Source: Tachypleus tridentatus
Taxonomy: Eukaryota > Arthropoda > Merostomata > Xiphosura > Limulidae
Direction of reading: 5' to 3'
Length of the DNA: 64,000 nt
Assembly (NCBI RefSeq): GCF_004210375.1
Contig: NC_134834.1
Coordinates: forward strand, 90,214,170 to 90,278,169
Below are positions 1-64,000 of the stretch, piece by piece; positions within the stretch are counted from its first letter, which is position 1, and each line of letters begins with the position of its first letter. Below the pieces are notes generated by a model. That model was not told the DNA's origin. It worked only from the letters and a program-made list of their open reading frames with translations, and searched no databases. The position numbers and the translations under genes were made by a program.

Positions 1-1394
1 TTTGCCCAGCGGTAAACTGTCTAAAGCAGCGATAACTTCCGGAACCGTGAATGGAGCATCACAAATATTAGCTTGTTCACTGGAAAGAGTTCGATCAACA
101 AATGAGAGAACTAAATCTATGTCTGCCTGCAGAACGATATCCTTAGAGTACAGTGCGGAATAATACTGATGTAAAACAGCAGCGATATCTTCCACACCGG
201 ACACCTCCACACCCCTATCAGTGAGCATGCATCGAAACTCAATTCTGCTTTGACGGACCTTTTCCATACGAAGAAAGTAAGACGTAGATCTCTCACCCTC
301 CTCAAACCAACGAATATGAGATCGAATCCTCGCCCCTCTATGGTATCGTGATCCAAAGTCTCCAATGCATCTTCAAGTTCATACAATTTGACCTTAGACC
401 TACCAGGGAAACGGGACAGTTTTCGAAGCTCACGATTGATGGACGACTCAAGCTGACATTTGCGAGAACGGGATGCCCGCGCACGAAGAATCGAATAACG
501 CTCGGTAAGTAAACGGAACGCGCATTTCAATTGTTCATACCACTTAATTTTATCAGTCCCATAGACTGACCAACTACGACTTCTGGCGATCAACAGCTTA
601 ATGGCTTTCACATATTCGGCATCCCTCAATAACTGGTTATTGAAGTGCCAGAAATTAGGACCTCTGACAATTGGTCGCAGAGTAAGGTCGAAGCCCAATA
701 AAGCGTGATCTGTAGCAGGAAACCACAACGTACGGAAACGTTGGACAGTCCCCTGCAAGGTAGAAGAAAGCAAAACCCTGTCAATACGAGACGACATCAT
801 CTCACCATTAACAAAACGCTTCCATGTGAAACCAGGTGTAGTCGGCGATATGAGTGAATGCGCATCAAGCAAATCAAACCTATTAAGAAACTGGACAAAA
901 GCCGAACGGCTGGCGTCACGGTAGAAACGGACCGGAAATCGATCGCGTGCCACATCCACCACACAATTAAAATCTCCCACAACAAGCAATCCCGTGCAAC
1001 CATCCAAACAATACTCCAAGTTTTGGAAAAATTCCCGTCGCTCGGAGATATCGCGAGGAGCGTACACAGATGATAACAGATAAGACAAAGACTCGAAACT
1101 GAATTTGACTGTCAGAACCCTACCCACCCCATCAGAAGAAACGAATGTAACATTATCACACAAAAACTGCTGTACCAAGATGGCAACCCCTTGTCGGCCA
1201 GAAGGAGAATTATTAAAAAAAGCTATACCTGGCCAAAATTTCAGAACGACATCATGAAAATCATCAGTAAAAAACGTTTCCTGTAAACAAACAACATCAA
1301 AATTAGTAACAAAGTAATCCAGATAATAAGCCAGCTTACTAACATTACGCAACCCATTACAATTCAAAACTCCCACCCTTAGTAAATGTACCAT
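1..1394 (-). pseudogene. LINE ORF2, N-terminal part (endonuclease), copy 1
   Basis: ORF2 encodes the endonuclease/reverse transcriptase that nicks the 5S target and primes cDNA synthesis there. The ATG at 1394 (MVHLLRVGVLNCNG) is preferred to the upstream GTG of the longer open frame, because subfamily B also has an ATG at this point (MLHSLRVGVLN). APE-type endonuclease motifs are all present: N at GVLNCNG (residues 8-14), E in LQET (37-40), D and N in GDFN (140-143), SRID (202-205) and TDH (228-230). The frame is lost near 340, where a C run reads CCCC instead of the CCCCC that keeps copy 4 open. The remainder to position 1 corresponds to the linker before the RT domain (IRWFEEGERSTSYF region) and early RT. 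The element continues outside the window. Confidence 0.9.
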
Positions 1395-1558
1395 GCTAAA
1401 GAGAAAGTAAAGGTACAAGAATTGAAAGGAAACTGTCACAAACACAAAAATAACAAGAATAAATGTAAAGATCTAAGCAAATATGCACAAAGTTCAAATA
1501 ACAATAAATGACAGTCTTACACGAACTGAAACAAACAAACTGTCACAAAAAAACACAT

Positions 1559-2656
1559 TTAAGGCTGCGACACCGCCTTCGCCTTCGCCCGAGATATCCG
1601 TAGTATTGGCACGTCCGACACCCGTTTTCGTCCACTGCCCTTCTTAGAAGTGTCACCAGGAGACATTGCCACCACACTAGCATACCTCCAACGACGAGGA
1701 AGAGGCACCTCCACATCGCCGGCGGTACTCACACCACTAACCGGAAGTGGCGGGAAGTGACGATCAAAATTGCGACTTGCAGCAGGGGGGTGACTACTTG
1801 CCCGTTCCCTGGCCCCACCAGAAACCGTCGATCGTCGGGCAGAAACATCGTCCACCACCCGATGGGTAGCTGCAGCCTTCTTTGAAAGGGGAACCTCCGA
1901 ATCAACGCGTGGACAAACAGAAATGGTGTCAACATCATGAGGCACTGCACGAGAGGGAGCAGCCGTGTCTACTTCAGCGGCGTCACGAGAAGTAGTAGGC
2001 GTGGCCACTTCAGCGTCGTCACTAGAGGAAGTTCGAGGAACAACAAGCTTGGGACAACGTTGACGGACGTGTCCCTGCATATGACAATGTCGGCATATAA
2101 ACTGGGGGCAATCGCGATATAGATGATCCGCCCCCAAACATAAATTACATACTTTTGACTGGCGATCATGCTTCACTTTTACCATTACCGCCTTGCCCAA
2201 AGGATCAAAAACTTTTACTACGTACGGCAAAGAGATACACTTCTCACTAAAACACACACGAACATGGCGTATACCTAAGTATATGCCCTGGTCCCTCTTC
2301 CACACAATAGGGCTTTTCACTTCACAATCATAATCTTTAAGTTTATTTAGTATAATATCATCGTCGATATATTCGGGTACGTCCATAAATGACACAGTAA
2401 TAGTACGTTTAGTGACACCATTAGCCGAACAGTGCACACCATTTACAGTTAGACCAGCATCTATAGCCAGGTCCACATCGTCGGGAAGAACAAAAGTTAC
2501 CTCATATCCACCCGGGCGAGGAACTACAGCAGTGACCGAAGCAGCACCAAACGTAGAAATAACAGAATGGATAACGTCCCCATGGCTTGAAGTTGTCGTT
2601 TCCACAAAAACTGTACGACGCATAACTTCCATGACCTTCTTGGTTGATGAAGACAT
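1559..2656 (-). CDS. LINE ORF1 protein, RNA-binding, two CCHC knuckles (copy 1, open)
   Basis: An open frame of 365 codons from the ATG at 2656 (MSSSTKKVMEVMRRTVFVE); the frame extends a little upstream only through a TTG. Residues about 14-165 form a hydrophobic/beta-rich region that could be an RRM-like fold (inferred from pattern only). Two perfect CX2CX4HX4C zinc knuckles follow: C170-C173-H178-C183 and C188-C191-H196-C201. Then come an Asp/Ala/Thr-rich linker with two copies of a 12-residue repeat, a Ser/Arg/Pro-rich stretch and a basic C terminus (KKGSGRKR). In L1/Tx1 elements ORF1 binds the element RNA and forms the ribonucleoprotein used for retrotransposition. It lies upstream of ORF2 on the same predicted transcript. 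It is one of only three fully open ORF1 copies here. Confidence 0.9.
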   Translation of the reverse strand: MSSSTKKVMEVMRRTVFVETTTSSHGDVIHSVISTFGAASVTAVVPRPGGYEVTFVLPDDVDLAIDAGLTVNGVHCSANGVTKRTITVSFMDVPEYIDDDIILNKLKDYDCEVKSPIVWKRDQGIYLGIRHVRVCFSEKCISLPYVVKVFDPLGKAVMVKVKHDRQSKVCNLCLGADHLYRDCPQFICRHCHMQGHVRQRCPKLVVPRTSSSDDAEVATPTTSRDAAEVDTAAPSRAVPHDVDTISVCPRVDSEVPLSKKAAATHRVVDDVSARRSTVSGGARERASSHPPAASRNFDRHFPPLPVSGVSTAGDVEVPLPRRWRYASVVAMSPGDTSKKGSGRKRVSDVPILRISRAKAKAVSQP

Positions 2657-2777
2657 CGTCAAACAACTTGGAAAAATAAAAAATCTAGAAAAAAAAAAGA
2701 ACTACACGCTCACTAGGCTTAGCTGTTAAATTTACACTAAGGCAATGAGGAGCTCGAAAAACACGTCTGTACTCGTT

Positions 2778-2816
2778 GACGAGAACCGGCGCTTTCAACG
2801 TGGTATGAACGATGAC
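2778..2816 (-). pseudogene. 5S rRNA gene, 5' fragment (positions 1-39), split by copy 1
   Basis: The first 39 nt of the 5S gene, from GTCATCGTTCATACC to GCCGGTTCTCGTC, identical to the intact genes of the array. The LINE starts at the next base on the gene strand. Positions 2778-2790 are one copy of the 13-bp target-site duplication. The matching 3' fragment lies left of the window. The fragment contains the start of transcription but none of the internal control region. Confidence 0.95.
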
Positions 2817-4943
2817 AGTTTAATTCTTTTCTTATTTGGTGTTTTAAGTGTTACTCTAAAAGAAAATCGTTGTCGCAGCCCAAAATTTCCTAGCTGTGAA
2901 ATATAAGAGATGCTTTAGGAATTCACTTTTACTGGAGGTCGCTGGAAAGTGGAGCCTGATAACTCTGGTTTGCGTTACACATCCCCGGAACAACACGAGT
3001 GTCATTACGGGGGTATGGAAACTGTCGCTCACAGGCGTGTGTGTCATTGACATGGAACACTTAAATTGATCAATTTAGCCTCTGAGAACTTTTCTCAAAC
3101 GTCTTTTAGTCACATGTTGGTGTTTATGTCTTCTTTATATTTCTTTCGGACCTACTTTCGCAAAATCTGGTATTTTACTCTCGTTACACAGGCTCACATC
3201 CCATCACTTACAGATGTGTGTGCAGAATTTAGATTTTAACACGAGCTTGCATCGGGATTAGAATTATTTAATATTCACCTTCTTTTATTCGTCATTTGGC
3301 TATACACATTAATTTACCTGTGTTTATTAACGTGTATTTTGGTTTCCATCGGGAGAAGTCGTGTGTACTCGCCTTCGTCTCCCCCTACGACAAAATAGTA
3401 TTAAACGCTGGTTACCGTCTAGTGGGAGTGCCTCAGAAGTCGCTCTTTTGTCTCTCGCTAAAGAAGTGTATGGATATTAATGAAAGTACGTTGCAAAACT
3501 GGGAATAATTCTCTGACGTTATAGAAACAGAATGAATAAAGGAACAGCACCTGTCACACTCGGCTACTACCGTTCGCGAGTCGGAAGCGTGCCACGTATC
3601 GAGTTCCTACTTATCTGAAACGTTTCCTTCGCGTTTTTCTTTCACTGCTAAGTTTTCAATTTTGCTTTTACTGTTTTGTAACTTTTTTTTTCTTGTTGTT
3701 TCTACTCACCTATTTTGTTTTATACCCAATAGCAAAGACTCTTGTCGTTATTGGAAAGTTAATTTTCAAATGTACGTACATATAAAATAGATATTTGATT
3801 TATAAATAAGGTGTGCAATCGTCGGTGTCTCCGAGTAAAGTCTCTCTCTGCTGGGTTATATTTCTAGACAAAGTAATTTTACAAAACGTAGCGAACGAAC
3901 GTTATGTAAGGAAACTCGAAATATTTGTCGCATCGCCTTTTCTGTGTAGCAGACAGATCCCTCGACAATTGCTTTTCTTAGGCAAAACGTGCACGAGCGA
4001 GACAATTTTGTGAAATAGGGAAACGTTTTAAATTCCATCTGTATAAGACTGCCTTAGATTGATGTGGGCTGGATCTACTCATTAACGAAGTTTATGTTTT
4101 GTAGATTTCGCACCCTTTGTACCCTTTGTGCATTCCGAAGATCGACCCGCGAAGATAGTTTATTTCTTTTCTCTTCAATATACGTCTGATTGGAGGGGTT
4201 TGGTTTAAAGTGAAATGGAACGCGGCTCACGCCACCTGCTTAGAGAGCTGCTACTTTTCTTCAACGATATTTCTAGACAAAGTAATTTTACAAAACGTAG
4301 CGAACGAACGTTATGTAAGGAAACTCGAAATATTTGTCGCATCGCCTTTTCTGTGTAGCAGACAGAGCCCTCGACAATTGCTTTTCTTAGGCAAAACGTG
4401 CACGAGCGAGACAATTTTGTGAAATAGGGAAACGTTTTAAATTCCATCTGTATAAGACTGCCTTAGATTGATGTGGGCTGGATCTACTCATTAACGAAGT
4501 TTCTGTTTTGTAGATTTCGCACCCTTTGTGCATTCCGAAGATCGACCCGCTAAGATAGTTTATTTCTTTTCTCTCCAATGTACGTCTGATTGGAGGGGTT
4601 TGGTTTAAATTGAAATGGAACGCGGCTAACGCCACCTGCTTAGAGAGCTGCTACTTTTCTTGAACGATCGCAGGAAATGAATGTTTGAATTTCGTTTTCG
4701 AAGCGTGTTTTATCAACTGACTTGTTGATGGAAAAGTTGATTAGTTCCTATAACAAAAATGTTTTCCCAACAGTTTACCATAATAAATACCCAGTATTAA
4801 GGCACTTCAATTGAGTCAACCACTTTCTTTCTCTCTTTCGGGAAGGATTTTTTATCTCTTAAATCAGAAATTGTGAAAAAAGTGAGACGTATCGATCAGC
4901 TCTTTGCGAGACCTACAAATTTCAACGTGAAAAAAAAAAAAAA
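2817..4943 (-). repeat. 5S intergenic spacer, alpha type, 2127 bp
   Basis: Non-coding spacer between the 5' end of one 5S gene and the poly-T terminator of the next. It is recognised by near-identity to eleven others in the window. Alpha-type markers are CATTACGGGG near 3015, and an internal duplication of about 400 bp (3858-4666). It ends in a 14-base A run at 4930-4943, which is the T-run terminator of the 5S gene on the minus strand. No tRNA, snRNA or spliced-leader gene is recognisable. Short open frames on both strands are not conserved between spacers. Confidence 0.9.
3858..4666. repeat. Tandem duplication inside spacer (2 x ~400 bp)
   Basis: Two direct copies, 3858-4266 and 4267-4666, each opening with ATATTTCTAGACAAAG and closing with CTACTTTTCTTCAACG or CTACTTTTCTTGAACG. 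The first copy carries an extra 10 bp where ACCCTTTGT is repeated around 4110-4130. The same segment is single in all spacers from 20638 onward. Confidence 0.92.
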
Positions 4944-5035
4944 GTCATCATCACCCGGTATTCCCAGGTGGTCACCCTCCCAAGTACTAACCGGGCCCGC
5001 CGTTGCTTAGCTTCGGTGATCGGACGAGAACCGGC
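4944..5035 (-). pseudogene. 5S rRNA gene, 3' fragment (positions 27-118), split by copy 2
   Basis: The 92-nt 3' portion of the 5S gene, separated from its first 39 nt (10678-10716) by LINE copy 2. It begins with the second copy of the duplicated target GCCGGTTCTCGTC (5023-5035) and keeps the whole internal control region (box A GAAGCTAAGCAACGG, intermediate element, box C) and the T-run terminator. It is unmutated relative to intact 5S genes, implying recent insertion or ongoing homogenisation. Confidence 0.95.
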
Positions 5036-5055
5036 TTTTTTTTTTTTTTTTTCTC

Positions 5056-5082
5056 TTTATTTATCCCACCTCAACGAGGGGG
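5056..5082 (-). promoter_or_regulatory. LINE 3' end: polyadenylation signal and hairpin
   Basis: On the minus strand the hairpin CCCCCTCGTTGAGGTGGG (5065-5082; 7-bp stem with one bulged T and a GTT loop) is followed by GATAAATAAAGAGA, containing AATAAA, and then the poly(A) tail. The same hairpin is unchanged in every copy whose 3' end is seen: 14963-14980, 26336-26353, 33752-33769, 40245-40262, 49456-49473 and 56983-57000. In several LINE groups a 3' stem-loop is recognised by the reverse transcriptase; that role here is inference. Confidence 0.6.
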
Positions 5083-5309
5083 TATACACAGAAATACAAC
5101 AAATAAAACACAAGTTAATGAATTAGCATGTAACAATAACTCTATAGATTACCATGCTGAAAATTACCACAAAGTTAATAAAATTAAGGAAAAAGAAATA
5201 AAAGAGGTAATTGGAACAGCAGGTAATCCAACAAACATTATAATGAACATTAACAAACAAGAAATCAATGGATCTTTCATTGGTAACAAAAATATAATGA
5301 AATAACAAC

Positions 5310-8300
5310 TTATCTTAACAACGTACACAAGAAATAACCTTGGGCACCTTGGGTTACCAAGCTACCAACATAAGAATACACAGAATAAAAAACATTTAAT
5401 GAGTTATGTAACAAAGATCTATGATAATGAAGATATATATGTCTACGTACACGCACTTTAAACATGGAAATTACGTGAATTTCGCGATGACTGGCCAAAT
5501 AAACTGAACGAGCAGAACATATAACCTGACGTGCCAAACTAGTAATCAAACGGAATATGTTCCAGCATCTCCCGGGTAACGAAGGGTGAGGTCCCACTAA
5601 GAGGCATCTCCTCCATACCCAGTTAGATATGGGACATCCAAAATAAAACGCCAATAATTTATATACATATGACCACAAAGGCTGCACAAAAGGACATAGG
5701 AAAAACAGATGGTCTATGGTTTCCCGCGCCTGTGAACAGAAAGTGCACAACCCTGTGGGATGTCTGTCCATATGTACTAGCTTGACATTAGTGGTTATCG
5801 CCCGCAACCAAAGTAAATAATCCACATCACAAACATGAAAACCCACAAAAGAAGAATAAGCGTTTTTCGAATGAGTTTCCAATCTCCAGGAGGAACAATA
5901 TCCCCCCAGTAGAATGGAGCAGGTAAATTAGTAGCTAGTGAACACTGTATATGACCCACCAGTTGCTTCACAGATAAACCTTGAAAATGAACCCGGTTAT
6001 CAGAGTGGTCCAGAAAATATAAATCTACAACAAGTGTGGTCGATGGGAGAGGAGCCGGCTGGTTGGACAAAACCGTCAACCAGTCCACAGGCAACGCCTC
6101 CTTCAGCATATTAAAATGTGAAACAATTGTGCGGACATTGACCAACGGATCAGCGTCCGTACACATTTCAATCACCGCCCTCACCGGAAGAAAACCTGGG
6201 AGCACCTCGTACAACAAATGTCGGACCTGAACCAAACCTGCGTTGATAAATTCAGGAAAATTAAATGTTCGGTTCCGAACATCCACAATAGCCGGATTGA
6301 AAAACAAAGGTTCATCAAAAACTTGTGGGGAAAGAGGAGCTGCGACAATCCCTCTTTCCCCAAGAAGAACCTTCCAGGCATGAAACATTTCCTGAATATA
6401 CAAAGGTAACGATTTCACAAAACGTGGCAAAATTCGGCATTGAAGAATCCGAAAGCCCAAAGCGAGATTGCCATAACAAGAAAAAAATCCAGAAAGAAGT
6501 TGTCGCAGGGTGGAAGGACAAGAAGCATCCAAACAACGCTGCAACAATCTCAAACGGAATGCAAGTTTACGGGCATTAATATCAACCAAGTTGATACCTC
6601 CACAATCATAACTCCGGATCAGAATACCGTATGCCACTTTATGTATACCTCCCCGCCAAATAAAATCAAGTATACATTTGCGAAATCGAGCCTCAAACTG
6701 TGTTGGCAACGGCAGAATTTGCAACGTGTACCACAACACAGATGCTACCAAGGAATTCACCACAAGAGATTTACCCTTTAGTGACAATGAACGAAAACGC
6801 CACGACACCAAGATACGAGATACCCTGCGCAAAACATCCTGCCACGTATCCTGCAGCATTACATCGAAATGGGAGTGGAAAACTATACCTAAAATCCTAA
6901 TAGGATCCTGGGAAATTCTCAACTCATCCAGGACAAAGTCTGCAGAAGAGGCCAAACACCCAACCCACAAACCCTGACTCTTGGCCCAGTTGATCCTTCC
7001 CCCAGTAGCTCTGCCAAAAGTTTGGCATACATCCAACACATGAGGCAAAGATTTGGCGTCCCGTAAGGTCAAAGTGGTATCATCAGCATGCTGATAAATA
7101 AGGGACGGCGTGTTGAGGAACACATCACCCCAATACCAGTAATATGAACATTATGAACTAACATATTTCGTAACGGTTCGACACTGAGAACGTAAAGTAA
7201 AGCAGACATTGGGCATCCTTGACGAATACCCCGAGTTACAGCAAAATCATTTGTGAGAAATCCATTAAACTTAACACAACTAGAAATAGAAGTATAGCAA
7301 AGACGAACCCAATGAACAAAAGTAGAACCAAAACCCATACGCACAAGAAGTTGAAATAGATACTCATAGGCCACCCGATCAAAGGCTTGCATCTGATCGA
7401 GCTTCAAAAAGATTCCACCCTGGCCGGTACGTGCTAAAGATTGCAATAGCAAAACGAGTGTTAACGGAGTATCAGCAACGTCCCGTCCAGGTATACACCC
7501 GGATTGGTCATCTGAAACTAAACTGGAGATCACAGACGAAAGGCGACGAGCCAGCACTTTGGCCAGAAGCTTATAGTCAGAACATAGCAATGTCAAAGGC
7601 CGGCTGTTAGCCGCCAACCGTCGATCCCCGCCTTTCGGGATAGGAACAATTACCCCCGAACACATTGAACTGAGCAACTGTGGAGAGAGGAAAAGGTCAG
7701 ACAGGACAGACACAAAGTCGTCAACAAAATGAGGGAGGAAACATTTGTAAAATTCGGACGTAAAACCATCCAAACCAGGAGATTTGCCAATTGGTAAACT
7801 GTCTAGAGCAGCGAGAATTTCCGAAATCGTGAATGGAGCATCACAAATATCAGCTTGTTCATGGGTGAGAGTTTTATCAACAAAGGTGAGAACGAAATCG
7901 ATGTCGTCCTGCAGAACAATATCTTCAGTATATAGTGCTGAATAATATTGATGCAGAACAGCAGCGACATCATCCGCATCGGACACTTCTTCACCCCCAT
8001 CAGTGAGCATGGATCGAAACTCAATTCTGCTCTGTCGGACTCTTTCCATACGAAGAAAGTAAGAGGTAGACCTCTCACCCTCCTCAAACCAACGAATATG
8101 AGAACGAATCCTCGCCCCCTCTATCGTATGGTGATCCAAAGTCTCCAATTCATCTTCGAGTTCATATAATTTTACCTTAGACCTACCAGGGTAACGGGAC
8201 AGCTTTCGAAGCTCACGTGTAATGGACGACTCAAGCTGACATTTGCGAGAACGGGATGCCCGCGCTCGAAGAAGCGAATATCGCTGGGTAAGTGAACGGA

Positions 8301-9179
8301 ACGCGGATTTCAATGTTTCATACCACGAAATTTTATTAGTCCCATATACTGTCCAACTTCGACTTCTGGCGATTAACAGCTTAATGGCTTTCACATATTC
8401 GGCATCCATCAACAACTGGTTATTGAAGTGCCAGAAATTAGGACCTCTGACAACGGGCCGCAGTGTAAGCTCGAAGCCCAATAAAGCATGATCTGTAGCA
8501 GGAAACCACAACGTACGTAAGCGTTTGACAGTCCCCTGTAAGGTAGATGATAGCAAAACCTTATCAATACGAGACGACAACATCTCACCATTAACAAAGC
8601 TCTTCCACGTGAAACCAGGGGTAGTCGGCGATAAGAGAGAATGCGCATCAAGTAAATCAAACTTACTGAGGAACTGAACAAAAGCCGAACGACTAGCATC
8701 ACGGGAGAAACGAACAGGAAATCGATCGCGTGACACATCCACCACACAATTAAAATCCCCCCACAACGAGTAATCCCGTGCAATCATCTAAGTTATAGGT
8801 TAAGGTGTGGAAAAAATCCCGTCTCTCATAAATATCGCGAGGGGCATATACTGATGATAGCAGGAAAGACGAAGTCTCGAAAGTTAATTTTACAGTCAAA
8901 ACCCTACCCACCCCATCAGAAGAAACGAATGTAACATTATCCCTCAAAAACCGCTGTAACAAGATGGCAACCCCTTGTCGTCCAGTAAGAGAATTATTAA
9001 AAAAAGCTAAACCTGGCCAATATTTCAGTACAACATCTTGAAAATCATCAGTAAAAAACGTTTCCTGTAAACAAACAACATCAAAATTAGTAACAAAGTA
9101 ATCCAGATAATAAGCCAGCTTACTAACATTACGCAACCCATTACAATTCAAAACCCCCCACCCTGAGTGAATGTAACAT
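5310..9179 (-). pseudogene. LINE ORF2 endonuclease/reverse transcriptase, copy 2 (broken)
   Basis: About 1290 codons from the ATG at 9179 to the TAA at 5310-5312, in four open blocks: 8750-9179, 7069-8787, 5795-7123 and 5310-5882. Endonuclease motifs (LQET, GDFN, SRID, TDH) sit at residues 8-230. The RT core covers about 460-700: KSPGLDGF, LKLDQMQAFD (motif A), TRGIRQGCPMS (motif B) and YQHADDTTL (motif C, residues about 695-703). A C-terminal CX2CX8HX4C (CTFCSQARETIDHLFFLC) lies near residue 1145. Frame breaks fall at the C run 9154-9159 (six C), near 8755-8762 (an extra C in CCCCCC), near 7120 (CACCCC) and near 5885-5910 (CCCCCC). Copy 2 holds the longest single block (572 codons) spanning endonuclease to RT motif B. 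Confidence 0.92.
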
Positions 9180-9314
9180 GCAAAAGACGACAAACAGGAA
9201 CGAGAATTAAAATTAAACTGTATCTTACACAAAAGTTACAAGAACAATCGTAAAGAATTGAGCAAATATGTACAAAGTACAGTTAACAATAAAACACATT
9301 CTTACACTAAAATG

Positions 9315-9370
9315 AAACAAACAAACAAACAAACAAACAAAAAAAAAAAAAAAAAAAAACACAACAACAA
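9315..9370. repeat. (CAAA)n / A-rich tract between ORF1 and ORF2, copy 2
   Basis: CAAA repeats grading into a long A run on the plus strand (GTTT/T-rich on the element strand), just downstream of the ORF1 stop. It is present in subfamily B copies only; the equivalent A gap lacks it. Length and composition differ in each B copy. Confidence 0.85.
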
Positions 9371-9374
9371 TCAT

Positions 9375-10530
9375 TTATGTTTGAGACACCGCCTTCGCCT
9401 TTGCACGAGGTTTCCTAAGTATCGGGACGTCCGACACCCGTTTCCGTCTACTGATCTTTGAGGTGTTACCTGGATTCATCGCCACCACACTAGCATACTT
9501 CCAACGACGTTGAAGAGGCACCTCCACATCGCCGGCGGTACGTTCACCACTAACCGTAAGTGGTGGGAAGTGTCGATCAAAATTACGTCGTCCAGCAGGG
9601 GGAAGACTACTAGCCCGTTCCCTGGCCCCACCAGAAACCGTCGGTCGCCTGGAAGATACATCCACCCAAGGGGTAGCTGTAGTCTCCCTTGAAATGGAAA
9701 CCTCCGAATCAGCGCGTTGATGAACAGATAGTCTTTCAGCGTCTTCAGGCACTGCACGAGAAGGAACAACCGTGGCCACGTCAACCTCGTCACGATAAGG
9801 AGTGGGCGTGGCCACGTCAGCGTCGTCACGATAAGGTAGGGCGTGGCCACGTCACGTCGTCAAGGAAGTGGGCGTGGCCACGTCATCGTCGTCACAAGAA
9901 GAAGGCCGAGGAACAACAAGCTTGGGACAACGTTGCCGAACATGTCCTTGCACATGACAATGTCGGCAAATAAATTGGGGACAATCGCGATATAAATGAT
10001 CCGCCCCCAAACATAAATTACACACTTTTGACTGGCGATCATGCTTCACCTTTAACATAACCGCCTTCCCCAAAGGATCAAAAAACTTTCACAACGTACG
10101 GCAAAGAGATACACTTTTCACTAAAAGACACACGAACATGGCGTATACCTAAATATATGCCTTGGTCTCTCTTCCACACTATAGGGCTCCTTACTTCACA
10201 AGAAAAATCCTTAAGTTTATTTAAAAGAACATCATCGGCTATATATTCTGGTACTTCCATAAAAGAAACAGTAATAGTGCGTTTAGTTACACCATTAGCC
10301 AAACAGTGTACGCCATTTACAACAAGACCAGCATCGACAGCTAGGTCTACGTCAGCAGGGAGAACAAAAGTTACCTCATAACCTCCCGGGCGAGGAACAA
10401 CAGCAGTAACCGAAGCAGCACCAAACGTATTCATAACAGCATGGATCACGTCCCCATGGTTTGAATTGGAAGTTTCCACAAACACCGTGCGATGCATTAC
10501 TTCCATACTTGTTTGAGAAGCTGAACACAT
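9375..10530 (-). pseudogene. LINE ORF1, copy 2 (broken)
   Basis: The ORF1 region runs from the ATG at 10530 (MCSASQTSMEVMHR) to the TAA at 9375-9377 and is read in three blocks: 10078-10530, 9852-10073 and 9375-9815. Both CCHC knuckles are intact in the middle block (CNLCLGADHLYRDC and CRHCHVQGHVRQRC). One break is an extra A near 10081-10087 (AAAAAA instead of five). The other lies within the repeat linker around 9815-9875, where repeat units are shortened. Otherwise it closely matches the open copy 3. Confidence 0.88.
9772..9907 (-). repeat. 36-bp minisatellite coding the ORF1 linker, copy 2
   Basis: About four units of a 36-bp repeat (GTGGCCACGTCAGCGTCGTC on the plus strand plus 16 bp), encoding the 12-residue unit DDADVATPTPSR. 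Two units here have lost bases, which breaks the ORF1 frame. Open copies 3 and 7 carry five units and subfamily A carries two. Confidence 0.85.
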
Positions 10531-10590
10531 ATTCAACAAATAACAAAAGCACAAAAACTAGAAACAAAAATTAACTGTACGCTCACTAGG

Positions 10591-10640
10591 CTTAGCTACT
10601 AAACTCACACTAAGGCTTAGCTACGAAACTCACACTAAGG
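10591..10640 (-). repeat. 25-bp tandem duplication in LINE 5' UTR, copy 2
   Basis: Two adjacent copies (10591-10615 and 10616-10640) of CTTAGCTAC plus AAACTCACACTAAGG, differing at one base. Copy 7 has the same duplication (55014-55063); copy 3 has a single unit. It is a useful lineage marker. Confidence 0.9.
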
Positions 10641-10677
10641 CTATCAGGAGCGAGAAAAAAACACGTCTGCACTCGAG

Positions 10678-10716
10678 GACGAGAACCGGCGCTTTCAACG
10701 TGGTATGAACGATGAC
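10678..10716 (-). pseudogene. 5S rRNA gene, 5' fragment (1-39), split by copy 2
   Basis: The first 39 nt of the 5S gene whose remainder is at 4944-5035. Its sequence is unchanged. The last 13 nt on the gene strand (10678-10690) are the 5' copy of the target duplication. Confidence 0.95.
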
Positions 10717-12597
10717 AGTTTAATTCTTTTCTTATTTGGTGTTTTAAGTGTTACTCTAAAAGAAAATCGTTGTCGCAGCCCAAAATTTCCTAGCTGTGAA
10801 ATATAAGAGATGCTTTAGGAATTCACTTTTACTGGAGGTCGCTGGAAAGTGGAGCCTGATAACTCTGGTTTGCGTTACACATCCCCGGAACAACACGAGT
10901 GTCATTACGGGGGGTATGGAAACTGTCGCTCACAGGCGTGTGTGTCATTGACATGGAACACTTAAATTGATCAATTTAGCCTCTGAGAACTTTTCTCAAA
11001 CGTCTTTTAGTCACATGTTGGTGTTTATGTCTTCTTTATATTTCTTTCGGACCTACTTTCGCAAAATCTGGTATTTTACTCTCGTTACACAGGCTCACAT
11101 CCCATCACTTACAGATGTGTGTGCAGAATTTAGATTTTAACACGAGCTTGCATCGGGATTAGAATTATTTAATATTCACCTTCTTTTATTCGTCATTTGG
11201 CTATACACATTAATTTACCTGTGTTTATTAACGTGTATTTTGGTTTCCATCGGGAGAAGTCGTGTGTACTCGCCTTCGTCTCCCCCTACGACAAAATAGT
11301 ATTAAACGCTGGTTACCGTCTAGTGGGAGTGCCTCAGAAGTCGCTCTTTTGTCTCTCGCTAAAGAAGTGTATGGATATTAATGAAAGTACGTTGCAAAAA
11401 CTGGGAATAATTCTCTGACGTTATAGAAACAGAATGAATAAAGGAACAGCACCTGTCACACTCGGCTACTACCGTTCGCGAGTCGGAAGCGTGCCACGTA
11501 TCGAGTTCCTACTTATCTGAAACGTTTCCTTCGCGTTTTTCTTTCACTGCTAAGTTTTCAATTTTGCTTTTACTGTTTTGTAACTTTTTTTATTCTTGTT
11601 GTTTCTACTCACCTATTTTGTTTTATACTCCAATAGCAAAGACTCTTGTCGTTATTGGAAAGTTAATTTTCAAATGTACGTACATATAAAATAGATATTT
11701 GATTTATAAATAAGGTGTGCAATCGTCGGTGTCTCCGAGTAAAGTCTCTCTCTGCTGGGTTATATTTCTAGACAAAGTAATTTTACAAAACGTAGCGAAC
11801 GAACGTTATGTAAGGAAACTCGAAATATTTGTCGCATCGCCTTTTCTGTGTAGCAGACAGATCCCTCGACAATTGCTTTTCTTAGGCAAAACGTGCACGA
11901 GCGAGACAATTTTGTGAAATAGGGAAACGTTTTAAATTCCATCTGTATAAGACTGCCTTAGATTGATGTGGGCTGGATCTACTCATTAACGAAGTTTCTG
12001 TTTTGTAGATTTCGCACCCTTTGTGCATTCCGAAGATCGACCCGCGAAGATAGTTTATTTCTTTTCTTAGAGAGCTGCTACTTTTCTTCAACGATATTTC
12101 TAGACAAAGTAATTTTACAAAACGTAGCGAACGAACGTTATGTAAGGAAACTCGAAATATTTGTCGCATCGCCTTTTCTGTGCAGACAGAGCCCTCGACA
12201 ATTGCTTTTCTTAGGCTGCACGAGCGAGACAATATACGTCTGATTGGAGGGGTTTGGTTTAAAGTGAAATGGAACGCGGCTCACGCCACCTGCTTAGAGA
12301 GCTGCTACTTTTCTTGAACGATCGCAGGAAATGAATGTTTGAATTTCGTTTTCGAAGCGTGTTTTATCAACTGACTTGTTGATGGAAAAGTTGATTAGTT
12401 CCTATAACAAAAATGTTTTCCCAACAGTTTACCATAATAAACACCTAGTATTAAGGCACTTCAATTGAGCCAACCACTTTCTTTCTCTCTTTCGGGAAGG
12501 ATTTTTTATCTCTTAAATCAGAAATTGTGAAAAACGTGAGAGGTATCGATCAGCTCTTTGCGAGACCTACAAATTTCAACGTGAAAAAAAAAAAAAA
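10717..12597 (-). repeat. 5S intergenic spacer, alpha type, 1881 bp
   Basis: Alpha-type spacer with the internal duplication in reduced form: 11762-12093 and 12094-12320, each copy carrying a different internal deletion. The second copy joins GAGCGAGACAAT directly to ATACGTCTG. The 14-base A run at 12584-12597 terminates the next 5S gene. No gene is seen in it. Confidence 0.9.
12584..12597 (-). terminator. Pol III terminator (T14) of intact 5S gene
   Basis: A run of 14 T on the gene strand directly after the last 5S base; RNA polymerase III terminates at four or more T. Confidence 0.9.
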
Positions 12598-12715
12598 GTC
12601 ATCATCACCCGGTATTCCCAGGTGGTCACCCTCCCAAGTACTAACCGGGCCCGCCGTTGCTTAGCTTCGGTGATCGGACGAGAACCGGCGCTTTCAACGT
12701 GGTATGAACGATGAC
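12598..12715 (-). rRNA. 5S rRNA gene, intact
   Basis: 118 nt, reading GTCATCGTTCATACCACG to CCGGGTGATGATGAC. The ends pair as helix I (GTCATC with GATGAC). Conserved eukaryotic 5S segments are clear: GGTTAGTACTTGG, CCTGGGAATACC and GATCACCGAAGCTAAGCA. The internal control region is box A at about 48-62 and box C at about 78-97. A TTAAAA about 30 bp upstream could be a TATA-like element, as some invertebrate 5S genes use. The product is the RNA of the large ribosomal subunit, transcribed by Pol III with TFIIIA. It has no insertion. Confidence 0.97.
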
Positions 12716-14839
12716 AGTTTAATTCTTTTCTTATTTGGTGTTTTAAGTGTTACTCTAAAGAAAATCGTTGTCGCAGCCCAAAATTTCCTAGCTGTGAAAT
12801 ATAAGAGATGCTTTAGGAATTCACTTTTACTGGAGGTCGCTGGAAAGTGGAGCCTGATAACTCTGGTTTGCGTTACACATCCCCGGAACTACACGAGTGT
12901 CATTACGGGGTATGGAAACTGTCGCTCACAGGCGTGTGTGTCATTGACATGGAACACTTAAATTGATCAATTTAGCCTCTGAGAACTTTTCTCAAACGTC
13001 TTTTAGTCACATGTTGGTGTTTATGTCTTCTTTATATTTCTTTCGGACCTACTTTCGCAAAATCTGGTATTTTACTCTCGTTACACAGGCTCACATCCCA
13101 TCACTTACAGATGTGTGTGCAGAATTTAGATTTTAACACGAGCTTGCATCGGGATTAGAATTATTTAATATTCACCTTCTTTTATTCGTCATTTGGCTAT
13201 ACACATTAATTTACCTGTGTTTATTAACGTGTATTTTGGTTTCCATCGGGAGAAGTCGTGTGTACTCGCCTCCGTCTCCCCTACGACAAAATAGTATTAA
13301 ACGCTGGTTACCGTCTAGTGGGAGTGCCTCAGAAGTCGCTCTTTTGTCTCTCGCTAAAGAAGTGTATGGATATTAATGAAAGTACGTTGCAAAAACTGGG
13401 AATAATTCTCTGACGTTATAGAAACAGAATGAATAAAGGAACAGCACCTGTCACACTCGGTTACTACCGTTCGCGAGTCGGAAGCGTGCCACGTATCGAG
13501 TTCCTACTTATCTGAAACGTTTCCTTCGCGTTTTGCTTTCACTGCTAAGTTTTCAATTTTGCTTTTACTGTTTTGTAACTTTTTTTTTCTTGTTGTTTCT
13601 ACTCACCTATTTTGTTTTATACCCAATAGCAAAGACTCTTGTCGTTATTGGAAAGTTAATTTTCAAATGTACATACATATAAAATAGATATTTGATTTAT
13701 AAATAAGGTGTGCAATCGTCGGTGTCTCCGAGTAAAGTCTCTCTCTGCTGGTTATATTTCTAGACAAAGTAATTTTACAAAACGTAGCGAACGAACGTTA
13801 TGTAAGGAAACTCGAAATATTTGTCGCATCGCCTTTTCTGTGTAGCAGACAGATCCCTCGACAATTGCTTTTTCTTAGGCAAAACGTGCACGAGCGAGAC
13901 AATTTTGTGAAATAGGGAAACGTTTTAAATTCCATCTGTATAAGACTGCCTTAGATTGATGTGGGCTGGATCTACTCATTAACGAAGTTTATGTTTTGTA
14001 GATTTCGCACCCTTTGTGCATTCCGAAGATCGACCCGCGAAGATAGTTTATTTCTTTTCTCTTCAATATACGTCTGATTGGAGGGGTTTGGTTTAAAGTG
14101 AAATGGAACGCGGCTCACGCCACCTGCTTAGAGAGCTGCTACTTTTCTTCAACGATATTTCTAGACAAAGTAATTTTACAAAACGTAGCGAACGAACGTT
14201 ATGTAAGGAAACTCGAAATATTTGTCGCATCGCCTTTTCTGTGTAGCAGACAGAGCCCTCGACAATTGCTTTTTCTTAGGCAAAACGTGCACGAGCGAGA
14301 CAATTTTGTGAAATAGGGAAACGTTTTAAATTCCATCTGTATAAGACTGCCTTAGATTGATGTGGGCTGGATCTACTCATTAACGAAGTTTCTGTTTTGT
14401 AGATTTCGCACCCTTTGTGCATTCCGAAGATCGACCCGCGAAGATAGTTTATTTCTTTTCTCTTCAATATACGTCTGATTGGAGGGGTTTGGTTTAAAGT
14501 GAAATGGAACGCGGCTAACGCCACCTGCTTAGAGAGCTGCTACTTTTCTTGAACGATCGCAGGAAATGAATGTTTGAATTTCGTTTTCGTTTTCGACTTG
14601 TGTTTTATCAACTGACTTGTTGATGGAAAAGTTGATTAGTTCCTATAACAAAAATGTTTTCCCAACAGTTTACCATTATAAACACCCAGTATTAAGGCAC
14701 TTCAATTGAGCCAACCACTTTCTTTCTCTCTTTCGGGAAGGATTTTTTATCTCTTAAATCAGAAATTGTGAAAAACGTGAGAGGTATCGATCAGCTCTTT
14801 GCGAGACCTACAAATTTCAACGTGAAAAAAAAAAAAAAA
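12716..14839 (-). repeat. 5S intergenic spacer, alpha type, 2124 bp
   Basis: Alpha-type spacer with the full internal duplication (13754-14154 and 14155-14555, 401 bp each). Near-identical in layout to 2817-4943; each sits immediately left of a subfamily B LINE, suggesting a duplicated block. No gene is recognised. Confidence 0.9.
13754..14555. repeat. Tandem duplication inside spacer (2 x 401 bp)
   Basis: Direct copies 13754-14154 and 14155-14555, opening ATATTTCTAGACAAAG and ending before GATCGCAGGAAATG. Copy boundaries match those in the first spacer, so the duplication is inherited, not independent. Confidence 0.92.
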
Positions 14840-14931
14840 GTCATCATCACCCGGTATTCCCAGGTGGTCACCCTCCCAAGTACTAACCGGGCCCGCCGTT
14901 GCTTAGCTTCGGTGATCGGACGAGAACCGGC
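14840..14931 (-). pseudogene. 5S rRNA gene, 3' fragment (27-118), split by copy 3
   Basis: 92-nt 3' portion with control region and terminator intact; partner fragment at 20599-20637. The target duplication is at 14919-14931. Confidence 0.95.
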
Positions 14932-15208
14932 TTTTTTTTTTTTTTTTTTTTTCTTTATTTATCCCACCTCAACGAGGGGGTATACACAGAAATACAACAA
15001 ATAAAACACAAGTTAATGAATTAGCATGTAACAATAACTCTATAGATTACCATGCTGAAAATTACCACAAAGTTAATAAAATTAATAAAAAAGAAATAAA
15101 AGAGGTAATTGGAACAGCAGGTAATCCAACAAACATTATAATGAACATTAACAAACAAGAAATCAATGGATCTTTCATTGGTAAAAAAAAATATAATGAA
15201 ATAACAAC

Positions 15209-18200
15209 TTATCTTAACAACGTACACAAGAAATAACCTTGGGCACCTTGGGTTACCAAGCTACCAACATAAGAATACACAGAATAAAAAACATTTAATG
15301 AGTTATGTAACAAAGATCTATGATAATGAAGATATATATGTCTACGTACACGCACTTTAAACATGGAAATTAAATGAATTTCGCGATGACTGCCAAATAA
15401 ACTGAACGAGCAGAACATATAACCTGACGTGCCAAACTAGTAATCAAACGGAATATGTTCCAGCATCTCCCGGGTAACGAAGGGTGAGGTCCCACTAAGA
15501 GGCATCTCCTCCATACCCAGTTAGATATGGGACATCCAAAATAAAACGCCAATAATTTATATACATATGACCACAAAGGCTGCACAAAAGGACATAGGAA
15601 AAACAGATGGTCTATGGTTTCCCGCGCCTGTGAACAGAAAGTGCACAACCCTGTGGGATGTCTGTCCATATGTACTAGCTTGACATTAGTGGTTATCGCC
15701 CGCAACCAAAGTAAATAATCCACATCACAAACATGAAAACCCACAAAAGAAGAATAAGCGTTTTTCGAATGAGTTTCCAATCTCCAGGAGGAACAATATC
15801 CCCAGTAGAATGGAGCAGGTAAATTAGTAGCTAGTGAACACTGTATATGACCCACCAGTTGCTTCACAGATAAACCTTGAAAATGAACCCGGTTATCAGA
15901 GTGGTCCAGAAAATATAAATCTACAACAAGTGTGGTCGATGGGAGAGGAGCCGGCTGGTTGGACAAAACCGTCAACCAGTCCACAGGCAACGCCTCCTTC
16001 AGCATATTAAAATGTGAAACAATTGTGCGGACATTGACCAACGGATCAGCGTCCGTACACATTTCAATCACCGCCCTCACCGGAAGAAAACCTGGGAGCA
16101 CCTCGTACAACAAATGTCGGACCTGAACCAAACCTGCGTTGATAAATTCAGGAAAATTAAATGTTCGGTTCCGAACATCCACAATAGCCGGATTGAAAAC
16201 AAAGGTTCATCAAAACTTGTGGGGAAAGAGGAGCTGCGACAATCCCTCTTTCCCCAAGAAGAACCTTCCAGGCATGAAACATTTCCTGAATATACAAAGG
16301 TAACGATTTCACAAAACGTGGCAAAATTCGGCATTGAAGAATCCGAAAGCCCAAAGCGAGATTGCCATAACAAGAAAAAAATCCAGAAAGAAGTTGTCGC
16401 AGGGTGGAAGGACAAGAAGCATCCAAACAACGCTGCAACAATCTCAAACGGAATGCAAGTTTACGGGCATTAATATCAACCAAGTTGATACCTCCACAAT
16501 CATAACTCCGGATCAGAATACCGTATGCCACTTTATGTATACCTCCCCGCCAAATAAAATCAAGAATACATTTGCGAAATCGAGCCTCAAACTGTGTTGG
16601 CAACGGCAGAATTTGCAACGTGTACCACAACACAGATGCTACCAAGGAATTCACCACAAGAGATTTACCCTTTAGTGACAATGAACGAAAACGCCACGAC
16701 ACCAAGATACGAGATACCCTGCGCAAAACATCCTGCCACGTATCCTGCAGCATTACATCGAAATGGGAGTGGAAAACTATACCTAAAATCCTAATAGGAT
16801 CCTGGGAAATTCTCAACTCATCCAGGACAAAGTCTGCAGAAGAGGCCAAACACCCAACCCACAAACCCTGACTTTTGGCCAAGTTGATCCTTCCCCCCAG
16901 TAGCTCTGCCAAAAGTTTGGCATACATCCAACACATGAGGCAAAGATTTGGCGTCTCGTAAGGTCAAAGTGGTATCATCAGCATGCTGATAAATAAGGGA
17001 CGGCGTGTTGAGGAACACATCACCCCCAATACCAGTAATATGAACATTATGAACTAACATATTTCGTAACGGTTCGACACTGAGAACGTAAAGTAAAGCA
17101 GACATTGGGCATCCTTGACGAATACCCCGAGTTACAGCAAAATCATTAGTGAGAAATCCATTAAACTTAACACAACTAGAAATAGAAGTATAGCAAAGAC
17201 GAACCCAATGAACAAAAGTAGAACCAAAACCCATACGCACAAGAAGTTGAAATAGATACTCATAGGCCACCCGATCAAAGGCTTGCATCTGATCGAGCTT
17301 CAAAAAAGATTCCACCCTGGCCGGTACGTGCTAAAGATTGCAATAGCAAAACGAGTGTTAACGGAGTATCAGCAACGTCCCGTCCAGGTATACACCCGGA
17401 TTGGTCATCTGAAACTAAACTGGAGATCACAGACGAAAGGCGACGAGCCAGCACTTTGGCCAGAAGCTTATAGTCAGAACATAGCAATGTCAAAGGCCGG
17501 CTGTTAGCCGCCAACCGTCGATCCCCGCCTTTCGGGATAGGAACAATTACCCCCGAACACATTGAACTGAGCAACTGTGGAGAGAAGAAAAGGTTAGACA
17601 GGACAGACACAAAGTCGTCAACAAAATGAGGGAGGAAACATTTGTAAAATTCGGACGTAAAACCATCCAAACCAGGAGATTTGCCAATCGGTAAACTGTC
17701 TAGAGCAGCGAGAATTTCCGAAATCGTGAATGGAGCATCACAAATATCAGCTTGTTCATGGGTGAGAGTTTTATCAACAAAGGTGAGAACGAAATCGATG
17801 TCGTCCTGCAGAACAATATCTTTAGTATATAGTGCTGAATAATATTGATGCAGAACAGCAGCGACATCATCCGCATCGGACACTTCTTCACCCCCATCAG
17901 TGAGCATGGATCGAAACTCAATTCTGCTCTGTCGGACTCTTTCCATACGAAGAAAGTAAGAGGTAGACCTCTCACCCTCCTCAAACCAACGAATATGAGA
18001 ACGAATCCTCGCCCCCCTCTATCGTATGGTGATCCAAAGTCTCCAATTCATCTTCGAGTTCATATAATTTTACCTTAGACCTACCAGGGTAACGGGACAG
18101 CTTTCGAAGCTCACGTGTAATGGACGACTCAAGCTGACATTTGCGAGAACGGGATGCCCGCGCTCGAAGAAGCGAATATCGCTGGGTAAGTGAACGGAAC

Positions 18201-19074
18201 GCGGATTTCAATGTTTCATACCACGAAATTTTATTAGTCCCATATACTGTCCAACTTCGACTTCTGGCGATTAACAGTTTAATGGCTTTCACATATTCGG
18301 CATCCATCAACAACTGGTTATTGAAGTGCCAGAAATTAGGACCTCTGACAACGGGCCGCAGTGTAAGCTCGAAGCCCAATAAAGCATGATCTGTAGCAGG
18401 AAACCACAACGTACGTAAGCGTTTGACAGTCCCCTGTAAGGTAGATGATAGCAAAACCTTATCAATACGAGACGACAACATCTCACCATTAACAAAGCTC
18501 TTCCACGTGAAACCAGGGGTAGTCGGCGATAAGAGAGAATGCGCATCAAGTAAATCAAACTTACTGAGGAACTGAACAAAAGCCGAACGACTAGCATCAC
18601 GGGAGAAACGAACAGGAAATCGATCGCGTGACACATCCACCACACAATTAAAATCCCCCACAACGAGTAATCCCGTGCAATCATCTAAGTTATAGGTTAA
18701 GGTGTGGAAAAAATCCCGTCTCTCATAAATATCGCGAGGGGCATATACTGATGATAGCAGGAAAGACGAAGTCTCGAAAGTTAATTTTACAGTCAAAACC
18801 CTACCCACCCCATCAGAAGAAACGAATGTAACATTATCCCTCAAAAACCGCTGTAACAAGACGGCAACCCCTTGTCGTCCAGTAAGAGAATTATTAAAAA
18901 AAGCTAAACCTGGCCAATATTTCAGTACAACATCTTGAAAATCATCAGTAAAAAACGTTTCCTGTAAACAAACAACATCAAAATTAGTAACAAAGTAATC
19001 CAGATAATAAGCCAGCTTACTAACATTACGCAACCCATTACAATTCAAAACCCCACCCTGAGTGAATGTAACAT
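15209..19074 (-). pseudogene. LINE ORF2 endonuclease/reverse transcriptase, copy 3 (broken)
   Basis: Spans the ATG at 19074 to the TAA at 15209-15211 in six main blocks: 17981-19074 (endonuclease), 17275-17946, 16818-17315, 16157-16936, 15370-16182 and 15209-15418. The first residues are also out of frame at the C run 19051-19054 (four C where copy 5 has five). Other breaks lie at a six-C run near 18012-18017, an extra A near 17302-17307 in front of motif A, an extra C near 16893-16898, a missing A near 16200, and a missing base near 15392. Motifs in the blocks are unaltered: LQET, GDFN, SRID, TDH, LKLDQMQAFD, RQGCPMS, YQHADDTTL and the C-terminal CCHC. Confidence 0.9.
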
Positions 19075-19207
19075 GCAAAGACGACAAACAGGAACGAGAA
19101 TTAAAATTAAACTGTATCTTACACAAAAGTTACAAGAACAAACGTAAAGAATTGAGCAAATATGTACAAAGTACAGTTAACAATAAAACACATTCTTACA
19201 CTAAAAT

Positions 19208-19272
19208 GAAACAAACAAACAAACAAACAAACAAAAAAAAAACACAAAAAAAAACAACAAAAAACAAAACAA
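19208..19272. repeat. (CAAA)n / A-rich tract between ORF1 and ORF2, copy 3
   Basis: CAAA repeats followed by irregular A runs broken by C. Same position as in other B copies but with a different length. Confidence 0.82.
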
Positions 19273-19276
19273 TCAT

Positions 19277-20476
19277 TTATGTTTGAGACACCGCCTTCGC
19301 CTTTGCACGAGGTTTCCTAAGTATCGGGACGTCCGACACCCGTTTCCGTCTACTGATCTTCTTTGAGGTGTTACCTGGATTCATCGCCACCACACTAGCA
19401 TACTTCCAACGACGTTGAAGAGGCACCTCCACATCGCCGGCGGTACGTTCACCACTAACCGTAAGTGGTGGGAAGTGTCGATCAAAATTACGTCGTCCAG
19501 CAGGGGGAAGACTACTAGCCCGTTCCCTGGCCCCACCAGAAACCGTCGGTCGCCTGGAAGATACATCCACCCAAGGGGTAACTGTAGTCTCCCTTGAAAT
19601 GGAAACCTCCGAATCAGCGCGTTGATGAACAGATAGTCTTTCAGCGTCTTCAGGCACTGTACGAGAAGGAACAACCGTGGCCACGTCAACCTCGTCACGA
19701 TAAGGAGTGGGCGTGGCCACGTCAGCGTCGTCACGATAAGTAGTGGGCGTGGCCACGTCAGCGTCGTCACGATATGTAGTGGGCGTGGCCACGTCAGTGT
19801 CGTCACGAGAAGGAGTGGGCGCGGCCACATCATCGTCGTCACAAGAAGAAGGTCGAGGAACAACAAGCTTGGGACAACGTTGCCGAACATGTCCTTGCAC
19901 ATGACAATGTCGACAAATAAATTGGGGACAATCGCGATATAAATGATCCGCCCCCAAACATAAATTACACACTTTTGACTGGCGATCATGCTTCACCTTT
20001 AACATAACCGCCTTCCCCAAAGGATCAAAAACTTTCACAACGTACGGCAAAGAGATACACTTTTCACTAAAAGACACACGAACATGGCGTATACCTAAAT
20101 ATATGCCTTGGTCTCTCTTCCACACTATAGGGCTCCTTACTTCACAAGCAAAATCCTTAAGTTTATTTAAAAGAACATCATCGGCTATATACTCTGGTAC
20201 TTCCATAAAAGAAACAGTAATAGTGCGTTTAGTTACACCATTAGCCAAACAGTGTACGCCATTTACAACAAGACCAGCATCGACAGCTAGGTCTACGTCA
20301 GCAGGGAGAACAAAAGTTACCTCATAACCTCCCGGGCGAGGAACAACAGCAGTAACCGAAGCAGCACCAAACGTATTCATAACAGCATGGATCACGTCCC
20401 CATGGTTTGAATTGGAAGTTTCCACAAAGACCGTGCGATGCATTACTTCCATACTTGTTTGAGGAGCTGAACACAT
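19277..20476 (-). CDS. LINE ORF1 protein, subfamily B, open (399 aa)
   Basis: Open from the ATG at 20476 (MCSAPQTSMEVMHRTVFVE) to the TAA at 19277; the frame extends upstream only through a TTG. Zinc knuckles are at C170-C173-H178-C183 and C188-C191-H196-C201, the same numbering as subfamily A. The knuckles are followed by a linker of five 12-residue repeats (DDADVATPTTYR and variants), which accounts for its extra 34 residues over A. The C terminus is basic (KKISRRKRVSDVPILRKPRAKAK) and could bind nucleic acid. The expected role is packaging element RNA with ORF2 protein. This is the reference copy for subfamily B. Confidence 0.9.
   Translation of the reverse strand: MCSAPQTSMEVMHRTVFVETSNSNHGDVIHAVMNTFGAASVTAVVPRPGGYEVTFVLPADVDLAVDAGLVVNGVHCLANGVTKRTITVSFMEVPEYIADDVLLNKLKDFACEVRSPIVWKRDQGIYLGIRHVRVSFSEKCISLPYVVKVFDPLGKAVMLKVKHDRQSKVCNLCLGADHLYRDCPQFICRHCHVQGHVRQRCPKLVVPRPSSCDDDDVAAPTPSRDDTDVATPTTYRDDADVATPTTYRDDADVATPTPYRDEVDVATVVPSRTVPEDAERLSVHQRADSEVSISRETTVTPWVDVSSRRPTVSGGARERASSLPPAGRRNFDRHFPPLTVSGERTAGDVEVPLQRRWKYASVVAMNPGNTSKKISRRKRVSDVPILRKPRAKAKAVSQT
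19677..19856 (-). repeat. 36-bp minisatellite (5 units) in ORF1, copy 3
   Basis: Units at 19677-19712, 19713-19748, 19749-19784, 19785-19820 and 19821-19856, all multiples of three, so the frame is kept. They encode the Asp-rich 12-residue repeat after the zinc knuckles. Confidence 0.9.
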
Positions 20477-20598
20477 ATTCAACAAATAGCAAAAGCACAA
20501 AAACTACAAACAAAAATTAACTGTACGCTCACTAGGCTTAGCTACGAAACTCACACTAAGGCTATCAGGAGCGAGAAAAAAACACGTCTGCACTCGAG

Positions 20599-20637
20599 GA
20601 CGAGAACCGGCGCTTTCAACGTGGTATGAACGATGAC
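20599..20637 (-). pseudogene. 5S rRNA gene, 5' fragment (1-39), split by copy 3
   Basis: The first 39 nt of the gene completed at 14840-14931; unmutated. Confidence 0.95.
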
Positions 20638-21590
20638 AGTTTAATTCTCCTTCTTATTTGGTCTTTTAAGTATTACTCTAAAAGAAAATCGTTGTCGCAG
20701 CCTAAAATTTCCTAGTTGTGAAATATAAGAGATGCTTTAGAAATTCACTTTTACTGGAGGACGCTGGAATGTGTCGCCTGATTCCTGATAACTATGGTTT
20801 GCGTTACACATCCCCGGAACTACACGAGTGTCATTTCGGGGGTATGGAAACTGTCGCTCACAGGCGTGTGTGTCATTGACATGGAACACTTAAATTGATC
20901 AATTTAGCCTCTGAGAACTTTTCTCAAACGTCTTTTAGTCACATGTTGGTGTTTACGTCTTCTTTATATTTCTTTCGTACCTACTTTCACAAAATCTGGT
21001 ATTTTACTCTCGTTACACAGGCCCACATCCCATCACTTACAGATGTGTGTGCAGAATTTAGATTTTAACACGAGCTTGCATCGGGAGTAGAATTATTTAA
21101 TATTCACCTTCTTTTATTCGTCATTTGGCTATACACATTAATTTACCTGTGTTTATTAACGTGTATTTTGGTTTCCATCGGGAGAAGTCGTGTGTACTCG
21201 CCTCCTTCTCCACCTACAACAAAATAGTATTAAACGTCTAGTGGGAGTGCCTCAGAAGTCGCTCTTTTGTCTCTCGCTAAAGAAGTGTATGGATATTAAT
21301 GAAAGTACGTTGCAAAAACTGGGAATAATTCCCTGACGTTATAGAAACAGAATGAATAAAGGAACAGCACCTGTCACACTCGGTTACTATCGTTCGCGAG
21401 TCGGAAGCGTGCCACGTTCCGAGTTCCTACTTATCTGAAGACGTTTCCTTCGCGTTTTGCTTTCACTGCTATGTTTTCAATTTTGCTTTTACTGTTTTGT
21501 AACTTTTTTTCTTGTTGTTTCTACTCACCTATTTTGTTTTATACCCAATAGCAAAGACTCTTGTCGTTATTGGAAAGTTAATTTTCAAAT

Positions 21591-21621
21591 GTACATACAT
21601 ATAAAATAGATATGTATGTAC
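21591..21621. repeat. 12-bp perfect inverted repeat in beta spacer
   Basis: Arms GTACATACATAT and ATATGTATGTAC around a 7-nt AAAATAG. The right arm is missing in alpha and gamma spacers, which read AGATATTTGATTTAT here. Confidence 0.9.
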
Positions 21622-22403
21622 ACGCATTTGATTTTTAAATAAGTTGTGCAATCGTCGGTGTCTCCGAGTGAAGTCTCTCTCTGCTGGTTATATTTCTAGA
21701 CAAAGTAATTTTACAAAACGTAGCGAACGAACGTCATGTAAGGAAACTCGAAATATTTGTCGCATCGCCTTTTCTGTGTAGCAGACAGATCCCTCGACAA
21801 CTGCTTTTCTTAGGCAAAACGTGCACGAGCGAGACAATTTCGTGAAATAGAGAAACGTTTTAAATTCCATCTGTATAAGACTGCCTTGGATTGATGTGGG
21901 CTGGATCTACTCATTAAGGAAGTTTCTGTTTTGTAGATTTCGCACCCTTTGTGCATTCCGAAGATCGACCCGCGAAGATGGTTTATTTCTTTACTCTCCA
22001 ATATACGTCTGAATGGAGGGGTTTGGTTTAAAGTAAAATGGAACGCGGCTCACGCCACCTGCTTAGAGAGCTGCTACTTTTCTTGAACGATCGCAGGAAA
22101 TGATAGTTTGAATTTCGTTTTCGAAGCGTGTTTTATCAACTGACTTGTTGATTTTCGTTCGTTACTTGCACGGAATTTTCCTCTAGAGCTGATGGGAAAA
22201 GTAGATTAGTTCCTATAACAAAAATGTTTTCCCAACAGTTTACCATTATAAACACCTAGTAATAAGGCAATTCAATTGAGCCAACCACTTTCTTTCTCTC
22301 TTTCGGGAAGGATTTTTTATCTCTTAAATCAGAAATTGTGAGAAACGTGAGAGGTATCGATCAGCTCTTTGCGAGACCTACCAATTTCAACGTGAAAAAA
22401 GAC

Positions 22404-22416
22404 AAAAAAAAAAAAA
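22404..22416 (-). terminator. Pol III terminator (T13) of intact 5S gene
   Basis: Thirteen T on the gene strand directly downstream of the 5S 3' end, then GTC and a second T6 run, which could serve as back-up. Confidence 0.9.
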
Positions 22417-22534
22417 GTCATCATCACCCGGTATTCCCAGGTGGTCACCCTCCCAAGTACTAACCGGGCCCGCCGTTGCTTAGCTTCGGTGATCGGACGA
22501 GAACCGGCGCTTTCAACGTGGTATGAACGATGAC
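22417..22534 (-). rRNA. 5S rRNA gene, intact
   Basis: 118 nt, identical to 12598-12715, flanked on both sides by beta spacers. No insertion at the 39/40 site. Upstream TTAAAA is kept at about -30 despite other changes in this beta flank. Confidence 0.97.
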
Positions 22535-23490
22535 AGTTTAATTCTCCTTCTTATTTGGTCTTTTAAGTATTACTCTAAAAGAAAATCGTTGTCGCAGCCT
22601 AAAATTTCCTAGTTGTGAAATATAAGAGATGCTTTTAGAAATTCACTTTTACTGGAGGACGCTGGAATGTGTCGCCTGATTCCTGATAACTATGGTTTGC
22701 GTTACACATCCCCGGAACTACACGAGTGTCATTTCGGGGGTATGGAAACTGTCGCTCACAGGCGTGTGTGTCATTGACATGGAACACTTAAATTGATCAA
22801 TTTAGCCTCTGAGAACTTTTCTCAAACGTCTTTTAGTCACATGTTGGTGTTTACGTCTTCTTTATATTTCTTTCGTACCTACTTTCACAAAATCTGGTAT
22901 TTTACTCTCGTTACACAGGCCCACATCCCATCACTTACAGATGTGTGTGCAGAATTTAGATTTTAACACGAGCTTGCATCGGGAGTAGAATTATTTAATA
23001 TTCACCTTCTTTTATTCGTCATTTGGCTATACACATTAATTTACCTGTGTTTATTAACGTGTATTTTGGTTTCCATCGGGAGAAGTCGTGTGTACTCGCC
23101 TCCTTCTCCACCTACAACAAAATAGTATTAAACGTCTAGTGGGAGTGCCTCAGAAGTCGCTCTTTTGTCTCTCGCTAAAGAAGTGTATGGATATTAATGA
23201 AAGTACGTTGCAAAAACTGGGAATAATTCCCTGACGTTATAGAAACAGAATGAATAAAGGAACAGCACCTGTCACACTCGGTTACTATCGTTCGCGAGTC
23301 GGAAGCGTGCCACGTTCCGAGTTCCTACTTATCTGAAGACGTTTCCTTCGCGTTTTGCTTTCACTGCTATGTTTTCAATTTTGCTTTTACTGTTTTGTAA
23401 CTTTTTTTTCTTGTTGTTTCTACTCACCTATTTTGTTTTATACTCCAATAGCAAAGACTCTTGTCGTTATTGGAAAGTTAATTTTCAAAT

Positions 23491-23521
23491 GTACATACAT
23501 ATAAAATAGATATGTATGTAC
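23491..23521. repeat. 12-bp perfect inverted repeat in beta spacer
   Basis: Second copy of the GTACATACATAT / ATATGTATGTAC inverted repeat with a 7-nt loop. Confidence 0.9.
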
Positions 23522-24301
23522 ACGCATTTGATTTTTAAATAAGTTGTGCAATCGTCGGTGTCTCCGAGTGAAGTCTCTCTCTGCTGGTTATATTTCTAGA
23601 CAAAGTAATTTTACAAAACGTAGCGAACGAACGTCATGTAAGGAAACTCGAAATATTTGTCGCATCGCCTTTTCTGTGTAGCAGACAGATCCCTCGACAA
23701 CTGCTTTTTCTTAGGCAAAACGTGCACGAGCGAGACAATTTCGTGAAATAGAGAAACGTTTTAAATTCCATCTGTATAAGACTGCCTTGGATTGATGTGG
23801 GCTGGATCTACTCATTAAGGAAGTTTCTGTTTTGTAGATTTCGCACCCTTTGTGCATTCCGAAGATCGACCCGCGAAGATGGTTTATTTCTTTACTCTCA
23901 ATATACGTCTGAATGGAGGGGTTTGGTTTAAAGTAAAATGGAACGCGGCTCACGCCACCTGCTTAGAGAGCTGCTACTTTTCTTGAACGATCGCAGGAAA
24001 TGATAGTTTGAATTTCGTTTTCGAAGCGTGTTTTATCAACTGACTTGTTGATTTTCGTTCGTTACTTGCACGGAATTTTCCTCTAGAGCTGATGGGAAAA
24101 GTAGATTAGTTCCTATAACAAAAATGTTTTCCCAACAGTTTACCATTATAAACACCTAGTAATAAGGCAATTCAATTGAGCCAACCACTTTCTTTCTCTC
24201 TTTCGGGAAGGATTTTTTATCTCTTAAATCAGAAATTGTGAGAAACGTGAGAGGTATCGATCAGCTCTTTGCGAGACCTACCAATTTCAACGTGAAAAAA
24301 G

Positions 24302-24314
24302 AAAAAAAAAAAAA
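24302..24314 (-). terminator. Pol III terminator (T13) of intact 5S gene
   Basis: Thirteen T on the gene strand immediately after the 5S 3' end. Confidence 0.9.
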
Positions 24315-24432
24315 GTCATCATCACCCGGTATTCCCAGGTGGTCACCCTCCCAAGTACTAACCGGGCCCGCCGTTGCTTAGCTTCGGTGATCGGACGAGA
24401 ACCGGCGCTTTCAACGTGGTATGAACGATGAC
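24315..24432 (-). rRNA. 5S rRNA gene, intact
   Basis: 118 nt, identical to the other intact genes. With 22417-22534 it forms the only pair of neighbouring uninterrupted 5S genes in the window. Confidence 0.97.
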
Positions 24433-26217
24433 AGTTTAATTCTCCTTCTTATTTGGTCTTTTAAGTATTACTCTAAAAGAAAATCGTTGTCGCAGCCTAA
24501 AATTTCCTAGTTGTGAAATATAAGAGATGCTTTTAGAAATTCACTTTTACTGGAGGACGCTGGAATGTGTCGCCTGATTCCTGATAACTATGGTTTGCGT
24601 TACACATCCCCGGAACTACACGAGTGTCATTTCGGGGGTATGGAAACTGTCGCTCACAGGCGTGTGTGTCATTGACATGGAACACTTAAATTGATCAATT
24701 TAGCCTCTGAGAACTTTTCTCAAACGTCTTTTAGTCACATGTTGGTGTTTACGTCTTCTTTATATTTCTTTCGTACCTACTTTCACAAAATCTGGTATTT
24801 TACTCTCGTTACACAGGCCCACATCCCATCACTTACAGATGTGTGTGCAGAATTTAGATTTTAACACGAGCTTGCATCGGGAGTAGAATTATTTAATATT
24901 CACCTTCTTTTATTCGTCATTTGGCTATACACATTAATTTACCTGTGTTTATTAACGTGTATTTTGGTTTCCATCGGGAGAAGTCGTGTGTACTCGCCTC
25001 CTTCTCCACCTACAACAAAATAGTATTAAACGTCTAGTGGGAGTGCCTCAGAAGTCGCTCTTTTGTCTCTCGCTAAAGAAGTGTATGGATATTAATGAAA
25101 GTACGTTGCAAAAACTGGGAATAATTCCCTGACGTTATAGAAACAGAATGAATAAAGGAACAGCACCTGTCACACTCGGTTACTATCGTTCGCGAGTCGG
25201 AAGCGTGCCACGTTCCGAGTTCCTACTTATCTGAAGACGTTTCCTTCGCGTTTTGCTTTCACTGCTATGTTTTCAATTTTGCTTTTACTGTTTTGTAACT
25301 TTTTTTCTTGTTGTTTCTACTCACCTATTTTGTTTTATACTCCAATAGCAAAGACTCTTGTCGTTATTGGAAAGTTAATTTTCAAATGTACATACATATA
25401 AAATAGATATGTATGTACACGCATTTGATTTTTAAATAAGTTGTGCAATCGTCGGTGTCTCCGAGTGAAGTCTCTCTCTGCTGGTTATATTTCTAGACAA
25501 AGTAATTTTACAAAACGTAGCGAACGAACGTCATGTAAGGAAACTCGAAATATTTGTCGCATCGCCTTTTCTGTGTAGCAGACAGATCCCTCGACAACTG
25601 CTTTTTCTTAGGCAAAACGTGCACGAGCGAGACAATTTCGTGAAATAGAGAAACGTTTTAAATTCCATCTGTATAAGACTGCCTTGGATTGATGTGGGCT
25701 GGATCTACTCATTAAGGAAGTTTCTGTTTTGTAGATTTCGCACCCTTTGTGCATTCCGAAGATCGACCCGCGAAGATGGTTTATTTCTTTACTCTCCAAT
25801 ATACGTCTGAATGGAGGGGTTTGGTTTAAAGTAAAATGGAACGCGGCTCACGCCACCTGCTTAGAGAGCTGCTACTTTTCTTGAACGATCGCAGGAAATG
25901 ATAGTTTGAATTTCGTTTTCGAAGCGTGTTTTATCAACTGACTTGTTGATTTTCGTTCGTTACTTGCACGGAATTTTCCTCTAGAGCTGATGGGAAAAGT
26001 AGATTAGTTCCTATAACAAAAATGTTTTCCCAACAGTTTACCATTATAAACACCTAGTAATAAGGCAATTCAATTGAGCCAACCACTTTCTTTCTCTCTT
26101 TCGGGAAGGATTTTTTATCTCTTAAATCAGAAATTGTGAGAAACGTGAGAGGTATCGATCAGCTCTTTGCGAGACCTACCAATTTCAACGTGAAAAAAGA
26201 CAAAAAAAAAAAAAAAA
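24433..26217 (-). repeat. 5S intergenic spacer, beta type, 1785 bp
   Basis: Third consecutive beta spacer, with the inverted repeat at 25388-25418 and the 45-base extra segment. The terminator A run (26203-26217) is the variable part. No gene is recognised. Confidence 0.9.
25388..25418. repeat. 12-bp perfect inverted repeat in beta spacer
   Basis: Third copy of the same inverted repeat. In the next spacer (near 32816-32845) the right arm is cut short (ATATGTATGTGA). Confidence 0.9.
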
Positions 26218-26309
26218 GTCATCATCACCCGGTATTCCCAGGTGGTCACCCTCCCAAGTACTAACCGGGCCCGCCGTTGCTTAGCTTCGGTGATCGGACG
26301 AGAACCGGC
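26218..26309 (-). pseudogene. 5S rRNA gene, 3' fragment (27-118), split by copy 4
   Basis: 92-nt 3' part with intact control region; partner at 31821-31859; target duplication at 26297-26309. Confidence 0.95.
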
Positions 26310-26580
26310 TTTTTTTTTTTTTTCTCTTTATTTATCCCACCTCAACGAGGGGGTATACACAGAAATACAACAAATAAAACACAAGTTAATGAATTAGCAT
26401 GTAACAATAACTCTATAGATTACCATGCTGAAAATTACCACAAAGTTAATAAAATTAAGGAAAAAGAAATAAAAGAGGTAATTGGAACAGCAGGTAATCC
26501 AACAAACATTATAATGAACATTAACAAACAAGAAATCAATGGATCTTTCATTGGTAACAAAAATATAATGAAATAACAAC

Positions 26581-29500
26581 TTATCTTAACAACGTACACA
26601 AGAAATAACCTTGGGCACCTTGGGTTACCAAGCTACCAACATAAGAATACACAGAATAAAAAACATTTAATGAGTTATGTAACAAAGATCTATGATAATG
26701 AAGATATATATGTCTCCGTACACGCACTTTAAACATGGAAATTAAATGAATGACGCGATTTCGTGCCAAAGAAACTGAACGAGCAGAACATATAACCTGA
26801 CGTGCCAAACTTGTAATTAAACGGAATATGTTCCAGCATCTCCTGGGTAACGAAGGATGAGATCCCACTAAGAGGCATCTCCTCCATACCCAGTTTGATA
26901 TGGGACATCCAAAATAAAATGCCAATAATTTATATACATATGACCACAAGGGCTGTACAAAGGACATTGGAAAAACAGATGGTCTATGGTTTCTGGCGCC
27001 TGGGAACAGAAAGTGCACAACCCTGTGGGATGTCTGTCCATATGTATCAGCTTGACATTTGTGGTAATCGCCCGCAACCAGAGTAAATAATCCACATCAC
27101 AAACAAAAAAACCCACAAAAGAAGAATAAGCGTTTTTACGAATGCGTTTCCAGTCTCCAGGAGGAACAATATCCCCCCAGTAGAATGGAGCAGGGAAGTT
27201 ATTAGCGAGTGAAAACTGTATATATCCCACCAGTTGCCGCACAGATAAACCTTGAAAATGAACTCGATTATCAGAGTGGTCCAGAAAATATAAATCCACA
27301 ACACATGTGGACGACGGAAGAGGAGCCGGCTGGGTAGACAAAATCGGCAACCACTCCACAGGCAACGCCTCCTTGAGCATATGAAAATGTGAAAAAATTG
27401 TGCGGGCATTGGCCAACGGGTCAGCGTCCGTACACATTTCAATCACTGCCCCACCGGAAGAAAAGCAGGGAGCACCTCGTACATTAAATGACGGACCTGA
27501 ACCAAACCTGCGTTAATAAATTCAGGAAAATGAAATGTTCGGTGGCGAACATCAACAATAGCCGGATTGAAAAACAAAGGTTCATCAAAAATTTGGGGGG
27601 AAAGAGGAGCTGGGACAATCCCTTTATCCCCAAGAAGAACCTTCCAGGCATGAAACATTTCCTGAATATAGAAAGGTAACGATTTCACAAAACGTGGCAA
27701 AATACGGCATTGAAGAATCCGAAAGCTTAAAGAGAGATTACCATAACAAGAAAAAATCCAGAAAGAAGTTGTCGCAAGGTGGAAGGACAAGAAGCATCCA
27801 AACAACGCTGCAACAACTTCAAACGGAATGCGAGTTTACGAGTGTTAACATCAACCAAGTTGATACCTCCACAATCATAACTCCGAATCAGAATACCGTA
27901 TGCCACTTTATGTATACCTCCCCGCCAAATAAAATCCAGTATACATTTGCGAAATCTAGCCTCAAACTGTCTTGGCAACGGGAGTATATTCAACGGGTAC
28001 CATAACACCGATGCCACCAAGGAGTTCACCACAAGAGATTTACCCTTTAGCGACAAAGAACGAAATCGCCACGACACCAAGACACGAGATACCCTGCGCA
28101 ATACACCCTGCCACGTATCTTGCAGCATGACATCGAAATTAGAGTGGAAAACTATTCCCAAAATCCGAATAGGATCCTGGGAAATTCTCAACTCACCAAG
28201 GACGAAGTCTGCAGAAGAGGCCAAACACCCAACCCACAAACCCTGACTCTTGGTCCAGTTGATCTTCCCACCAGTAGCTTTGCCAAAGTTTGGCAGACAT
28301 CCAACACATGCGGCAAAGATTCGGCGTCTCGTAAGGTTAAGGTGGTATCATCAGCATGCTGATAAGTAAGTGAAGGCGTGGTGAGTAGCACATCACCACC
28401 AATACCAGTAATATGTACATTATGGACTAACATATTTCGTAACGGTTCGACACTGAGAACGTAAAGTAGAGCAGACATGGGGCATCCTTGACGAATACCC
28501 CGAGTAATAGCAAAATCATTAGTGAGAAATCCATTAAACTTTACACAACTAGAAATAGAAGTATAGCAAAGACGAACCCAATGAACAAAAGTAGAACCAA
28601 AACCCATACGCAGAAGAAGTTGAAATAGATAGTCATAGGCCACCCGATCAAAAGCTTGCATCTGATCGAGCTTCAAAAAGATTCCACCCTGGCCGGTACG
28701 TGCTAAAGATTGCAATAGCAAAACGAGTGTTAATGGAGTATCAGCAACGTCCCGTCCAGGTATACACCCGGATTGGTCATCTGAAACTAAACTGGAGATC
28801 ACAGACGAAAGGCGACGAGCCAGCACTTTGGCCAAAAGCTTATAGTCAGTACAAAGCAATGTCAAAGGCCGGCTGTTAGCCGCCAACCGTCGATCCCCCC
28901 TTTCGGGATAGGAACAATTACCCCAGAACACATTGTACGGAGCAACTGTGGAGAGTGAAACAGTTGAGACAAGACAGATAAAAGTCGTCAACAAAAGAGG
29001 TAGAAAATATTTGAAAATTCGGAGGTAAAACCATCCAAACCAGGAGATTTGCCCAGCGGTAAACTGTCTAAAGCAGCGATAACTTCCGGAACCGTGAATG
29101 GAGCATCACAAATATTAGCTTGTTCACTGGAAAGAGTTCGATCAACAAATGAGAGAACTAAATCTATGTCTGCCTGCAGAACGATATCCTTAGAGTACAG
29201 TGCGGAATAATACTGATGTAAAACAGCAGCGATATCTTCCACACCGGACACCTCCACACCCCTATCAGTGAGCATGGATCTAAACTCAATTCTGCTTTGA
29301 CGGACCTTTTCCATACGAAGAAAGTAAGACGTAGATCTCTCACCCTCCTCAAACCAACGAATATGAGATCGAATCCTCGCCCCCTCTATGGTATCGTGAT
29401 CCAAAGTCTCCAATGCATCTTCAAGTTCATACAATTTGACCTTAGATCTACCAGGGAAACGGGTCAGTTTTCGAAGCTCACGATTGATGGACGACTCAAG

Positions 29501-30440
29501 CTGACATTTGCGAGAACGGGATGCCCGCGCACGAAGAATCGAATAACGCTCGGTAAGTAAACGGAACGCGCATTTCAATTGTTCATACCATTTAATTTTA
29601 TCAGTCCCATAAACTGACCAACTACGACTTCTGGCGATCAACAGCTTAATGGCTTTCACATATTCGGCATCCCTCAATAACTGGTTATTGAAGTGCCAGA
29701 AATTAGGACCTCTGACAATTGGTCGCAGAGTAAGGTCGAAGCCCAATAAAGCGTGATCTGTAGCAGGAAACCACAACGTACGGAAACGTTGGACAGTCCC
29801 CTGCAAGGTAGAAGAAAGCAAAACCCTGTCAATACGTGACGACATCATCTCACCATTAACAAAACGCTTCCATGTGAAACCAGGTGTAGTCGGCGATATG
29901 AGTGAATGCGCATCAAGCAAATCAAACCTATTAAGAAACTGGACAAAAGCCGAACGGCTGGCGTCTCGGTAGAAACGGACCGGAAATCGATCGCGTGCCA
30001 CATCCACCACACAATTAAAATCTCCCACAACAAGCAATCCCGTGCAACCATCCAAACAATACTCCAAGTTTTGGAAAAATTCCCGTCGCTCGGAGATATC
30101 GCGAGGAGCGTACACAGATGATAACAGATAAGACAAAGACTCGAAACTGAATTTGACTGTCAGAACCCTACCCACCCCATCAGAAGAAACGAATGTAACA
30201 TTATCACACAAAAACTGCTGTACCAATATGGCAAACCCCTGTCGGCCAGAAGTAGAATTATTAAAAAAACTACACCTGGCCAAAATTTCAGAACGACATC
30301 ATAAAATCATCAGTGAAAAACGTTTCCTGTAAACAAACAACATCAAAATTAGTAACAAAGTAATCCAGATAATAAGCCAGCTTACTAACATTACGCAACC
30401 CATTACAATTCAAAACTCCCACCCTTAGTAAATGTACCAT
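26581..30440 (-). pseudogene. LINE ORF2 endonuclease/reverse transcriptase, copy 4 (broken)
   Basis: ATG at 30440, TAA at 26581-26583. Open blocks: 30288-30440, 28988-30283, 28188-28994, 27727-28239, 27443-27805, 26868-27446 and 26581-27018. The 431-codon block 28988-30283 joins endonuclease, linker (IRWFEEGERSTSYF) and early RT (KSPGLDGF). Breaks: near 30270-30305 (a missing base in the A run and another in ATCATAAAATC), near 28990 (GGAAAATTC), near 28275-28290 (missing A in CCAAAGTTTGG), near 27745 (A run), at 27448-27452 (CCCC in place of five C) and near 26952 (ACAAAGG for ACAAAAGG). All motifs are retained. Confidence 0.9.
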
Positions 30441-30603
30441 GCTAAAGAGAAAGTAAAGGTACAAGAATTGAAAGGAAACTGTCACAAACACAAAAATAAC
30501 AAGAATAAATGTAAAGATCTAAGCAAATATGCACAAAGTTCAAATAACAATAAATGACAGTCTTACACGAACTGAAACAAACAAACTGTCACAAAAAACA
30601 CAT

Positions 30604-31695
30604 TTAAGGCTGCGACACCGCCTTCGCCTTCGCCCGAGATATCCGTAGTATTGGCACGTCCGACACCCGTTTTCGTCCACTGCCCTTCTTAGAAGTGTCA
30701 CCAGGAGACATTGCCACCACACTAGCATACCTCCAACGACGAGGAAGAGGCACCTCCACATCGCCGGCGGTACTCACACCACTAACCGGAAGTGGCGGGA
30801 AGTGACGATCAAAATTGCGACTTGCAGCAGGGGTGACTACTTGCCCGTTCCTGGCCCCACCAGAAACCGTCGATCGTCGGGCAGAAACATCGTCCACCAC
30901 CCGATGGGTAGCTGCAGCCTTCTTTGAAAGGGGAACCTCCGAATCAACGCGTGGACAAACAGAAATGGTGTCAACATCATGAGGCACTGCACGAGAGGGA
31001 GCAGCCGTGTCTACTTCAGCGGCGTCACGAGAAGTAGTAGGCGTGGCCACTTCAGCGTCGTCACTAGAGGAAGTTCGAGGAACAACAAGCTTGGGACAAC
31101 GTTGACGGACGTGTCCCTGCATATGACAATGTCGGCATATAAATTGGGGGCAATCGCGATATAGATGATCCGCCCCCAAACATAAATTACATACTTTTGA
31201 CTGGCGATCATGCTTCACTTTTACCATTACCGCCTTGCCCAAAGGATCAAAAACTTTTACTACGTACGGCAAAGAGATGCACTTCTCACTAAAACACACA
31301 CGAACATGGCGTATACCTAAGTATATGCCCTGGTCCCTCTTCCACACAATAGGGCTTTTCACCTCACAATCATAATCTTTAAGTTTATTTAGAATAATAT
31401 CATCGTCGATATATTCGGGTACGTCCATAAATGACACAGTAATAGTACGTTTAGTGACACCATTAGCCGAACAGTGCACACCATTTACAGTTAGACCAGC
31501 ATCTATAGCCAGGTCCACATCGTCGGGAAGAACAAAGTTACCTCATATCCACCCGGGCGAGGAACTACAGCAGTGACCGAAGCAGCACCAAACGTAGAAA
31601 TAACAGAATGGATAACGTCCCCATGGCTTGAATTGTCGTTTCCACAAAACTGTACGACGCATAACTTCCATGACCTTCTTAGTTGATGAAGACAT
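30604..31695 (-). pseudogene. LINE ORF1, copy 4 (N-terminal frame break)
   Basis: The ATG is at 31695. The frame is lost at a shortened A run (ACAAAGTTACC, about 31534-31538) and also around 31632-31648 (GAATTGTCG, CAAAACTG), and is open from 31518 to the stop at 30604 (304 codons). Both knuckles are intact. Within 30828-30856 two losses in G and C runs add to three bases and replace ERASSHP with NGQVVT while the frame recovers. The linker has two 12-residue units, as in other A copies. Confidence 0.88.
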
Positions 31696-31820
31696 CGTCA
31701 AACAACTTGAAAAATACAAAATCTAGCAAAAAAAAACAAACAAACTACACACTCACTAGGCTTAGCTGTTAAATTTACACTAAGGCAATGAGGAGCTCGA
31801 AAAACACGTCTGTACTCGTT

Positions 31821-31859
31821 GACGAGAACCGGCGCTTTCAACGTGGTATGAACGATGAC
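31821..31859 (-). pseudogene. 5S rRNA gene, 5' fragment (1-39), split by copy 4
   Basis: First 39 nt of the gene continued at 26218-26309; unmutated. Confidence 0.95.
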
Positions 31860-33633
31860 AGTTTAATTCTTTTCTTATTTGGTGTTTTAAGTGTTACTCT
31901 AAAGAAAATCGTTGTCGCAGCCTAAAATTTCCTAGTTGTGAAATATAAGAGATGCTTTAGAAATTCACTTTTACTGGAGGACGCTGGAATGTGTGGAGCC
32001 TGATAACTCTGGTTTGCGTTACACATCCCGGAACTACACGAGTGTCATTTCGGGGTATGGAAACTGTCGCTCACAGGCGTGTGTGTCATTGACATGGAAC
32101 ACTTAAATTGATCAATTTAGCCTCTGAGAACTTTTCTCAAACGTCTTTTAGTCACATGTTGGTGTTTATGTCTTCTTTATATTTCTTTCGTACCTACTTT
32201 CACAAAATCTGGTATTTTACTCTCGTTACACAGGCCCACATCCCATCACTTACAGATGTGTGTGCAGAATTTAGATTTTAACACGAGCTTGCATCGGGAT
32301 TAGAATTATTTAATATTCACCTTCTTTTATTCGTCATTTGGCTATACACATTAATTTACCTGTGTTTATTAACGTGTATTTTGGTTTCCATCGGGAGAAG
32401 TCGTGTGTACTCGCCTCCTTCTCCACCTACAACAAAATAGTATTAAACGCTGGTTACCGTCTAGTGGGAGTGCCTCAGAAGTCGCTCTTTTGTCTCTCGC
32501 TAAAGAAGTGTATGGATATTAATGAAAGTACGTTGCAAAACTGGGAATAATTCCCTGACGTTATAGAAACAGAATGAATAAAGGAACAGCACCTGTCACA
32601 CTCGGTTACTATCGTTCGCGAGTCGGAAGCGTGCCACGTTCCGAGTTCCTACTTATCTGAAGACGTTTCCTTCGCGTTTTGCTTTCACTGCTATGTTTTC
32701 AATTTTGCTTTTACTGTTTTGTAACTTTTTTTCTTGTTGTTTCTACTCACCTATTTTGTTTTATACTCCAATAGCAAAGACTCTTGTCGTTATTGGAAAG
32801 TTAATTTTCAAATGTACATACATATAAAATAGATATGTATGTGATTTTGATTTTAAATAAGTTGTGCAATCGTCGGTGTCTCCGAGTGAAGTCTCTCTCT
32901 GCTGGTTATATTTCTAGACAAAGTAATTTTACAAAACGTAGCGAACGAACGTCATGTAAGGAAACTCGAAATATTTGTCGCATCGCCTTTTCTGTGTAGC
33001 AGACAGATCCCTCGACAATTGCTTTTCTTAGGCAAAACGTGCACGAGCGAGACAATTTCGTGAAATAGGGAAACGTTTTAAATTCCATCTGTATAAGACT
33101 GCCTTAGATTGATGTGGGCTGGATCTACTCATTAACGAAGTTTCTGTTTTGTAGATTTCGCACCCTTTGTGCATTCCGAAGATCGACCCGCGAAGATGGT
33201 TTATTTCTTTTCTCTCAATATACGTCTGAATGGAGGGGTTTGGTTTAAAGTAAAATGGAACGCGGCTCACGCCACCTGCTTAGAGAGCTGCTACTTTTCT
33301 TGAACGATCGCAGGAAATGATAGTTTGAATTTCGTTTTCGAAGCGTGTTTTATCAACTGACTTGTTGATTTTCGTTCGTTACTTGCACGGAATTTTCCTC
33401 TAGAGCTGATGGGAAAAGTAGATTAGTTCCTATAACAAAAATGTTTTCCCAACAGTTTACCATTATAAACACCTAGTAATAAGGCAATTCAATTGAGCCA
33501 ACCACTTTCTTTCTCTCTTTCGGGAAGGATTTTTTATCTCTTAAATCAGAAATTGTGAGAAACGTGAGAGGTATCGATCAGCTCTTTGCGAGACCTACCA
33601 ATTTCAACGTCCATAAAAAGAAAAAAAAAAAAA
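31860..33633 (-). repeat. 5S intergenic spacer, mosaic beta-like, 1774 bp
   Basis: It starts like alpha/gamma (CTTTTCTTATTTGGTGTTTT), then carries beta traits (GGAATGTGTGGAGCC junction, the 45-base extra segment near 33370) and a damaged inverted repeat (32816-32845). This mixture points to recombination or conversion between spacer types. The terminator tract includes CCATAAAAAG, unique to this unit. No gene is seen. Confidence 0.88.
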
Positions 33634-33725
33634 GTCATCATCACCCGGTATTCCCAGGTGGTCACCCTCCCAAGTACTAACCGGGCCCGCCGTTGCTTAG
33701 CTTCGGTGATCGGACGAGAACCGGC
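33634..33725 (-). pseudogene. 5S rRNA gene, 3' fragment (27-118), split by copy 5
   Basis: 92-nt 3' part with control region intact; partner at 38371-38409; target duplication at 33713-33725. Confidence 0.95.
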
Positions 33726-33996
33726 TTTTTTTTTTTTTTCTCTTTATTTATCCCACCTCAACGAGGGGGTATACACAGAAATACAACAAATAAAACACAA
33801 GTTAATGAATTAGCATGTAACAATAACTCTATAGATTACCATGCTGAAAATTACCACAAAGTTAATAAAATTAAGGAAAAAGAAATAAAAGAGGTAATTG
33901 GAACAGCAGGTAATCCAACAAACATTATAATGAACATTAACAAACAAGAAATCAATGGATCTTTCATTGGTAACAAAAATATAATGAAATAACAAC

Positions 33997-36900
33997 TTAT
34001 CTTAACAACGTACACAAGAATAACCTTGGGCACCTTGGGTTACCAAGCTACCAACATAAGAATACACAGAATAAAAAACATTTAATGAGTTATGTAACAA
34101 AGATCTATGATAATGAAGATATATATGTCTCCGTACACGCACTTTAAACATGGAAATTAAATGAATGACGCGATTTCGTGCCAAAGAAACTGAACGAGCA
34201 GAACATATAACCTGACGTGCCAAACTTGTAATTAAACGGAATATGTTCCAGCATCTCCTGGTAACGAAGGATGAGATCCCACTAAGAGGCATCTCCTCCA
34301 TACCCAGTTTGATATGGGACATCCAAAATAAAATGCCAATAATTTATATACATATGACCACAAGGGCTGTACAAAAGGACATTGGAAAAACAGATGGTCT
34401 ATGGTTTCCGGCGCCTGGGAACAGAAAGTGCACAACCCTGTGGGATGTCTGTCCATATGTATCAGCTTGACATTTGTGGTAATCGCCCGCAACCAGAGTA
34501 AATAATCCACATCACAAACAAAAAAAACCCACAAAGAAGAATAAGCGTTTTTTACGAATGCGTTTCCAGTCTCCAGGAGGAACAATATCCCCAGTAGAAT
34601 GGAGCAGGGAAGTTATTAGCGAGTGAAAACTGTATATATCCCACCAGTTGCCGCAGAGATAAACCTTGAAAATGAACTCGATTATCGGAGTGGTCCAGAA
34701 AATATAAATCCACAACACATGTGGACGACGGAAGAGGAGCCGGCTGGGTAGACAAAATCGGCAACCACTCCACAGGCAACGCCTCCTTGAGCATATGAAA
34801 ATGTGAAAAATTGTGCGGGCATTGGCCAACGGGTCAGCGTCCGTACACATTTCAATCACTGCCCCCACCGGAAGAAAAGCAGGGAGCACCTCGTACATTA
34901 AATGACGGACCTGAACCAAACCTGCGTTAATAAATTCAGGAAAATGAAATGTTCGGTGGCGAACATCAACAATAGCCGGATTGAAAAACAAAGGTTCATC
35001 AAAATTTGGGGAAAGAGGAGCTGGGACAATCCTTTATCCCCAAGAAGAACCTTCCAGGCATGAAACATTTCCTGAATATAGAAAGGTAACGATTTCACAA
35101 AACGTGGCAAAATACGGCATTGAAGAATCCGAAAGCTTAAAGAGAGATTACCATAACAAGAAAAAAATCCAGAAAGAAGTTGTCGCAAGGTGGAAGGACA
35201 AGAAGCATCCAAACAACGCTGCAACAACTTCAAACGGAATGCGAGTTTACGAGTGTTAACATCAACCAAGTTGATACCTCCACAATCATAACTCCGAATC
35301 AGAATACCGTATGCCACTTTATGTATACCTCCCCGCCAAATAAAATCCAGTATACATTTGCGAAATCTAGCCTCAAACTGTCTTGGCAACGGGTATATTC
35401 AACGGGTACCATAACACCGATGCCACCAAGGAGTTCACCACAAGAGATTTACCCTTTAGCGACAAAGAACGAAATCGCCACGACACCAAGACACGAGATA
35501 CCCTGCGCAATACACCCTGCCACGTATCTTGCAGCATGACATCGAAATTAGAGTGGAAAACTATTCCCAAAATCCGAATAGGATCCTGGGAAATTCTCAA
35601 CTCACCAAGGACGAAGTCTGCAGAAGAGGCCAAACACCCAACCCACAAACCCTGACTCTTGGTCCAGTTGATCTTCCCACCAGTAGCTTTGCCAAAAGTT
35701 TGGCAGACATCCAACACATGCGGCAAAGATTCGGCGTCTCGTAAGGTTAAGGTGGTATCATCAGCATGCTGATAAGTAAGTGAAGGCGTGGTGAGTAGCA
35801 CATCACCACCAATACCAGTAATATGTACATTATGGACTAACATATTTCGTAACGGTTCGACACTGAGAACGTAAAGTAGAGCAGACATGGGGCATCCTTG
35901 ACGAATACCCCGAGTAATAGCAAAATCATTAGTGAAATCCATTAAACTTTACACAACTAGAANNNNNNNNNNNNNNNNNNNNNNNNNNNNNNNNNNNNNN
36001 NNNNNNNNNNNNNNNNNNNNNNNNNNNNNNNNNNNNNNNNNNNNNNNNNNNNNNNNNNNNNNNNNNNNNNNNNNNNNNNNNNNNNNNNNNNNNNNNNNNN
36101 NNNNNNNNNNNNNNNNNNNNNNNNNNNNNNNNNNNNNNNNNNNNNNNNNNNNNNNNNNNNNNNNNNNNNNNNNNNNNNNNNNNNNNNNNNNNNNNNNNNN
36201 NNNNNNNNNNNNNNNNNNNNNNNNNNNNNNNNNNNNNNNNNNNNNNNNNNNNNNNNNNNNNNNNNNNNNNNNNNNNNNNNNNNNNNNNNNNNNNNNNNNN
36301 NNNNNNNNNNNNNNNNNNNNNNNNNNNNNNNNNNNNNNNNNNNNNNNNNNNNNNNNNNNNNNNNNNNNNNNNNNNNNNNNNNNNNNNNNNNNNNNNNNNN
36401 NNNNNNNNNNNNNNNNNNNNNNNNNNNNNNNNNNNNNNNNNNNNNNNNNNNNNNNNNNNNNNAATATCGCTGGGTAAGTGAACGGAACGCGGATTTCAAT
36501 GTTTCATACCACGAAATTTTATTAGTCCCATATACCGTCCAACTTCGACTTCTGGCGATTAACAGCTTAATGGCTTTCACATATTCGGCATCCATCAACA
36601 ACTGGTTATTGAAGTGCCAGAAATTACGGGACCTCTGACAACGGGCCGCAGAGTAGCTCGAAGCCCAATAAAGCATATGATCTGTAGCGGGAAACCACAA
36701 CGTACGTAAGCGTTTGACAGTCCCCTGTAAGGTAGATGATAGCAAAACCTTATCAATACGAGACGATAACATCTCACCATTAACAAAGCTCTTCCACGTG
36801 AAACCAGGGGTAGTCGGCGATAAGAGAATACGCATCAAGTAAATCAAACTTAGTGAGGAACTGAACAAAAGCCGAACGACTAGCATCCGGGAGAAACGAA

Positions 36901-37358
36901 CAGGAAATCGATCGCGTGACACATCCACCACACAATTAAAATCCCCACAACGAGTAATCCCGTACAATCATTCTAAGTTATAGGTTAAGGTGTGGAAAAA
37001 TCCCGTCTCTCATAAATATCGCGAGGAGCATATACTGATGATAACAGGAAAGACGAAGTCTCGAAAGTTAATTTTACAGTCAAAACCCTACCCACCCCAT
37101 CAGAAGAAACGATGTAACATTATCCCTCAAAACCGCTGTAACAAGATGGCAACCCCCTTGTCGTCCAGTGAAGAATTATTAAAAAAGCTAAACCTGGCCA
37201 ATATTTCAGTACAACATCTTGAAAATCATCAGTAAAACGTTTCCTGTAAACAAACAACATCAAAATTAGTAACAAAAGTAATCCAGATAATAAGCCAGCT
37301 TACTAACATTACGCAACCCATTACAATTCAAAACCCCCACCCTGAGTGAATGTAACAT
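33997..37358 (-). pseudogene. LINE ORF2, copy 5 (chimeric, gapped, broken)
   Basis: B-type ATG at 37358 and A-type stop at 33997-33999. Recognisable left of the gap: RT motif B and YQHADDTTL (35373-35942), the downstream region (34898-35389, 34512-34991) and the C-terminal CCHC (34232-34585, 34002-34322). Right of the gap: endonuclease, with GDFN, SRID and an altered TDH neighbourhood (36473-36967). The stretch from the linker to RT motif A is missing. The C run 37334-37338 has five C, the only B copy in frame at the GVLN start. There are at least ten breaks, denser near the gap. Confidence 0.85.
35963..36462. other. Assembly gap, exactly 500 N
   Basis: A round-number run of N is a placeholder, not a measured length. 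By comparison with copy 2 (from about 7283 to 8277), close to 1 kb of ORF2 should lie here if a single element were present. Confidence 0.98.
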
Positions 37359-37493
37359 ACAAGACGACAAACAGGAACGAGAATTAAAATAGAAACTGTA
37401 TCTTACACAAAAGTTACAAGAACAATCGTAAAGAATTGAGCAAATATGTACAAAGTTGCACGGTTAACAATAAAACACATTCTTACACTAAAA

Positions 37494-37555
37494 TGAAACA
37501 AACAAACAAACAAAACAAACAAAAAAACACAAAAAAAACAACAACAACAACAATC
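37494..37555. repeat. (CAAA)n / CAA-rich tract, copy 5
   Basis: CAAA repeats passing into CAA repeats between ORF1 and ORF2, confirming subfamily B identity of this half. Confidence 0.82.
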
Positions 37556-37557
37556 AT

Positions 37558-38370
37558 TTATGTTTGAGACACCGCCTTCGCCTTTGCACGAGGTTTCCTA
37601 AGTATCGGGACGTCCGACACCCGTTTCCGTCTACTGATCTTTGAGGTGTTACCTGGATTCATCGCCACCACACTAGCATACTTCCAACGACGTTGAAGAG
37701 GCACCTCCACATCGCCGGCGGTACGTTCACCACTAACCGTAAGTGGTGGTAGAGTGTCGATCAAAAGTACGTCGTCCAGCAGGGGAAGACTACTAGCCCG
37801 TTCCTGGCCCCACCAGAAACCGTCGGTCGCCTGGAAGATACATCCACCCAAGGGGTAGCTGTAATCTCCCTTGAAATGGAAACCTCCGAATCAGCGCGTT
37901 GATGAACAGATAGTCTTTCAGCGTCTTCAGGCACTGCACGAGAAGGAACAACCGTGGCCACGTCAACCTCGTCACGATAAGGAGTGGGCGTGGCCACGTC
38001 AGCGTCGTCACGAAGTTAGTGGGCGTGGCCACGTCAGCGTCGTCACGAGAAGAGTGGGCGTGGCCACGTCAGCGTTGTCACGAGAAGGGTGGGCGCGGCC
38101 ACATCATCGTCGTCACAAGAAGAAGGCCGAGGAACAACAAGCTTGGGACAACGTTGCCGAACATGTCCTTGCACATGACAATGTCGGCAAATAAATTGGG
38201 GACAATCGCGATATAAATGATCCGCCCCAAACATAAATTAATACACTTTGACTGGCGATCATGCTTCACCTTTAACATAACCGCCTTCCCAAAGGATCAA
38301 AAACTTTCACAACACGGCAAAGAGATACACTTTTCACTAAAAGACACACGAACATGGCGTATACCTAAAG
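37558..38370 (-). pseudogene. LINE ORF1, copy 5 (5'-truncated)
   Basis: ORF1 lacks roughly its first 126 codons, cut at YLGIRHVRV where the element ends at 38370. Both zinc knuckles are recognisable, though the first is affected by local indels near 38224-38245 (CCGCCCCAAAC, ATTAATACAC). The repeat linker has about five units with length changes. The C-terminal KISRRKRVSDVPILR is intact. Confidence 0.88.
37954..38130 (-). repeat. 36-bp minisatellite (~5 units) in ORF1, copy 5
   Basis: Units opening GTGGCCACGTCAGCGTCGTC on the plus strand, two of them one to three bases short, which disturbs the reading frame. Confidence 0.83.
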
Positions 38371-38409
38371 GACGAGAACCGGCGCTTTCAACGTGGTATG
38401 AACGATGAC
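38371..38409 (-). pseudogene. 5S rRNA gene, 5' fragment (1-39), split by copy 5
   Basis: First 39 nt, unmutated, abutting the truncated LINE 5' end. Confidence 0.95.
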
Positions 38410-40126
38410 AGTTTAATTCTTCTTCTTATTTGGTGTTTTAAGTGTTACTCTAAAGAAAATCGTTGTCGCAGCCTTAAAATTTCCTAGTTGTGAAATATAA
38501 GAGATGCTTTAGAAATTCACTTTTACTGGAGGACGCTGGAAAGTGGAGCCTGATAACTCTGGTTTGCGTTACACATCCCCGGAACTACACGAGTGTCATT
38601 TCGGGGTATGGAAACTGTCGCTCACAGGCGTGTGTGTCATTGACTTAAATTGATCAATTTAGCCTCTGAGAACTTTTCTCAAACGTCTTTTAGTCACATG
38701 TTGGTGTTTATGTCTTCTTTATATTTCTTTCGGACCTACTTTCGCAAAATCTGGTATTTTACTCTCGTTACACAGGCCCACATCCCATCACTTACAGATG
38801 TGTGTGCAGAATTTAGATTTTAACACGAGCTTGCATCGGGATTAGAATTATTTAATATTCACCTTCTTTTATTCGTCATTTGGCTATACACATTAATTTA
38901 CCTGTGTTTATTAACGTGTATTTTGGTTTCCATCGGGAGAAGTCGTGTACTCGCCTCCTTCTCCCCCTACAACAAAATAGTATTAAACGCTGGTTACCGT
39001 CTAGTGGGAGTGCCTCAGAAGTCGCTCTTTTGTCTCTCGCTAAAGAAGTGTATGGATATTAATGAAAGTACGTTGCAAAAACTGGGAATAATTCTCTGAC
39101 GTTATAGAAACAGAATGAATAAAGGAACAGCACCTGTCACACTCGGCTACTACCGTTCGCGAGTCGGAAGCGTGCCACGTACCGAGTTCCTACTTATCTG
39201 AAGACGTTTCCTTCGCGTTTTGCTTTCACTGCTATGTTTTCAATTTTGCTTTTACTGTTTTGTAACTTTTTTTTTTTGTTGTTTCTACTCACCTATTTTG
39301 TTTTATACTCAATAGCAAAGACTCTTGTCGTTATTGGAAAGTTAATTTTCAAATGTACATACATATAAAATAGATATTTGATTTATTTTAAATAAGGTGT
39401 GCAATCGTCGGTGTCTCCGAGTGAAGGCTCTCTCTGCTGGGTTATATTTCTAGACAAAGTAATTTTACAAAACGTAGCGAACGAACGTTATGTAAGGAAA
39501 CTCGAAATATTTGTCGCATCGCCTTTTCTGTGTAGCAGACAGATCCCTCGACAATTGCTTTTCTTAGGCAAAACGTGCACGAGCGAGACAATTTTGTGAA
39601 ATAGGGAAACGTTTTAAATTCCATCTGTATAAGACTGCCTTAGATTGATGTGGGCTGGATCTACTCATTAACGAAGTTTCTGTTTTGTAGATTTCGCACC
39701 CTTTGTGCATTCCGAAGATCGACCCGCGAAGATAGTTTATTTCTTTTCTCTCCAATATACGTCTGATTGGAGGGGTTTGGTTTAAAGTGAAATGGAACGC
39801 GGCTCACGCCACCTGCTTAGAGAGCTGCTACTTTTCTTGAACGATCGCAGGAAATGAATGTTTGAACTTCGTTTTCGAAGCGTGTTTTATCAACTGACTT
39901 GTTGATGGAAAAGTTGAAAAGTAGTTCCTATAACAAAAATGTTTTCCCAACAGTTTACCATTATAAACACCTAGTATTAAGGCACTTCAATTGAGCCAAC
40001 CACTTTCTTTCTCTCTTTCGGGAAGGATTTTTATCTCTTAAATCAGAAATTGTGAAAAACGTGAGAGGTATCGATCAGCTCTTTGCGAGACCTACAAATT
40101 TCAACGTGAAAAAAAAAAAAAAAAAA
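38410..40126 (-). repeat. 5S intergenic spacer, gamma type, 1717 bp
   Basis: Gamma-type: no internal 400-bp duplication, no 45-base extra segment, GAAGGCTCTCTCTGCTGGG near 39423, and a 9-bp deletion (GTCATTGACTTAAATTG near 38636-38650) shared with the spacers at 45759 and 47621. No gene is recognised. Confidence 0.9.
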
Positions 40127-40218
40127 GTCATCATCACCCGGTATTCCCAGGTGGTCACCCTCCCAAGTACTAACCGGGCCCGCCGTTGCTTAGCTTCGGT
40201 GATCGGACGAGAACCGGC
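40127..40218 (-). pseudogene. 5S rRNA gene, 3' fragment (27-118), split by copy 6
   Basis: 92-nt 3' part with control region intact; partner at 45720-45758; target duplication at 40206-40218. Confidence 0.95.
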
Positions 40219-40488
40219 TTTTTTTTTTTTTTCTCTTTATTTATCCCACCTCAACGAGGGGGTATACACAGAAATACAACAAATAAAACACAAGTTAATG
40301 AATTAGCATGTAACAATAACTCTATAGATTACCATGCTGAAAATTACCACAAAGTTAATAAAATTAAGGAAAAGAAATAAAAGAGGTAATTGGAACAGCA
40401 GGTAATCCAACAAACATTATAATGAACATTAACAAACAAGAAATCAATGGATCTTTCATTGGTAACAAAAATATAATGAAATAACAAC

Positions 40489-43400
40489 TTATCTTAACAA
40501 CGTACACAAGAATAACCTTGGGCACCTTGGGTTACCAAGCTACCAACATAAGAATACACAGAATAAAAAACATTTAATGAGTTATGTAACAAAGATCTAT
40601 GATAATGAAGATATATATGTCTCCGTACACGCACTTTAAACATGGAAATTAAATGAATGACGCGATTTCGTGCCAAAGAAACTGAACGAGCAGAACATAT
40701 AACCTGACGTGCCAAACTTGTAATTAAACGGAATATGTTCCAGCATCTCCTGGTAACGAAGGATGAGATCCCACTAAGAGGCATCTCCTCCATACCCAGT
40801 TTGATATGGGACATCCAAAATAAAATGCCAATAATTTATATACATATGACCACAAGGGCTGTACAAAAGGACATTGGAAAAACAGATGGTCTATGGTTTC
40901 TGGCGCCTGGGAACAGAAAGTGCACAACCCTGTGGGATGTCTGTCCATATGTATCAGCTTGACATTTGTGGTAATCGCCCGCAACCAGAGTAAATAATCC
41001 ACATCACAAACAAAAAAACCACAAAAGAAGAATAAGCGTTTTTTACGAATGCGTTTCCAGTCTCCAGGAGGAACAATATCCCCAGTAGAATGGAGCAGGG
41101 AAGTTATTAGCGAGTGAAAACTGTATATATCCCACCAGTTGCCGCAGAGATAAACCTTGAAAATGAACTCGATTATCGGAGTGGTCCAGAAAATATAAAT
41201 CCACAACACATGTGGACGACGGAAGAGGAGCCGGCTGGGTAGACAAAATCGGCAACCACTCCACAGGCAACGCCTCCTTGAGCATATGAAAATGTGAAAA
41301 ATTGTGCGGGCATTGGCCAACGGGTCAGCGTCCGTACACATTTCAATCACTGCCCCACCGGAAGAAAAGCAGGGAGCACCTCGTACATTAAATGACGGAC
41401 CTGAACCAAACCTGCGTTAATAAATTCAGGAAAATGAAATGTTCGGTGGCGAACATCAACAATAGCCGGATTGAAAAACAAAGGTTCATCAAAATTTGGG
41501 GAAAGAGGAGCTGGGACAATCCTTTATCCCCAAGAAGAACCTTCCAGGCATGAAACATTTCCTGAATATAGAAAGGTAACGATTTCACAAAACGTGGCAA
41601 AATACGGCATTGAAGAATCCGAAAGCTTAAAGAGAGATTACCATAACAAGAAAAAATCCAGAAAGAAGTTGTCGCAAGGTGGAAGGACAAGAAGCATCCA
41701 AACAACGCTGCAACAACTTCAAACGGAATGCGAGTTTACGAGTGTTAACATCAACCAAGTTGATACCTCCACAATCATAACTCCGAATCAGAATACCGTA
41801 TGCCACTTTATGTATACCTCCCCGCCAAATAAAATCCAGTATACATTTGCGAAATCTAGCCTCAAACTGTCTTGGCAACGGGAGTATATTCAACGGGTAC
41901 CATAACACCGATGCCACCAAGGAGTTCACCACAAGAGATTTACCCTTTAGCGACAAAGAACGAAATCGCCACGACACCAAGACACGAGATACCCTGCGCA
42001 ATACACCCTGCCACGTATCTTGCAGCATGACATCGAAATTAGAGTGGAAAACTATTCCCAAAATCCGAATAGGATCCTGGGAAATTCTCAACTCACCAAG
42101 GACGAAGTCTGCAGAAGAGGCCAAACACCCAACCCACAAACCCTGACTCTTGGTCCAGTTGATCTTCCCACCAGTAGCTTTGCCAAAAGTTTGGCAGACA
42201 TCCAACACATGCGGCAAAGATTCGGCGTCTCGTAAGGTTAAGGTGGTATCATCAGCATGCTGATAAGTAAGTGAAGGCGTGGTGAGTAGCACATCACCAC
42301 CAATACCAGTAATATGTACATTATGGACTAACATATTTCGTAACGGTTCGACACTGAGAACGTAAAGTAGAGCAGACATGGGGCATCCTTGACGAATACC
42401 CCGAGTAATAGCAAAATCATTAGTGAGAAATCCATTAAACTTTACACAACTAGAAATAGAAGTATAGCAAAGACGAACCCAATGAACAAAAGTAGAACCA
42501 AAACCCATACGCAGAAGAAGTTGAAATAGATAGTCATAGGCCACCCGATCAAAAGCTTGCATCTGATCGAGCTTCAAAAAGATTCCACCCTGGCCGGTAC
42601 GTGCTAAAGATTGCAATAGCAAAACGAGTGTTAATGGAGTATCAGCAACGTCCCGTCCAGGTATACACCCGGATTGGTCATCTGAAACTAAACTGGAGAT
42701 CACAGACGAAAGGCGACGAGCCAGCACTTTGGCCAAAAGCTTATAGTCAGTACAAAGCAATGTCAAAGGCCGGCTGTTAGCCGCCAACCGTCGATCCCCT
42801 TTCGGGATAGGAACAATTACCCCAGAACACATTGTACGGAGCAACTGTGGAGAGTGAAACAGTTGAGACAAGACAGATAAAAAAGTCGTCAACAAAAGAG
42901 GTAGAAAATATTTGAAAAATTCGGAGGTAAAACCATCCAAACCAGGAGATTTGCCCAGCGGTAAACTGTCTAAAGCAGCGATAACTTCCGGAACCGTGAA
43001 TGGAGCATCACAAATATTAGCTTGTTCACTGGAAAGAGTTCGATCAACAAATGAGAGAACTAAATCTATGTCTGCCTGCAGAACGATATCCTTAGAGTAC
43101 AGTGCGGAATAATACTGATGTAAAACAGCAGCGATATCTTCCACACCGGACACCTCCACACCCCTATCAGTGAGCATGGATCTAAACTCAATTCTGCTTT
43201 GACGGACCTTTTCCATACGAAGAAAGTAAGATGTAGATCTCTCACCCTCCTCAAACCAACGAATATGAGATCGAATCCTCGCCCCTCTATGGTATCGTGA
43301 TCCAAAGTCTCCAATGCATCTTCAAGTTCATACAATTTGACCTTAGATCTACCAGGGAAACGGGTCAGTTTTCGAAGCTCACGATTGATGGACGACTCAA

Positions 43401-44340
43401 GCTGACATTTGCGAGAACGGGATGCCCGCGCACGAAGAATCGAATAACGCTCGGTAAGTAAACGGAACGCGCATTTCAATTGTTCATACCATTTAATTTT
43501 ATCAGTCCCATAAACTGACCAACTACGACTTCTGGCGATCAACAGCTTAATGGCTTTCACATATTCGGCATCCCTCAATAACTGGTTATTGAAGTGCCAG
43601 AAATTAGGACCTCTGACAATTGGTCGCAGAGTAAGGTCGAAGCCCAATAAAGCGTGATCTGTAGCAGGAAACCACAACGTACGGAAACGTTGGACAGTCC
43701 CCTGCAAGGTAGAAGAAAGCAAAACCCTGTCAATACGTGACGACATCATCTCACCATTAACAAAACGCTTCCATGTGAAACCAGGTGTAGTCGGCGATAT
43801 GAGTGAATGCGCATCAAGCAAATCAAACCTATTAAGAAACTGGACAAAAGCCGAACGGCTGGCGTCTCGGTAGAAACGGACCGGAAATCGATCGCGTGCC
43901 ACATCCACCACACAATTAAAATCTCCCACAACAAGCAATCCTGTGCAACCATCCAAACAATACTCCAAGTTTTGGAAAAATTCCCGTCGCTCGGAGATAT
44001 CGCGAGGAGCGTACACAGATGATAACAGATAAGACAAAGACTCGAAACTGAATTTGACTGTCAGAACCCTACCCACCCCATCAGAAGAAACGAATGTAAC
44101 ATTATCACACAAAACTGCTGTACCAAGATGGCAACCCCTTGTCGGCCAGAAGTAGAATTATTAAAAAAACTACACCTGGCCAAAATTTCAGAACGACATC
44201 AGGAAAATCATCAGTAAAAACGTTTCCTGTAAACAAACAACATCAAAATTAGTAACAAAGTAATCCAGATAATAAGACAGCTTACTAACATTACGCAACC
44301 CATTACAATTCAAAACTCCCACCCTTAGTAAATGTACCAT
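40489..44340 (-). pseudogene. LINE ORF2 endonuclease/reverse transcriptase, copy 6 (broken)
   Basis: ATG at 44340, TAA at 40489-40491. Blocks: 44188-44340, 43066-44112, 41627-43216, 41388-41705 and 40724-41350 plus 40494-40814. The 529-codon block 41627-43216 is the longest with the complete RT (KSPGLDGF, LKLDQMQAFD, RQGCPMS, YQHADDTTL). Breaks: two in A runs near 44110-44220, the four-C run near 43282-43286 (shared with copies 1 and 8), the A run near 41650, near 41500-41525 (TTTGGGGAAAG, ATCCTTT) and 41352-41355, and CTCCTGGTAACG near 40747. A homopolymer is involved in nearly all. Confidence 0.9.
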
Positions 44341-44502
44341 GCTAAAGAGAAAGTAAAGGTACAAGAATTGAAAGGAAACTGTCACAAACACAAAAATAAC
44401 AAGAATAAATGTAAAGATCTAAGCAAATATGCACAAAGTTCAAATAACAATAAATGACAGTCTTACACGAACTGAAACAAACAAACTGTCACAAAAACAC
44501 AT

Positions 44503-45600
44503 TTAAGGCTGCGACACCGCCTTCGCCTTCGCCCGAGATATCCGTAGTATTGGCACGTCCGACACCCGTTTTCGTCCACTGCCCTTCTTAGAAGTGTCAC
44601 CAGGAGACATTGCCACCACACTAGCATACCTCCAACGACGAGGAAGAGGCACCTCCACATCGCCGGCGGTACTCACACCACTAACCGGAAGTGGCGGGAA
44701 GTGACGATCAAAATTGCGACTTGCAGCAGGGGGGTGACTACTTGCCCGTTCCCTGGCCCCACCAGAAACCGTCGATCGTCGGGCAGAAACATCGTCCACC
44801 ACCCGATGGGTAGCTGCAGCCTTCTTTGAAAGGGGAACCTCCGAATCAACGCGTGGACAAACAGAAATGGTGTCAACATCATGAGGCACTGCACGAGAGG
44901 GAGCAGCCGTGTCTACTTCAGCGGCGTCACGAGAAGTAGTAGGCGTGGCCACTTCAGCGTCGTCACTAGAGGAAGTTCGAGGAACAACAAGCTTGGGACA
45001 ACGTTGACGGACGTGTCCCTGCATATGACAATGTCGGCATATAAATTGGGGGCAATCGCGATATAGATGATCCGCCCCCAAACATAAATTACATACTTTT
45101 GACTGGCGATCATGCTTCACTTTTACCATTACCGCCTTGCCCAAAGGATCAAAAACTTTTACTACGTACGGCAAAGAGATACACTTCTCACTAAAACACA
45201 CACGAACATGGCGTATACCTAAGTATATGCCCTGGTCCCTCTTCCACACAATAGGGCTTTTCACCTCACAATCATAATCTTTAAGTTTATTTAGAATAAT
45301 ATCATCGTCGATATATTCGGGTACGTCCATAAATGACACAGTAATAGTACGTTTAGTGACACCATTAGCCGAACAGTGCACACCATTTACAGTTAGACCA
45401 GCATCTATAGCCAGGTCCACATCGTCGGGAAGAACAAAAGTTACCTCATATCCACCCGGGCGAGGAACTACGGCAGTGACCGAAGCAGCACCAAACGTAG
45501 AAATAACAGAATGGATAACGTCCCCATGGCTTGAAGTTGTCGTTTCCACAAAAACTGTACGACGCATAACTTCCATGACCTTCTTGGTTGATGAAGACAT
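44503..45600 (-). CDS. LINE ORF1 protein, subfamily A, open (365 aa, copy 6)
   Basis: Open from the ATG at 45600 to the TAA at 44503, and essentially the same protein as copy 1. CCHC knuckles at residues 170-183 and 188-201, two 12-residue linker units, Ser/Arg/Pro-rich region with GGARERASSHPPAASRNFD, and a basic C terminus. Survival of an open ORF1 in two distant A copies, with nearly all differences silent or absent, suggests recent activity or homogenisation. Confidence 0.9.
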   Translation of the reverse strand: MSSSTKKVMEVMRRTVFVETTTSSHGDVIHSVISTFGAASVTAVVPRPGGYEVTFVLPDDVDLAIDAGLTVNGVHCSANGVTKRTITVSFMDVPEYIDDDIILNKLKDYDCEVKSPIVWKRDQGIYLGIRHVRVCFSEKCISLPYVVKVFDPLGKAVMVKVKHDRQSKVCNLCLGADHLYRDCPQFICRHCHMQGHVRQRCPKLVVPRTSSSDDAEVATPTTSRDAAEVDTAAPSRAVPHDVDTISVCPRVDSEVPLSKKAAATHRVVDDVSARRSTVSGGARERASSHPPAASRNFDRHFPPLPVSGVSTAGDVEVPLPRRWRYASVVAMSPGDTSKKGSGRKRVSDVPILRISRAKAKAVSQP

Positions 45601-45719
45601 CGTCAAACAACTTGGAAAAATAAAAATCTAGCAAAAAAAAGAACTACACGCTCACTAGGCTTAGCTGTTAAATTTACACTAAGGCAATGAGGAGCTCGAA
45701 AAACACGTCTGTACTCGTT

Positions 45720-45758
45720 GACGAGAACCGGCGCTTTCAACGTGGTATGAACGATGAC
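45720..45758 (-). pseudogene. 5S rRNA gene, 5' fragment (1-39), split by copy 6
   Basis: First 39 nt of the gene continued at 40127-40218; unmutated. Confidence 0.95.
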
Positions 45759-47502
45759 AGTTTAATTCTCTTTCTTATTTGGTGTTTTAAGTGTTACTCT
45801 AAAAGAAAATCGTTGTCGCAGCCCAAAATTTCCTAGTTGTGAAATATAAGAGATGCTTTAGGAATTCACTTTTACTGGAGGACGCTGGAAAGTGGAGCCT
45901 GATAACTCTGGTTTGCGTTACACATCCCGGAACTACACGAGTGTCATTTCGGGGGTATGGAAACTGTCGCTCACAGGCGTGTGTGTCATTGACTTAAATT
46001 GATCAATTTAGCCTCTGAGAACTTTTCTCAAACGTCTTTTAGTCACATGTTGGTGTTTATGTCTTCTTTATATTTCTTTCGGACCTACTTTCGCAAAATC
46101 TGGTATTTTACTCTCGTTACACAGGCCCACATCCCATCACTTACAGATGTGTGTGCAGAATTTAGATTTTAACACGAGCTTGCATCGGGATTAGAATTAT
46201 TTAATATTCACCTTCTTTTATTCGTCATTTGGCTATACACATTAATTTACCTGTGTTTATTAACGTGTATTTTGGTTTCCATCGGGAGAAGTCGTGTGTA
46301 CTCGCCTCCTTCTCCCCCTACAACAAAATAGTATTAAACGCTGGTTACCGTCTAGTGGGAGTGCCTCAGAAGTCGCTCTTTTGTCTCTCGCTAAAGAAGT
46401 GTATGGATATTAATGAAAGTACGTTGCAAAAACTGGGAATAATTCTCTGACGTTATAGAAACAGAATGAATAAAGGAACAGCACCTGTCACACTCGGCTA
46501 CTACCGTTCGCGAGTCGGAAGCGTGCCACGTACCGAGTTCCTACTTATCTGAAGACGTTTCCTTCGCGTTTTGCTTTCACTGCTATGTTTTCAATTTTGC
46601 TTTTACTGTTTTGTAACTTTTTTTTTCTTGTTGTTTCTACTCGCCTATTTTGTTTTATACTCCAATAGCAAAGACTCTTGTCGTTATTGGAAAGTTAATT
46701 TTCAAATGCACATACATATAAAATAGATATTTGATTTATAAATAAGGTGTGCAATCGTCGGTGTCTCCGAGTGAAGGCTCTCTCTGCTGGGTTATATTTC
46801 TAGACAAAGTAATTTTACAAAACGTAGCGAACGAACGTTATGTAAGGAAACTCGAAATATTTGTCGCATCGCCTTTTCTGTGTAGCAGACAGATCCCTCG
46901 ACAATTGCTTTTCTTAGGCAAAACGTGCACGAGCGAGACAATTTTGTGAAATAGGGAAACGTTTTAAATTCCATCTGTATAAGACTGCCTTAGATTGATG
47001 TGGGCTGGATCTACTCATTAACGAAGTTTCTGTTTTGTAGATTTCGCACCCTTTGTGCATTCCGAAGATCGACCCGCGAAGATAGTTTATTTCTTTTCTC
47101 TCAATATACGTCTGATTGGAGGGTTTGGTTTAAAGTGAAATGGAACGCGGCTCACGCCACCTGCTTAGAGAGCTGCTACTTTTCTTGAACGATCGCAGGA
47201 AATGAATGTTTGAACTTCGTTTTCGAAGCGTGTTTTATCAACTGACTTGTTGATGGAAAAGTTGAAACGTTTTAGTTCCTATAACAAAATGTTTTCCCAA
47301 CAGTTTACCATTATAAACACCTAGTATTAAGGCACTTCAATTGAGCCAACCACTTTCTTTTTCTCTCTTGTTTGAATTTCGGGAAGGATTTTTATCTCTT
47401 AAATCAGAAATTGTGAAAAATCTCTTAAATCAGAAATTGAGAGGTATCGATCAGCTCTTTGCGAGACCTACAAATTTCAACGAGAAAAAAAAAAAAAAAA
47501 AA
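45759..47502 (-). repeat. 5S intergenic spacer, gamma type, 1744 bp
   Basis: Gamma-type with the 9-bp deletion near 45993. Private variants TCGCCTATTT (46641) and AAATGCACAT (46704) are shared only with the last spacer. A local rearrangement near 47365-47450 repeats TCTCTTAAATCAGAAATTG and inserts TGTTTGAATT. No gene is seen. Confidence 0.9.
47485..47502 (-). terminator. Pol III terminator (T18) of intact 5S gene
   Basis: Eighteen T on the gene strand directly after the 5S 3' end, the longest terminator of the intact genes. Confidence 0.9.
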
Positions 47503-47620
47503 GTCATCATCACCCGGTATTCCCAGGTGGTCACCCTCCCAAGTACTAACCGGGCCCGCCGTTGCTTAGCTTCGGTGATCGGACGAGAACCGGCGCTTTC
47601 AACGTGGTATGAACGATGAC
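47503..47620 (-). rRNA. 5S rRNA gene, intact
   Basis: 118 nt, identical to the other intact genes, lying between two gamma spacers. The only uninterrupted 5S gene in the right half of the window. Confidence 0.97.
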
Positions 47621-49333
47621 AGTTTAATTCTCTTTCTTATTTGGTGTTTTAAGTGTTACTCTAAAGAAAATCGTTGTCGCAGCCCAAAATTTCCTAGTTG
47701 TGAAATATAAGAGATGCTTTAGGAATTCACTTTTACTGGAGGACGCTGGAAAGTGGAGCCTGATAACTCTGGTTTGCGTTACACATCCCCGGAACTACAC
47801 GAGTGTCATTTCGGGGGTATGGAAACTGTCGCTCACAGGCGTGTGTGTCATTGACTTAAATTGATCAATTTAGCCTCTGAGAACTTTTCTCAAACGTCTT
47901 TTAGTCACATGTTGGTGTTTATGTCTTCTTTATATTTCTTTCGGACCTACTTTCGCAAAATCTGGTATTTTACTCTCGTTACACAGGCCCACATCCCATC
48001 ACTTACAGATGTGTGTGCAGAATTTAGATTTTAACACGAGCTTGCATCGGGATTAGAATTATTTAATATTCACCTTCTTTTATTCGTCATTTGGCTATAC
48101 ACATTAATTTACCTGTGTTTATTAACGTGTATTTTGGTTTCCATCGGGAGAAGTCGTGTGTACTCGCCTCCTTCTCCCCTACAACAAAATAGTATTAAAC
48201 GCTGGTTACCGTCTAGTGGGAGTGCCTCAGAAGTCGCTCTTTTGTCTCTCGCTAAAGAAGTGTATGGATATTAATGAAAGTACGTTGCAAAACTGGGAAT
48301 AATTCTCTGACGTTATAGAAACAGAATGAATAAAGGAACAGCACCTGTCACACTCGGCTACTACCGTTCGCGAGTCGGAAGCGTGCCACGTATCGAGTTC
48401 CTACTTATCTGAAGACGTTTCCTTCGCGTTTTGCTTTCACTGCTATGTTTTCAATTTTGCTTTTACTGTTTTGTAACTTTTTTTTTCTTGTTGTTTCTAC
48501 TCACCTATTTTGTTTTATACTCCAATAGCAAAGACTCTTGTCGTTATTGGAAAGTTAATTTTCAAATGTACATACATATAAAATAGATATTTGATTTATA
48601 AATAAGGTGTGCAATCGTCGGTGTCTCCGAGTGAAGTCTCTCTCTGCTGGGTTATATTTCTAGACAAAGTAATTTTACAAAACGTAGCGAACGAACGTTA
48701 TGTAAGGAAACTCGAAATATTTGTCGCATCGCCTTTTCTGTGTAGCAGACAGATCCCTCGACAATTGCTTTTCTTAGGCAAAACGTGCACGAGCGAGACA
48801 ATTTTGTGAAATAGGGAAACGTTTTAAATTCCATCTGTATAAGACTGCCTTAGATTGATGTGGGCTGGATCTACTCATTAACGAAGTTTCTGTTTTGTAG
48901 ATTTCGCACCCTTTGTGCATTCCGAAGATCGACCCGCGAAGATAGTTTATTTCTTTTCTCTCAATATACGTCTGATTGAGGGGTTTGGTTTAAAGTGAAA
49001 TGGAACGCGGCTCACGCCACCTGCTTAGAGAGCTGCTACTTTTCTTGAACGATCGCAGGAAATGAATGTTTGAACTTCGTTTTCGAAGCGTGTTTTATCA
49101 ACTGACTTGTTGATGGAAAAGTTGAATAGTTCCTATAACAAACATGTTTTCCCAACAGTTTACCATTATAAACACCTAGTATTAAGGCACTTCAATTGAG
49201 CCAACCACTTTCTTTCTCTCTTTCGGGAAGGATTTTTTATCTCTTAAATCAGAAATTGTGAAAAAAGTGAGAGGTATCGATCAGCTCTTTGCGAGACCTA
49301 CAAATTTCAACGTGAAAAAAAAAAAAAAAAAAA
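47621..49333 (-). repeat. 5S intergenic spacer, gamma type, 1713 bp
   Basis: Shortest spacer, gamma-type with the 9-bp deletion near 47853. It reads GTGAAGTCTCTC rather than GAAGGCTCTC near 48632, a variant shared with the 55141 spacer. No gene is recognised. Confidence 0.9.
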
Positions 49334-49425
49334 GTCATCATCACCCGGTATTCCCAGGTGGTCACCCTCCCAAGTACTAACCGGGCCCGCCGTTGCTTAG
49401 CTTCGGTGATCGGACGAGAACCGGC
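49334..49425 (-). pseudogene. 5S rRNA gene, 3' fragment (27-118), split by copy 7
   Basis: 92-nt 3' part with control region and terminator; partner at 55102-55140; target duplication at 49413-49425. Confidence 0.95.
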
Positions 49426-49700
49426 TTTTTTTTTTTTTTTTTTCTCTTTATTTATCCCACCTCAACGAGGGGGTATACACAGAAATACAACAAATAAAAC
49501 ACAAGTTAATGAATTAGCATGTAACAATAACTCTATAGATTACCATGCTGAAAATTACCACAAAGTTAATAAAATTAAGGAAAAAGAAATAAAAGAGGTA
49601 ATTGGAACAGCAGGTAATCCAACAAACATTATAATGAACATTAACAAACAAGAAATCAATGGATCTTTCATTGGTAACAAAAATATAATGAAATAACAAC

Positions 49701-52700
49701 TTATCTTAACAACGTACACAAGAAATAACCTTGGGCACCTTGGGTTACCAAGCTACCAACATAAGAATACACAGAATAAAAAACATTTAATGAGTTATGT
49801 AACAAAGATCTATGATAATGAAGATATATATGTCTCCGTACACGCACTTTAAACATGGAAATTAAATGAATTTCGCGATGACGTGCCAAAGAAACTGAAC
49901 GAGCAGAACATATAACCTGACGTGCCAAACTAGTAATCAAACGGAATATGTTCCAGCATCTCCCGGGTAACGAAGGGTGAGGTCCCACTAAGAGGCATCT
50001 CCTCCATACCCAGTTAGATATGGGACATCCAAAATAAAACGCCAATAATTTATATACATATGACCACAAAGGCTGCACAAAAGGACATAGGAAAAACAGA
50101 TGGTCTATGGTTTCCCGCGCCTGTGAACAGAAAGTGCACAACCCTGTGGGATGTCTGTCCATATGTACAGCTTGACATTAGTGGTTATCGCCCGCAACCA
50201 AAGTAAATAATCCACATCACAAACATGAAAACCCACAAAAGAAGAATAAGCGTTTTTCGAATGAGTTTCCAATCTCCAGGAGGAACAATATCCCCAGTAG
50301 AATGGAGCAGGTAAATTAGTAGCTAGTGAACACTGTATATGACCCACCAGTTGCTTCACAGATAAACCTTGAAAATGAACCCGGTTATCAGAGTGGTCCA
50401 GAAAATATAAATCTACAACAAGTGTGGTCGATGGGAGAGGAGCCGGCTGGTTGGACAAAACCGTCAACCAGTCCACAGGCAACGCCTCCTTCAGCATATT
50501 AAAATGTGAAACAATTGTGCGGACATTGACCAACGGATCAGCGTCCGTACACATTTCAATCACCGCCCTCACCGGAAGAAAACCTGGGAGCACCTCGTAC
50601 AACAAATGTCGGACCTGAACCAAACCTGCGTTGATAAATTCAGGAAAATTAAATGTTCGGTTCCGAACATCCACAATAGCCGGATTGAAAAACAAAGGTT
50701 CATCAAAATTTTGTGGGGAAAGAGGAGCTGCGACAATCCCTCTTTCCCCAAGAAGAACCTTCCAGGCATGAAACATTTCCTGAATATACAAAGGTAACGA
50801 TTTCACAAAACGTGGCAAAATTCGGCATTGAAGAATCCGAAAGCCCAAAGCGAGATTGCCATAACAAGAAAAAAATCCAGAAAGAAGTTGTCGCAGGGTG
50901 GAAGGACAAGAAGCATCCAAACAACGCTGCAACAATCTCAAACGGAATGCAAGTTTACGAGCATTAATATCAACCAAGTTGATACCTCCACAATCATAAC
51001 TCCGATCAGAATACCGTATGCCACTTTATGTATACCTCCCCGCCAAATAAAATCAAGAATACATTTGCGAAATCGAGCCTCAAACTGTGTTGGCAACGGC
51101 AGAATTTGCAACGTGTACCACAACACAGATGCTACCAAGGAATTCACCACAAGAGATTTACCCTTTAGTGACAATGAACGAAAACGCCACGACACCAAGA
51201 TACGAGATACCCTGCGCAAAACATCCTGCCACGTATCCTGCAGCATTACATCGAAATGGGAGTGGAAAACTATACCTAAAATCCTAATAGGATCCTGGGA
51301 AATTCTCAACTCATCCAGGACAAAGTCTGCAGAAGAGGCCAAACACCCAACCCACAAACCCTGACTTTTGGCCAAGTTGATCCTTCCCCCAGTAGCTCTG
51401 CCAAAAGTTTGGCATACATCCAACACATGAGGCAAAGATTTGGCGTCTCGTAAGGTCAAAGTGGTATCATCAGCATGCTGATAAATAAGGGACGGCGTGT
51501 TGAGGAACACATCACCCCAATACCAGTAATATGAACATTATGAACTAACATATTTCGTAACGGTTCGACACTGAGAACGTAAAGTAAAGCAGACATTGGG
51601 CATCCTTGACGAATACCCCGAGTTACAGCAAAATCATTTGTGAGAAATCCATTAAACTTAACACAACTAGAAATAGAAGTATAGCAAAGACGAACCCAAT
51701 GAACAAAAGTAGAACCAAAACCCATACGCACAAGAAGTTGAAATAGATACTCATAGGCCACCCGATCAAAGGCTTGCATCTGATCGAGCTTCAAAAAGAT
51801 TCCACCCTGGCCGGTACGTGCTAAAGATTGCAATAGCAAAACGAGTGTTAACGGAGTATCAGCAACGTCCCGTCCAGGTATACACCCGGATTGGTCATCT
51901 GAAACTAAACTGGAGATCACAGACGAAAGGCGACGAGCCAGCACTTTGGCCAGAAGCTTATAGTCAGAACATAGCAATGTCAAAGGCCGGCTGTTAGCCG
52001 CCAACCGTCGATCCCCGCCTTTCGGGATAGGAACAATTACCCCGAACACATTGAACTGAGCAACTGTGGAGAGAGAAAAAGGTCAGACAGGACAGACACA
52101 AAGTCGTCAACAAAATGAGGGAGGAAACATTTGTAAAATTCGGACGTAAAACCATCCAAACCAGGAGATTTGCCAATTGGTAAACTGTCTAGAGCAGCGA
52201 GAATTTCCGAAATCGTGAATGGAGCATCACAAATATCAGCTTGTTCATGGGTGAGAGTTTTATCAACAAAGGTGAGAACGAAATCGATGTCGTCCTGCAG
52301 AACAATATCTTCAGTATATAGTGCTGAATAATATTGATGCAGAACAGCAGCGACATCATCCGCATCGGACACTTCTTCACCCCATCAGTGAGCATGGATC
52401 GAAACTCAATTCTGCTCTGTCGGACTCTTTCCATACGAAGAAAGTAAGAGGTAGACCTCTCACCCTCCTCAAACCAACGAATATGAGAACGAATCCTCGC
52501 CCCCTCTATCGTATGGTGATCCAAAGTCTCCAATTCATCTTCGAGTTCATATAATTTTACCTTAGACCTACCAGGGAAACGAGACAGTTTTCGAAGCTCA
52601 CGATTGATGGACGACTCAAGCTGACATTTGCGAGAACGGGATGCCCGCGCTCGAAGAAGCGAATATCGCTGGGTAAGTGAACGGAACGCGGATTTCAATG

Positions 52701-53560
52701 TTTCATACCACGAAATTTTATTAGTCCCATATACTGTCCAACTTCGACTTCTGGCGATTAACAGCTTAATGGCTTTCACATATTCGGCATCCATCAACAA
52801 CTGGTTATTGAAGTGCCAGAAATTAGGACCTCTGACAACGGGCCGCAGTGTAAGCTCGAAGCCCAATAAAGCATGATCTGTAGCAGGAAACCACAACGTA
52901 CGTAAGCGTTTGACAGTCCCCTGTAAGGTAGATGATAGCAAAACCTTATCAATACGAGACGACAACATCTCACCATTAACAAAGCTCTTCCACGTGAAAC
53001 CAGGGGTAGTCGGCGATAAGAGAGAATGCGCATCAAGTAAATCAAACTTACTGAGGAACTGAACAAAAGCCGAACGACTAGCATCACGGGAGAAACGAAC
53101 AGGAAATCGATCGCGTGACACATCCACCACACAATTAAAATCCCCCACAACGAGTAATCCCGTGCAATCATCTAAGTTATAGGTTAAGGTGTGGAAAAAA
53201 TCCCGTCTCTCATAAATATCGCGAGGAGCATATACTGATGATAGCAGGAAAGACGAAGTCTCGAAAGTTAATTTTACAGTCAAAACCCTACCCACCCCAT
53301 CAGAAGAAACGAATGTAACATTATCCCTCAAAAACCGCTGTAACAAGATGGCAACCCCTTGTCGTCCAGTAAGAGAATTATTAAAAAAAGCTAAACCTGG
53401 CCAATATTTCAGTACAACATCTTGAAAATCATCAGTAAAAACGTTTCCTGTAAACAAACAACATCAAAATTAGTAACAAAGTAATCCAGATAATAAGCCA
53501 GCTTACTAACATTACGCAACCCATTACAATTCAAACCCCCACCCTGAGTGAATGTAACAT
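49701..53560 (-). pseudogene. LINE ORF2 endonuclease/reverse transcriptase, copy 7 (broken)
   Basis: ATG at 53560, TAA at 49701-49703. Blocks: 52189-53457 (endonuclease and linker), 52037-52372, 51456-52049, 50938-51510, 50105-50977 and 49701-50162. The N terminus is broken at TCAAACCCCC (53531-53540) and again at the A run near 53438-53443. Other breaks: CACCCCATC (52378-52384), GAGAGAAAAAGG and ACCCCGAAC around 52040-52080, CACCCCAATACC (near 51512), ACTCCGATC (near 51001) and TGTACAGC (near 50166). All catalytic motifs are kept. Confidence 0.9.
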
Positions 53561-53693
53561 GCAAAAGACGACAAACAGGAACGAGAATTAAAATTAAACT
53601 GTATCTTACACAAAAGTTACAAGAACAATCGTAAAGAATTGAGCAAATATGTACAAAGTACAGTTAACAATAAAACACATTCTTACACTAAAA

Positions 53694-53756
53694 TGAAACA
53701 AACAAACAAACAAACAAAAAAAAAAAACAAAAAAAAAAACAAAAAACAACAACAAT
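53694..53756. repeat. (CAAA)n / A-rich tract, copy 7
   Basis: CAAA repeats followed by A runs punctuated by C, in the gap between ORF1 stop and ORF2 start. Confidence 0.82.
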
Positions 53757-53759
53757 CAT

Positions 53760-54952
53760 TTATGTTTGAGACACCGCCTTCGCCTTTGCACGAGGTTTCC
53801 TAAGTATCGGGACGTCCGACACCCGTTTCCGTCTACTGATCTTTGAGGTGTTACCTGGATTCATCGCCACCACACTAGCATACTTCCAACGACGTTGAAG
53901 AGGCACCTCCACATCGCCGGCGGTACGTTCACCACTAACCGTAAGTGGTGGGAAGTGTCGATCAAAATTACGTCGTCCAGCAGGGGGAAGACTACTAGCC
54001 CGTTCCCTGGCCCCACCAGAAACCGTCGGTCGCCTGGAAGATACATCCACCCAAGGGGTAGCTGTAGTCTCCTTTGAAATGGAAACCTCCGAATCAGCGC
54101 GTTGATGAACAGATAGTCTTTCAGCGTCTTCAGGCACTGCACGAGAAGGAACAACCGTGGCCACGTCAACCTCGTCACGATAAGGAGTGGGCGTGGCCAC
54201 GTCAGCGTCGTCACGAGAAGGAGTGGGCGTGGCCACGTCAGCGTCGTCACGAGAAGGAGTGGGCGTGGCCACGTCAGCGTCGTCACGAGAAGTGGGCGCG
54301 GCCACATCATCGTCGTCACAAGAAGAAGGCCGAGGAACAACAAGCTTGGGACAACGTTGCCGAACATGTCCTTGCACATGACAATGTCGGCAAATAAATT
54401 GGGGACAATCGCGATATAAATGATCCGCCCCCAAACATAAATTACACACTTTTGACTGGCGATCATGCTTCACCTTTAACATAACCGCCTTCCCCAAAGG
54501 ATCAAAAACTTTCACAACGTACGGCAAAGAGATACACTTTTCACTAAAAGACACACGAACATGGCGTATACCTAAATATATGCCTTGGTCTCTCTTCCAC
54601 ACTATAGGGCTCCTTACTTCACAAGAAAAATCCTTAAGTTTATTTAAAAGAACATCATCGGCTATATATTCTGGTACTTCCATAAAAGAAACAGTAATAG
54701 TGCGTTTAGTTACACCATTAGCCAAACAGTGTACGCCATTTACAACAAGACCAGCATCGACAGCTAGGTCTACGTCAGCAGGGAGAACAAAAGTTACCTC
54801 ATAACCTCCCGGGCGAGGAACAACAGCAGTAACCGAAGCAGCACCAAACGTATTCATAACAGCATGGATCACGTCCCCATGGTTTGAATTGAAGTTTCCA
54901 CAAACACCGTGCGATGCATTACTTCCATACTTGTTTGAGAAGCTGAACACAT
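53760..54952 (-). pseudogene. LINE ORF1, subfamily B, copy 7 (one N-terminal frame break)
   Basis: From the ATG at 54952 the frame is lost after about 20 codons at GAATTGAAGTTTCC (near 54886-54893; copy 3 has GGAAG). Downstream it is open without interruption to the TAA at 53760, through both CCHC knuckles and five linker units, the fourth being one codon shorter than in copy 3. An open frame extends upstream to 55031 but includes 5' UTR sequence in an unrelated frame, so I do not take it as the natural N terminus. Confidence 0.88.
54157..54333 (-). repeat. 36-bp minisatellite (5 units) in ORF1, copy 7
   Basis: Units start at 54157, 54193, 54229, 54265 and 54298; the fourth is 33 bp, so the frame is kept. 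Three middle units are nearly identical, which points to recent expansion. Confidence 0.9.
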
Positions 54953-55013
54953 ATTCAACAAATAACAAAAGCACAAAACTAGAAACAAAAAAAAGAACTG
55001 TACGCTCACTAGG

Positions 55014-55063
55014 CTTAGCTACTAAACTCACACTAAGGCTTAGCTACGAAACTCACACTAAGG
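55014..55063 (-). repeat. 25-bp tandem duplication in LINE 5' UTR, copy 7
   Basis: Units 55014-55038 and 55039-55063, with the same single-base difference between units as in copy 2. Confidence 0.9.
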
Positions 55064-55101
55064 CTATCAGGAGCGAGAAAAAAAACACGTCTGCACTCGA
55101 G

Positions 55102-55140
55102 GACGAGAACCGGCGCTTTCAACGTGGTATGAACGATGAC
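55102..55140 (-). pseudogene. 5S rRNA gene, 5' fragment (1-39), split by copy 7
   Basis: First 39 nt of the gene continued at 49334-49425; unmutated. Confidence 0.95.
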
Positions 55141-56864
55141 AGTTTAATTCTCTTTCTTATTTGGTGTTTTAAGTGTTACTCTAAAAGAAAATCGTTGTCG
55201 CAGCCCAAAATTTCCTAGTTGTGAAATATAAGAGATGCTTTAGGAATTCACTTTTACTGGAGGACGCTGGAAAGTGGAGCCTGATAACTCTGGTTTGCGT
55301 TACACATCCCCGGAACTACACGAGTGTCATTTCGGGGGTATGGAAACTGTCGCTCACAGGCGTGTGTGTCATTGACATGGAACACTTAAATTGATCAATT
55401 TAGCCTCTGAGAACTTTTCTCAAACGTCTTTTAGTCACATGTTGGTGTTTATGTCTTCTTTATATTTCTTTCGGACCTACTTTCGCAAAATCTGGTATTT
55501 TACTCTCGTTACACAGGCCCACATCCCATCACTTACAGATGTGTGTGCAGAATTTAGATTTTAACACGAGCTTGCATCGGGATTAGAATTATTTAATATT
55601 CACCTTCTTTTATTCGTCATTTGGCTATACACATTAATTTACCTGTGTTTATTAACGTGTATTTTGGTTTCCATCGGGAGAAGTCGTGTGTACTCGCCTC
55701 CTTCTCCCCTACAACAAAATAGTATTAAACGCTGGTTACCGTCTAGTGGGAGTGCCTCAGAAGTCGCTCTTTTGTCTCTCGCTAAAGAAGTGTATGGATA
55801 TTAATGAAAGTACGTTGCAAAACTGGGAATAATTCTCTGACGTTATAGAAACAGAATGAATAAAGGAACAGCACCTGTCACACTCGGCTACTACCGTTCG
55901 CGAGTCGGAAGCGTGCCACGTACCGAGTTCCTACTTATCTGAAGACGTTTCCTTCGCGTTTTGCTTTCACTGCTATGTTTTCAATTTTGCTTTTACTGTT
56001 TTGTAACTTTTTTTTTCTTGTTGTTTCTACTCACCTATTTTGTTTTATACTCCAATAGCAAAGACTCTTGTCGTTATTGGAAAGTTAATTTTCAAATGTA
56101 CATACATATAAAATAGATATTTGATTTATAAATAAGGTGTGCAATCGTCGGTGTCTCCGAGTGAAGTCTCTCTCTGCTGGGTTATATTTCTAGACAAAGT
56201 AATTTTACAAAACGTAGCGAACGAACGTTATGTAAGGAAACTCGAAATATTTGTCGCATCGCCTTTTCTGTGTAGCAGACAGATCCCTCGACAATTGCTT
56301 TTCTTAGGCAAAACGTGCACGAGCGAGACAATTTTGTGAAATAGGGAAACGTTTCAAATTCCATCTGTATAAGACTGCCTTAGATTGATGTGGGCTGGAT
56401 CTACTCATTAACGAAGTTTCTGTTTTGTAGATTTCGCACCCTTTGTGCATTCCGAAGATCGACCCGCGAAGATAGTTTATTTCTTTTCTCTCAATATACG
56501 TCTGATTGGAGGGGTTTGGTTTAAAGTGAAATGGAACGCGGCTCACGCCACCTGCTTAGAGAGCTGCTACTTTTCTTGAACGATCGCAGGAAATGAATGT
56601 TTGAACTTCGTTTTCGAAGCGTGTTTTATCAACTGACTTGTTGATGGGAAAAGTTGATTAGTTCCTATAACAAAAATGTTTTCCCAACAGTTTACCATTA
56701 TAAACACCTAATATTAAGGCACTTCAATTGAGCCAACCACTTTCTTTCTCTCTTTCGGGAAGGATTTTTTATCTCTTAAATCAGAAATTGTGAAAAAATT
56801 TGAGAGGTATCGATCAGCTCTTTGCGAGACCTACAAATCTCAACGTGAAAAAAAAAAAAAAAAA
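55141..56864 (-). repeat. 5S intergenic spacer, gamma type, 1724 bp
   Basis: Gamma-type but without the 9-bp deletion (GTCATTGACATGGAACAC is whole near 55369). It has CAAATCTCAACGTG (near 56835) where other units have AATTTCAACGTG. No gene is recognised. Confidence 0.9.
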
Positions 56865-56956
56865 GTCATCATCACCCGGTATTCCCAGGTGGTCACCCTC
56901 CCAAGTACTAACCGGGCCCGCCGTTGCTTAGCTTCGGTGATCGGACGAGAACCGGC
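56865..56956 (-). pseudogene. 5S rRNA gene, 3' fragment (27-118), split by copy 8
   Basis: 92-nt 3' part with control region intact; partner at 62467-62505; target duplication at 56944-56956. Confidence 0.95.
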
Positions 56957-57227
56957 TTTTTTTTTTTTTTCTCTTTATTTATCCCACCTCAACGAGGGGG
57001 TATACACAGAAATACAACAAATAAAACACAAGTTAATGAATTAGCATGTAACAATAACTCTATAGATTACCATGCTGAAAATTACCACAAAGTTAATAAA
57101 ATTAAGGAAAAAGAAATAAAAGAGGTAATTGGAACAGCAGGTAATCCAACAAACATTATAATGAACATTAACAAACAAGAAATCAATGGATCTTTCATTG
57201 GTAACAAAAATATAATGAAATAACAAC

Positions 57228-60200
57228 TTATCTTAACAACGTACACAAGAAATAACCTTGGGCACCTTGGGTTACCAAGCTACCAACATAAGAATACACA
57301 GAATAAAAAACATTTAATGAGTTATGTAACAAAGATCTATGATAATGAAGATATATATGTCTCCGTACACGCACTTTAAACATGGAAATTAAATGAATGA
57401 CGCGATTTCGTGCCAAAGAAACTGAACGAGCAGAACATATAACCTGACGTGCCAAACTTGTAATTAAACGGAATATGTTCCAGCATCTCCTGGGTAACGA
57501 AGGATGAGATCCCACTAAGAGGCATCTCCTCCATACCCAGTTTGATATGGGACATCCAAAATAAAATGCCAATAATTTATATACATATGACCACAAGGGC
57601 TGTACAAAAGGACATTGGAAAAACAGATGGTCTATGGTTTCTGGCGCCTGGGAACAGAAAGTGCACAACCCTGTGGGATGTCTGTCCATATGTATCAGCT
57701 TGACATTTGTGGTAATCGCCCGCAACCAGAGTAAATAATCCACATCACAAACAAAAAAACCAACAAAAGAAGAATAAGCGTTTTTACGAATGCGTTTCCA
57801 GTCTCCAGGAGGAACAATATCCCCCCAGTAGAATGGAGCAGGGAAGTTATTAGCGAGTGAAAACTGTATATATCCCACCAGTTGCCGCAGAGATAAACCT
57901 TGAAAATGAACTCGATTATCGGAGTGGTCCAGAAAATATAAATCCACAACACATGTGGACGACGGAAGAGGAGCCGGCTGGGTAGACAAAATCGGCAACC
58001 ACTCCACAGGCAACGCCTCCTTGAGCATATGAAAATGTGAAAAAATTGTGCGGGCATTGGCCAACGGGTCAGCGTCCGTACACATTTCAATCACTGCCCC
58101 ACCGGAAGAAAAGCAGGGAGCACCTCGTACATTAAATGACGGACCTGAACCAAACCTGCGTTAATAAATTCAGGAAAATGAAATGTTCGGTGGCGAACAT
58201 CAACAATAGCCGGATTGAAAAACAAAGGTTCATCAAAAATTTGGGGGGAAAGAGGAGCTGGGACAATCCCTTTATCCCCAAGAAGAACCTTCCAGGCATG
58301 AAACATTTCCTGAATATAGAAAGGTAACGATTTCACAAAACGTGGCAAAATACGGCATTGAAGAATCCGAAAGCTTAAAGAGAGATTACCATAACAAGAA
58401 AAAATCCAGAAAGAAGTTGTCGCAAGGTGGAAGGACAAGAAGCATCCAAACAACGCTGCAACAACTTCAAACGGAATGCGAGTTTACGAGTGTTAACATC
58501 AACCAAGTTGATACCTCCACAATCATAACTCCGAATCAGAATACCGTATGCCACTTTATGTATACCTCCCCGCCAAATAAAATCCAGTATACATTTGCGA
58601 AATCTAGCCTCAAACTGTCTTGGCAACGGGAGTATATTCAACGGGTACCATAACACCGATGCCACCAAGGAGTTCACCACAAGAGATTTACCCTTTAGCG
58701 ACAAAGAACGAAATCGCCACGACACCAAGACACGAGATACCCTGCGCAATACACCCTGCCACGTATCTTGCAGCATGACATCGAAATTAGAGTGGAAAAC
58801 TATTCCCAAAATCCGAATAGGATCCTGGGAAATTCTCAACTCACCAAGGACGAAGTCTGCAGAAGAGGCCAAACACCCAACCCACAAACCCTGACTCTTG
58901 GTCCAGTTGATCTTCCCACCAGTAGCTTTGCCAAAAGTTTGGCAGACATCCAACACATGCGGCAAAGATTCGGCGTCTCGTAAGGTTAAGGTGGTATCAT
59001 CAGCATGCTGATAAGTAAGTGAAGGCGTGGTGAGTAGCACATCACCACCAATACCAGTAATATGTACATTATGGACTAACATATTTCGTAACGGTTCGAC
59101 ACTGAGAACGTAAAGTAGAGCAGACATGGGGCATCCTTGACGAATACCCCGAGTAATAGCAAAATCATTAGTGAGAAATCCATTAAACTTTACACAACTA
59201 GAAATAGAAGTATAGCAAAGACGAACCCAATGAACAAAAGTAGAACCAAAACCCATACGCAGAAGAAGTTGAAATAGATAGTCATAGGCCACCCGATCAA
59301 AAGCTTGCATCTGATCGAGCTTCAAAAAGATTCCACCCTGGCCGGTACGTGCTAAAGATTGCAATAGCAAAACGAGTGTTAATGGAGTATCAGCAACGTC
59401 CCGTCCAGGTATACACCCGGATTGGTCATCTGAAACTAAACTGGAGATCACAGACGAAAGGCGACGAGCCAGCACTTTGGCCAAAAGCTTATAGTCAGTA
59501 CAAAGCAATGTCAAAGGCCGGCTGTTAGCCGCCAACCGTCGATCCCCTTTCGGGATAGGAACAATTACCCCAGAACACATTGTACGGAGCAACTGTGGAG
59601 AGTGAAACAGTTGAGACAAGACAGATAAAAGTCGTCAACAAAAGAGGTAGAAAATATTTGAAAAATTCGGAGGTAAAACCATCCAAACCAGGAGATTTGC
59701 CCAGCGGTAAACTGTCTAAAGCAGCGATAACTTCCGGAACCGTGAATGGAGCATCACAAATATTAGCTTGTTCACTGGAAAGAGTTCGATCAACAAATGA
59801 GAGAACTAAATCTATGTCTGCCTGCAGAACGATATCCTTAGAGTACAGTGCGGAATAATACTGATGTAAAACAGCAGCGATATCTTCCACACCGGACACC
59901 TCCACACCCCTATCAGTGAGCATGGATCTAAACTCAATTCTGCTTTGACGGACCTTTTCCATACGAAGAAAGTAAGATGTAGATCTCTCACCCTCCTCAA
60001 ACCAACGAATATGAGATCGAATCCTCGCCCCTCTATGGTATCGTGATCCAAAGTCTCCAATGCATCTTCAAGTTCATACAATTTGACCTTAGATCTACCA
60101 GGGAAACGGGTCAGTTTTCGAAGCTCACGATTGATGGACGACTCAAGCTGACATTTGCGAGAACGGGATGCCCGCGCACGAAGAATCGAATAACGCTCGG

Positions 60201-61089
60201 TAAGTATACGGAACGCGCATTTCAATTGTTCATACCATTTAATTTTATCAGTCCCATAAACTGACCAACTACGACTTCTGGCGATCAACAGCTTAATGGC
60301 TTTCACATATTCGGCATCCCTCAATAACTGGTTATTGAAGTGCCAGAAATTAGGACCTCTGACAATTGGTCGCAGAGTAAGGTCGAAGCCCAATAAAGCG
60401 TGATCTGTAGCAGGAAACCACAACGTACGGAAACGTTGGACAGTCCCCTGCAAGGTAGAAGAAAGCAAAACCCTGTCAATACGTGACGACATCATCTCAC
60501 CATTAACAAAACGCTTCCATGTGAAACCAGGTGTAGTCGGCGATATGAGTGAATGCGCATCAAGCAAATCAAACCTATTAAGAAACTGGACAAAAGCCGA
60601 ACGGCTGGCGTCTCGGTAGAAACGGACCGGAAATCGATCGCGTGCCACATCCACCACACAATTAAAATCTCCCACAACAAGCAATCCTGTGCAACCATCC
60701 AAACAATACTCCAAGTTTTGGAAAAATTCCCGTCGCTCGGAGATATCGCGAGGAGCGTACACAGATGATAACAGATAAGACAAAGACTCGAAACTGAATT
60801 TGACTGTCAGAACCCTACCCACCCCATCAGAAGAAACGAATGTAACATTATCACACAAAAACTGCTGTACCAAGATGGCAACCCCTTGTCGGCCAGAAGT
60901 AGAATTATTAAAAAAAGCTACACCTGGCCAAAATTTCAGAACGACATCAGGAAAATCATCAGTAAAAAACGTTTCCTGTAAACAAACAACATCAAAATTA
61001 GTAACAAAGTAATCCAGATAATAAGACAGCTTACTAATATTACGCAACCCATTACAATTCAAAACTCCCACCCTTAGTAAATGTACCAT
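57228..61089 (-). pseudogene. LINE ORF2 endonuclease/reverse transcriptase, copy 8 (four breaks)
   Basis: ATG at 61089, TAA at 57228-57230. Blocks: 59812-61089 (endonuclease), 59525-59962, 58375-59619, 58091-58453 and 57228-58094. Residue landmarks: GVLNCNG 8-14, LQET 37-40, GDFN 140-143, SRID 202-205, TDH 228-230; then RT motifs to YQHADDTTL and the C-terminal CTFCSQAPETIDHLFFQC. Breaks: the four-C run near 60027-60031, the stretch near 59620-59632 (AAAAGTCGTC; copy 6 has AAAAAAGTCGTC), the A run near 58398-58404 and the four-C run near 58096-58100. All four are at homopolymers. Confidence 0.92.
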
Positions 61090-61250
61090 GCTAAAGAGAA
61101 AGTAAAGGTACAAGAATTGAAAGGAAACTGTCACAAACACAAAAATAACAAGAATAAATGTAAAGATCTAAGCAAATATGCACAAAGTTCAAATAACAAT
61201 AAATGACAGTCTTACACGAACTGAAACAAACAAACTGTCACAAAAAACAT

Positions 61251-62345
61251 TTAAGGCTGCGACACCGCCTTCGCCTTCGCCCGAGATATCCGTAGTATTG
61301 GCACGTCCGACACCCGTTTTCGTCCACTGCCCTTCTTAGAAGTGTCACCAGGAGACATTGCCACCACACTAGCATACCTCCAACGACGAGGAAGAGGCAC
61401 CTCCACATCGCCGGCGGTACTCACACCACTAACCGGAAGTGGCGGGAAGTGACGATCAAAATTGCGACTTGCAGCAGGGGGGTGACTACTTGCCCGTTCC
61501 CTGGCCCCACCAGAAACCGTCGATCGTCGGGCAGAAACATCGTCCACCACCCGATGGGTAGCTGCAGCCTTCTTTGAAAGGGGAACCTCCGAATCAACGC
61601 GTGGACAAACAGAAATGGTGTCAACATCATGAGGCACTGCACGAGAGGGAGCAGCCGTGTCTACTTCAGCGGCGTCACGAGAAGTAGTAGGCGTGGCCAC
61701 TTCAGCGTCGTCACTAGAGGAAGTTCGAGGAACAACAAGCTTGGGACAACGTTGACGGACGTGTCCCTGCATATGACAATGTCGGCATATAAATTGGGGC
61801 AATCGCGATATAGATGATCCGCCCCAAACATAAATTACATACTTTTGACTGGCGATCATGCTTCACTTTTACCAATACCGCCTTGCCCAAAGGATCAAAA
61901 CTTTTACTACGTACGGCAAAGAGATACACTTCTCACTAAAACACACACGAACATGGCGTATACCTAAGTATATGCCCTGGTCCCTCTTCCACACAATAGG
62001 GCTTTTCACCTCACAATCATAATCTTTAAGTTTATTTAGAATAATATCATCGTCGATATATTCGGGTACGTCCATAAATGACACAGTAATAGTACGTTTA
62101 GTGACACCATTAGCCGAACAGTGCACACCATTTACAGTTAGACCAGCATCTATAGCCAGGTCCACATCGTCGGGAAGAACAAAAGTTACCTCATATCCAC
62201 CCGGGCGAGGAACTACGGCAGTGACCGAAGCAGCACCAAACGTAGAAATAACAGAATGGATAACGTCCCCATGGCTTGAAGTTGTCGTTTCCACAAAAAC
62301 TGTACGACGCATAACTTCCATGACCTTCTTGGTTGATGAAGACAT
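61251..62345 (-). pseudogene. LINE ORF1, subfamily A, copy 8 (broken near first knuckle)
   Basis: ATG at 62345. Open through residue ~150 (61869-62345), then disturbed by shortened A, C and G runs at about 61897-61901 (CAAAACTTTT), 61822-61826 (GCCCCAAAC) and 61795-61800 (TTGGGGC), which scramble the first CCHC knuckle. The second knuckle (CRHCHMQGHVRQRC), the two-unit linker and the basic C terminus are open to the stop at 61251. Three losses in about 100 bp, each in a homopolymer, sum to a whole codon. Confidence 0.88.
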
Positions 62346-62466
62346 CGTCAAACAACTTGGAAAAATAAAAATCTAGCAAAAAAAAAAAGAACTACACGCT
62401 CACTAGGCTTAGCTGTTAAATTTACACTAAGGCAATGAGGAGCTCGAAAACACGTCTGTACTCGTT

Positions 62467-62505
62467 GACGAGAACCGGCGCTTTCAACGTGGTATGAACG
62501 ATGAC
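62467..62505 (-). pseudogene. 5S rRNA gene, 5' fragment (1-39), split by copy 8
   Basis: First 39 nt of the gene continued at 56865-56956; unmutated. Confidence 0.95.
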
Positions 62506-64000
62506 AGTTTAATTCTCTTTCTTATTTGGTGTTTTAAGTGTTACTCTAAAGAAAATCGTTGTCGCAGCCCAAAATTTCCTAGTTGTGAAATATAAGAGAT
62601 GCTTTAGGAATTCACTTTTACTGGAGGACGCTGGAAAGTGGAGCCTGATAACTCTGGTTTGCGTTACACATCCCCGGAACTACACGAGTGTCATTTCGGG
62701 GGTATGGAAACTGTCGCTCACAGGCGTGTGTGTCATTGACATGGAACACTTAAATTGATCAATTTAGCCTCTGAGAACTTTTCTCAAACGTCTTTTAGTC
62801 ACATGTTGGTGTTTATGTCTTCTTTATATTTCTTTCGGACCTACTTTCGTAAAATCTGGTATTTTACTCTCGTTACACAGGCCCACATCCCATCACTTAC
62901 AGATGTGTGTGCAGAATTTAGATTTTTAACACGAGCTTGCATCGGGATTAGAATTATTTAATATTCACCTTCTTTTATTCGTCATTTGGCTATACACATT
63001 AATTTACCTGTGTTTATTAACGTGTATTTTGGTTTCCATCGGGAGAAGTCGTGTGTACTCGCCTCCTTCTCCCCTACAACAAAATAGTATTAAACGCTGG
63101 TTACCGTCTAGTGGGAGTGCCTCAGAAGTCGCTCTTTTGTCTCTCGCTAAAGAAGTGTATGGATATTAATGAAAGTACGTTGCAAAACTGGGAATAATTC
63201 TCTGACGTTATAGAAACAGAATGAATAAAGGAACAGCACCTGTCACACTCGGCTACTACCGTTCGCGAGTCGGAAGCGTGCCACGTACCGAGTTCCTACT
63301 TATCTGAAGACGTTTTCTTCGCGTTTTGCTTTCACTGCTATGTTTTCAATTTTGCTTTTACTGTTTTGTAACTTTTTTTTTTCTTGTTGTTTCTACTCGC
63401 CTATTTTGTTTTATACTCCAATAGCAAAGACTCTTGTCGTTATTGGAAAGTTAATTTTCAAATGCACATACATATAAAATAGATATTTGATTTATAAATA
63501 AGGTGTGCAATCGTCGGTGTCTCCGAGTGAAGGCTCTCTCTGCTGGGTTATATTTCTAGACAAAGTAATTTTACAAAACGTAGCGAACGAACGTTATGTA
63601 AGGAAACTCGAAATATTTGTCGCATCGCCTTTTCTGTGTAGCAGACAGATCCCTCGACAATTGCTTTTCTTAGGCAAAACGTGCACGAGCGAGACAATTT
63701 TGTGAAATAGGGAAACGTTTTAAATTCCATCTGTATAAGACTGCCTTAGATTGATGTGGGCTGGATCTACTCATTAACGAAGTTTCTGTTTTGTAGATTT
63801 CGCACCCTTTGTGCATTCCGAAGATCGACCCGCGAAGATAGTTTATTTCTTTTCTCTCCAATATACGTCTGATTGGAGGGGTTTGGTTTAAAGTGAAATG
63901 GAACGCGGCTCACGCCACCTGCTTAGAGAGCTGCTACTTTTCTTGAACGATCGCAGGAAATGAATGTTTGAACTTCGTTTTCGAAGCGTGTTTTATCAAC
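62506..64000 (-). repeat. 5S intergenic spacer, gamma type, cut by window end
   Basis: Gamma-type spacer, whole at the GACATGGAACAC site. It carries CTCGCCTATT (near 63397) and AATGCACATA (63461), private to this spacer and 45759-47502. The last 100-200 bp before the next 5S gene lie outside the window. No gene is recognised. Confidence 0.9.

Follow-up and report, generated by a model that had tools for sequence, protein, structure and literature searches.

What kind of element has split eight of the 5S rRNA genes in this locus, and how did its copies come to lie at one and the same place in the gene?

A 5S rRNA gene array interrupted at one site

The window, that is, the whole 64,000-nucleotide stretch of DNA that was analysed, is taken up by a 5S rRNA array on the minus strand, in which 12 units are seen, four of them intact and eight split by a LINE (Table 1). 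The four intact genes are 119 nt each and letter-for-letter identical, as found by Rfam and BLAST. Rfam reports these four complete genes and seven three-prime partial genes, all on the minus strand; a BLAST search with the 119-nt 5S query returned eight five-prime and seven three-prime fragments (positions 27-119), all at 100% identity. The five-prime fragments start at position 1 and end at 39; four of them run on to position 40 because the insert there happens to begin with C.

Table 1. Coordinates of 5S rRNA genes, gene fragments and LINE copies in the window.
Feature	Position	Strand	Evidence or remark
E1, subfamily A, 5' part only (3' part outside window)	1-2777	-	
E1 endonuclease domain, ORF2 start	600-1394	-	Pfam Exo_endo_phos 9.5e-12; 2v0r 'LTX' 4.7e-16
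E1 ORF1, intact, 365 aa	1562-2656	-	
5S 1-39, upstream of E1	2778-2816	-	BLAST, junction reading
5S 27-119, downstream of E2 (27-39 is the second copy of the duplication)	4943-5035	-	
E2, subfamily B, full length, 17-A tail	5036-10677	-	
5S 1-39, upstream of E2	10678-10716	-	
Intact 5S rRNA gene	12597-12715	-	Rfam, BLAST
5S 27-119, downstream of E3	14839-14931	-	
E3, subfamily B, full length, 21-A tail	14932-20598	-	
E3 ORF1, intact, 399 aa	19280-20476	-	
5S 1-39, upstream of E3	20599-20637	-	
Intact 5S rRNA gene	22416-22534	-	Rfam, BLAST
Intact 5S rRNA gene	24314-24432	-	Rfam, BLAST
5S 27-119, downstream of E4	26217-26309	-	
E4, subfamily A, full length, 14-A tail	26310-31820	-	
5S 1-39, upstream of E4	31821-31859	-	
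5S 27-119, downstream of E5	33633-33725	-	
E5, mosaic: 5'-truncated B half and A half	33726-38370	-	500-N gap 35963-36462 between halves
5S 1-39, upstream of E5	38371-38409	-	
5S 27-119, downstream of E6	40126-40218	-	
E6, subfamily A, full length, 14-A tail	40219-45719	-	
E6 ORF2 reverse transcriptase stretch	41630-43321	-	Pfam RVT_1 2.9e-30; human L1 ORF2p 4e-52
E6 ORF1, intact, 365 aa, two CCHC knuckles	44506-45600	-	
5S 1-39, upstream of E6	45720-45758	-	
Intact 5S rRNA gene	47502-47620	-	Rfam, BLAST
5S 27-119, downstream of E7	49333-49425	-	
E7, subfamily B, full length, 18-A tail	49426-55101	-	
5S 1-39, upstream of E7	55102-55140	-	
5S 27-119, downstream of E8	56864-56956	-	
E8, subfamily A, full length, 14-A tail	56957-62466	-	
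E8 zf-RVT	within 57231-58160	-	Pfam 8.8e-10
5S 1-39, upstream of E8	62467-62505	-	

At all eight 5' junctions the insert begins right after 5S position 39, and the eight LINEs share the orientation of the gene, just as a sequence-only reading of this DNA had claimed. At the seven 3' junctions a poly(A) tail, 14 to 21 A long, is followed directly by 5S position 27. Both junctions are present in seven of the eight split units, the eighth (E1) being interrupted by the window start and therefore a half pair; in each of the seven complete pairs the target duplication is GCCGGTTCTCGTC, the 13 bp of 5S positions 27-39, which bears out the duplication given in the same reading. In E2, E3, E5 and E7 the first inserted base, C, equals 5S position 40, so that the duplication there may be counted as 13 or 14 bp; its length is fixed at 13 bp because the A copies begin with AA.

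Because eight of eight copies share site and orientation and seven of seven share the 13-bp duplication, we consider it very probable, from the one window in which site specificity was assessed, that this LINE, whose two ORFs include an AP-type endonuclease and a reverse transcriptase (RT) of L1 type, is specific for a single site in 5S rRNA genes. The 5'-truncated copy E5, which lies at the same site, adds to this. The earlier count of LINEs in 8 of 12 units holds for the assembly as given, the unit number being uncertain across the gap in E5. The spacers are 1.7-2.1 kb long, and their similarity groups follow array position. Pieces of the element were sought in 11 spacers and in the flank past position 62505 at E <= 1e-3, and none were found; junction patterns searched in viral contigs and genome contigs gave 0 matches.

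Protein domains and placement among LINEs

ORF2 carries an AP-type endonuclease at its start, followed by RT and zf-RVT domains (Pfam). Compared with solved structures, the RT matches human L1 ORF2p best (4e-52) and R2 far less well (1.9e-10), and the 10 matches listed for it at E <= 1 are L1- and R2-type RTs only. The best structure for the endonuclease is 2v0r 'LTX' (4.7e-16, 62.5 bits), which we take to be an L1 endonuclease carrying a Tx1 loop; 'LR1' scores 53.9 bits and plain L1 (1vyb) 51.0 bits. 'LTX' is thus ahead of plain L1 by 11.5 bits, and its alignment is ungapped through the loop, where L1 needs a 2-residue gap. A 60-aa query around this loop alone retrieved no LINE at E <= 10. 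The catalytic residues are present in the endonuclease and RT alignments. ORF1 of E1, E3 and E6 contains two CX2CX4HX4C motifs each, and Pfam gives a zf-CCHC_2 match below its cutoff. Such CCHC knuckles in ORF1 are a trait of the Tx1 clade. Narrow peptide patterns picked up one stretch in viral contigs and nine in genome contigs as possible protein relatives, none of which was confirmed, and the predicted structures of ORF1 and the endonuclease were poor (mean pLDDT 34.6 and 35.0).

The RT and AP-type endonuclease matches support a placement of the LINE in the L1/Tx1 group. Of the Tx1/L1 fit proposed earlier, the part that rests on the L1-type RT, the AP-type endonuclease and the ORF1 knuckles stands; affinity to Tx1 itself is hinted at by the match to 'LTX'.

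Subfamilies and history of the copies

The copies fall into subfamilies A and B, which are interspersed along the array. The divergence between them that the sequence-only reading stated needs a correction: it is strong at the 5' end, but over the final ~400 nt not one difference is fixed. Between A and B, dN/dS comes to 0.235-0.246 for the main stretch of ORF2 and to 0.259-0.274 for ORF1, from three pairs in each case, so the subfamilies diverged under purifying selection, with dN/dS about 0.25. E5 was excluded from subfamily counts, dN/dS and lesion counts.

In all nine same-subfamily pairs the elements diverge less than the flanking spacers (eight of them at p < 0.01), although the pairs are not independent and those with E1 have an upstream flank only. 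E4 and E6, for example, differ by 0.36%, against 2.76% and 2.36% for their flanks. Elements are more alike than the spacers around them, and therefore several copies were inserted separately; the low element divergence partly reflects coding constraint. New insertion has thus spread the copies, and so has unequal exchange of whole units at short range, to which E6 and E8 point.

Alternative explanations

Could unequal crossing-over within the 5S array have made the copies from one or two old insertions, with no repeated targeting? Exchange of this kind does occur locally, as the grouping of spacers by array position indicates; the divergence of E6 from E8 is 0.07% for the element and 0.14% for the upstream spacer, consistent with duplication of a single unit; for E2 and E3 the element diverges by 0.73% and the downstream spacer by only 0.80%; and indels are shared between copies. 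As an account of the whole array we nevertheless regard it as unlikely, given that in nine of nine pairs the flanks have diverged more than the element, that A and B copies with different 5' ends are interspersed along the array, and that E5 was truncated on its own. Coding constraint, or gene conversion confined to the element, would weaken the element-against-flank argument. Less probable still is that the arrangement is an assembly construct from collapsed repeats. This explanation draws on the 500-N gap that separates B from A sequence in E5, on five one-base indels common to the A half of E5 and E6, and on the many single-base indels found in homopolymer runs; against it, six other copies are gap-free at both junctions and E1 at one, and spacer contexts and tail lengths differ among copies. 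It is the most improbable of the alternatives for the array at large, but for E5 alone it stands.

An element on the R1 or Jockey side, which comprises the usual rDNA-targeting LINEs of arthropods, would also be at home here, since R1 elements target rRNA genes and have an AP endonuclease and ORF1 knuckles. Moreover, LINEs associated with 5S genes in Tribolium freemani were labelled Jockey-like by the authors (PMC11202950). The best RT and endonuclease matches are, however, L1-based, and neither the R1Bm nor the TRAS1 endonuclease is listed at E <= 10 (their presence in the library is unconfirmed), a range in which bacterial exonucleases do appear. Pfam, too, assigns the domain to Exo_endo_phos and not to Exo_endo_phos_2, which presumably marks R1/Jockey-type endonucleases. 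We therefore give an R1 or Jockey origin very little credence, slightly less than crossing-over and slightly more than an assembly construct. A site-specific LINE of the L1/Tx1 group remains the preferred reading.

Breaks in ORF2

ORF2 is unbroken, as assembled, in none of the seven copies examined (E5 excluded; E1 cut by the window), and because of this present activity is a supposition. E2 and E7 share a break just before the RT active site, and E4, E6 and E8 share breaks at three places around the RT core. In a count restricted to single-base indels and to columns away from either end, many indels sit in homopolymer runs, with a deletion bias. Their position and bias speak for sequencing error, our initial reading, which is now held no more firmly than real damage, given that breaks are shared between copies and that the five indels of E6 recur in E5, although the downstream spacers of E5 and E6 differ at 32 of 1702 positions. 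The breaks may thus be real and inherited, which would imply mobilisation in trans or conversion. Nonsense codons are absent from ORF1 and ORF2 proper, which is weak evidence (P(0) = 0.136 from 56 within-subfamily coding substitutions); the three TAA codons found in every B copy are upstream of the ORF2 start and were not counted.

Proposed mechanism and significance

Insertion would follow the route of target-primed reverse transcription. The ORF2 endonuclease, which may choose the site by itself, would nick the antisense strand of the 5S gene between positions 26 and 27, and the freed 3' end would serve as primer for copying the element RNA into cDNA, beginning at its poly(A) tail. A cut in the sense strand would follow 13 nt further downstream, between positions 39 and 40, and second-strand synthesis and repair would leave positions 27-39 on both sides.

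A LINE endonuclease that singles out one bond in a gene of many copies lends itself to studies of how sites are chosen and might, like R2, serve for insertion at a multicopy site that tolerates it. How high the load of such an element can become is seen in the array as well, with two thirds of the visible 5S genes split. New here are the greater likeness of elements than of flanks and the divergence of A and B under purifying selection, though without any fixed difference over the final ~400 nt.

Comparison with known systems

Human L1 ORF2p provides the best solved RT match and a close endonuclease match, and both elements end in poly(A). L1 is not known to be site-specific or to have knuckles in its ORF1, whereas the element here is site-specific and has two CCHC knuckles in ORF1. 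Likeness to Tx1L of the frog is seen via the 'LTX' endonuclease match, and the target of Tx1L differs from 5S. R2, in 28S rRNA genes, is likewise a site-specific rRNA-gene parasite, but its RT similarity is far lower and its endonuclease is restriction-like, unlike the AP-type endonuclease found here.

Mutsu was reportedly placed in the Tx1 clade by Kojima and Fujiwara in 2004, and one paper is said, by its title, to deal with 5S-specific LINEs of zebrafish. Mutsu of zebrafish is described as a two-ORF LINE of about 5.5 kb in 5S rRNA genes (PMC11202950; PMC3706591). By this description it shares its target gene with all eight insertions here, and the element looks like a further member of the 5S-targeting LINEs known from fish. 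Dada-5S elements of fish have the same target but are DNA transposons without a reverse transcriptase (PMC8869645).

The 5S arrays of T. freemani are regularly interrupted by a LINE of ~5 kb, termed Jockey-like from similarity in the part coding for a nucleic-acid-binding protein, and 32 of 113 5S copies are without 30 bp at the beginning (PMC11202950). These short copies are confined to the LINE-bearing organisation, and the authors call them pseudogenes, not junctions. In that species the 5S genes are spaced by satellite monomers of 71 or 122 bp (PMC11202950), whereas the spacers here measure 1.7-2.1 kb. In our reading, which is not the authors' and goes by description, the short copies fit the 3' flanks of a site-specific insertion, as do the 27-119 fragments here, from which 26 nt are missing. 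The 2024 paper thus probably presents the same arrangement unrecognised. Because 5S arrays with ~5-kb LINEs and shortened 5S copies are already published (PMC11202950), the family, suggested earlier to be undescribed, may or may not be new. It is conceivable, though we are more inclined to doubt it, that an L1/Tx1-type lineage outside fish, in a beetle or other invertebrate, evolved 5S specificity independently at 39/40, with T. freemani as a second occurrence and 5S as a shared, overlooked target of invertebrate LINEs. If our reading of T. freemani is true, the published '5S pseudogenes' are LINE junctions.

Insertion of a LINE at a single site of the 5S rRNA gene

In order to define the composition of the tandem 5S rRNA array that makes up the window, we combined Rfam and BLAST searches. 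Rfam identified four complete 5S genes and seven three-prime partial genes, and BLAST with the 119-nt gene added eight further five-prime fragments, all 100% identical to it. The array therefore comprises 12 units, four intact and eight split by a LINE copy (E1 to E8), which bears out the sequence-only reading that a LINE occupies 8 of 12 units. That reading had also placed every entry after 5S position 39 with a duplication of positions 27-39, and this is confirmed. All eight copies enter after position 39, and the poly(A) end is joined to position 27 in the seven inserts where this end is visible. The duplication, GCCGGTTCTCGTC, lies on both sides of the insert in all seven complete junction pairs; the window begins within E1, which contributes a half pair. 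It is not plausible that one nucleotide-exact site arose by chance in all eight inserts.

Coordinates of 5S units, LINE features and spacer features within the window
Feature	Position	Strand
Intact 5S units	starts 12715, 22534, 24432, 47620	minus
Split 5S units	starts 2816, 10716, 20637, 31859, 38409, 45758, 55140, 62505	minus
36-bp repeat of B-type ORF1	9771-9895, 19676-19842, 37953-38123, 54156-54325	
Copy E5	33726-38370	minus
500-N gap in E5	35963-36462	
3' stretch without fixed A/B differences (example)	40219-40620	
Tandem duplication in 5S spacer	13754-14557	
CACGTTGAAA (example)	12574-12583	

Target-primed reverse transcription is established for R2. By analogy, a nick in the 5S antisense strand at 26/27 would provide the end from which the poly(A) tail of the element is copied, and the sense strand would be cut at 39/40. 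With the internal control region at about 50-97, downstream of the insertion point, the 27-119 fragment would still carry the internal promoter as well as the T-run terminator. Just downstream of this terminator, after the T run, 8 of 11 units carry CACGTTGAAA, identical to 5S positions 15-24, which may be a chance match or a remnant. One spacer holds a 401-bp tandem duplication (two copies, 99% alike).

Structure and subfamilies of the element

The six full-length copies measure 5,501-5,676 bp. ORF1 is unbroken in E1 (365 aa), E3 (399 aa) and E6 (365 aa) and contains two CX2CX4HX4C knuckles, while ORF2 encodes an AP-type endonuclease (9.5e-12), a reverse transcriptase (RT; 2.9e-30) and a zf-RVT domain (8.8e-10). 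The copies form subfamilies A (E1, E4, E6, E8) and B (E2, E3, E7), with divergence of 0.07-1.16% within A, 0.71-1.03% within B and 10.2-14.6% between them. A 36-bp (12-codon) repeat in ORF1 has 3.6-4.9 units in B-type copies versus 2.2 in A copies, which at least in part accounts for the difference in ORF1 length.

The co-residence of two divergent subfamilies, as first read, holds toward the 5' end but not in the last ~400 nt. The first 2.9 kb carries up to 26 fixed A/B differences per 100 nt (22 of 29 bins have at least 10, and the lowest has 1); between 2.9 and 5.1 kb the figure is 1-11 per 100 nt, and the final stretch has none. Because this stretch begins inside ORF2, we infer that constraint is a poorer explanation for it than an exchange of 3' ends, whether by recombination or by template switching. 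The dN/dS between A and B is low (0.235-0.246 in the main ORF2 stretch, 0.188-0.205 in its last 205 codons, 0.259-0.274 in ORF1); therefore, both lineages descend through working proteins. The remaining copy, E5, is a mosaic: its 5' half is B-type and lacks about 500 nt through truncation, its 3' half is A-type, and a 500-N gap lies between the two. The standard 5S site is still seen at the 5' junction and at the 3' junction. Either genuine recombination or a scaffolding join of two units may have produced this copy.

Origin of the copies and of their reading-frame breaks

The spacers fall into three groups by array position (0-1.25% divergence within, 1.1-3.6% between), which points to local homogenisation. 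Among same-subfamily pairs, which are not independent of one another, the element diverges less than the flanking spacers in 9/9 (8/9 at p < 0.01; E1/E8, p = 0.077). The margin is wide in E4/E6 (0.36% versus 2.76% and 2.36%) and slight in E2/E3 (0.73% versus 0.80% downstream). Since elements are more alike than their flanks, several copies probably entered separately, into 5S units that by then differed from one another. E6 and E8, on the other hand, look like one duplicated unit.

As assembled, ORF2 has at least one frameshift in all seven copies examined (E1 partial, E5 left out). The reference for this count is the majority frame, which has one shift of its own near codon 1120-1150; E8 reads through there. 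We counted 41 one-base indels that occur in just one copy of their subfamily. Runs of at least three equal bases, which make up 21% of the sequence, contain 31 of these (binomial p about 1e-13), and deletions account for 30 of the 41; both biases fit long-read consensus error. At a T run E6 and E7, from different subfamilies, have a common break, which fits recurrent error. However, other shared breaks count against sequencing error: E4, E6 and E8 have three in common, E2 and E7 share one before the RT active site (tallied among the 41 as an E3 insertion), and the A half of E5 repeats five of the 41, all of them E6 indels. There are no in-frame stops within ORF1 or ORF2 proper, an outcome with a chance probability of P = 0.136 given 56 coding substitutions.

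Relationship to known LINEs

Against solved structures, the RT matched human L1 ORF2p at 4e-52 and R2 at 1.9e-10. The best endonuclease match was 2v0r "LTX" (62.5 bits), followed by L1 ORF2p (57.1), "LR1" (53.9) and the plain L1 endonuclease 1vyb (51.0). LTX and LR1 are, we presume, L1 endonucleases in which one loop has been replaced by that of Tx1 and R1, respectively; a search with just the 60 aa surrounding the loop matched no LINE. Of the Tx1/L1 placement proposed earlier, these similarities support membership in the L1/Tx1 group, and LTX as best match hints at kinship with Tx1 itself.

The element is a 5S-specific LINE, a kind already known from zebrafish, where the 5S-targeting LINE is named Mutsu (PMC3706591, PMC11202950). 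Among the matches listed in the open-licence literature, titles and abstract openings announced no 5S-specific LINE outside fish. In Tribolium freemani, according to PMC11202950, 5S arrays contain ~5-kb "Jockey-like" LINEs, and 32 of 113 5S copies, exclusive to LINE-bearing arrays, are without 30 bp at the start. The authors term these short copies pseudogenes; our own reading is that they are probably 3' flanks of insertions like E1 to E8. An L1/Tx1-type LINE outside fish could have gained 5S specificity independently at 39/40, with T. freemani as a second occurrence, but we regard this as rather doubtful. The LTX match slightly lowers its odds, as it makes Tx1 kinship, and so perhaps kinship with Mutsu, a little likelier.
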